NCBI GenBank assembly: GCA_009781395.1
Contig: WQYG01000007.1
Location: 1-37,426 of the forward strand
Length of the DNA: 37,426 nt
Direction of reading: 5' to 3'
Source: Candidatus Bathycorpusculum sp.
GTDB taxonomy: Archaea; Thermoproteota; Bathyarchaeia; Bathyarchaeales; Bathycorpusculaceae
The notes below the pieces were generated by a model. The model had not been told where the DNA came from. It was given only the letters and a program-made list of their open reading frames with translations, and made no database searches. This document shows positions 1-37,426 of this stretch, one piece after another. The translations under genes were made by a program, and so were the position numbers. The stretch's first letter is position 1. Each line of letters starts with the position of its first letter.

Positions 1-635
1 CAATAAAAAACCAACCCTTCACACCCTACACTGTTCCAAGCGACCTAACTGGACGATATGGTCCAAACGGCCAAGAGTTCAATCTATACTACCAAGTTGA
101 ATTTAAAGGCCATTTCGGTGAAAGCTGGCAAGACTTTGGCGCTTATGCCATTCAGTCAAATTCAGGGTACACTGTTGTGTCAAGTACTGTTATAGGTCAA
201 GGCACTAACCAAGTTAATGTTGCAGATTATGAAATTGGCTCTCAGCTGGATTTTCGAGTTAGAGCAAGTATTGGACATAAGTATAATGCTTTACATGACA
301 GTTTAGCTGCTATGTTTTATCCCGGTCCAGTGTGGTCTGTACAGTTTACTCAGTTTGATTATGAGCAGAGTGATTGGAGCAAGGTTCAAACATTCACAAT
401 ACCTGGTTCTGTACCAACACAAACAACAACCTTTACTACGCCACCTGTAACATCTGATGATAATAGTTCACCACAATTTCCAGATCAGACGCAACCATTC
501 AATGGTATGTTTACCAATCCACTCTTTGTATTGGTGGTTAGTATTCTCTTAGGCGGCATAATTGTAGCTGTGGTAATGGTGACTCTTAGGCGGCACTTCA
601 AAACTTCAACATTAGGCGGGGGTTTGTATGCGTAA
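1..635 (+). CDS. Secreted, membrane-anchored surface protein, 5'-truncated by window edge
   Basis: The reading frame is open from position 3, so the gene begins before the window; an internal GTG at 177 is not its real start. The visible upstream part carries the motif NQPFTPYT, which recurs in the next two genes, so all three are paralogs. The C-terminal part is Thr/Ser/Pro-rich (a stalk-like linker), then one hydrophobic segment of about 22 residues and a short basic tail (RRHFK). This is the layout of an extracytoplasmic protein held by a C-terminal membrane anchor. The stop overlaps the start of the next gene by 8 nt, suggesting translational coupling. Function is unknown; a role in cell-surface or host interaction is inference. 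Confidence 0.75.
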   Translation, partial: IKNQPFTPYTVPSDLTGRYGPNGQEFNLYYQVEFKGHFGESWQDFGAYAIQSNSGYTVVSSTVIGQGTNQVNVADYEIGSQLDFRVRASIGHKYNALHDSLAAMFYPGPVWSVQFTQFDYEQSDWSKVQTFTIPGSVPTQTTTFTTPPVTSDDNSSPQFPDQTQPFNGMFTNPLFVLVVSILLGGIIVAVVMVTLRRHFKTSTLGGGLYA

Positions 636-1512
636 ATGTACTGTTTTAATGTTGATTACCTGTTTGGCTGCATCAAGCCTTATTGTACACACTGTTACGT
701 CTGTGTCTGCGCAAGCAGGATACAAACCGTCAGCGCCACAAGTTATTATAAAACTTATGGGCTACGCCTATGAGGAGTCTTCTTCTACTGAAGCTGTTAC
801 GGATCCGTTTACTGGAAAAGACTATACAATCACTCATGCAAGTCCTCGTGTAGCTGATTGGTCCTTTGAGTTTACCGCACAAAAACAACCCTTTACACCC
901 TACACGGATGTAGACGGTAAGACCCACGGTCTACGATACGTCGTTGAATATAAGAATCATCATGAGGGCGAACAGGGATGGAAAGCGTTTACCGCGTTTG
1001 CTCAATATGAGTCTCAATATACCACCATTACTCATACAGTAATTTGTAAATACAATCCGTACTCTCTTGATGATATTAATTCATTGCCCGATGGCTCCAA
1101 ATTGGATTTCAGAGTAAAAGCAGAAGTGGTATATAGCAAAACTGCATACATGCCAGATAGGCTGATGCCGATTCCAGTTACTGAATATGTGCCTGTTGCG
1201 TCGAGCGGCTGGAGTAGTGTTCAAACATTTACCTTAACTTACGGATCTTCCTCGACAACACCTTCACAAACAGTAACTTTTCCATCTGTAACCTCTGATG
1301 GGGGTAATAGTCTACCCCAATCACCCGATCAGACACAACCAGCAGATTCTATATTCACTAACCCCTTCTTTACGTTAAGTGTTGGAGTTCTCTTAGGCGG
1401 CATTGTTGTAACTACGGTACTATTGGTTCTTAAGCGCCACCTAAAAACACCAACCTACACCAACAACCCAACACAAACTAACCCATCAAAAGTGAGGCAC
1501 AAACATGCATAA
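628..1512 (+). CDS. Secreted, membrane-anchored surface protein (tandem paralog 2)
   Basis: Full-length 294-residue protein. An N-terminal signal peptide (residues 1 to about 29, hydrophobic core after MRKC, Ala-rich cleavage region ending SAQA) precedes a beta-rich extracytoplasmic domain with the family motif QPFTPYT near residue 90. A Thr/Ser/Pro/Gln linker leads to a C-terminal transmembrane helix and a basic KRH tail. The ATG is preceded by a G-rich ribosome binding site (GGCGGGGG) 5 nt upstream and overlaps the stop of the previous gene by 8 nt. Fibronectin-III-like folding of the domain is only a guess from its strand pattern (YRYVVEYKNH, WSSVQTFTL). No enzymatic motif was seen. Confidence 0.8.
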   Translation: MRKCTVLMLITCLAASSLIVHTVTSVSAQAGYKPSAPQVIIKLMGYAYEESSSTEAVTDPFTGKDYTITHASPRVADWSFEFTAQKQPFTPYTDVDGKTHGLRYVVEYKNHHEGEQGWKAFTAFAQYESQYTTITHTVICKYNPYSLDDINSLPDGSKLDFRVKAEVVYSKTAYMPDRLMPIPVTEYVPVASSGWSSVQTFTLTYGSSSTTPSQTVTFPSVTSDGGNSLPQSPDQTQPADSIFTNPFFTLSVGVLLGGIVVTTVLLVLKRHLKTPTYTNNPTQTNPSKVRHKHA

Positions 1513-2263
1513 GTATATTGTTTTACTGTTGATGACCTGTTTGGTGGCATCAAGTTTATTGGTGATTCTGCCTGCAAGTTTAGCCCAAACCAAACCCACT
1601 AAACCAACGTTAACTATACAACAAGAAACAGAGGGAATTTATCTTAAAATTAAAAACCAACCTTTCACGCCATACACAAATAGCAATGGTTATGAAATTA
1701 ATCTATATTATCAGTATCGTTTCAAATCTATTCATGCTTCAGCAGATACTCCCTCTAATTGGCAAACTTCACAAATTGAGTTGGTGCAATCAAACTCGGA
1801 ACATATTATGATACCTCTTAGCGGATGGGATATGTGGAATAATACTGATTTTCAAGTAAGGCTGTTGATAGGAACGTTTACAGTCAGAACACCAGCGTTT
1901 GGTTACAGTGACCCTGCTTTTGAAGGAGTTACAAGCGACTGGAGCAGTACTCAAACATTAAAAATTTATTGGCCAAACTCTTCATCCACATCAACTCCTC
2001 CACGCTCTAACAATCCAAACCCCTCATCGCCTAACCAACACGATGACGATAACCTTGGTTTGTTTGGTTTAGCTTCGTGGGCAGGTGTTGCGGTTGTGGT
2101 GTTACTTAGTGTTGTTGTTATATTGTTGGCAATTATTGCTGTGTCCTGTGTAGTACGTCAAACGCATGAAAAGTTAACAGATGTTTGTGCAGCGTTTAAC
2201 TACTCACGTTGTTCTTTAAATAAAAGTGCAATATATTGCAATGTTGTTTGTAGTTTTTCATAG
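1505..2263 (+). CDS. Secreted, membrane-anchored surface protein (tandem paralog 3)
   Basis: 252 residues. Signal peptide at 1-28 (MHKYIVLLLMTCLVASS), family motif KNQPFTPYT near residue 50, a W-S-S-T-Q-T strand motif like the paralogs, a Ser/Pro/Asn linker around residues 158-180, then a long hydrophobic anchor. It overlaps the previous gene by 8 nt (ATGCATAA), the same arrangement as the upstream junction, so the array probably grew by unit duplication. Beyond the anchor it has about 35 extra, Cys-containing residues that do not resemble the basic tails of the two paralogs; this end may be readthrough into former non-coding DNA after loss of the original stop. Confidence 0.78.
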   Translation: MHKYIVLLLMTCLVASSLLVILPASLAQTKPTKPTLTIQQETEGIYLKIKNQPFTPYTNSNGYEINLYYQYRFKSIHASADTPSNWQTSQIELVQSNSEHIMIPLSGWDMWNNTDFQVRLLIGTFTVRTPAFGYSDPAFEGVTSDWSSTQTLKIYWPNSSSTSTPPRSNNPNPSSPNQHDDDNLGLFGLASWAGVAVVVLLSVVVILLAIIAVSCVVRQTHEKLTDVCAAFNYSRCSLNKSAIYCNVVCSFS

Positions 2264-2359
2264 AGGTTAAATACACATCAAACACTAATGCTAAAACCAC
2301 ATCTGCCTTTTTAAATGGTTCAAACAGAGTTGTTAGCAGTGAAATAGTCGTTTAAAATG

Positions 2360-5300
2360 TTAGGGGTTATGGTTTTGTTTTTCTGATTTGATATAGATAT
2401 CAATTTTCACTTGAGGAGTGTCTGTTTGGTTTAGGAACTTTGGGAGAGATCCTGTCCAGTGGGGCTTGGAGTTTGCAGTGTATCCGACTGTTTGAGCGAT
2501 ACCTCGCCATAGGAGGGCTTTGTCGTAGTCTTTTGCGTCTTGGGGCATGAATTCAAAGATTGACCGGCTAGCTATTATGACAAGTTTTTTTTTCATGCGG
2601 CTTATGGCGACGTTTATGCGGTTAAGGTTTAGCAGAAAGTCGCTTTCGCTTCGAACGTAGTCGGGGTCGCTGACTGTTGAGCTTATTATTATAAAATCAG
2701 CTTCGCCTCCTTGATAGCGTTCAACTGTATCTACACGTGTTCCACTATAACTGTCGGCAAACAAATTTTTGAGCAAACCCTTCTGGGCGTTGTGGGGGGT
2801 AATTACACCAACAGTTTCAGGGGATACACAGCGCACTATTGCATTAACAAGGGAGGCTTCAACAAGGTTTGATTGAAAACTTTCGGCTTCATCATGCACT
2901 ATAAGTATAAACACATTTTCAGGTTCAAGCACTACCCCTAACCCGCCAGATTTAGGTTCAGGTAAAGTTAGGGTTTCTTTTTGATCAGAGTGAAAATTAA
3001 TTTTATCTTTTTCATAAACCCATTCTTTAAGAAAGTCTGCAACAATTGAGTGGCATCTGTGACTTTCGCAAAGACGTTCAGTTGGAATATTGGCAGGATG
3101 AGCGCATTTTATTCGGTCAATACCTAAATCTTCATTGCGTAGTAGGCGTAAGAAGTCCATGGCAGAGAGGAAAGATGCTGTTTCTTCAAGGGTGCGGCGG
3201 TCTTCTTTTTCCCAGTTGTGTGAGACAATTGGGGGCAGTTGTCGGTGGTCGCCTGCTATGAGGATTTGACTGTTTTTTGTTAGAAAACTTCCTGACAAAA
3301 TGAGTTCAGGTACGCGCATCATACTTGCTTCATCAACTACTAAAAGATCAAAGAAGCCCTCACCCCAAGGAGGCTCGTTTTCACCGATTTTTTTCATAAG
3401 GCCATACAAACTTGGAGGAGTTAAACATAAAATCAGTGGATCCGCAGTGTTGGCTGTAGATGTGTTAGGGGTTAAGGTTGTTTGGTTCATCAAAAAACCT
3501 GTTAGTTCTTCAACGAGGTTTTTGTCTTCGTTATAGTTAAGGTAAGTGACGCCTGGTATAGGTTTGATTGAAGCAGTGCTGCTGCTTAGCACTCGAAATA
3601 TTTGCAGGTTTTTAAGTTCTTTACCGCCTGCGTTTAGGTATTCTTGTCTGCAACGGGCAAGTTTGGTGACAAATTCTTGTATGGCCTTGTGTGTTGGGGC
3701 GACCATGAGCACGCGACAGTTAGAGTTGAGGCTATGGGCGGCTATGTGTGCTAAAACAGCTAGTTGTAAAGTCTCTGTTTTTCCGGTGCCAGGGGGTCCT
3801 TGGAGCATGACTATGGGTTCTTTGCCAAAAATGTGGTCAACAAAACGAGCTTGTTCAGCTTTTGGGGGAAAACATTTGTTAGTGGTCCAGTTTAGAAAAT
3901 TTGTAGCTCCAACGGTAGGCAGTGCAGTATGTGTGGAACTAGGGGTTTTTCCTGTCAAGTAATCAGTCAAAAGCATGTAGAGAGGGTTATTATTTGCATG
4001 ATCAAGACATTTTGCAGCCCTATCAGATATTATGTCATCTACTATTTCGTCAAGGATGTAGTAACGACCTTGTTCAAAAAGTTGGGAGTATTTGTTAGAT
4101 TTAGCTTTTACAGGATCTGTGGTTGGTAAATTATGCCAGGCACTGTATTTATCGCCTCTGCCTTTTGGCCAACTGACCACTTTTAGGGTGATTTCAAATT
4201 TTTGTATGTTGACTTTATCAACGATGGCGCGAGCTGATTTTTCAACTTCGGAGGGAGAGCGTTTTTGAATTTCTTCAAATTGACCAGACGCGTTTTGGAT
4301 TAGCTCTGTTACAATCATCCAGTCGCCTGAACTTGAGTCATCAGAGCCTTTAATTCTACAGGCGTTAGCAACGCATTCAGTTTTAGGTAATCCAATGCCT
4401 TCATAGACAAGTTTACCGTGTATTATAAAGTCTTTTTCAGATTCAAACACGTTTGTACACTGAAAAATTAAAGATCTGCCAGAGGCGACGCGTTGGTAGG
4501 GTAGTAATGCGTAGTGCTGGTATATTTCTTGTCGTTTAGAAAAGTATTCCAAGTCAAGAAATTCTCGGCAACTACGTTCAAGAGTTGAAACCCCTAACGT
4601 GAATTCTGCTATAGTTGGAACGTCAATGGGTTTTTTGCCCAAACGACGGTTACGGATAGATAGGGATCGTTCAATATGTTCTAGGGATAGGCAAATTTTT
4701 TGTCCCATAAGGTTAAGTTCTTCATCAGTTATACGGCGGCTTTTTTGGGGGTAGTCGCACCATTTGCGTTTTTCTAGGAGCACTTTGAGGGCCCCTTTTT
4801 CTTGGTAATTGTCAAGTCGGCCTTTGGCGCCCCAGATGTATTCAATAGGCAGTTGGTTGCTAAATCGGGCACGTGCGGGGTAGTAACCGTCTTTTTGTAT
4901 TAGATCGTCTCGTAGAAAAGCTATAGAACCATCAGAGTTTCTGTTGAAGGGTAAAGTGTAATTAAATAGTCCATCACGAAAAACTCTGCTTAAGTCAACA
5001 GGGGTGTTGTCTTTTCGTTTGGCGGTCCAGTTGTTACGATCAAAAAAGGCTATTTGTTCAAGAATGGGCATAAGGCCGTTGCTGTGGAATTTTAGGGCTT
5101 TTCTGCGTTGGACTTCATCTTGCAGTATGGAAAACATGGGTTGGTCAATTGCTTGTCTTAACCCTAAGAGGTCACGAATAGCTCGGGCACTTATGAGGGA
5201 GGGTTGACGGCGTACAGCTTTCATGAGGATGTCGCGTTCTTGGTGACTAAAAAAATAGAGGTGTAGGGGTGCTTTATCGGGGTTACCTGTTTCGTTTGCA

Positions 5301-6739
5301 ACTTTTTGTATGGCATCGGTTAAGTCTTTAAAGAAGACTTCTAGGAGATCTTTTTCTTGGTCAAGACATGCTTGGTGGTCATCGGGTAAAGTGTGAACAA
5401 CATGGGAGATACTGGGAGGTTCTCCGCGGTACCGGGTACAATTCACTCGGGCACTAATCAAAGAAACTATATCAAGCATGTAATCCCATTCAACAAAAAG
5501 ATAAATACGAATCAAACTATCAGGAGTAGACATTAAAAAAGCATCATTACCCAGGGCAACATTATCCTCAGGAAGACTACCATAACCAGTACCTGTTAAC
5601 CAGGGCATCCAACGACTTTTACTTGCATAAAGACCCCCAGGACGAATACCACTTATCATATACTGCGCACGCTCAATTAACCAATCCAATTTAGAACCAA
5701 TAACAGGATCAGTGGATAACTCGTGCACTTTCTTAGGATCATTTGCAGGAATATTTTTGAAATCATAAGGACGCAAACTGTAAGCATCAAACACAGGCTT
5801 AAGCTTAGCCAAATCTTCAAGCCTTAAAACACCATAATGCCTAAGAGCCTTCTGCTCACCCCGACTAAGATTAAGCAAAGCGATACTTTCATTTTCTATA
5901 GCAGAAATAATACAACATTCATTAAAACCACATGGATCACACCTTACACACAATTGAAACTCTACTTGCTCCAAAGGCGTCTGACGAATACGATTCAACT
6001 CACCATGCTCAGAAAGCAACCGCTCAACATCTTGAAGCAAAGGACCCAACTTAAACCTTGGCAGATTCTCAGGAGTAAGAGTTTCAAGACAAGTCTCACG
6101 ATTAATCACCCCACCTTCAATCTCAACCTTAGACACCAAACCTCCAAGAGCTTGAGAAAGCAATAACGCATAAATTGCCACTTGAATACGATGCGTAGTC
6201 TGCTCTTTCCACGAAGCCTTAAGCTCAAAAATACGCACAACCACTTTCCCATTTTTAGACGGCCAAATCACAATTAAATCAGCTATACCCCGTATATCCC
6301 ACACTCCAATGGGACCTTTCATGGGCACTTGATAAAGCAAAACAGGACGATCATCAAGGGGTTCTTCAGCCATAAGTTGAGTTTCAATAATTTGACGTAG
6401 CTCATTTAAAGAGTCAACAGCTTTCGCCCAACTATCAAGAGAAGGATCATACCGAGTAAAGTCATGATAGTTAACAGCTTTTGCTTTTAACTCAGAAATT
6501 TTTTCTGTTTCAAACAATTTACCTGTCTCATAAAGCAGAGAACTTGTAGGGTTAAAAGCTTCAGGCCATTTACGTTTCTTCACAGCAGCTTTATCGGCAA
6601 TTTTCAGTTTAAAAAACCTAGGACAACAATTAAAACGAATATATTCAGCTATACCTGACGCAGTTAAAGAATCACTATTTTGATCCCCAACCTCTTCATC
6701 CACATAAGAAAAACCTGTGTTTAGGTCTATGTCACTCAA
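2360..6739 (-). CDS. TM0106-type RecB-like nuclease fused to DNA2/UPF1-like SF1 helicase
   Basis: 1459 residues, TTG start at 6739 with GAGG about 10 nt upstream. The N-terminal third is a PD-(D/E)XK RecB-like nuclease: D154, then E172 and K174 (FELKAS), then the Q...Y helix (RIQVAIYALL). C38/C39 and C264, C267, C270, C275, C276 could bind an iron-sulfur cluster as in Cas4/Dna2-like nucleases. The middle part resembles the degenerate RNase H-like segment of the TM0106 family. The C-terminal half is an SF1B helicase: GPPGTGKT (981-988), DEAS (1136-1139), GDHRQLPP, VERYQGGEAD, and NVAISR near 1378. A role in DNA end processing or repair is inferred from family. Base composition of the first third differs sharply from the rest. 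Confidence 0.88.
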   Translation of the reverse strand: MSDIDLNTGFSYVDEEVGDQNSDSLTASGIAEYIRFNCCPRFFKLKIADKAAVKKRKWPEAFNPTSSLLYETGKLFETEKISELKAKAVNYHDFTRYDPSLDSWAKAVDSLNELRQIIETQLMAEEPLDDRPVLLYQVPMKGPIGVWDIRGIADLIVIWPSKNGKVVVRIFELKASWKEQTTHRIQVAIYALLLSQALGGLVSKVEIEGGVINRETCLETLTPENLPRFKLGPLLQDVERLLSEHGELNRIRQTPLEQVEFQLCVRCDPCGFNECCIISAIENESIALLNLSRGEQKALRHYGVLRLEDLAKLKPVFDAYSLRPYDFKNIPANDPKKVHELSTDPVIGSKLDWLIERAQYMISGIRPGGLYASKSRWMPWLTGTGYGSLPEDNVALGNDAFLMSTPDSLIRIYLFVEWDYMLDIVSLISARVNCTRYRGEPPSISHVVHTLPDDHQACLDQEKDLLEVFFKDLTDAIQKVANETGNPDKAPLHLYFFSHQERDILMKAVRRQPSLISARAIRDLLGLRQAIDQPMFSILQDEVQRRKALKFHSNGLMPILEQIAFFDRNNWTAKRKDNTPVDLSRVFRDGLFNYTLPFNRNSDGSIAFLRDDLIQKDGYYPARARFSNQLPIEYIWGAKGRLDNYQEKGALKVLLEKRKWCDYPQKSRRITDEELNLMGQKICLSLEHIERSLSIRNRRLGKKPIDVPTIAEFTLGVSTLERSCREFLDLEYFSKRQEIYQHYALLPYQRVASGRSLIFQCTNVFESEKDFIIHGKLVYEGIGLPKTECVANACRIKGSDDSSSGDWMIVTELIQNASGQFEEIQKRSPSEVEKSARAIVDKVNIQKFEITLKVVSWPKGRGDKYSAWHNLPTTDPVKAKSNKYSQLFEQGRYYILDEIVDDIISDRAAKCLDHANNNPLYMLLTDYLTGKTPSSTHTALPTVGATNFLNWTTNKCFPPKAEQARFVDHIFGKEPIVMLQGPPGTGKTETLQLAVLAHIAAHSLNSNCRVLMVAPTHKAIQEFVTKLARCRQEYLNAGGKELKNLQIFRVLSSSTASIKPIPGVTYLNYNEDKNLVEELTGFLMNQTTLTPNTSTANTADPLILCLTPPSLYGLMKKIGENEPPWGEGFFDLLVVDEASMMRVPELILSGSFLTKNSQILIAGDHRQLPPIVSHNWEKEDRRTLEETASFLSAMDFLRLLRNEDLGIDRIKCAHPANIPTERLCESHRCHSIVADFLKEWVYEKDKINFHSDQKETLTLPEPKSGGLGVVLEPENVFILIVHDEAESFQSNLVEASLVNAIVRCVSPETVGVITPHNAQKGLLKNLFADSYSGTRVDTVERYQGGEADFIIISSTVSDPDYVRSESDFLLNLNRINVAISRMKKKLVIIASRSIFEFMPQDAKDYDKALLWRGIAQTVGYTANSKPHWTGSLPKFLNQTDTPQVKIDIYIKSEKQNHNP

Positions 6740-6866
6740 ATTTTTGTTGCCTCTTCAAAGTAAGTTTGTCTATAACAATATGACCTTATTGTATTTAGCA
6801 ATAGTTTAAACCAAAGACGCAAAACCATAAACAACACAACAACAAATAAAACAAGCAGGAAAAAAG
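6740..6866. promoter_or_regulatory. Divergent intergenic region between helicase fusion and 189-aa gene
   Basis: 127 nt separating divergently transcribed genes, A/T-rich. On the minus strand AGAGGC serves as the likely ribosome binding site for the TTG start at 6739. TATA-like AT stretches lie near 6775-6800, but I cannot assign a box to either gene with confidence. No hairpin stands out. Confidence 0.35.
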
Positions 6867-7436
6867 ATGCCAAACCCAGCTAAACCCATAAAACAAGTAA
6901 CCCTTGACAACCTCCCCACAACACCCATAAAACAAAACCCTAAAACAAACCCTGCAAACCAGAAAAAAATCAACATAACCCAAATGGAAACCAACACCAA
7001 AATTGACGAATTACACCTCAAAATCAGTTTCAAACTCGAACCCTCATGGCGAGCATTCTCCAAAATTAAAGCAAACCTAATCTTTGAAAACACAACAATT
7101 AACACCACACATATCAACGTACTTCAAGGACCCCTAGGAACAAACGAGCTAGAGTACAGCTGGATAATGGATACAAAAGGCCTATCAGAAGGAACATACC
7201 AGTTAAAAATAGAAATGTACGAAGAATGGCCTTCAAATGAGAAATTACATCAAACCAACCGTGAAATAACAGTAAAATATATACCACAAACACGACAAGC
7301 ACGACTAATCAAAATTCCATTTATAAAAAAAGTCACAGGCCCAAACTTGGCAGTCATCTCAACCCAAGAAAAACAAATATACACAAACATACAAAAAGCA
7401 ATAAAAAAAGAACAAAACAGCCAACGAGACACATAA
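6867..7436 (+). CDS. Hypothetical soluble protein, beta-sandwich-like centre
   Basis: 189 residues beginning MPNPAKPIKQVTLDN. I do not recognise the family. There is no signal peptide or membrane segment. The N-terminal 45 residues are Pro/Lys/Asn-rich and probably unstructured. Residues about 46-145 alternate hydrophobic strands (KIDELHLKISFKLEP, YQLKIEMYEEW, REITVKYIP), suggesting an Ig-like fold. The C-terminal 45 residues are basic and helical. The start is the first ATG after a purine-rich stretch (GCAGGAAAAAAG). The coding strand is very A+C-rich compared with the neighbours. It is transcribed alone, divergent from the helicase. Confidence 0.6.
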   Translation: MPNPAKPIKQVTLDNLPTTPIKQNPKTNPANQKKINITQMETNTKIDELHLKISFKLEPSWRAFSKIKANLIFENTTINTTHINVLQGPLGTNELEYSWIMDTKGLSEGTYQLKIEMYEEWPSNEKLHQTNREITVKYIPQTRQARLIKIPFIKKVTGPNLAVISTQEKQIYTNIQKAIKKEQNSQRDT

Positions 7437-7545
7437 CAACTACTTGTTTAAGCTGATAATGTACACAAAAGATTTTCCACATATCCATTGCTTAACACAG
7501 TAAAACGACGTATTTACCGTCATGTTTATAAAAAATGTGGAACAG

Positions 7546-8172
7546 TTAGTTTTTTATTTTGAGTTGATTGCCACAGTGTGTACAGAAGGTTGTGTCAAGT
7601 GAAGCATGGGTACCACAGTTGGGACAAAAAGTGGTTGTGCTGTCTGTTAGAGTGCCGGGCTTGGGTTCTTTCATCTGGAAAAATGCGATTGCAACACCTA
7701 TTATTGCTATCCACATGAGTAAAACACCTATCAAAATTACAGTAAGTATTGCACCAATAAATAGCAACTTACTTGCAGACGCAAATTCGCCTACACCTGA
7801 ACGAGTAGCTAGCTCATTTAATGCACGTCTGACAAAGACCGTAGCAATTATAGCAAACACAATGATTACAACTAAAAGCAGAAATAATGTCCACAGATCT
7901 GATATAGGTGAAACAACTGAAAATGCTGAGAGGCCAATAGAGCCCATAATTGCCACTACAACGCCCATACGGGCATTGGTAAAGATGTTTTTTGCTTGGT
8001 AAAAGTTGCTTAAGCTCTGAATGCTTAGAAGAATGGCTATGAGCCCAACAATTCCTAAAATGCCATAAGTGTTAATGCCTGTTAGAAGGGTAATAGCTCC
8101 CGTAAATATTGTTCCAAGAGCTATTATTAATGCACCAATACACCCTAAATTTTTACTTGTTCTAAAGTTCAT
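7546..8172 (-). CDS. DUF996-like multi-pass membrane protein with C-terminal zinc ribbon
   Basis: 208 residues. The N-terminus (FRTSKNLGCIGALIIALG) and pattern of short hydrophobic helices resemble the archaeal DUF996 family, which I assign by pattern only. Four to five membrane segments span roughly residues 8-175. The last 25 residues are a zinc ribbon with two C-x2-C pairs (CPNCG and CTHCG). The ATG at 8172 has a good ribosome binding site (AGGATGA). It lies about 105 nt downstream of lysK on the same strand, separated by a T-rich tract, so it is probably its own transcription unit. Function unknown; the ribbon may be a cytosolic regulatory or interaction module. Confidence 0.72.
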   Translation of the reverse strand: MNFRTSKNLGCIGALIIALGTIFTGAITLLTGINTYGILGIVGLIAILLSIQSLSNFYQAKNIFTNARMGVVVAIMGSIGLSAFSVVSPISDLWTLFLLLVVIIVFAIIATVFVRRALNELATRSGVGEFASASKLLFIGAILTVILIGVLLMWIAIIGVAIAFFQMKEPKPGTLTDSTTTFCPNCGTHASLDTTFCTHCGNQLKIKN

Positions 8173-8225
8173 TTCATCCTACCTGATTCTTACATATTCA
8201 ATACATGTTTTTTATTTCTTCGCTT

Positions 8226-8246
8226 TGAAAAATAAAAAAATTTTTG
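8226..8246 (-). terminator. T-tract terminator at the end of the lys operon
   Basis: On the minus strand the sequence just past lysK reads as a long run of T with few interruptions (complement of GAAAAATAAAAAAATTTTT). Archaeal intrinsic termination depends mainly on such U-tracts and does not need a hairpin. It lies 30-50 nt downstream of the lysK stop and upstream of the DUF996-like gene. Confidence 0.4.
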
Positions 8247-8277
8247 CAAGAAGATAAGTTATTGTTTGCTCTTTTTG

Positions 8278-9399
8278 TTAGGTGTTGTTTTTGTTGTAGA
8301 GTTCGGCTAGTTTTAGGATGGTTTCTTTGTAGACTGTTATTGCGTTTAGGTATTCTTCTATTTTTATGTGTTCGTCAAGTGTGTGGTCGAGGTGGGAGTC
8401 TCCTGGTCCGTAGGTTACGATGGGTAGGTTCATGGCTTTTCCTAGTAGGTTCATGTCGCCTGTGCCTGTTTTACGTAGGAGGGTTGCGGGTTTTCCTATG
8501 ACTTTGCGGACGGATAGGGAGAGGGCGTGTACGAGGGGGGAGGCTTTGCTTGCTTCGAAGGGTTCTACGGTGTCTTGTATTGTTACGTTGATGTCTACTT
8601 GTGGGTTTGTGTTTTGATAGTTGCCGATTATTTTTATCATTTTGTCGTAGACTTGGGCTGTGGTGAATTGTATGGGTACGCGGACGTCGAGGTTCATTTC
8701 GGCTTCGAAGGGGATAACTGAGTCGCCTTGGCCTCCAGTCATTTTTACGAGGCATACTGTTATGGATGTGAAGGGGGTTTCTTTGGGATCCATGGAGGGG
8801 AAGGCGCATGCGGAACGGATTTTTTCCCAGAGTTTGTATGCTTTTTCAAGAGCGTTGTCGTAGAGCCAAGGTGTTGAGGCGTGACCTGTTTGGGTTTTTA
8901 CAAGTATTTTTAGTTGTATTTGTCCTTTGTAGCCGATAGTTATGTTTTCAACTCCGCTTGGTTCGCCAAATATGGCATAGTCGGCTGTTATGCCCTCTGT
9001 GATTAAGTGTCGAACACCTTTACTTGTAGCCTCTTCTTCTACAACACTTGCTATTAGGATTTTTCCTTTAAAGTTGGGTTCTTTTGAGGCAGCTATAGCG
9101 GCCATGACCATGGCGGCTAGTGGTCCTTTTGCATCGACTGCGCCGCGGGCATAGATTTTTCCTTCTTCAACACGTAGGGGTACGTGACCTGCTACGGTGT
9201 CCATGTGACCGCAGAGCAGTATGACGGGTTTTCCATCACCTACAACACCGATAACATTGCCTATAGCATCTATACCCACTTCGAAGCCCATTTGTTTCAT
9301 TTGGGTAGCTAAAAAATTAGCTATATGCCGTTCTTGCCCACTTGGACTGTAAATACCAAGAAGGTTAGTTAGAAACCGTACTGCTGCTTGATCTTTCAT
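8278..9399 (-). CDS. lysK: [LysW]-lysine/[LysW]-ornithine hydrolase
   Basis: 373-residue M20-type metallopeptidase that releases lysine (or ornithine) from the LysW carrier, the last step of the carrier-protein pathway. Seen in the sequence: the metal-ligand motif CGHMDTV, bridging Asp in ARGAVDAKGPL, the Glu-Glu pair in VVEEEATSKG, FGEPSG, and the C-terminal His in DSHLDHTLDEH. The start at 9399 has AGGAGAAG just upstream and overlaps the end of lysJ by 35 nt. Last gene of the lysWXYZJK operon. Whether it acts on lysine, ornithine or both cannot be read from the sequence. Confidence 0.92.
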   Translation of the reverse strand: MKDQAAVRFLTNLLGIYSPSGQERHIANFLATQMKQMGFEVGIDAIGNVIGVVGDGKPVILLCGHMDTVAGHVPLRVEEGKIYARGAVDAKGPLAAMVMAAIAASKEPNFKGKILIASVVEEEATSKGVRHLITEGITADYAIFGEPSGVENITIGYKGQIQLKILVKTQTGHASTPWLYDNALEKAYKLWEKIRSACAFPSMDPKETPFTSITVCLVKMTGGQGDSVIPFEAEMNLDVRVPIQFTTAQVYDKMIKIIGNYQNTNPQVDINVTIQDTVEPFEASKASPLVHALSLSVRKVIGKPATLLRKTGTGDMNLLGKAMNLPIVTYGPGDSHLDHTLDEHIKIEEYLNAITVYKETILKLAELYNKNNT

Positions 9400-10579
9400 T
9401 TTCTTCTTCTCCTAAGGCTTCATCTAAGATTTTAATCACTTTGTCGATTTGTTCTTTGTTAATAACCAGTGGGGGAAGGATGCGTACTACAGTTCTGCCT
9501 GCATCTATAACAAGAGCGCCTTTGTTTAGGGTCTTCATTATCACACCGTAAACGTCGTAACGAAGCTCCATGCCAAGCATTAAGCCTAAGCCACGTACTT
9601 CTTTTACAATTTTATGTCTAGATGCAACTTTTTCAAGCTGGGATTTGAAATATTTTCCGTCAACTGCTGCTTTGCCAGATAGGTCTTCTGCTATTAACGT
9701 GTCAATTGCAGCGCATCCTGCGGCACATACAATGGGACTGCCGCTAAAAGTTGTTGAGTGTTCACCTACTTTAAATGTTGACATGAGGTCTTTTTGGGCA
9801 ACAGTAATACCTATAGGTAAACCTCCGGCAAAGGGTTTAGCAAGACACATAATGTCAGGAGTTACATTCCAGTTTTGGCAACAAAAAAGTTTTCCTGTGC
9901 GTCCAAAACTTGTCTGCACTTCATCAAGAATTAATAGAACACCTTTTTCAGTACAAATTTCCCGTACCTGTTGGAGGTAATTGTCAGAGGGTACACGTAT
10001 ACCACCTTCACCACGTATGGGTTCCATGATTACGGCAGCCGTTTTATCAGTTATTGCTTCACGAATTTTATCAGAATTATCAGGCATAACATGTTTAACA
10101 TCAGGTATTAGGGGCATGAAGGGTTCACGATATTTTTTATCCCAAGTTAAAGAAAGGGCACCCATGGTTTTACCGTGATAAGCACCCATTATACTGATGA
10201 TTTCAGTTTTCCCTGTTGCTTTACGTGCAAGTTTTAGAGCACATTCTACAGATTCAGCACCACTGTTTGATAAAAACGCTTTATCAAGACCTTTAGGAGT
10301 TATGTTAACAAGTTTTTGGACAAATTCAGCACGCTTATCATTGTAGTAACAACTATGAAGAGTAATTAATTGCTCTGCCTGCGCTTTTATGGCAGCTACA
10401 ATATTTGGATGACAATGCCCTAGAGCAGCTACACCATAACTACTGGCACAGTCAATGTATTCCTTACCGTTAATGTCCCATAATAGAGCACCTTTACCAC
10501 GTGTAAAAACTAGGGGTTTTTTAGAGAAAACATTAGCCAGATAAAACGATTCAAGATCCATTATTTCTTTTTCATTCAC
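9365..10579 (-). CDS. lysJ: [LysW]-aminoadipate/glutamate semialdehyde aminotransferase
   Basis: 404-residue class III PLP aminotransferase of the acetylornithine aminotransferase type, converting LysW-bound semialdehyde to LysW-lysine or LysW-ornithine with glutamate as donor. Motifs: SNSGAESVECALKLARK, ILDEVQTSFGRTGK, and the PLP lysine K248 in LAKPFAGG. The first codon at 10579 is GTG; an ATG at 10561 is an alternative. I keep GTG because the segment EIMDLESFY matches the conserved family N-terminus. It overlaps lysZ by 8 nt and lysK by 35 nt, so the operon is translationally coupled. Confidence 0.92.
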   Translation of the reverse strand: MNEKEIMDLESFYLANVFSKKPLVFTRGKGALLWDINGKEYIDCASSYGVAALGHCHPNIVAAIKAQAEQLITLHSCYYNDKRAEFVQKLVNITPKGLDKAFLSNSGAESVECALKLARKATGKTEIISIMGAYHGKTMGALSLTWDKKYREPFMPLIPDVKHVMPDNSDKIREAITDKTAAVIMEPIRGEGGIRVPSDNYLQQVREICTEKGVLLILDEVQTSFGRTGKLFCCQNWNVTPDIMCLAKPFAGGLPIGITVAQKDLMSTFKVGEHSTTFSGSPIVCAAGCAAIDTLIAEDLSGKAAVDGKYFKSQLEKVASRHKIVKEVRGLGLMLGMELRYDVYGVIMKTLNKGALVIDAGRTVVRILPPLVINKEQIDKVIKILDEALGEEENERSSSSTVSN

Positions 10580-11381
10580 TAGTTATCACTGTACCCACTT
10601 TGTGATTTAAAGCTAAAGTTATAGGTTGCCTAATAGTTCCTGAAGTTACAAGAACCTCTTTAACTCCTTGAGTGAGTGCTTCAAGACCAGCATGCACTTT
10701 AGTACTCATACCGCCACCAATTGTGGGCAAAACCTCTTTAATGCCGGCTACAGCAATTTTTGGCACACACTCACCGTTAAGAATTAAACCTTCAACATCG
10801 GTTAACAACAACAGTTTATCTGCTTTCAAAGACCCCGCAATAACAGCAGCAGTTCTATCACCGTCCACATTAAGAGGATCACAATTTGAGCTAAGAGCAA
10901 TTGGAGTAACAATTGGCAGATAATTCTTTTCAAGCAATAAACTAAGAAGGTTAGTGTTTACCTGAGTTATTTTGCCTGTGTAACCACCATCAATTACCTT
11001 TTTACGCCCACGTTCATCAACAGCAACAAGTTTTGTTTTACGCTCAGCCCTAAGAAGGCCAGAGTCAAGACCACTTAAACCAACGGCGTTAATGCCTTGC
11101 GCTTGAAGGGCTAAAACAATTTGCTTGTTGAGTTTACCTGCCATAACCATGGTGTAAATTTCAACGGTTTCTTTGTCAGTATAACGACTTCTGAAGCCTT
11201 CAGGAGACATTATAAATTTTTGTTCTTTACCCAGTTTAGAAGCAATCTCTGTTACTTCTACACCGCCACCGTGAACAAGAACAACGCTGTGTTCCTTAGT
11301 TACCTCTTTTAAATCAGCTACAAGATCGTTTGACGCACCTTCTTTAAGGATACTTCCACCCATTTTAATTACTAACAGCAT
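10572..11381 (-). CDS. lysZ: [LysW]-aminoadipate/glutamate kinase
   Basis: Amino-acid kinase (acetylglutamate kinase superfamily) phosphorylating the gamma/delta carboxyl of the LysW-bound amino acid. Motifs: LVIKMGGSIL (phosphate-binding Lys and Gly), VLVHGGGVEV, the nucleotide region LLLTDVEGLI and TIGGGMSTKVHAG. An in-frame GTG at 11390 overlaps the lysY stop (GTGA), but the ATG at 11381 fits the family start better and has GATGTGAT, close to the archaeal consensus, 4 nt upstream. About 269 residues, the usual length. Gene symbol assigned on operon context; the archaeal enzyme may also serve arginine synthesis. Confidence 0.9.
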   Translation of the reverse strand: MLLVIKMGGSILKEGASNDLVADLKEVTKEHSVVLVHGGGVEVTEIASKLGKEQKFIMSPEGFRSRYTDKETVEIYTMVMAGKLNKQIVLALQAQGINAVGLSGLDSGLLRAERKTKLVAVDERGRKKVIDGGYTGKITQVNTNLLSLLLEKNYLPIVTPIALSSNCDPLNVDGDRTAAVIAGSLKADKLLLLTDVEGLILNGECVPKIAVAGIKEVLPTIGGGMSTKVHAGLEALTQGVKEVLVTSGTIRQPITLALNHKVGTVITSE

Positions 11382-11386
11382 AGCAA

Positions 11387-12445
11387 TCACATCGGATGGA
11401 ACCCAGTGCTCTTAAGACCTGTGGTTTCGTCTACACCCATAAGTAAGTTGAGGCATTGAACACCTTGTCCTGAGGCACCCTTACACATATTGTCAATTGC
11501 AGAAAACATTAAGAGACTATTTGTGTGTTCATCTATTTCAAAGCCTATGTCACAAAAGTTTGTGCCAAGGGTAATTTTGGGGTCTGGAAGCTGATAGGGG
11601 CCTTTTTGGTATTTTACAAGACGTATGAAGGGTTCATTTCCATACATGCTACGGAGAGCTTTCCAGAGATCTTTATGGGTTAGGGGGTGTTTGGGATAAG
11701 TGTGAATTGTTGCCAAAATTCCGCGCACCATATTAACGGCGTGGGGTGTGAAACCGATTTTTACGGGTTGATTGTTGTTGAGGTTTGAGAGTTCTTGTTC
11801 TACTTCGGCTATGTGGCGATGACCAGTAACTTGGTAGGGGCGCACACCGCTGAAACGTTCAGGATGATGTGAGGCAGAGGTGGGTTTGCTACCACCGCCA
11901 GAGCTTCCAACTTTGAGGTCAACTGCTATTTTGTCAGGGTCGATCATACCAGCTTTGATTATTGGGGCTAAACCTAAAATGGCACTTGTAGCCATGCAAC
12001 CAGGGCAAGCGACAAGTTTGGCGTTTTTGATTTCTTCACGGTGAAGCTCAGGTAGACCATATATGGCTTCTTTGAGCACCTCAGGATTGGCGTGTTTCCA
12101 TCCGTAATAGGTTTCATATTCATGGGGATTTTTGAGTCGAAAATCAGCGCTCATGTCTATAACTTTAAGACCTGTCTTGAGGAGGTCGGGGATAAGATTT
12201 ACGGAGCCCCCGTGGGGTGTTGCTGTAAAGATTACATCACAGTTTTTTTGAAGCTCAACTAGGTCTTGGGGTACAAATTTGAGTTGTGTTAAACCACGAA
12301 GGTTGGGGTGTATGTTGAAAATGTATTCACCTGCACTCTGGCGGGAAGTGACCATGGTTACCTCTACATGTGGATGTAAAAGTAACAGTCGCAAGAGTTC
12401 TCCGCCAACATATCCTGAACCACCGATTATTCCTATTCTCATCAT
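11387..12445 (-). CDS. lysY: [LysW]-aminoadipyl/glutamyl phosphate reductase
   Basis: ArgC-family NADPH-dependent reductase making the LysW-bound semialdehyde. Motifs: NAD(P)-binding GIIGGSGYVGGELLRLL, the catalytic Cys in VACPGCMATSAI, the loop KVGSSGGGSKPTSASHHPER, and GHRHIAEVEQEL. A longer frame begins at an ATG at 12484 that shares one base with the lysX stop (TAATG), but this would add 13 residues absent from the family. The ATG pair at 12445/12442 follows GGGAGAAGAAG, so I place the start there. It overlaps lysZ's longer start by 4 nt. Confidence 0.9.
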   Translation of the reverse strand: MMRIGIIGGSGYVGGELLRLLLLHPHVEVTMVTSRQSAGEYIFNIHPNLRGLTQLKFVPQDLVELQKNCDVIFTATPHGGSVNLIPDLLKTGLKVIDMSADFRLKNPHEYETYYGWKHANPEVLKEAIYGLPELHREEIKNAKLVACPGCMATSAILGLAPIIKAGMIDPDKIAVDLKVGSSGGGSKPTSASHHPERFSGVRPYQVTGHRHIAEVEQELSNLNNNQPVKIGFTPHAVNMVRGILATIHTYPKHPLTHKDLWKALRSMYGNEPFIRLVKYQKGPYQLPDPKITLGTNFCDIGFEIDEHTNSLLMFSAIDNMCKGASGQGVQCLNLLMGVDETTGLKSTGFHPM

Positions 12446-12483
12446 GCTTATTTCTTCTTCTCCCTCTGGAATTGATTGCTTCA

Positions 12484-13665
12484 TTAGTTAATTAGACTTT
12501 GAGCAGTCTTTAAGAGCGGAATTGCCACGTTTAGACCTGTTACGAGTCGGGTGTTTTCCCAGAACTCTGGACAGGAATTTGCCTCGTGAAACACAAGGGC
12601 ATTTTTATTATTTTCTATATTTTCATCGATTATGTTTTTAACTTTCTGGTAAGAATTGGAACTTGCGTACATACTAAAAGTCTGCTCTAACTTGCTATTC
12701 CAAGCAGAAAAGTCTGTTAGACGTGTCTCGTCAGCTTTTATTTTCTGCACAGGCAAATAAGCTTGTGCTGCAAGATCAAGTTGTGCTTTTAGGAAAGCTT
12801 CATCTACATGTTGTTTATCAGAAACGTTAATCATTGCGTCAAGAGCAAAAATCCAAGCGTTATTACCTTCACCTAAGGTGTTGCCACATTTGATTGCCAA
12901 ATCAGTTACACTTTGAGGTAGTTTAGCTTCAAATACCAAGTTTCCAAGAAAAGTATTTGTGCGAAAATCTTTAAACCCTGCACGTGCCAATGCTTTATTA
13001 TGACAAGTTGCTTGCTTACCGTTTTCTTTGTAAACTATTATGCGCAGGTCATAGAACCATTTATTGACTAGTTCTTGAGCGACCACACCTATGGGATTGA
13101 TGATGTTTGGTTTTGTTTCTTTTATATTAGTTAGGAGTTCTTCACGGGTTTTTGAGAGCATAATCATTTTACCATGAGTTCCAGCATCAGCTTTGATTAC
13201 TATGCCATCGTTAATGGAGATTTCTGTTTGAAATAGGTCAGCTATGTCTTTTTCGTTGTGAATTTCTTTGTGGTTCTTCATGAAATCAGAGGCATCACAG
13301 GGCACAAATACAGTTTTAGGAACAGGTAGGTTGGCCTTCCAAAGCTTTAGCAGAGTACGCAGTTTACTGTAGCAGATAAATTCTACTTGACTGGTGTTTA
13401 AGGTTTTTTTACCTAGTGTTTCCATGATGTAGGATGCTTGGAGGCGTCGGTTTTTGCTTTGCGCCCGATTTAGTACAACTGCGGTTTGATTAAAGGTTTC
13501 AGTGTAGTCTTTGCCTTTGGTTTTAGCACTAAAGTCTTTTTTTGAAATTGTTAGAGCTATTTTGCGAAAAGGTATGAATTTGAGGTCTATGCCTAACTGT
13601 TGTGCGGTTTGCTTTATACCGGCTTCATCATTTTCTGAGCGTTCATAAAGAAGAGCTATGCTCAT
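12484..13665 (-). CDS. lysX: LysX-like ATP-grasp ligase with large C-terminal insertion
   Basis: RimK/LysX-type ATP-grasp enzyme expected to attach alpha-aminoadipate (or glutamate) to the C-terminal Glu of LysW. Aligned blocks: MSIALLYERS, VVLNRAQSKNRRLQASYIME, PVPKTVFV, DGIVIKADAGTHGK, VAQELVNKWFYDLRIIV, and C-terminal HEANSCPEFWENTRLVTGLNV. It is about 393 residues, whereas the family is usually about 280. The excess is mainly an insert of about 80 residues between the ALDAMI strand and LVFHEANS. The usual TN-x-x-RGG reads TNTFLGN here, losing the Arg. Start: ATG at 13665 with AAAGGAAA upstream, chosen over an upstream TTG (13686). Stop overlaps the long lysY frame by 1 nt. Confidence 0.85.
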   Translation of the reverse strand: MSIALLYERSENDEAGIKQTAQQLGIDLKFIPFRKIALTISKKDFSAKTKGKDYTETFNQTAVVLNRAQSKNRRLQASYIMETLGKKTLNTSQVEFICYSKLRTLLKLWKANLPVPKTVFVPCDASDFMKNHKEIHNEKDIADLFQTEISINDGIVIKADAGTHGKMIMLSKTREELLTNIKETKPNIINPIGVVAQELVNKWFYDLRIIVYKENGKQATCHNKALARAGFKDFRTNTFLGNLVFEAKLPQSVTDLAIKCGNTLGEGNNAWIFALDAMINVSDKQHVDEAFLKAQLDLAAQAYLPVQKIKADETRLTDFSAWNSKLEQTFSMYASSNSYQKVKNIIDENIENNKNALVFHEANSCPEFWENTRLVTGLNVAIPLLKTAQSLIN

Positions 13666-13738
13666 CGCGTTAGATTTTCCTTTCAAAAATTGACATCGTT
13701 ATAAATAACAAAAAAGTTTGTTGTTGTTTGTTGACTGT

Positions 13739-13954
13739 TTATTCGCCCCAGTCTTCGCCTTCGATTGTTAGTTCTTGTAGGTCTATACAACCGTCTTGTA
13801 TAGTTTTCACTTCGAGTTCAAGACCACATCCAGAGCAACTGACGATTTCGCCTTTCTCTGTGTCTGCGGGTATTTCTAGTTCGGCGTCACAATCGGGGCA
13901 TTTTGATTTGAGGAACTTTGCTTCTTGTGTGTTTGGATTTGTGGGTTCTACCAT
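13739..13954 (-). CDS. lysW: Amino-group carrier protein LysW
   Basis: Small acidic carrier whose C-terminal Glu is ligated to the amino group of aminoadipate/glutamate, protecting and carrying the intermediate. Zinc-binding CPDC and CSGC pairs and the diagnostic C-terminal EDWGE are present. The start at 13954 gives 71 residues, slightly longer than usual because of about 15 residues before the first Cys. The frame stays open upstream to an ATG at 14014, which would add 20 residues; a hairpin lies between the two starts. First gene of lysWXYZJK; 53 nt to lysX. Confidence 0.93.
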   Translation of the reverse strand: MVEPTNPNTQEAKFLKSKCPDCDAELEIPADTEKGEIVSCSGCGLELEVKTIQDGCIDLQELTIEGEDWGE

Positions 13955-13959
13955 TATTT

Positions 13960-14001
13960 GTTCACTTTTTATTGGAAATGAACGGTCTAATAAAAGTGAG
14001 C
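13960..14001 (-). promoter_or_regulatory. Hairpin in front of lysW, with a possible mini-ORF ending Lys-Lys
   Basis: Imperfect inverted repeat: arms 13989-14001 and 13960-13973 pair over about 12 bp with one mismatch and one bulge, around a 15-nt loop. The 3' arm ends 5 nt from the lysW ATG and contains AAAGTGA, the only ribosome-binding-like sequence there, so the stem could hide the start site. A 13-codon frame starting at GTG 14003 runs through the hairpin and ends Asn-Lys-Lys-stop at 13962, inside the 3' arm. It has no good ribosome binding site of its own. Confidence 0.4.
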
Positions 14002-14013
14002 ACCTTTTAAACA

Positions 14014-14208
14014 TTGTGACTTAAATGTTACAGGCTAGCAAAGAAATGTTCCAAACGGCACAAAAAATTATGAAACAAAACACACAAACACAAAAGCCCA
14101 TACAACAAATAAAACAGACAAAAAAAACGATAAACGTACTTTTAAGAAGTTAAAACTGCCGAAAACGTTAAATTCAAACACAAACTTTTTTACCACAGGT
14201 ATAAAACA
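14014..14208. promoter_or_regulatory. Divergent promoter region of lysW operon and lrp-like gene
   Basis: Intergenic DNA with strong strand asymmetry (C/A-rich on the plus strand). Candidate TATA elements: for the regulator, CGTTAAATT near 14165-14174 or TTTTAAG near 14140; for lysW, CATAATTTTTT (minus strand) near 14064-14075. An AACGTTAAATT stretch at 14164-14174 resembles the palindrome upstream of the aspartate kinase leader (14730-14745) and could be a shared operator. These are sequence readings only. Confidence 0.35.
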
Positions 14209-14619
14209 ATGGATGAAACAGACAAAAAAATCATAAAAATACTAAAAGAAGACTCAAGAGCAGGCTATGGCGAGATAGGCAACCAAATTAACTTATCAGA
14301 AGGAGCCATAAGAAAAAGAATCAAAACCCTAACCGACGAGAGTATCATTCGCAAATTTACAGTAAAAGTCAACATAACCGAAGGCGCAGAAGCCATAACC
14401 CTGCTAACCGTAAACCCCGCCTACCCCACACAAGAAGTAACAAAACACATACAACTAATCCCCAACATAGAAACCATCTACGAAGTAACAGGCGAATACG
14501 ACATCATAGCAGTCATAAGCGGCATGAACGTAGTTGAAGTCAACGAATGCATAGAAAAAATTCGACGCGTAGAAGGCATAACAAAAACCAACACCATGAT
14601 AGTCCTACGCAACATTTAA
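14209..14619 (+). CDS. Lrp/AsnC-family transcriptional regulator (LysM-like)
   Basis: 136 residues. N-terminal winged helix-turn-helix (residues about 5-50: IIKILKEDSRAGYGEIGNQI, then LSEGAIRKRIKTL) followed by a RAM/Lrp ligand-binding domain with the beta-alpha-beta-beta pattern (TGEYDIIAVISG). It is divergent from lysW. In Sulfolobus the Lrp-family protein LysM sits beside the lys cluster and responds to lysine; the same job is inferred here by position. It could also affect the downstream aspartate kinase operon, which starts 312 nt further on the same strand. ATG preceded by ACAGGTAT. Confidence 0.88.
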   Translation: MDETDKKIIKILKEDSRAGYGEIGNQINLSEGAIRKRIKTLTDESIIRKFTVKVNITEGAEAITLLTVNPAYPTQEVTKHIQLIPNIETIYEVTGEYDIIAVISGMNVVEVNECIEKIRRVEGITKTNTMIVLRNI

Positions 14620-14729
14620 CCAACACACCTCTAAACAGGTAAACAAACAACTGTAGCCCATATACAAAGACAAACAGGAGCCTATAGAAGAGTTTACAAC
14701 AACATTTTAAGCAAATATTAAAGCAAATA

Positions 14730-14745
14730 ACGTTTAATTTAACGT
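14730..14745. promoter_or_regulatory. Palindrome just upstream of the aspartate kinase TATA box
   Basis: ACGTTTAATTTAACGT, a 16-bp inverted repeat with one mismatched pair, ending about 14 bp before the TATA-like element. Position and symmetry suit a dimeric regulator such as the Lrp-family protein encoded just upstream. A related AACGTTAAATT lies in the regulator's own promoter region at 14164-14174. Confidence 0.4.
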
Positions 14746-14753
14746 CTGTTCCC

Positions 14754-14767
14754 GAAATGCTTATATT
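14754..14767 (+). promoter_or_regulatory. BRE/TATA promoter of the aspartate kinase-aromatic operon
   Basis: GAAATG followed by CTTATATT resembles the archaeal BRE plus TATA box. Transcription would be expected to start about 25 nt downstream, near 14788-14792, only 10-15 nt before the ATG of the leader ORF at 14803 and about 140 nt before the aspartate kinase start. That leaves a leader transcript with the short ORF at its very 5' end. Confidence 0.5.
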
Positions 14768-14802
14768 TTTTAGTTATAACCGTTCTCAAGGTTCGAAGCA
14801 AA

Positions 14803-14883
14803 ATGATAGATCTTCACAGTGATATAAATGGAAGTCGAAAACATAGCTTCGAATACGGCTTTTATTATTGGTTTTATAATTAG
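14803..14883 (+). CDS. Aromatic-rich leader peptide of the aspartate kinase-shikimate operon
   Basis: 26-codon ORF, ATG at 14803, TAG at 14881-14883. Residues 16-26 read FEYGFYYWFYN: eight of eleven are Phe, Tyr or Trp, ending one codon before the stop. The genes that follow make chorismate and the Phe/Tyr precursor prephenate, so the codons match the end products, as in bacterial trpL/pheL leaders. AAGG lies 11 nt before the ATG, and a TATA-like box about 36-43 nt upstream places the ORF at the start of the transcript. The last base of the stop codon is the first base of a 9-bp hairpin. Caution: the segment is T-rich, which by itself favours Phe and Tyr codons. Confidence 0.72.
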   Translation: MIDLHSDINGSRKHSFEYGFYYWFYN

Positions 14884-14885
14884 CC
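14857..14885 (+). promoter_or_regulatory. Alternative hairpin over the aromatic codons
   Basis: GGCT (14857-14860) can pair with AGCC (14882-14885), and ATTAT (14864-14868) with ATAAT (14876-14880), across a small internal loop. This stem covers the FYYWFY codons and takes up the first bases of the 14883-14914 hairpin, so the two structures exclude each other. A ribosome on the aromatic codons would prevent this stem. The pairing is A/U-rich and weak. Confidence 0.4.
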
Positions 14886-14914
14886 CAGGACTGACAAGTT
14901 TGGATGTTCTGGGC
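14883..14914 (+). promoter_or_regulatory. Stop-codon-abutting hairpin between leader ORF and aspartate kinase
   Basis: GCCCAGGAC (14883-14891) pairs with GTTCTGGGC (14906-14914): nine pairs with one G-U, loop of 14 nt. It is the only G+C-rich structure in this AT-rich leader. It starts on the last base of the leader stop codon and ends 4 nt before the aspartate kinase ribosome binding site (AAGGTG, 14919-14924). No U-tract follows, so it is not a bacterial-type terminator. A second 9-bp pairing (14791-14799 with 14846-14854) brackets the front part of the leader ORF. Confidence 0.65.
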
Positions 14915-14931
14915 GTGTAAGGTGTAGGATT

Positions 14932-16176
14932 ATGGAAAATGTAAAATCTGACAAAAAAATTGTGGTTAAATTTGGTGGTTCAAGTCTTGCGGATCCTGAA
15001 AAGTTACTGAAAGCTGTAATGTCAGTTGTTTCAGAGGCTAAACGGGGCACCAAAATTGCAGTTGTAGTTTCGGCTATAGGTAAAACTACAGATATACTTT
15101 TATCCACAGCTAAGAATACTTCAAATGGCAAACTGGCTAAATGTGAATTAGATGACATTCTTTCCATGGGGGAACGTACAAGTGTTCGCATTTTTGCTGC
15201 TGCATTACGTAATAATGGAGTTGACGCGTGTTATTTTGATCCTATGGAGGATAAATGGCCAATAATTACAGATGATGTCTTTCAAAATGCGAATCCAAAC
15301 ATTAAAGAATGCAGTGAAAAGGTCAAGTGTCATGTTTTGCCACTTGTTAAAGAAGGCACAATACCTGTAATTGCAGGGTTTGTTGGTAAAACAAGAGAGG
15401 GAAAAATCACTACTCTTGGCAGAGGAGGAAGTGACACCACTGCATTCATTATAGGGGAAAGTATAGCGGCAGATCAAATTGTGCTAGTTACAGATGCAGA
15501 GGGCATAATGACAAGTGATCCTAAAATTATTGAGAAGCCAAAGCTTTTGTCAGAGATTAATGTTAACACTTTAGTAGGTTTAGCTGATTCGGGGGCTAAA
15601 TTTATTCACAGTAAAGCCCTTAAGTATAAACCAAAGGATATTGATGTTAAAGTTATGAGCAATAAACACGATGACTTAAACATGCCAGGCACTCTAATTA
15701 AAGATGTATTATCATGGGAACTTGACGCTGAAATTGCCAGTTCAATACCTGTGGCCGAGATAACAGTTATCGGAGAAGGCATTTCAAATAATACCAAAAT
15801 TATAATGGAAATGTTTGAAAAAGTCAGACAACACACCTCTTTACGTGGCATGTCAATGAATGCAAATTCCATCATATTTTACATAAATCAAGAAAATAAT
15901 ATAATAGAGCTCTTTAACCAAATTCACAAAATTACAATAGACAATAAGGAAACAATTGCCATGGCCGTTAAAAAAGACCTTGCCTTCATCCAAACAAGTG
16001 GCGTGGGTCTTGAAGAAACTCATGGCATCATTGGCAAAATCAGCGAAGACCTAAGACATGCAGGCATCAACATTTCAGGCATATTAACCATAACTTCAAG
16101 CATTTTATTGTTTGTAGATTGGAACGAAAAAGAAAAAGCGTTAAACCTCATCAAAAATTCATTAAAAACACAATAA
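14932..16176 (+). CDS. lysC: Aspartate kinase
   Basis: 414 residues. N-terminal amino-acid kinase domain with VVKFGGSSLADPEKL, the TTLGRGGSDTTAF segment and VTDAEGIMTSDP; C-terminal regulatory half (about 270-414) with two ACT-like repeats, including GVGLEETHGIIGKISEDL. It phosphorylates aspartate, the first step to aspartate semialdehyde. In archaea with ADH synthase and DHQ synthase II, that semialdehyde feeds the aromatic pathway, which explains its place at the head of this operon. Aspartate semialdehyde dehydrogenase is not in the window. The ATG follows AAGGTG by 7 nt. Control by the ACT domains is expected; the effector is unknown. Confidence 0.92.
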   Translation: MENVKSDKKIVVKFGGSSLADPEKLLKAVMSVVSEAKRGTKIAVVVSAIGKTTDILLSTAKNTSNGKLAKCELDDILSMGERTSVRIFAAALRNNGVDACYFDPMEDKWPIITDDVFQNANPNIKECSEKVKCHVLPLVKEGTIPVIAGFVGKTREGKITTLGRGGSDTTAFIIGESIAADQIVLVTDAEGIMTSDPKIIEKPKLLSEINVNTLVGLADSGAKFIHSKALKYKPKDIDVKVMSNKHDDLNMPGTLIKDVLSWELDAEIASSIPVAEITVIGEGISNNTKIIMEMFEKVRQHTSLRGMSMNANSIIFYINQENNIIELFNQIHKITIDNKETIAMAVKKDLAFIQTSGVGLEETHGIIGKISEDLRHAGINISGILTITSSILLFVDWNEKEKALNLIKNSLKTQ

Positions 16177-16194
16177 TAATAAGAGGCGGAATAC

Positions 16195-16989
16195 TTGAAT
16201 CAAGGCAAAAACAGACGAATAAAAAAAATCTTTCAACAAAAAGATAACCGCACAATAATTGTCCCCATGGATCATGGCGTAACCACTGGACCAATACTAG
16301 GTATAACTAACATACAACAAACAATTAACCAACTTGTTAAAGGCGGAGTTGATGCAGTTCTTGTTCACAAAGGTATAGCAAAAATCGTTGACACCACAGG
16401 CACAGGATTAATTGTAATGCTTAACGGCATGTCAAATCTTAATCCAAACATAAACAACAAAGTTCAAGTTTGCAGTGTACAAGAAGCTACACGACTTGGT
16501 GCTGACGCAGTTTCAGTACACATAAATGTAGGCGCGCCAGAAGAAGATAAAATGCTATCAACCCTTGGAAAAGTAGCTGAAGAATGTGACAAATTCGGTT
16601 TACCTTTACTTGCCATGATGTATCCTAGAGGACCAAAAATTACCAATGAACATGCACTAGAAGCAGTAGCTCATGCAGCTCGAATTGGCGCAGAACTTGG
16701 CGCAGACATCATAAAAACCAACTATACAGGAACAATAGAGACCTTTAAACAAGTTACAGAAAGCTGTCCAGTACCAGTTCTTATTGCAGGTGGACCAAAA
16801 TGTAAATCTGTAAAAGAAATTTTGCAAACTACAAATGACGCTCTTAAAGCAGGTGCAGCCGGACTTTCAATGGGTCGAAACATATTCCAATGGGACAATC
16901 AAGCTTTAATGGTAAAAGCACTCTCAGCAATTGTACATAAAGGCGCATCTATAGAGCAGGCACAAAAAATTCTCGGTGAAAAACCTTGA
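16195..16989 (+). CDS. aroA': 2-amino-3,7-dideoxy-D-threo-hept-6-ulosonate (ADH) synthase
   Basis: 264-residue class I aldolase (DeoC/FbaB type) that condenses aspartate semialdehyde with a sugar-derived donor, replacing DAHP synthase in many archaea. Motifs: IVPMDHGVTTGP, the active-site strand IIKTNYTG with Schiff-base K174, and VLIAGGPK. The start is a TTG with a strong ribosome binding site (GAGGCGG) 5 nt upstream. The next gene (DHQ synthase II) overlaps by 4 nt, which confirms the aromatic role over a glycolytic aldolase role. Confidence 0.9.
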   Translation: MNQGKNRRIKKIFQQKDNRTIIVPMDHGVTTGPILGITNIQQTINQLVKGGVDAVLVHKGIAKIVDTTGTGLIVMLNGMSNLNPNINNKVQVCSVQEATRLGADAVSVHINVGAPEEDKMLSTLGKVAEECDKFGLPLLAMMYPRGPKITNEHALEAVAHAARIGAELGADIIKTNYTGTIETFKQVTESCPVPVLIAGGPKCKSVKEILQTTNDALKAGAAGLSMGRNIFQWDNQALMVKALSAIVHKGASIEQAQKILGEKP

Positions 16990-18005
16990 AAGAACTCTGG
17001 ATAGAAACTAACAGTAAACAAAACAACACGTCAACAAGTTTTGTTAATCAATACAGCGATGTAATAGTCGAAGAAGACAAAGCTTTTTTTGTGGCGTTAA
17101 AACAAGAACACACCATTTTATCGCCGTCATCCTCAAATTTTGAGAATCTAGATGTTAAAGGCAAAATTCTTAGAATTTGTATATCTGATAAGTCAACAGA
17201 AAACTTGATTGTTGAAGCAGCTGAAAGAGGCGCAAGTTATCTATTAATTAGTACTGCAAATTGGCGTGTTATTCCATTAGAGAACCTTATTGCACGTATT
17301 AAGGGTAAAAGTAAGTTAATCGCAGAGGTATGTAATGCTGAAGAGGCAAAAGTTGCACTTGAAACTTTGGAGTTAGGCACCGATGGTGTGCTGCTCAAGT
17401 CGGCTCAGCCAGAGGAGATTTTAAAAACTGTTGCACTTGTTAAACCTGAAGAGTTAAAACTTGAAATGGCTACTGCAAAAATTATTTCCACTAAACCCAT
17501 TGGCAACGGTGCACGGGTATGTGTTGATACATGTGATTTGATGACACAACAAGAGGGTATGCTGGTTGGTAGCCAAAGTGCAGGCTTATTTTTAGTAGAA
17601 GCGGAAGTTAATGAGAACCCATATGTTGCATCACGACCGTTTAGAGTTAACGCGGGTTCTCTATCTATGTACACTTTAGGCAATTTACAAACTACACGGT
17701 ATCTTCAAGAGTTCAAAGTGGGCGATGAAGTGATAATTGTTAGCCAAGATGGCAAGACACGTAAAGCTAATGTGGGCAGGATAAAAATTGAAATCAGACC
17801 ATTAATTCTCATCGAAGCCCAAAGTGGAGATAAAATAATTAAAACTATATTGCAAAATGCAGAAACTATACGGGTAGTTACGTCTAAAGGATCTAAACCT
17901 GTCACCGAACTTAGCCCTGGTGATAAAGTAATAGTTCATCTTGCAGCAAAAGGGGGCAGACACTTTGGTGTCAGCGTACCTGACGAAACTGTGATTGAAA
18001 AATGA
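16986..18005 (+). CDS. aroB': 3-dehydroquinate synthase II
   Basis: 339-residue archaeal-type enzyme that oxidatively deaminates and cyclises ADH to 3-dehydroquinate. Recognisable family blocks: VDTCDLMTQQEGMLVGSQSAG, ASRPFRVNAGSLSMYTLG and the C-terminal HFGVSVPDETVIEK. Start TTG at 16986 inside a TTGA overlap with the preceding gene; end overlaps aroD by 4 nt (ATGA), a tightly coupled order. The N-terminal third (WRVIPLENLIARIKG) also fits. Confidence 0.92.
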   Translation: MKELWIETNSKQNNTSTSFVNQYSDVIVEEDKAFFVALKQEHTILSPSSSNFENLDVKGKILRICISDKSTENLIVEAAERGASYLLISTANWRVIPLENLIARIKGKSKLIAEVCNAEEAKVALETLELGTDGVLLKSAQPEEILKTVALVKPEELKLEMATAKIISTKPIGNGARVCVDTCDLMTQQEGMLVGSQSAGLFLVEAEVNENPYVASRPFRVNAGSLSMYTLGNLQTTRYLQEFKVGDEVIIVSQDGKTRKANVGRIKIEIRPLILIEAQSGDKIIKTILQNAETIRVVTSKGSKPVTELSPGDKVIVHLAAKGGRHFGVSVPDETVIEK

Positions 18006-18682
18006 TACCTAACATTTGTGTTTCGGTAAAACCAAAAACCAACAGTGAAGCATTAGCCCTAATTGAGAAAGCAGAGACTGTTAAGGCAGACTTTATTGAA
18101 GTTCGTTTAGATGATTTAGAAACATTAAAACTGGGGGATCTTTCGGCTTCAACTAAAATTCCTCTTATCGCTACAAACAAGCTGTCAAGTGAGGGGGGTA
18201 GTTTTACTGGAACTCAAATGCAACGCTGGCAGACCTTAATATATGCAGCAAAAAATGGTTTTCAATACATCGATTTGGATTTAGCAAATTTAAAGTTAAA
18301 AGAGCAAATTATGGATTTAAGGGAGTTGAATGTTAAAACTATTGTTTCTTTTCATAGATTTGATGGTGCGTTTAGCACTCAGGAAATGCAGCACATTTTA
18401 AATGAAGAGATGGATAGTGGTGCAGATGTTTGTAAAATAGTTGGTACTGCAAAACAGATACAAGATAACTTAACGGTGCTTAATTTTGTTTCAGAAAATG
18501 CAGGTAAAACTCGTTTAGTGTGTTTTTGTATGGGAGAGCAAGGTAGGATTTCGCGGTTGTTTTCACCTGTTTTTGGAGCATTTTTCACTTTTGCCGCTTT
18601 AGAGCAGGGTAGTGAAACTGCGCGGGGGCAAATAAGCATAAATGATATGAGAGTGGCCTACTCTTCTTTATTGAGGCAATAG
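18002..18682 (+). CDS. aroD: 3-dehydroquinate dehydratase, type I
   Basis: 226 residues, TIM-barrel, Schiff-base dehydratase converting 3-dehydroquinate to 3-dehydroshikimate. Motifs in order: EVRLDDLE, SFHRFDGAFSTQEM (catalytic His), VCKIVGTAK (Schiff-base Lys) and MGEQGRISRLFSPVFGAFF. Start ATG in a 4-nt overlap with DHQ synthase II. Followed after 2 nt by aroE. Confidence 0.93.
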   Translation: MIPNICVSVKPKTNSEALALIEKAETVKADFIEVRLDDLETLKLGDLSASTKIPLIATNKLSSEGGSFTGTQMQRWQTLIYAAKNGFQYIDLDLANLKLKEQIMDLRELNVKTIVSFHRFDGAFSTQEMQHILNEEMDSGADVCKIVGTAKQIQDNLTVLNFVSENAGKTRLVCFCMGEQGRISRLFSPVFGAFFTFAALEQGSETARGQISINDMRVAYSSLLRQ

Positions 18683-18684
18683 AA

Positions 18685-19548
18685 GTGACTGTTTCGGGAA
18701 AAACACGTGTTTGTGCAGTTATCGGTAACCCAATAGAGCATTCATTAAGTCCTGTAATACAAAATGCCGCGTTTAATGCGTTGGATTTAGATGTTGTTTA
18801 TGTAGCTTTTACGGTGAAGCCCTCTGAGCTTGCCAATGCTTTATCGGGGATACGGGCTTTGGATATTTTGGGTTTAAATGTTACTATGCCGCATAAGGAA
18901 ACGGTAATACCGTATCTGGATTGGATTGATAATACTGCTAAGTGTTTGAATTCTGTAAACACTCTTCACTGTAAAGGGGGTAGATTATTAGGTTATAGTA
19001 CAGATGGTGTAGGTGCTCTTGAAGCGTTTAGGGGAAATGGTGCAGATCTGCAGGGTAAACGGGTATTGATGTTGGGGGCGGGTGGAGCAGCACGGGTTAT
19101 AGCTTACACGTTAATTGAGGCTGCTGAAGTAGAGGAGCTTGTTGTTCTTAACCGTACGGTTTCAGAGGCAGAAAAATTAGCAGATATTATAAAATACAAG
19201 TTTGATAAAAAAATTGTTATAGGTTCGCTCTCGTCAGAGGTTATTGGGGAGGAGATTAGTAATTCAGATGTTTTGCTTAATACCACATCTGTTGGGATGA
19301 AACCTAACGTAGATCAGAGGTTAATTACACCAGACAGTTTAAAGTCTGATTTGACTGTTATGGATATAGTGTACAATCCATTTGAAACTCAACTTGTTAA
19401 AGATGCCAAAATGGTAGGTGCTAAGGTGATAAGTGGTGTGGAAATGTTAATTTATCAAGGGGCGGCAGCGTTTGAGATTTGGACGGGTCATAAGGCGCCG
19501 GTGCAAGTTATGAGGAGGGCTGCTTTAGAGCAGCTAAACAAGGGGTAA
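18685..19548 (+). CDS. aroE: Shikimate dehydrogenase
   Basis: 287 residues, NADP-dependent reduction of 3-dehydroshikimate to shikimate. Motifs: substrate-binding NPIEHSLSP near the N-terminus, catalytic Lys in NVTMPHKE, STDGVGALEAF, the Rossmann loop GAGGAARV and NRT adenine-side motif, and C-terminal MLIYQGAAAFEIWTG. Start GTG at 18685, 2 nt after the aroD stop. Confidence 0.94.
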   Translation: MTVSGKTRVCAVIGNPIEHSLSPVIQNAAFNALDLDVVYVAFTVKPSELANALSGIRALDILGLNVTMPHKETVIPYLDWIDNTAKCLNSVNTLHCKGGRLLGYSTDGVGALEAFRGNGADLQGKRVLMLGAGGAARVIAYTLIEAAEVEELVVLNRTVSEAEKLADIIKYKFDKKIVIGSLSSEVIGEEISNSDVLLNTTSVGMKPNVDQRLITPDSLKSDLTVMDIVYNPFETQLVKDAKMVGAKVISGVEMLIYQGAAAFEIWTGHKAPVQVMRRAALEQLNKG

Positions 19549-19555
19549 ATATAGT

Positions 19556-20440
19556 ATGATACGAAGAGGAGGAGGGGAAGCATCAGCGTTGGTTCATGGT
19601 GCGGCAACAATTGTTAATGCCATGGCTACTAAAAGAGGTGCAGCTTTCGGTGTTAATCTTTACACTAAAGCAGAGGTAAAACTAACAAGTGAGCCACGGG
19701 TTATTGAGACAGAGATTACATCTGATCTATGCGAGGATTCTGTTTTAATTCAGAAAGCGATTGGAGTAGTTCTCAAACATTTCAATCTAGAGAATACTGT
19801 GGGGGCAAAAGTTAGGACTTGGAGTAACATTCCCATTGCCAGAGGTTTGAAGAGCAGCAGTACAGCGGCTAATGCGGTGGTTCTTGCAACTTTGGGTGCG
19901 TTGGGGGAGTCTTTTGAGGATTTGGATGTGGTAAAGTTGGGTGTTTTGGCGGCTTTTGAAGCAAAAGTTACCATCACAGGTGCGTTTGATGATGCCTGTG
20001 CGTCATATTTTGGTGGTTTAGTGGTTACGGATAATTTGAACTGTAAGCTGGTCAAACAAGAAGTGTTAACGGATGATTATGCTGTTTTGTTTCAAGTGCC
20101 ACCCAAGAAGGCGTACACAGTGAACACGAATACAGGTAATTTTTCATCGTTTGAGCCACAGATTGAAACGGCCTACAATATGGTTTTAAATGGGTTTCCT
20201 TGGGAGGCGTTAACATTAAATGGTCAATGTTATTCTGCAGCGTTTGGGTTTGATGACAAAGTTGCCATGGATGCTTTGAATGCTGGAGCAAAAGCGGCGG
20301 GTTTATGCGGTAAAGGGCCTGCAACTACAGCTGTTGTATCCAAAGAGTATATAGATCAAGTTAAGGCAGCTTGGCAGATCTATGAGGGAGAAATTATACA
20401 AGCAAGTTTGAACCATGAAAAAGCTAGGTTGCTTACATAA
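19556..20440 (+). CDS. aroK: Shikimate kinase, archaeal GHMP type
   Basis: 294 residues. This is the GHMP-superfamily shikimate kinase of archaea, not the bacterial P-loop type: phosphate-binding loop PIARGLKSSSTAANAV, the TGAFDDACASYFGG segment and the C-terminal GKGPATTAV loop. Phosphorylates shikimate at O3. The ATG at 19556 fits the family N-terminus (ALVHGAATIVNAMAT). Located between aroE and aroA as the pathway demands. Confidence 0.93.
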   Translation: MIRRGGGEASALVHGAATIVNAMATKRGAAFGVNLYTKAEVKLTSEPRVIETEITSDLCEDSVLIQKAIGVVLKHFNLENTVGAKVRTWSNIPIARGLKSSSTAANAVVLATLGALGESFEDLDVVKLGVLAAFEAKVTITGAFDDACASYFGGLVVTDNLNCKLVKQEVLTDDYAVLFQVPPKKAYTVNTNTGNFSSFEPQIETAYNMVLNGFPWEALTLNGQCYSAAFGFDDKVAMDALNAGAKAAGLCGKGPATTAVVSKEYIDQVKAAWQIYEGEIIQASLNHEKARLLT

Positions 20441-20442
20441 TA

Positions 20443-21765
20443 ATGGTCAACATAACTGTTAAACCTACAACAAAAAGAGGGGGTCTTCAGGGGATTTTAG
20501 CTGCGCCAGCATCAAAGTCTTACACTCAGCGTATGCTTATAGCAGCTGCACTTTCGGAAGGTTTAGGAAAAATTGTAAACCCTCTTTTGTCAGAAGACAC
20601 TCAAGCCACTCTTCGGGCAATTACTGCTTTTGGCGCTCAAGTGCATCAACAAAATAAGGAAAAAGATTATTGGGCGATTCAAGGTACAAACAAGTTAAAA
20701 GTTGCAGACAATTTAATAGATGTGGGGGAGTCAGGGGCAACTCTGCGATTTATGATACCCATTGCGGCTTTAGTGTCGGGTCAGTCGTCATTTCTATTAT
20801 CTGATTCACTTGAACGTCGACCAATTGAGCCGTTGCTTTCAAGTCTTAGAATGCTTAACATAGAGGCTTATTCAAAACAGGTAGGGAATCAACGGGTTAT
20901 TGTTGTTGAAGGTAACGGTTTAGCAGGTGGCAAAACCAGTCTTCCAGGTGATGTTAGCAGTCAATTTATCAGTGGGTTAATGTTTGCTTGTCCAATGGCT
21001 AAGGCAGACACGGATATACAGATTACGACTCCGTTAGAATCTAAAGATTATGTTAAAATGACTCAAAAAGTTCTCGCTCAACATAATATTGAAGTGCAAA
21101 TAAGCAATGATTATCAGCATATCCATATTCCTGGCAGACAGGTCTTTAGGCAGGTTGATTGTAAAGTGCCAGGCGATTTTTCTTCTGCTGCTTTTCTTTT
21201 AGCGGCAATAGCTATCACCAATTCTAATGTGAAAATAAATAATTTGGATTATCGTATGGTGCAGGGTGATAAGGCGATTTTGGAGGTACTTAAACAGATG
21301 GGGGTTAACATGAAAGTTGATGATTGTAGTATTGAGGTTCAGGGTGCAGAAGAGTTGTTGCATGCAGTGGATATTGATGCGAAAAATATTCCTGATCTTG
21401 TTCCGATTTGTGCGGTGTTGGCTTGTTATGCGGATGGAGAGTCTAAAATTTTTAATGCTCAACGGTTAAGGTTTAAAGAATCTGATCGGTTAGCTACTGT
21501 TCATGCGGAGTTAACAAAAATGGGGGCTTCAATTAGTATGGATGAATCAAGTTTAACTATTAAAGGGCCCTGTAAACTTTATGGTGCAACTATTAATCCG
21601 CATAATGATCATCGGATAGCCATGTCGTGTACTGTAGCGGCTTTGCGGGCAGAAGGAGAAACTATTGTGGAAAATGCTGAATGTGTCAGAAAGTCTTATC
21701 CGTCGTTTTATACTGATTTGTCAAGTGTAGGAGCGGAAATTGTTGGCGGGAAACTCGTTAGGTAA
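20443..21765 (+). CDS. aroA: 3-phosphoshikimate 1-carboxyvinyltransferase (EPSP synthase)
   Basis: 440 residues. Motifs: ASKSYTQRMLIAAALSEG at the N-terminus (PEP/shikimate phosphate-binding Lys), GESGATLRFMIP, LPGDVSSQFISGLMFA, KESDRLATV and NDHRIAMS. ATG is 2 nt after the shikimate kinase stop; the 3' end overlaps aroC by 23 nt. Confidence 0.95.
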   Translation: MVNITVKPTTKRGGLQGILAAPASKSYTQRMLIAAALSEGLGKIVNPLLSEDTQATLRAITAFGAQVHQQNKEKDYWAIQGTNKLKVADNLIDVGESGATLRFMIPIAALVSGQSSFLLSDSLERRPIEPLLSSLRMLNIEAYSKQVGNQRVIVVEGNGLAGGKTSLPGDVSSQFISGLMFACPMAKADTDIQITTPLESKDYVKMTQKVLAQHNIEVQISNDYQHIHIPGRQVFRQVDCKVPGDFSSAAFLLAAIAITNSNVKINNLDYRMVQGDKAILEVLKQMGVNMKVDDCSIEVQGAEELLHAVDIDAKNIPDLVPICAVLACYADGESKIFNAQRLRFKESDRLATVHAELTKMGASISMDESSLTIKGPCKLYGATINPHNDHRIAMSCTVAALRAEGETIVENAECVRKSYPSFYTDLSSVGAEIVGGKLVR

Positions 21766-22882
21766 AGAATTTGTTGTAACCACATTTGGTGAGAGTCATG
21801 GTAAAATTGTTGGAGTGCTTATCGATGGTTGTCCGGCTGGGTTGTTGCTTTCGGAGGAGGATTTTCAAGAAGAGCTTGATCAGAGAATTCCAGCGCAGTC
21901 CAAGATTGTTTCATCGCGTGTTGAGAAAGATGTTGCTAAAATTTTAAGTGGTGTGTTTAACGGTAAAACTACTGGTGCGCCCATAGCGATAACGGTTGAT
22001 AATAAAGAAATCAGGTCAGAGGATTATGAGCAGATTAAAGATTTGCCAAGACCTGGTCACTCTGATTATCCGGCTCGTATTTGTTTTGGTGGTTTTAATG
22101 ATTACCGTGGGGGGGGAAGGTTTTCGGGTCGTGTTACAGTTGCGCTTGTGTTGGCGGGGGTAATTGCCAAAAAACTTTTGGCTATATGTAGTATTGATGT
22201 TTTAGCCTATACTGTTGCGATAGGGGAAATCAGGTCGGAGAAAATGTTTAATGCTGTTGAGATTCGTAAAAATCGTATCCGTGCAGCTACAAGATGTCCC
22301 GATTTGGTTTGTGCTGAAAAGATGGAAGAAGCAATTATAGCAGCTAAAAACGCGGGGGATAGTTTAGGGGGAGTAGTTGAGTGTGTTGTTTGGAATGTGC
22401 CTGTGGGTGTTGGGGAGCCGTTGTTTGATGCTTTAGATGCAGATTTGGCTAAGGCGTTGTTTGGGGTTTCTGCGGTGAAGGGGGTAGAGTTTGGTGTAGG
22501 GTTTGCGGTGGCTGAAATGTTGGGTTCTCAAAATAATGATGCGTTTACAGTAAAGGAGGGTAGAGTTGAGTCAGTTACGGGTAATGCAGGGGGTATTTTG
22601 GGAGGTATAAGTAATGGTATGCCGATTACGATGAGGGTGGCAGTTAAGCCTACGCCGTCCATTAGTAGGGAACAAAAAACGGTTAATTTGTTAACTATGG
22701 AGGATGCCACGTTAACTGTTGTAGGCAGACATGATCCATGTGTTGTGCCTAAGGCTGTGCCGGCAATTGAGGCGGTTGTTGCAATAACTTTGGTGGATCA
22801 TTTAATGCGTGCAAGATATATTCCCAAAGTATTTGAGGATGAGAAGAATAGCAAGAAGAAGGGGAGTGGTAGTGTTGGATGA
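21743..22882 (+). CDS. aroC: Chorismate synthase
   Basis: About 379 residues, FMN-dependent, forms chorismate from EPSP. Motifs: AGNSLGKEFVVTTFGESHG at the N-terminus, RPGHSDYP, GGGRFSGRVTVA, and RHDPCVVPKAVPAIEA. The family begins MAGN, which points to the TTG at 21743 (AGGAG 9 nt upstream) and not the TTG one codon earlier. Overlaps aroA by 23 nt. The C-terminal 15 residues are Lys/Gly/Ser-rich and overlap the chorismate mutase start. Coding strand is extremely G+T-rich here. Confidence 0.95.
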   Translation: MAGNSLGKEFVVTTFGESHGKIVGVLIDGCPAGLLLSEEDFQEELDQRIPAQSKIVSSRVEKDVAKILSGVFNGKTTGAPIAITVDNKEIRSEDYEQIKDLPRPGHSDYPARICFGGFNDYRGGGRFSGRVTVALVLAGVIAKKLLAICSIDVLAYTVAIGEIRSEKMFNAVEIRKNRIRAATRCPDLVCAEKMEEAIIAAKNAGDSLGGVVECVVWNVPVGVGEPLFDALDADLAKALFGVSAVKGVEFGVGFAVAEMLGSQNNDAFTVKEGRVESVTGNAGGILGGISNGMPITMRVAVKPTPSISREQKTVNLLTMEDATLTVVGRHDPCVVPKAVPAIEAVVAITLVDHLMRARYIPKVFEDEKNSKKKGSGSVG

Positions 22883-23135
22883 GCTTCAGGTATTACGTAA
22901 GCGTATAGATGAGATTGATGTTCAAATTTTAAAAGTGTTAAGTGAGCGCATAATTGTTTGTCGAAAGATTGGAGAACACAAGAAGCAGCAGAATTTGCCT
23001 ATACGGGATCAAACTAGGGAGCAAGAAGTTTACAGTAAAGTCAAAGATATAGCTGTGGAATTTCAGTTGGAACCTGTACAAATTGAGCGGGTTTATCGCG
23101 AAATAGTTAATATGTGCAGTGACATTCAAAAATAG
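22872..23135 (+). CDS. aroQ: Chorismate mutase, AroQ class
   Basis: About 87 residues, the size of a monofunctional all-helical AroQ mutase. ELQVLRKRIDEIDVQILKVL, the RIIVCRKIGEHKK helix (active-site Arg/Lys) and RDQTREQEVY match the family. A longer frame begins at 22809 inside aroC, but the homology begins at LDELQ; GTG 22872 (or TTG 22875) follows GGGGAG. It rearranges chorismate to prephenate for the dehydrogenase two genes on and for pheA in the opposite operon. Confidence 0.9.
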   Translation: MLDELQVLRKRIDEIDVQILKVLSERIIVCRKIGEHKKQQNLPIRDQTREQEVYSKVKDIAVEFQLEPVQIERVYREIVNMCSDIQK

Positions 23136-23162
23136 AGAGCTCTTAACGGAGAGTCATTCTTT

Positions 23163-24242
23163 ATGCTGTATGAGATAAATGAAAAAGCATTAAAACTAGA
23201 AAGTGAAGGAAAAAAAATAATCCGATTAAACCTAGGTGACCCCGACATGGCTACGCCTCCTGAAATCGTTGAAGCAGCCTATGCTTCAATGAAGGCAGGT
23301 AAAACCAAATATTCATCTTCTTATGGCGAACTTAAATTACGTCAAAAAATCGCTGAAATACACAATGTTAAAGCAGAAAATGTTGTAATCACCCCTGGTT
23401 CAAAATGGGCTATTTTTAGTACCATGTTTTTAACAATGCAGAAAGGTGGCAATGTAATCATCCCTACACCATACTGGACAGCCTATGATTTAATTGCTAA
23501 AAGCATTGGTGCTCAAACTAAACTGCTTAAAACAGAAATGGAAACAGGCTGGAAAGTCGATTTAGGCCAACTGGAAAGTTTAATTGACAGCGAAACCAAA
23601 ATGATTATTCTAAATAATCCAAACAATCCAACAAGTAAAGTTATGGATGATGAAACACTTGATGGAATTGTTGAAATTGCCAACAGAAAAGGCATAATTG
23701 TACTCTCCGATGAAGTTTACGGTGCAATATCTTTTAACAAAACTAAAAGCGTCCTTGACTATGGAGCTGATTCTAAACACATCCTCTCCAACGGGTTTAG
23801 TAAAACCTTTACCATGACAGGCTGGCGTGTTGGCTATATAGTAGCAAACAAGATGCTTGTTGATCAAGTAACTAAATTAAACCAAATAACCTTCAACAAC
23901 GTACCCGTCTTTATCCAAGAAGCAGCAATGAAAGGCTTAGAGTTAAGAGAACAAATTGCAGAAAACATTAAAGTCAAATATAAACAACGTGCAGACCTTG
24001 CAAGCAAAAAACTAGGTGATGCAGGCTTCAAATTCACTCAACCCGACGCGCCATTTTATGTGTTTCCCAAACGTGAAGGCTTAGATGGAGAAAAATTCAC
24101 TCTAAACCTACTTGACAGTGGCGTAGCCGTAGCTCCAGGCACAAGTTTTGGGGACTACAGAGAACATTTCCGCATAAGCCTAACAGCACCAGACAATGAA
24201 ATAGAAGCAGGATTAGATAAAATCTGCGAGGCAGCTCAATAA
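23163..24242 (+). CDS. Class I aminotransferase (aspartate/aromatic type)
   Basis: 359 residues. Fold type I PLP enzyme: NLGDPDMATPPEI, the SDEVYGAISF strand with the cofactor Asp, and SNGFSKTFTMTGWRVGY with PLP K214. The context suggests transamination of 4-hydroxyphenylpyruvate, phenylpyruvate or prephenate, but the family also contains aspartate aminotransferases. The N-terminus is about 10-15 residues shorter than usual: the stop of the preceding gene lies in frame 30 nt upstream, and GGAGAG 9 nt before this ATG supports the start. Base composition switches to A+C-rich from here onward. Confidence 0.88.
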   Translation: MLYEINEKALKLESEGKKIIRLNLGDPDMATPPEIVEAAYASMKAGKTKYSSSYGELKLRQKIAEIHNVKAENVVITPGSKWAIFSTMFLTMQKGGNVIIPTPYWTAYDLIAKSIGAQTKLLKTEMETGWKVDLGQLESLIDSETKMIILNNPNNPTSKVMDDETLDGIVEIANRKGIIVLSDEVYGAISFNKTKSVLDYGADSKHILSNGFSKTFTMTGWRVGYIVANKMLVDQVTKLNQITFNNVPVFIQEAAMKGLELREQIAENIKVKYKQRADLASKKLGDAGFKFTQPDAPFYVFPKREGLDGEKFTLNLLDSGVAVAPGTSFGDYREHFRISLTAPDNEIEAGLDKICEAAQ

Positions 24243-24243
24243 A

Positions 24244-25119
24244 ATGAGAACAGCCATACTCGGCGCAGGAAAAATGGGTTTATGGTTTGCCAAATTCTGT
24301 AAAGAAAAAGGTGACACCGTAATCCTTGCAGGCCGTAATGCTGAGAAAATGGCTAAACTCAAAAATGAGCTACAAATTGAAACCACCACAGATTTTCAAA
24401 ACGCAATACAAAACGCAGATAACATTCTTATCTGCACTTCCATATCTTCTTTTGAAGACATAGTCAAAAACATTGCACCCCTTACACATAAAGGACAAGT
24501 GGTAATGGATATTTGCTCCATAAAAGAACACCCCGTTAACATCATGCACCAATACATCAAAGACGCAACTGTTTTAGGCACGCACCCAGTCTTTGGCCCC
24601 GGCAGCAATGGTGTAACCCATAAAGCCTATGTACTCACCCCAACCAACAAACAAGAAGAAACCGTTGCAGAACAATATAAGCAGTGGCTTGAAAAAGAAG
24701 GCGCCAACGTCTTCATCATGACCCCAAAAAAACATGACGAACTTATGTCCATCATTTTAGGACTCCCACACTTCATAGGCCTAATCGCCTGCGAAACTTT
24801 GTTAGAACAAAAAGATTTTGCTGAATCCAAAAAACTTGCCGGCACCACCTACCGCATGCTCTTCACCCTAGCCGAAGCCACAGCCCAAGAAACCCCAGAC
24901 CTTTATGCTAATGTACAAACTAAACTAGCAGATTTAGGCAAAATGGAGGAACTCTTCATCCAAAACGCCCAAACAATGCTGGACTTAATGAAAAACAAAG
25001 ACACCAATGGAATCATGGCAAGAATGGAACACCTCCGAACAAAACTTGCCAAAGCCGACAACAACTATAGCAAAAGCTATGAAACAATGTACAAAATGCT
25101 TCAATCAACCGAAGAATAA
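24244..25119 (+). CDS. tyrA: Prephenate dehydrogenase
   Basis: 291 residues. NAD(P)-binding ILGAGKMGLWFAKF, the VMDICSIKEHP segment, and the catalytic-region THPVFGPG; the all-helical C-terminal half follows (GLPHFIGLIACETLL). It turns prephenate into 4-hydroxyphenylpyruvate for tyrosine. No ACT domain or fused chorismate mutase is visible. It directly follows the aminotransferase with a 1-nt gap and closes the aromatic operon. Confidence 0.9.
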   Translation: MRTAILGAGKMGLWFAKFCKEKGDTVILAGRNAEKMAKLKNELQIETTTDFQNAIQNADNILICTSISSFEDIVKNIAPLTHKGQVVMDICSIKEHPVNIMHQYIKDATVLGTHPVFGPGSNGVTHKAYVLTPTNKQEETVAEQYKQWLEKEGANVFIMTPKKHDELMSIILGLPHFIGLIACETLLEQKDFAESKKLAGTTYRMLFTLAEATAQETPDLYANVQTKLADLGKMEELFIQNAQTMLDLMKNKDTNGIMARMEHLRTKLAKADNNYSKSYETMYKMLQSTEE

Positions 25120-25215
25120 CAATAACAACAAATCAAATAACCATTTCTAAAGCATTTGGATATAACAAACAAAATGTCTAATTACTACCAACCAAACAAT
25201 AACAAAGGGATATCT

Positions 25216-25632
25216 ATGGAAAACTGTGCTAAATGTGGAAAAGAACTCTTGTGGAACGAAAAGAAAATGGTTTTTTGGAACAAACAATTACAGAAAGGCT
25301 ACATCAAATGGATGGTCCCAGGATTCCAATTTGGCAAGAAAAAAGAATTTCCCGAATACACAGGAAAAAAATTGTGCCAAGACTGTGCTATTGACGTTTT
25401 CGAAAAAGCCATGGCCCAACCACCCACCACAATACCAATTGAAGGAGAAGACTTTGCTGACCTGAAAAAATCTCTCACAGAAAACGGCATAATAGTATCA
25501 GCATTTAATTGTTCAAAATGCGATAAAATGAACGATATACCAGAAACAGGCAAACTGTTAATCTGTAAACACTGCGGCAACCCAATAAAACCAAAAGACA
25601 TCTACACAAAAATCAAAGAAATAACAAAATAA
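25216..25632 (+). CDS. Hypothetical zinc-ribbon protein
   Basis: About 138 residues with four C-x2-C pairs: CAKC near the N-terminus, CQDC near residue 57, CSKC near 99 and CKHC near 115, enough for two zinc-binding ribbons. A long frame begins at a TTG at 25156, but the ATG at 25216 has AAAGGG 6 nt upstream and puts the first Cys pair at the start, as usual. I do not recognise a specific family. It may be read with the aromatic operon (97 nt after the dehydrogenase) or separately. Confidence 0.65.
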   Translation: MENCAKCGKELLWNEKKMVFWNKQLQKGYIKWMVPGFQFGKKKEFPEYTGKKLCQDCAIDVFEKAMAQPPTTIPIEGEDFADLKKSLTENGIIVSAFNCSKCDKMNDIPETGKLLICKHCGNPIKPKDIYTKIKEITK

Positions 25633-25703
25633 TCACACTCTTAAAAGTGAAAATAACAAGCAGATAAGCGCCGATAAAAACTAGTTAACTTGATGGAGAC
25701 ATG

Positions 25704-25747
25704 AAAAGCAGATTTCAACGTCACTTTTCGGTGTTTCTTCTGCTTTT
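25704..25747. terminator. Bidirectional terminator between convergent aromatic and leu/pheA operons
   Basis: AAAAGCAGA (25704-25712) pairs perfectly with TCTGCTTTT (25739-25747), nine base pairs, with a smaller CAC/GTG pairing inside the loop, followed by T-rich sequence on the plus strand. It sits between the + strand zinc-ribbon gene and the - strand pheA, where a terminator is expected. Confidence 0.6.
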
Positions 25748-25880
25748 TACTGTTTTTGTTCCATAACGTGTTTATGTGCTAATGCTGTAAAAGAGTAAAG
25801 TTTGTGTTTTTAAGGTGTTATTATTATTTGGCGTTTTTTTAGATATTTTGATTATCGTAGGTATAAAACTCGGGAACAGG

Positions 25881-26693
25881 TTAGATGATTCGTGGATATG
25901 AGCCTAGGATTTTTGTGAATGTTGTGTGTTTTTGTAGTGCTTGTATGGCTTCTGTGCAGCGTTTTTCTGTTTGGTGTCCTTCGATGTCTATGTAAAAGTT
26001 GTATTGCCAGGGGGTGGTTTTTGTTGGGCGGGATTCTATGCGTGTTAGGTTAATGTTTCTTGAGGCGAATTCGCCTATGGCGTTGTGTAGTGTTCCGGGG
26101 GTGTGTTTGGCTGAGAATATGATGCTTGTTTTGTCGTCTCCTGTTGGGGGGGCGTCTTTGTGGGAGAGTACTAGGAAGCGGGTGTAGTTTGAGGGGTTAT
26201 CTGCGATGTTGTGGGCGATTATTTTCATGTTGTAGAGGTCGGCGGCTTTTTCGCTGGCTATGGCGGCGGCGTTGGGTAGTTGTTTTTCTTTGATTATTTT
26301 TACGCTGCCTGCGGTGTCGTATGTTGGGGTGGTTTCCCATTTGTGTTTTTCTATATAGTTTCGGCATTGGCCTAAGGCTTGGGGGTGGGAGTGTATGGTT
26401 TTTATGTCTTCAAAGTTTGTTTGGGGGTTTGTGATTAGGACGTGTGCTAGTTTGACTGCGACTTCTCCGCATACTTTTAGGTCATAGTTTAGGAAGAGGT
26501 CATAGTTTTGGTTGATGCTGCCTTCAATAGAGTTTTCTATGGGTACAACGCCGTTTGGTGCGTTGTTGGTTTTTACGGATTCGAAGACGTCTTTGAAGTT
26601 TTTGCAGGGTACTGGTTCTATGGTGTTGCCGAAGAATTTGTAGACGGCCATTTCGCTGTAGGCGCCGGTTTCGCCTTGATAGGTTACTTTCAT
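25881..26693 (-). CDS. pheA: Prephenate dehydratase
   Basis: 270 residues. Periplasmic-binding-like catalytic domain: YQGETGAYSEMAVYKFFG, GVVPIENSIEGSINQNYDLF, and NYTRFLVLS containing the catalytic Thr; C-terminal ACT domain with GTLHNAIGEFASRNINLTRI and ESRP, the phenylalanine-binding type, so feedback by Phe is expected. It overlaps leuA by 4 nt (ATGA) and is the last gene of the ilv-leu operon, away from the other aromatic genes, which face it from the opposite strand. Confidence 0.93.
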   Translation of the reverse strand: MKVTYQGETGAYSEMAVYKFFGNTIEPVPCKNFKDVFESVKTNNAPNGVVPIENSIEGSINQNYDLFLNYDLKVCGEVAVKLAHVLITNPQTNFEDIKTIHSHPQALGQCRNYIEKHKWETTPTYDTAGSVKIIKEKQLPNAAAIASEKAADLYNMKIIAHNIADNPSNYTRFLVLSHKDAPPTGDDKTSIIFSAKHTPGTLHNAIGEFASRNINLTRIESRPTKTTPWQYNFYIDIEGHQTEKRCTEAIQALQKHTTFTKILGSYPRII

Positions 26694-28231
26694 TGTTTTT
26701 TGCCTTGACTACTATTATTGTTGTTGCTGCGGCGGTTTTTTAGTAAGCATTTGTTTATGCCGTTTATCATGGCTTCAACTGAGGCCATAACGATGTCTTC
26801 GCGTGTGGCGCGGGCGCTAACGATGTTGCCTTTTTCGTCTTCCACTTTGACTACTACTTCGGCAACTGCGTTGGATCCGCCAGTGATGGCTTCAAGGCGG
26901 TATTCGCTTAGTTTAATTTTTTCTAGGTTGCCGGTTAGTTTTTGGATGGCTTTTAATACTGCATCGACGGGGCCTACGCCTGTTTCTGCTGCTACATACT
27001 CTTTGCCGTCTAATGTTAAGCGTACTGAAGCTGTTGGGAGGACTTTGATGCCTGTAACAACTGCTAGGTCGCATAGGTCAACGATTTTTTCATCACCGAT
27101 TACTTGGCCCATGACTGCGGATGTTAAAGATATTAGGTCAGCGTCTGTTACTGATTTGCCTTTGTCGCCTAATTCTTTGACTCGTTGAACAATTTCTGTT
27201 AATTGGGTGTTGTTTGGGTGGATTCCTATTTCGTTTAGTTCGGCTTGTATGCCACGTGTTCCGGCTAGTTTTCCGGCAACTAGTTTGCGTGTTCTGCCGA
27301 CTATCTCGGGACTTATGGGTTCAAATGTTAGGGGTTGTTCGGTTACACCTCTGGTGTGTATGCCTGATTCGTGGGCAAATGCGTTTTCGCCTACTATGGC
27401 TTTGTTGACTTGTACTGAAACGCCGCTTAAGGAGGAAACTAGGCGGCTGGTGCTGTATAGTAGGCGTGTGTTTATGTTTGTCTTGTAGCCGTAAACTACA
27501 TGTAGTGTAGTGATTACTTCTTCTAAGGCGGCGTTGCCTGCGCGTTCGCCTAATCCGTTGACGGCAACGTGTACTTGGTCGGCGCCTGCTTCAACTGCTG
27601 CAAGGCTGTTGGCAACGGCTAATCCAAAGTCGTCATGGCAGTGAACGCTTATTGGAACTTTAATTATGGTTTTTAGGTTTTTGAATAATTCAAAAGTTGT
27701 TTTAGGGATCATGCAGCCGACGGTGTCGGGGATGTTTAAGCTGTCCATGCCTGCATCTTGGGCTGCTTGGCAGATTTGATGAAGGAAAGGTGTTTCGGTG
27801 CGTGTGGCGTCCATGGGAGAGAATTCACATTTGGCACCGTGATCTTTGATGTATTGAATTGATTCAACTGTTGAGGATAAAACTTGTTGGGGGGTCATGT
27901 TTACGGCATATTTCATCTGTATAGGGGAGGAGGGGATGAATATGTGGATTAGGTCTACGTTGCAGTCTAAAGCTGCGTCGATGTCTTTTTTTGTGCATCT
28001 AGATAATGCGCAGATTTGTGAGTTTAAGCCTAATTGTTTTATTTCTTTTACGACTTTGCGTTCGCCCTCAGAGCTGCTGGGGAAGCCTGCTTCGATAACG
28101 TCTACGCCTAGGTTGTTTAGTTGTTGGGCGATTTCGATTTTGTCGTCTAAAGTTAGAGAGACACCTGGAGTTTGTTCTCCGTCACGTAGGGTGGTGTCTA
28201 AAATTTTTATGCTTCGGGGAGTTTGGGTCAT
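26690..28231 (-). CDS. leuA: 2-isopropylmalate synthase (LeuA/CimA family)
   Basis: 513 residues: catalytic TIM barrel with [14 protein letters not shown] (R16, D17) and [16 protein letters not shown], the helical subdomain with [14 protein letters not shown], and a C-terminal allosteric domain from about residue 385. Context with leuCDB supports 2-isopropylmalate synthase with leucine feedback. Citramalate synthase of the same length is a possible alternative; homocitrate synthases usually lack the C-terminal domain. The last 20 residues are Asn/Lys/Arg-rich. It starts 4 nt after leuB. Confidence 0.87.
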
Positions 28232-28235
28232 GTTT

Positions 28236-29270
28236 TCACGGGCTTAAATTTTGTATGGCTGTAGCGATGGCTTGGGCCATTTGTTGTGTGGAGACGTTGC
28301 CGCCTAAGTCTGGAACGGTTATGCCGTTAATCAAAGTTTGTATTGTGGCTTTTTCGATGGCTTTAGCAGCTTTTAGGCATTTGGGATCGTTGTATTGTTC
28401 GCCTATCCAGTCTAGCATCATTTTGGCAGATAGGATCATGGATATGGGGTTTGCTATTTGTTTGCCGGCTATGTCGGGGGCTGAGCCGTGTATGGGTTCG
28501 AATAGTGCAAAGTTGTTGCCAATGTTTGCGCCGGGAGCCATGCCTAAACCGCCGATTAGTTGGGCGGCTTCATCTGATAAGATGTCTCCAAACATGTTGC
28601 AGGTGCAGAGTACGTCAAAGTCTTGGGGGGTTCGAATTAGGTGCATTGTTGCGGCGTCAACGTACATTTCGTTGTATTGGATGTTGGGATAGTTTTTGGC
28701 TGTTTCTTGGCATACACGTTTGAAAAGGCCGTCGGTTATGCGCATGACATTTGCTTTATGTATGGCGGTGACTTTCTTTTTTGGGCGTGACATTGCGGTT
28801 TCAAAGGCACGTTTTGCAATACGTTCACAGTTTTTACGTGTGATTACTCGTAAACATATTGTAGTGTCGTTGCCTATGCTGTATTCTAAGCCTTTATAGA
28901 CATCTTCAGTGTTTTCTCGTACAAAAATCATGTCTATGTCAGGGTGAGCAACTGGCGCGTTTGGAAACGCCTTTATGGGGCGTACGTTTGCATATAGGTC
29001 AAATAGTAAACGTAGTCTAACTATGACGTCGGCGGCGGTTTCGCCTACAGGTCCTTTTAGGCAGGCGTGGGATTCACGGATGATTTTTAGGCTGCTCTCA
29101 GGCAGGGCAACGCCTGTTTTTTTGAATACCTCATCACCTGCTTCAGCAGGAACTATGTTAAGAGTTATATCAAAGTTTTCTTGAACTACTTTTAGGATTT
29201 TTAGGGTTGCCTCTGTTAATTCTGGACCTATACCGTCTCCAGGCATTAGGGCTATTTTGTATTCGGTCAT
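28236..29270 (-). CDS. leuB: 3-isopropylmalate dehydrogenase family (leuB or homoisocitrate type)
   Basis: 344 residues, beta-decarboxylating dehydrogenase: MPGDGIGPELTE, the substrate-binding stretch RLRLLFDLYANVRPIK, RENTEDVY, the Lys in IHKANVMRITDG, CNMFGDILSDEA and EPIHGSAPDIAGK. The order leuC-leuD-leuB-leuA makes isopropylmalate the expected substrate. NTED-Y is more like homoisocitrate/isocitrate enzymes than the Thr-Gly-Gly of bacterial LeuB, so wider specificity, including the aminoadipate route to lysine, is possible. Overlaps leuD by 4 nt. Confidence 0.85.
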   Translation of the reverse strand: MTEYKIALMPGDGIGPELTEATLKILKVVQENFDITLNIVPAEAGDEVFKKTGVALPESSLKIIRESHACLKGPVGETAADVIVRLRLLFDLYANVRPIKAFPNAPVAHPDIDMIFVRENTEDVYKGLEYSIGNDTTICLRVITRKNCERIAKRAFETAMSRPKKKVTAIHKANVMRITDGLFKRVCQETAKNYPNIQYNEMYVDAATMHLIRTPQDFDVLCTCNMFGDILSDEAAQLIGGLGMAPGANIGNNFALFEPIHGSAPDIAGKQIANPISMILSAKMMLDWIGEQYNDPKCLKAAKAIEKATIQTLINGITVPDLGGNVSTQQMAQAIATAIQNLSP

Positions 29271-29779
29271 GTCTTGTTCAGCCTTTTGCGTAAATTCTCA
29301 ATTAAGCCTCCGTCCGTTAAAATTTCCATGATGAACGGGGGCAAGTTTGTGCCTTGCAGGACTATATTGTTAGTAGTATCAGATAGATTTGTGATTTGTC
29401 CTGTTTCTAAATCTACGGAAAGCTCATCACCTGTTTTTGCTGCATCAGAGATGCCAGAGCATTCAATGACGGGTAACCCTATGTTTATGGCATTGCGGTA
29501 AAATATGCGTGCAAAGGTTTCGGCTATGACACATTTTACGCCAGCATACTTTAAGGCTATAGGAGCTTGTTCTCTGCTTGAGCCACAACCAAAGTTTTTA
29601 CCGCCGACTAGGATTATGCCGTTTTTTGCTTTGTTGACAAATTCTGTGTCTAAACTTTCCAGTGCGTGTTTGCCTAATTCGTAGGGGTCAACTATTATAA
29701 GGTATTTTCCCGGCAAGATGACATCGGTGTCGATGTTGTTTCCGAATTTTATGGTGGGGGCTTTAATTTTGGATTCCAT
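29267..29779 (-). CDS. leuD: 3-isopropylmalate/homoaconitate dehydratase small subunit
   Basis: 170 residues, the short archaeal form. Swivel-domain motif GKNFGCGSSREQAPIALKY and FARIFYRNAINIGLPVIEC. The specificity loop after the first strand reads YLII, neither YLRT typical of isopropylmalate isomerases nor YLVY reported for methanogen homoaconitase (recalled from work on the Methanocaldococcus small subunits). ATG shares a base with the leuC stop (TAATG). Confidence 0.9.
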   Translation of the reverse strand: MESKIKAPTIKFGNNIDTDVILPGKYLIIVDPYELGKHALESLDTEFVNKAKNGIILVGGKNFGCGSSREQAPIALKYAGVKCVIAETFARIFYRNAINIGLPVIECSGISDAAKTGDELSVDLETGQITNLSDTTNNIVLQGTNLPPFIMEILTDGGLIENLRKRLNKT

Positions 29780-31047
29780 TATTGTTTTGCCTCCAAGTTT
29801 GTGGGGTTTGTGATTTTGCCTGTTATGGCTGAGGCTGCAACAACGGCGGGTGAGGCTAAATAGACGTTGGCTTGAGTGCTGCCCATTCGGCCGATAAAGT
29901 TGCGATTACTGGTGCTTATGCATGTTTCTCCTGCGGCTAATAGTCCAATGTGGCCTCCTAGGCAGGGACCACAGGCTGAGCCGCAAACAATTGCGCCTGC
30001 GTCTGTAAAGATTTCAGTTAAACCTTCAACTAGGGCTTGTTTGTAGACTTCTTGAGAAGCGGGAATTATCAAGGCTCGAACGGTGTCTTTGATTTTTTTG
30101 CCTTTTAATATTTGTGCAGCTAAGCGTAGGTCTTCTAAACGTCCGTTAGTACATGAGCCTATGAATGCTTGATCAACGGGTACTTCACCGATTTCGGATA
30201 CGGGTTTAACGTTGTCAACAGAGGCGGGGCAGGCGATTTGGGGTTCCATTTTTGAAACATTAAATTCTAAAGTGTTTTCGTATTGAGCGTCTTTGTCGCT
30301 TTTTAGAGCTGTAAAGTCAGGTAGGTTTTTGATGCGTTCTTGTAGGTATTCTTTTGTTATGTTATCGGGTTCGATTATGCCGTTTTTGGCGCCCATTTCA
30401 ACTGCCATGTTGCACAGGGTCATTCGGCTGGCTATACTCATTTCATGTATAGTTGGTCCGGTGAATTCTGTGCTTTTGTATATGGCGCCATCAACGCCTA
30501 ATTTACCAATTATATTTAGAACTAAATCTTTTGAGGTGACGTATTTGTTAAATTTTCCGTTAACATTTATTTTGATGGTGGGGGGTATTTTGAACCAGAT
30601 TTTTCCGGTTGTCATGACTGCGGCGGCTTCTGTTGAGCCTATGCCTGTGGAGAAAGCGCCAAATGCGCCATAAGTGCATGTGTGGGAGTCGGAGCCTACG
30701 ATGACTGTGCCGGGAGATACATGTCCTTGTTCGGGCATGACTTGGTGGCAAACGCCTCCTCGGCCTACGTCGTAGATGCGTAGTTTTTGTTCTTTGGCAA
30801 ATTGGCGCATTGTTTTGTGAAGTTCAGCTGCTTTAATGGATTCAGCAGGGATTTGGTGGTCTAAAATTACGACTATTTTTTGGTTGTCCCAAACTTTTTC
30901 TGCGCCGATTTTTTTGAATGCTTCTACAGCTAAAGGTCCGGTTAAATCGTGGGTCATCAACATGTCAACGTTGGCATCCACAATTTCTCCAGGTGTGACT
31001 GTTTTTTTGTTGGATGCTTTAGCTAAGATTTTTTCGGTAATGTTCAT
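29779..31047 (-). CDS. leuC: 3-isopropylmalate/homoaconitate dehydratase large subunit
   Basis: 422 residues, aconitase superfamily, archaeal length. 4Fe-4S ligands C299 (GSCTNGR), C359 and C362 (ACGPC); VIVGSDSHTCTYGAFGAF and SNRNFIGRMGS are also present. Isomerises 2- to 3-isopropylmalate with LeuD. The ATG follows GGAAAGGAA. Unlike the other genes of this operon it is separated from its upstream neighbour by 131 nt, which hold a leucine-rich short ORF and a hairpin. Confidence 0.92.
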   Translation of the reverse strand: MNITEKILAKASNKKTVTPGEIVDANVDMLMTHDLTGPLAVEAFKKIGAEKVWDNQKIVVILDHQIPAESIKAAELHKTMRQFAKEQKLRIYDVGRGGVCHQVMPEQGHVSPGTVIVGSDSHTCTYGAFGAFSTGIGSTEAAAVMTTGKIWFKIPPTIKINVNGKFNKYVTSKDLVLNIIGKLGVDGAIYKSTEFTGPTIHEMSIASRMTLCNMAVEMGAKNGIIEPDNITKEYLQERIKNLPDFTALKSDKDAQYENTLEFNVSKMEPQIACPASVDNVKPVSEIGEVPVDQAFIGSCTNGRLEDLRLAAQILKGKKIKDTVRALIIPASQEVYKQALVEGLTEIFTDAGAIVCGSACGPCLGGHIGLLAAGETCISTSNRNFIGRMGSTQANVYLASPAVVAASAITGKITNPTNLEAKQ

Positions 31048-31083
31048 GTTTTTCCTTTCCTATTACTATTTTGTTATTGTTAT

Positions 31084-31110
31084 TAAGTAACTGTGTCTAA
31101 AGGTTACTTA
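31084..31110 (-). promoter_or_regulatory. Perfect hairpin starting at the stop codon of the Leu-rich leader ORF
   Basis: TAAGTAAC pairs with GTTACTTA, eight perfect base pairs around an 11-nt loop. On the minus strand the 5' arm begins with the TAA stop of the 15-codon ORF. The 3' arm ends 36 nt before the leuC ATG. The downstream sequence is A-rich rather than U-rich, so this is not a classical terminator; translation control or factor-dependent termination is more likely. Confidence 0.6.
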
Positions 31111-31155
31111 TGGATGGTTCAAATTTGAAAGGGGGAGAGTGTTAAGCCTTTCCAT
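31108..31155 (-). CDS. Leucine-rich leader peptide inside the ilv-leu operon
   Basis: 15 codons: MERLNTLPLSNLNHP, with four Leu (CTT, CTC, CTT, TTG). It begins 23 nt after the ilvH stop, with a purine-rich GAAGAAGAG about 9 nt before the ATG, and ends exactly where an 8-bp hairpin begins. The next gene, leuC, starts the leucine-specific part of the operon. By analogy with bacterial leuL it could sense charged Leu-tRNA and set leuCDBA-pheA expression apart from ilvBH. Four Leu in 15 residues alone is weak evidence; position and the matching layout of two other leaders carry the case. Confidence 0.55.
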   Translation of the reverse strand: MERLNTLPLSNLNHP

Positions 31156-31178
31156 GTAGTAAATCTCTTCTTCTTTTG

Positions 31179-31691
31179 TTACTCGTCTATTTTGATGGCT
31201 TTGGCTCCTCGTGCTAGGGCGGTTATGCCTGTTCTGGCAAGTTCAAGTACGCCAAAGGTTTTCATCAAGTTTATGAAGGCATCGATTTTGTCAGGTCCGC
31301 CGGTGATTTCAACTGTTAGGCTATCGTTTGAGATGTCAATTATTCTGCTGCGGAAGACTTTGACAAAGTTTATTACGTCAGAGCGTATTTTGGAGTCAGT
31401 GATTTCAACTTTGATAAGGGCTATTTCGCGCATAACAAAGTTGCCTGATTCTAATTCTTCAACTTTTAGAACATCGATTTGTTTGGCAACTTGTTTGACT
31501 ACTTGGTCAAGGGTTTTTTCGTCTGCGTTTACTGTAATGGTCATACGTGCGATGTCTTTTTGTTGTGTTGCGCCTACGGTTATGCTTTCGATGTTAAAGT
31601 TTCGTCGTCTAATCAGGTTAGAGATAGAGTGCAGTACACCTGGTTTGTTTTCAACTAGGACAGATATGATTTTAGTTTTTCCAGTTTCCAT
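31179..31691 (-). CDS. ilvH: Acetolactate synthase small (regulatory) subunit
   Basis: 170 residues, N-terminal ACT domain (ISVLVENKPGVLHSISNLIR, RRNFNIESITVG) plus the C-terminal IlvH domain (EIALIKVEI, ITGGPDKIDAFINLMK). It confers feedback, usually by valine, on IlvB. Its ATG and the ilvB stop share a base. Expressed from the leader promoter upstream of ilvB. Confidence 0.93.
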   Translation of the reverse strand: METGKTKIISVLVENKPGVLHSISNLIRRRNFNIESITVGATQQKDIARMTITVNADEKTLDQVVKQVAKQIDVLKVEELESGNFVMREIALIKVEITDSKIRSDVINFVKVFRSRIIDISNDSLTVEITGGPDKIDAFINLMKTFGVLELARTGITALARGAKAIKIDE

Positions 31692-33403
31692 TAATAGTCA
31701 CCTTTTTGTTGGGGTAATCCGCATCCTGGAGGTACAAAGGGTACCACATCAGTTTCTGAGCCAATAGGCACATCAATTACTGTTGTAACCTTACTATCCA
31801 TGGCGGTTTTGATTGCTTTTCTAAATTCATCAATTGAAGATACACGAGTACCTTGTGCACCGTAGGCTTCAGCTAGTTTGACAAAGTTGGGTGTTTTGCC
31901 CAAGTTAATGGCGTTATAGCGTCGGCCATAGAGTGTTCGTTGCCATTGAGCAACCATACCTAACACACTATTATTTAGCACCAATACAATTACAGGAATG
32001 TCTTCCATAACGCTGCAGGCTAATTCTTGTTCAGACATTATAAAGCTGCCATCCCCTGCTATGTCAATAACTATGCGGTCAGGGCAGGCGACTTTGGCGC
32101 CGATTGCGGCTGGAAAACCAAAGCCCATTGTTCCAAGTCCGCCAGAGCTTATAAAAGTTCGTGGCTGCAGGGTTTGCATGTAGAGTGCAGACCACATTTG
32201 ATTTTGCCCAACTTCTGTTGTAACAATACCGCTTGGGGGTAATAGTTTGCGTAGTTCGGATAGTAAGGCTTTTGGAACTAGGTCGCGGGGGTTTTCTTTT
32301 AGCAGAGGGCTTAGTTGTTCTTTTATTTCTTTAACTTTGTTTGTCCAAGCTTTATTTTCGCCTTTTCTTAGTTTTTCTGAAGTGGCGGTTAGTAACATGT
32401 TGAGAGAAGCTTTGGCATCTGCAATAATAGCTAAGTCTACCTCTATGTTTTTGTTGATTTCTGCGGCGTCCACATCTATTTGGATTTTTTTGGCGTCTTT
32501 TGCAAAAGTGTCCAAGTTGGTGGTTGCGCGGTCAGAGAGTCGTGTTCCTATTGCCAGTAGAACGTCGGCTTCGCCGATTAGTCGGTTAGCTGCAGGGTTG
32601 CCGTGCATGCCTATGCAGCCTAAGGATAGGGGATGGTTTTCTGGGAAGGCGCCTTTACCCATGAAAGTAGTTGTAACGGGAGCCATTAATAGGTCAGACA
32701 TTTTGACGGCTTGGTCAGCTGCGTCTGCTAATATGACTCCGCCTCCAACTAGGAGTATGGGGCGTTCGGCTTTTGTTAAAAGTTCGGCGGCTTGGCTGAT
32801 TTTAGCTGGGTCGGGGGGTTGTGGTAGTCTGTAGCTTCTGATGTTGGGTTTGTCTGTGAATTCGACGTCGGTAATGTTTGATTGTATGTTTTTGGGTAAA
32901 TCAATTAATACTGGGCCAGGTCTGCCGGTGGTTGCGATGTGGAAGGCGTTGGTGACCATTTGGGGGATTTCTGTAACTGATTGGGGTTGATAATTGTATT
33001 TGGTGATTGCTGTTGTTATACCTAGTATGTCTGCTTCTTGGAAGGCGTCTCGGCCTATCATGTAGCTTGAGTTAATGCCGCAGGTGGGAATTTGGCCTGT
33101 TAGGGCGATTATGGGGCTTGAGTCCATGTAGGCGTTTGCGATGCCTGTTACTAGGTTTGTGGCTCCTGGTCCGCTGGTTGCCATGCATACGCCGGCGCGG
33201 CCGCTGGCTCTTGCGTAGCCTTCTGCTTCATGTGCAGCGCATTGTTCGTGTCGTGCTAGGATGTGGCGGATTTTTTTGTTGTCGTAGAGGGCGTCGTATA
33301 CGGGAAGGATGGCGCCGCCTAAGATTCCAAAGATTGTATCAACCTTTTGTCGTTCAAGAGATTCTAAAAGTGCTTGTGCACCAGACATTTTTGGCATATT
33401 CAA
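31691..33403 (-). CDS. ilvB: Acetolactate synthase large (catalytic) subunit
   Basis: 570 residues, ThDP-dependent: ARHEQCAAHEAEGYARASG (catalytic Glu), FAD-region GDGSFIMSEQELA with downstream NNSVLGMVAQWQR (ThDP/Mg motif), and PVLIDLPKNIQ. Makes acetolactate/acetohydroxybutyrate for Val, Leu and Ile. Start: TTG at 33403 lies 6 nt after AGGAG; an ATG at 33397 (12 nt spacing) is the alternative and changes only two residues. No ilvC, ilvD or ilvE is in the window. Confidence 0.94.
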   Translation of the reverse strand: MNMPKMSGAQALLESLERQKVDTIFGILGGAILPVYDALYDNKKIRHILARHEQCAAHEAEGYARASGRAGVCMATSGPGATNLVTGIANAYMDSSPIIALTGQIPTCGINSSYMIGRDAFQEADILGITTAITKYNYQPQSVTEIPQMVTNAFHIATTGRPGPVLIDLPKNIQSNITDVEFTDKPNIRSYRLPQPPDPAKISQAAELLTKAERPILLVGGGVILADAADQAVKMSDLLMAPVTTTFMGKGAFPENHPLSLGCIGMHGNPAANRLIGEADVLLAIGTRLSDRATTNLDTFAKDAKKIQIDVDAAEINKNIEVDLAIIADAKASLNMLLTATSEKLRKGENKAWTNKVKEIKEQLSPLLKENPRDLVPKALLSELRKLLPPSGIVTTEVGQNQMWSALYMQTLQPRTFISSGGLGTMGFGFPAAIGAKVACPDRIVIDIAGDGSFIMSEQELACSVMEDIPVIVLVLNNSVLGMVAQWQRTLYGRRYNAINLGKTPNFVKLAEAYGAQGTRVSSIDEFRKAIKTAMDSKVTTVIDVPIGSETDVVPFVPPGCGLPQQKGDY

Positions 33404-33439
33404 CTTTGTCTCCTATTTGTTAGATTGACGTTTAGACTG

Positions 33440-33503
33440 ATGGTTATGTAAAAGTTATTTGAAAACCATGTGAAGGCAAGTTTAGAGATTACTCTGGGAG
33501 AAT
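33440..33503 (-). promoter_or_regulatory. Structured leader between the Val-Leu-Ile-Leu ORF and ilvB
   Basis: Three pairings on the minus strand. (a) A small stem (33488-33503) with 6 bp, a 1-nt bulge and a CCA loop, whose first base is the last base of the leader stop codon. (b) TGGGA in the leader ORF (33525-33529) with TCCCA (33495-33499), which excludes (a). (c) A downstream 6-bp stem, ATGGTT and AACCAT (33464-33469 with 33440-33445). Each is short and AT-rich, so their stability is uncertain. Confidence 0.4.
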
Positions 33504-33553
33504 TATAGAATAAGTACCCGACGATCCCAACTATTGAGGTGACAATTCCTCAT
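33503..33553 (-). CDS. Branched-chain leader peptide of the ilv-leu operon
   Basis: 16 codons: MRNCHLNSWDRRVLIL, ending Val-Leu-Ile-Leu (GTA CTT ATT CTA) directly before TAA. It lies 100 nt upstream of ilvB, whose product starts Val, Leu and Ile synthesis. The ATG has AAAGAGG about 8-10 nt upstream and follows a TATA-like box by about 43 nt, so it would be the first ORF of the transcript. The four regulatory codons sit at the very end of the ORF and a small hairpin starts at the stop. It parallels bacterial ilvL/ivbL leaders. Whether it is translated is unknown. Confidence 0.68.
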   Translation of the reverse strand: MRNCHLNSWDRRVLIL

Positions 33554-33595
33554 TTATTCTTGCCTCTTTAAATCTAAACATAGATGATGACACGT

Positions 33596-33605
33596 TATTT
33601 AAATA
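33596..33605 (-). promoter_or_regulatory. TATA-like promoter of the ilv-leu operon
   Basis: TATTTAAATA, preceded on the minus strand by a T-rich stretch. Expected transcript start near 33573, about 20 nt before the leader ATG. The element is symmetric, so orientation is taken from the gene context. Confidence 0.45.
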
Positions 33606-33609
33606 AAAA

Positions 33610-34287
33610 CTTATCTGTAGAGTTAGAGTTTTTGGATTCTAAGAGGGTGTAATTCAGATTTTTATTTAAGAAAGTTTGAAACATAAGCTGGTTGTCTTTT
33701 TATTTGGGTAAGATTGTGTCAAATATTTAATTCTAAAGTAGAGTTCATCTTTTTTAGTAAACATGATCACTAATTTCTGCATGGGTGTAGCTCAATATTA
33801 TTACAAGTAAAGTTTTGATAGGCATTAAATTATTATGCGGTTGTGGAAAGTAAGTAAGCTTGAATTGGGGTTGTTTTAATTATTAGAGGTTGGAGGTTGT
33901 CTGTTTGGTAGAAAAAAAATTTGGTTTGTTTAAATGTTAACCTTTATGTTCAAGGTTTTTAAGTATGTAGAAAAATGGGGTAGAATGTTTCTAATTACAT
34001 AGTTTATATGTAAATAGTAAATAAATAAATGATAAATAACGTGACATGTGAGCATATAGGTGGTAGTTGTGTATAAATTTTAGACTGTTGGTAACAATGT
34101 TTGCACGTGTTTAATGCTTGGAGCATTTACAACATGTAGTAACACTGCAGCATCAGATTGACTGTGAAATTTGATGTGTTAAACACATGTAATATTTTGA
34201 AGTATCCATGCTGCAAATGAGGGTTAACATAATCGCTATTACGGCAGACATTTATTTGAGAGTTACAAGTATAGTTTGGGGAAATAA
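33610..34287. other. Long non-coding stretch upstream of SEC-C gene
   Basis: About 680 nt with no convincing ORF. It is A/T-rich, with T/G excess on the plus strand. It holds a TATA-like TTTATATG at 34002-34009, a short stem AATGCT-TGG-AGCATT (34113-34127), and a perfect 15-nt palindrome ATGTGTTAAACACAT (34174-34188). The TATA-like element is about 280 nt from the SEC-C gene, so either that mRNA has a long leader or another promoter is used. No tRNA or other RNA gene could be folded by eye. Confidence 0.5.
34174..34188. promoter_or_regulatory. Perfect palindrome, possible operator
   Basis: ATGTGTT-A-AACACAT, 7-bp arms around one base, about 100 nt upstream of the SEC-C gene start. A candidate dimeric regulator site; no partner can be named. 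Confidence 0.3.
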
Positions 34288-36063
34288 GTGGAAAAGAGCA
34301 ACAAGTATTCTAATGAAAAGTGTGCCCAGATTCTTGTAGATGTTGAAAAGTGGTCTCAGGACTGTAAAAAACAGTCAGGTTACAAAAGTCTTTCTAGGGA
34401 TGCTAAAAAAAATTTTTGTAATGTTACCGGTTTTTTTGCTGAAATGATGTATGGTTATCATCTTCAATCACCTGAACTGTGGACAGATGTTGCACTTCAC
34501 AACATATTGACAGAAGTTTATCCTTACAATTTAATGGCGCAAGCATCCTATTATGAAATTGTAGAACCTATCTTGACAGTATTTCTCAAACACTTACAAA
34601 ATAAAAAAATAGTTAACTCTGATAAAGCGCAAACTTTGCTTAATCAGTTAAAAATTGCTGCCCCTGAAATGCTGCGTCGTCTCAAAGATACAAACAATGA
34701 CTTAACCAAGCAGCAGTTGTTAAAGGCCATAGCTAATCATCCGGAAATAGATTTAAACAGCACAACAACAATAAAAGATCCGCAAAAATTCTCTGAATTA
34801 TTAAAAGAAGATACTGAATTTATTTCATTAGAAGAATTGGGGCTTAAAAAGCCAGGTCGCAATGATCCCTGTCCCTGTGGAAAAGGCGAAAAATACAAGA
34901 AATGTTGCATGTCTAAAAAAGTAAACCTCTACGAGACAGAAGAAGCAAACCCCTCCAGATCAAATTCACACGTTCAAAGTAACACTAAACCCACCCTTGA
35001 TCAATGGACTCAACTATATGAAGCAGCCAAAGCCATCAAAAATATTGAACCTTGGGACTTTATGATAGAAACTGATTTAATAACCATCATGCTCCCCGGA
35101 CGAAAAGAACCCATATACTGCTCAGTAATGGGCAGCACCGAAGAAGGCTGTGGCGTTAACATATACCCGGGCTATGAATCCATAACCGAGTTTTACCGTT
35201 TGCTTAAATCCTCCCCCGAAGACAAGTTTCTTCCCCTTATAGGGCTAGAGCAAACTTGTCTAACATGCTATTTTGGCGATAGAGATGAATTAACCTCTGA
35301 AGACCGTGAAATAATTAAATCTTTAAAACTACGTTTCCGCGGACAGGGCGAGTGGCCTTATTTTAGATCCATGGAACAAGGATATTTTCCATGGCAGCTT
35401 AACTCTGAACAAGCAGATCTGCTAATACAAGCATTACAAAATTTTGCCATGGCCTGCACCCACCTAGACAAACTGGAAGTAGATTTTGACAACAACGAAA
35501 CACTCCTAAGATACTATTCACCTGAAAGAAAATCCTGGTTAAACAGAGCAGTAAAAATGCCGCCAATTCCAGAGTTTGAACGACAATTAATTGTAACCAA
35601 TGAACAAATGCTATCAGACCTAAAAAAACAAAAACGCAACAACGATCAAAAACTTGAATTTGACATGGTACGCCTACCCATACCAATGCAAGACCCAGAA
35701 GAAGCCACAGAAGAAATACGCCCCCGCATCCCATACTTTATCATGCTAGTAGATAAAACAAACGAACAATTCCTTGATTACTGCCTAACAGACAGCGACA
35801 CACCTGAAGAGGACGTACTTGAAATGCTCATAGGCCAAATAGAAGAAGAAGGCAGACCCCTATCCATAAACGTCCGAGATGACCGCGCAAACAGCTACAT
35901 TAAAGACTTTTGCCAAAAAATAGGAGTAGAAACAATTGAAGGCAAAGGCACACCAACCATTGATAAACTATTTGAAACCATGCTAAAAGATCTACTCAAA
36001 GAAGCAGAAGAAGCAGCAAAAAAAGAAAAAGAAGAAGAGGACCAAAAGAGACAAACAGAATAA
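34288..36063 (+). CDS. SEC-C motif protein of unknown function
   Basis: 591 residues, no signal peptide or membrane helix. A SEC-C zinc-binding motif at about residues 190-207 (GRNDPCPCGKGEKYKKCC; C195, C197, C206, C207), the type found at the end of SecA and in many stand-alone proteins. Here it divides a helical N-terminal domain of about 185 residues from a long C-terminal region with WPYFRSMEQGYFPW and EFERQLIVTNEQ. The tail is a charged Lys/Glu coiled-coil-like segment. Start is GTG with GGGGAAA upstream. Function unknown. The first quarter has a more T/G-rich coding strand than the rest. Confidence 0.8.
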   Translation: MEKSNKYSNEKCAQILVDVEKWSQDCKKQSGYKSLSRDAKKNFCNVTGFFAEMMYGYHLQSPELWTDVALHNILTEVYPYNLMAQASYYEIVEPILTVFLKHLQNKKIVNSDKAQTLLNQLKIAAPEMLRRLKDTNNDLTKQQLLKAIANHPEIDLNSTTTIKDPQKFSELLKEDTEFISLEELGLKKPGRNDPCPCGKGEKYKKCCMSKKVNLYETEEANPSRSNSHVQSNTKPTLDQWTQLYEAAKAIKNIEPWDFMIETDLITIMLPGRKEPIYCSVMGSTEEGCGVNIYPGYESITEFYRLLKSSPEDKFLPLIGLEQTCLTCYFGDRDELTSEDREIIKSLKLRFRGQGEWPYFRSMEQGYFPWQLNSEQADLLIQALQNFAMACTHLDKLEVDFDNNETLLRYYSPERKSWLNRAVKMPPIPEFERQLIVTNEQMLSDLKKQKRNNDQKLEFDMVRLPIPMQDPEEATEEIRPRIPYFIMLVDKTNEQFLDYCLTDSDTPEEDVLEMLIGQIEEEGRPLSINVRDDRANSYIKDFCQKIGVETIEGKGTPTIDKLFETMLKDLLKEAEEAAKKEKEEEDQKRQTE

Positions 36064-36475
36064 CAGATAACCTGACAAAAAAACTTCCCACATTTTACCA
36101 TAGAAAGAGTAACTATCAAAACAACTGACAGATAATCAAACAAGCACAGTTCTCTTAAGGCTGGAGTGTTTTTTCACCTAAAACCAAAGAGTCAACGTAG
36201 AGGTGTTACTCTTAACAAACACAAAAGATTATGAAAACACCCTAAACCCACTCAATTAGTAAACGGAAACCTGTCACATTGTACATCTCAGACACAAATT
36301 TAGAATTTACGAAAAACACTAACCATTTTTTAAAACTGGTTATAGATTCTTCAAAGGTTTTCTTTATCTGTACAAAATTTTTCTAAGAAAAGGCAGCAAT
36401 AGTTGAAAAAATTCATGCTAAAAAAGAGAGGATGATTACTCATCCAACATTATGTACACATTGATTGCTGTGCTG
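36064..36475. other. Convergent intergenic region with inverted repeats
   Basis: 412 nt between two genes that end towards each other; no gene seen. TAACCA (36320-36325) and TGGTTA (36337-36342) form a 6-bp stem followed by T-rich sequence, a possible terminator. AAGAGTAAC (36105-36113) and GTTACTCTT (36205-36213) are a perfect 9-bp inverted repeat about 90 nt apart, of unknown meaning. Confidence 0.45.
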
Positions 36476-37426
36476 TTATACGATGTAGCAGGCGCGTATC
36501 TGAGTGTTGCCTTTAGTATCCACGTAGACATTATAAGAGCCAACAGTGTAGGTATTGGCGGCATTGTTGTTAATACTGAAAGTCTGCGAAATAACATTTG
36601 TTGTTCCATCAGAGAGCTTTTCTGTAATGGTGATTGTTAGATCATTCTTGTTGCCATTAAGTTGCTTAACAACCGCTGTAGGAGAGACACTAACAACCGT
36701 TACATCGGGCTTAACTTCTGGTTCATAGATGTACCCTTCCCAACCACAAACCGAGCATAAAACACGTAAGTGGTCACCCTCACGGTAAAGAACTGTAAAG
36801 TCATGTCCAAGAGCAGGCACATAATTAGAGTACCATTTGCCACCAGTTGGCACATGCCAAAGCTCAGTGTAACCCTCAAGAGTACAAGTCGGATCAACAA
36901 ACGTAGTCACCCACTCAACTGGAGGCACATACTGATTATTTGTAAGAGTTACAACAATAGTTTGCCCATTCGCCCTCACGGTAAGCACAATCTGCTGCCA
37001 ATCATTTGTCTTCACAGCATCAACATAAGAATACTCACCAGTATAACCAACACCAGACACCCAAGTCTTAGCACCTTCCAAAATTGCACCATCAAACTCT
37101 ACTGGATTTCCATCCATAGTAGCTACAACATTTTCCATAACAACAGGATAAGAGAGCCACACACGGAAAAAGCCACCCAAATCATACACATTAGCAAGGA
37201 GCACTGGAACATCATCACAATCACAAGGTGTACAATCCACACCATCACAGCAATCATCACCAGCTAAACAACCATTACACTCTTCACATTTAGAACACTT
37301 ACACTCAACAGGCACATCCACCGTATACCAGAAAGTAATCACATTCAAAGACTCATCCTCAACAAGAACCAAAGACTTCTCAACCGCGTCTACCGAATAA
37401 CCCTCAACATCAACAGCGACCTCTAC
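36476..37426 (-). CDS. Cys-rich extracellular adhesin-like protein, 5'-truncated by window edge
   Basis: The frame is open to the last base of the window, so only the C-terminal 316 residues are visible. The part nearest the edge (EGYSVDAVEKSLVLVEDESL, then NVITFWYTV) resembles MucBP/InlB-B-type repeats of gut bacterial adhesins. Then comes a Cys cluster with ten Cys in about 29 residues (starting CKCSKCEECNGC), a beta-rich domain, and a segment with TCTLEGY, PALGHDF and CSVCGWEG that recalls the 'TCTEAGY...CG...ALGHD' repeats of gut Firmicutes surface proteins. No C-terminal membrane anchor is visible, which is unusual. Acquisition from, or exchange with, gut bacteria is inference. Confidence 0.72.
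   Translation of the reverse strand, partial: VEVAVDVEGYSVDAVEKSLVLVEDESLNVITFWYTVDVPVECKCSKCEECNGCLAGDDCCDGVDCTPCDCDDVPVLLANVYDLGGFFRVWLSYPVVMENVVATMDGNPVEFDGAILEGAKTWVSGVGYTGEYSYVDAVKTNDWQQIVLTVRANGQTIVVTLTNNQYVPPVEWVTTFVDPTCTLEGYTELWHVPTGGKWYSNYVPALGHDFTVLYREGDHLRVLCSVCGWEGYIYEPEVKPDVTVVSVSPTAVVKQLNGNKNDLTITITEKLSDGTTNVISQTFSINNNAANTYTVGSYNVYVDTKGNTQIRACYIV

Follow-up and report, generated by a model that had tools for sequence, protein, structure and literature searches.

The DNA analysed here, referred to as the window, is the whole of positions 1 to 37,426 (37,426 nt, forward strand) of contig WQYG01000007.1 from Candidatus Bathycorpusculum sp. (assembly GCA_009781395.1). Its forward strand carries an aromatic operon preceded by a short leader ORF, with the following features.

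14752..14767, + strand: promoter-like box of the aromatic leader, CCGAAA (BRE-like) plus GCTTATATT (TATA-like), from the genus alignment
14790..14799, + strand: element S, GGTTCGAAGC, immediately 5' of the leader ATG and near-invariant in 28 loci
14803..14883, + strand: predicted aromatic leader ORF of 26 codons, MIDLHSDINGSRKHSFEYGFYYWFYN, stop codon TAG
14846..14854, + strand: partner of S within the leader ORF, GCTTCGAAT, codons S-F-E-Y, from its predicted pairing with S
14883..14914, + strand: hairpin abutting the leader stop codon, GCCCAGGAC...GTTCTGGGC, conserved in the genus
14921..14928, + strand: possible Shine-Dalgarno sequence of operon gene 1, GGTGTAGG, 6 nt past the hairpin
14932..25119, + strand: aromatic operon, from Pfam and NCBIfam matches

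The first part of the operon encodes an amino acid kinase, a DeoC-type aldolase, DHQ synthase II, DHQase and shikimate DH, and the remainder a GHMP kinase, EPSP synthase, chorismate synthase, chorismate mutase, an aminotransferase and prephenate DH; the spacing of these genes suggests that they are co-transcribed. Of 28 aligned loci from the same genus, 26 carry the promoter-like box as CCGAAAnGCTTATA, and spacing points to a promoter role with a transcription start site near 14788-14791. No clear Shine-Dalgarno sequence was seen before the window's leader ORF, and in relatives GGGTGT or similar lies at the position of the putative gene 1 Shine-Dalgarno sequence. The first base of the inverted repeat at 14883-14914 is the last base of TAG, as a first-pass annotation of this sequence had claimed, and the hairpin of the window copy folds with z -2.51. 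Element S is able to pair with 14846-14854 inside the ORF; in the window copy this duplex has p 0.045. The U-tract expected of an intrinsic terminator was absent after the hairpin of the window copy, which was therefore not classed with bacterial-type transcription attenuators. The annotation had recorded no clear U-tract at any of the three leaders it proposed (aromatic, ilvB and leuC), which is correct for all three window copies and incorrect for some relatives of the aromatic leader. Nothing in the window matched an Rfam 15 covariance model at gathering score, and the matches obtained with E as high as 5 were all implausible and below that score.

The leader ORF and stop-codon hairpin were present at all 30 same-genus loci fetched, including two (L035 and L060) that were excluded from the 28-locus alignment by a start-motif filter and inspected separately. 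Start, stop and frame are kept in the 28 aligned loci. Their last 12 codons contain on average 7.64 F/W/Y against 2.23 in shuffles, a mean reached by none of 500 shuffled resamples, and codon enrichment was found at 28/28 loci, genomes within one genus being non-independent samples; the reported richness in aromatic codons is thus borne out. The N-terminal half of the leader is near neutral. Its tail, in which the genus motif SF[DE]YxFYY is well kept, swaps F, Y and W within columns and differs in length by whole codons, as expected for sensing of codons rather than of an exact peptide. Outside the termite clade synonymous changes are scarce in the tail (pS 0.21 versus 0.66 in the N-terminal part), suggesting that RNA-level constraint may account for part of the tail conservation. 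Covariation within the genus was slight because the hairpin is nearly invariant: any change on both sides was seen at 3/16 pairs of the two stems, the S stem having one pair with one both-sides change and one break.

Beyond the genus, loci were scored for an ORF ahead of the first gene of the operon in which 5 or more of the last 12 codons encode Phe, Tyr or Trp. Such an ORF was found at 48/64 loci (27/34 genera) of the class outside the genus and, in the phylum outside the class, at 12 of 19 loci, the remaining seven being without it; these 19 were picked from 36 kinase loci by score and family spread. The background was 1.5-3.7% in shuffles and 0-7% at control genes (3/57, 2/28 and 0/29, the 57 being 60 loci minus three short trpE loci). 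Three loci lie outside the 64: L112 (G047), cut by a contig end and with an aromatic visible tail, and two with E-values above 1e-90, namely L126 (G043, kinase 39% identical), where no aromatic-rich ORF precedes the kinase, and L286 (G210, f18), with a score of 3. The 5' part of L224 is cut by a contig end. The amino acid kinase gene heads the shikimate operon in 17/20 contexts. Families f10 and f15 had the leader at 0/15 loci despite their shikimate operons (the f10 sample leaving aside five further kinase-bearing genomes), and among the contexts examined leader-less shikimate operons also occur at G276, G329, G277 and G210. The leader peptides of different families have little in common but aromatic residues; sequences differ, those of S and the hairpin included, while the aromatic tail and a hairpin persist. 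This turnover with retention of codon content and hairpin may be why homology searches and Rfam miss the aromatic leader.

Of 29 representatives, drawn from 28 genera and 9 families, 24 gave a stop-region fold with z below -1.5; the other five folded no better than shuffles at that value, and the first paired base lay 0-2 nt past the second stop base in 22/29. For L252 the second-ranked ORF was taken by eye for folding. Outside the class z was below -1.5 in 6 of 11 folded leaders, the twelfth, L269, being omitted. Three f35 loci, also outside the class, have stems in which both arms differ, enclosing a GTAA/GTGA loop that contains the stop codon. The distance from the hairpin end to an SD-like stretch had a median of 3 nt in the representatives, with a broad motif list and without a shuffle control. 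In families f5, f6, f9 and f23, pairing of S with the stop arm reached p 0.05 or less in 5/12 representatives and 0.115 or less in 11/12, the latter threshold being set post hoc and with plain UTR shuffles. At 0.05 the same pairing was seen in 1/13 representatives of f1 and 0/4 of f12, f13, f14 and f19, and pairing of S with the ORF in 3/13 of f1. For this pairing analysis the start codons of 10 representatives were picked by eye, guided by the TATA-like box ahead of them.

The first-pass annotation had described three pathway-matched leaders of one design, the other two preceding ilvB and leuC, and had taken them as a general regulatory mode. The corresponding reverse-strand features are given below.

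33494..33567, - strand: conserved ilvB upstream element, with Shine-Dalgarno sequence AGAGG (33567-33563), GAGG/CCTC hairpin and TTGGG/CCCAG hairpin
33503..33553, - strand: short ORF MRNCHLNSWDRRVLIL inside the ilvB element
31142..31153, - strand: promoter-like box GGAAAGGCTTAA, overlapped by the ORF proposed as a leucine leader (31155-31108)

The aromatic leader is real, the ilvB element is of a different kind, and the leuC leader is absent as a conserved ORF. The ilvB block is conserved in 30/30 genus loci (an alignment including L077 and L078, which had missed the filter), and a module-swapped form precedes ilvB in other families. Its ORF is not rich in branched-chain codons, with 4.32 I/L/V against 4.34 in shuffles (28 loci), the tail reading VLIL in only 11/28 and otherwise VHFY, VQLL, VPF, VYFF and so on, and with I/L/V at chance the element was rejected as a pathway-matched leader. 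The repeat said to begin on TAA is not the conserved structure; RNAalifold pairs (T/C)TGGG in the ORF with CCCAG downstream and GAGG with CCTC, no pair of these stems being changed on both sides. At leuC the window does contain the ORF and the TAAGTAAC...GTTACTTA repeat, but the ORF is not conserved in the genus, a reading with four Leu occurring only in the window copy and L008 among 29 loci (L006 is without upstream DNA). The conserved stretch at this site is GGAAAnnCTTAA, a promoter-like box with consensus GGAAAnn[CT]TT[TA]A in 29/29 loci and a preceding ATG in 10/29; as the ORF overlies this box and is itself not conserved, the leucine leader was rejected. ORF tails of the leuC upstream set are slightly enriched in I/L/V (3.79 versus 3.26, 11/500 resamples) and in Leu (2.17 versus 1.78, 13/500 resamples), which may be due to the included 3' end of ilvN. 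No Trp-rich or His-rich ORF recurred within 1.5 kb upstream of trpE or hisG (30 loci each, four at contig ends contributing fewer bases, operon starts beyond 1.5 kb escaping the scan and the window genome's own trpE lying outside the 30); single occurrences were a Trp-rich ORF before trpE at three loci and a His-rich ORF before hisG at one. A general mode is therefore unsupported. The aromatic operon does provide good support for archaeal attenuation through a leader matched to its pathway, and this system reaches far beyond the window.

The aromatic system looks, from its sequence, like ribosome-mediated attenuation, and we consider it likely that the operon is controlled by ribosome stalling in the leader acting on the stop-codon hairpin, whatever the output. 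The mRNA would begin just upstream of element S, and a short leader would be translated whose final codons, mostly Phe, Tyr and Trp, reach the stop codon; the hairpin would start at the stop codon and end a few nt short of the ribosome-binding site serving the first enzyme gene. With sufficient charged Phe, Tyr and Trp tRNA the ribosome would finish and depart, the hairpin would form and the operon would be held down. With those tRNAs uncharged, the ribosome would stall in the aromatic run and cover the 5' hairpin arm, and the operon would be expressed. Geometry is what suggests that the hairpin depends on ribosome position; leader translation, stalling, the sign of the response and its output are likewise what we infer. 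As output we favour, as quite possible, a hairpin that hinders gene 1 translation, the untranslated RNA then being open to factor-dependent termination (polarity). Its location just before the operon ribosome-binding site slightly favours translation as the output, whilst the position of the gene 1 Shine-Dalgarno sequence outside the hairpin weakens a simple translation block. More speculatively, this phylum might have a topology of its own, in which the pre-start element pairs with the stop-codon arm, and that arm alternatively pairs with the downstream arm adjacent to the ribosome-binding site. The off-hairpin would then need ribosomes steadily loading at the start codon and clearing the stop codon, and the RNA would gauge flux through aromatic codons, gating gene 1 translation and, through polarity, operon transcription.

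With the same sensing, the output could instead be premature termination, RNA polymerase being released before gene 1 by the hairpin together with either FttA/aCPSF1 or a U-rich stretch, which seems possible though rather doubtful. T4 or more occurs within 10 nt past the hairpin in 5/29 representatives by script and 9/29 by eye (g30, g48, g74, g16, g49, g55, g60, g61 and g62), the latter count including T's paired by the fold to bases at the stop codon, and T5-T6 lies within the hairpin loop of several copies. According to PMC7515710, archaeal intrinsic termination depends on a U-rich stretch, whereas a hairpin is not strictly required. However, a U-tract past the hairpin is absent from the window copy and most representatives, and the hairpin stays close before the SD-like stretch, which termination does not require.

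Two other explanations appear improbable. A protein or small molecule might bind conserved RNA or DNA palindromes (TTCGAA, the GCCCAG hairpin), the ORF being a by-product; S and the hairpin are near-invariant in the genus and TTCGAA forms a DNA palindrome close to the probable transcription start, but these sequences change between families whilst the aromatic ORF stays, and no Rfam family matches. Alternatively, the hairpin, which in most representatives reaches from the stop codon to the SD-like stretch, might bring the stop codon beside the operon ribosome-binding site and so aid re-initiation by ribosomes fresh from the leader; starvation would then be expected to reduce expression of a biosynthetic operon, opposite to what the aromatic codons lead one to expect. 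Least likely is an arrest peptide, in which the nascent chain would stop its ribosome on binding a free aromatic amino acid, in the manner of TnaC and Trp, since despite the well kept genus motif little but aromatic content is left between families, the SF[DE] part doubles as an RNA pairing partner and tail length differs by whole codons.

Leader-stall control, the reading we prefer, has known parallels. Bacterial attenuators of the trpL, pheL and hisL type are ribosome-mediated and serve amino acid operons, and the archaeal leader shares with them a short ORF, a run of product codons and a putatively stall-sensitive hairpin directly before a biosynthetic operon. It differs in that the main hairpin extends from the stop codon to near the operon SD-like stretch, the U-tract is absent in the window and most representatives, the suggested competing partner (f5, f6, f9 and f23) is located upstream, immediately 5' of the leader start codon, and the leader is F/Y-rich and serves a whole shikimate operon. 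In the ermC/cat translational attenuators, a drug and an arrest peptide stall the ribosome and the Shine-Dalgarno sequence is within the hairpin. Stalling in a leader would similarly open a hairpin near the next gene's ribosome-binding site, but here tRNA charging is what the aromatic codons point to, with the SD-like stretch just outside the hairpin. Control of promoter recruitment in archaea, for example by TrpY, likewise acts on amino acid operons, through a protein at the promoter and without a leader ORF.

A 2021 paper states, in its accessible part, that transcription attenuation is not known in archaea, and no archaeal leader-peptide attenuation was among the literature matches listed, from partly accessible sources with bioRxiv and most subscription journals outside coverage. 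The present data suggest that amino acid shortage may be sensed in archaea, as in bacteria, through ribosome stalling in a leader peptide. If true, a leader found across families of one archaeal class and beyond would mean that archaea possess ribosome-coupled amino acid sensing, would link archaeal transcription-translation coupling to regulation, and would offer a ready test of how archaeal polymerase and ribosomes read such signals.

Gene matches bore out the gene identities implied by the first-pass annotation, namely an aromatic (shikimate) operon and a group of ilv/leu genes, and the features concerned are as follows.

14803-14883, plus strand: aromatic leader ORF, reading MIDLHSDINGSRKHSFEYGFYYWFYN
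from 14932, plus strand: aromatic operon, identified by gene matches; its first gene encodes an amino acid kinase
33567-33494, minus strand: ilvB upstream element, a block conserved in genus loci
minus strand: ilvB, ilvN, leuC, leuD, leuB, the 2-isopropylmalate synthase gene and pheA, identified by gene matches

Named records with genes closely related to the first aro gene (≤89% identity) came mostly from Candidatus Bathycorpusculum and other Bathyarchaeota MAGs, and the class is accordingly taken to be Bathyarchaeia. Thirty loci from the same genus were fetched and 28 aligned; the two dropped by the filter were read separately and also carry the leader and hairpin. Across the alignment few changes were observed in a promoter-like box, in GGTTCGAAGC ahead of the start codon, in the start and stop codons themselves and in the downstream hairpin. 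The N-terminal half of the leader varies almost freely with its frame intact (pN/pS 0.76-0.95), and the tail is under tighter constraint (pN/pS 0.30-0.66), retaining Phe, Tyr and Trp, which are swapped among one another, with length differences that amount to whole codons. Outside the termite clade the tail has few synonymous differences (pS 0.21), and part of its conservation may therefore reflect constraint at the RNA level. A consensus fold contains one stem in which the stretch ahead of the start codon pairs with the codons S-F-D/E and a second, starting at the stop codon, in which GCCCAGAACT pairs with AGTTCTGGGC; changes of any kind on both sides were present in 3 of the 16 pairs of these two stems. 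Between the TATA-like box and the leader start (14780-14793 in the window) short inverted repeats were visible by eye, AACC..GGTT in the termite clade and CTG..CAG in several others, and these perhaps represent an operator.

The kinase gene was matched in 101 of the 256 genomes of the class (E ≤ 1e-90), 70 of them outside the genus, and upstream DNA was scored at 64 of these 70 loci for ORFs 9-45 codons long whose last 12 codons include five or more F/W/Y. Such an aromatic-tailed ORF was present at 48/64 loci and in 27/34 genera (families f1 21/21, f6 14/14, f9 5/6, f5 and f12 each 2/2, f13, f14, f19 and f23 each 1/1, f10 0/9, f15 0/6). Elsewhere in the phylum it was found at 12 of the 19 loci read, from 36 with the kinase. 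The same test returned 1.5-3.7% with shuffled sequence, 3/57 at the control genes trpE and hisG, 2/28 at ilvB and 0/29 at leuC. The encoded peptides, ending for example ..NPYYYYYYYCFF, ..TFHYPYFYFFYCYYFFEG, ..FAHEFFFYYNYF and ..VFGFFYGFYFYFYFGP, have little in common except composition. In 17 of 20 contexts examined the kinase gene heads a shikimate operon, with the kinase alone in two and the last terminated by a contig end. Seven of these 17 operons lack a leader (genomes G276, G329, G277, G091, G073, G081 and G210), and the shikimate operon therefore does not always carry one. Within approximately 300 nt ahead of gene 1 in the leaderless families f15 (loci L238, L239, L241, L242, L244 and L248) and f10 (L237, L256-L258, L261-L264 and L266), GGTGATC/GGTGGTC-type motifs were observed, arranged in tandem in L237 (three by eye) and several f15 copies, as though a different control element stood in for the leader.

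When the 60 nt beginning at the second base of the stop codon were folded in 29 representatives (28 genera and nine families of the class), 24 gave z < -1.5 against shuffles, and 22 had their first paired base 0-2 nt past that second base. A Shine-Dalgarno-like stretch follows within 30 nt of the hairpin end in 28/29 (median offset 3; a broad motif list with no shuffle control). Among the 11 leaders folded from beyond the class, six gave z < -1.5. In families f5, f6, f9 and f23 the bases that directly precede the leader's start codon show complementarity to the stop arm, the 5' arm of the hairpin, with shuffle p ≤ 0.05 in 5/12 representatives and p ≤ 0.115, a threshold chosen after seeing the values, in 11/12. 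In f1 it is instead the ORF, shortly before its aromatic codons, that holds the complement, with runs of 7-13 nt in several genera (p ≤ 0.05 in 3/13), and the stop-arm signal is weak in f12, f13, f14 and f19. Three f35 loci from one genus have a hairpin with the stop codon inside a four-base loop, stems that differ between loci on both sides, and 10-11 nt runs pairing 5' UTR with ORF. Locus L283 (G370, f39) has an aromatic-rich ORF, MKAAHFYRFSGYTYYRI, and a UTR that can pair with the stop region over a 10-nt run, with no shikimate genes after the kinase within 7.6 kb. At locus L280 (G303, f32) early leader codons (GCCTCCTGAG) are complementary to the likely Shine-Dalgarno of the operon (CTTAGGAGG), a pairing that would control translation directly.

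The branched-chain and leucine leaders claimed alongside the aromatic one were not borne out. Upstream of ilvB a block AGAGG...ATGAGGGATCGTCACCTCAATAGCTGGGATCGTCGGGTAC...CCCAG...CCTCT is present with small changes in 30/30 genus loci, and its short ORF has a Shine-Dalgarno and an I/L/V content equal to that of shuffles. The pattern TGAGGGATNNNCGGGTACGGAGG (≤2 mismatches) was found in 22 of 256 class genomes, with no matches for a reversed control; 22 of 23 matches lie directly ahead of ilvB and the last is within a longer ORF. Other families have two modules of this element in swapped order (loci L115-L118, L122-L125 and L188-L209). Judged by eye, synonymous sites are near-invariant and many changes are C to T, and we therefore interpret the element as a structured RNA in which a start codon is also embedded. 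None of nine predicted pairs changed on both sides and the predicted structure is thus not proven; Rfam holds no family for it. A single CCTC(C) could pair with either the leader Shine-Dalgarno or an internal GAGG/GGAGG, putting the two in competition. Ahead of leuC the conserved part is GGAAAnnCTTAA (29/29 genus loci), preceded by an ATG in 10/29, and a four-Leu reading occurs only in the window and L008. The leucine leader was consequently rejected and GGAAAnnCTTAA is most simply a promoter, which would place the ATG ahead of the transcription start; the one result against this reading is a slight enrichment of ORF tails in I/L/V and in Leu across the leuC upstream set as a whole.

The stop-proximal aromatic codons and the hairpin starting at the stop codon fit a mechanism in which a stalled ribosome would mask the 5' arm of the hairpin. 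The main rival for the output is premature termination, and four or more T residues follow the hairpin in 5/29 representatives by script and 9/29 by eye. Because the hairpin lies close ahead of the Shine-Dalgarno-like stretch of the operon and most copies have no U-tract, we favor control of gene 1 translation, with downstream transcription presumably lost by polarity. According to a 2021 paper, archaea had no known case of transcription attenuation, and no report of archaeal leader-peptide attenuation was present among the matches listed in the open literature. Leader-peptide attenuation is known from bacteria and the archaeal leader would be of the same kind; its occurrence in archaea, the placement of the hairpin and the suggested upstream partner are, to our knowledge, new.
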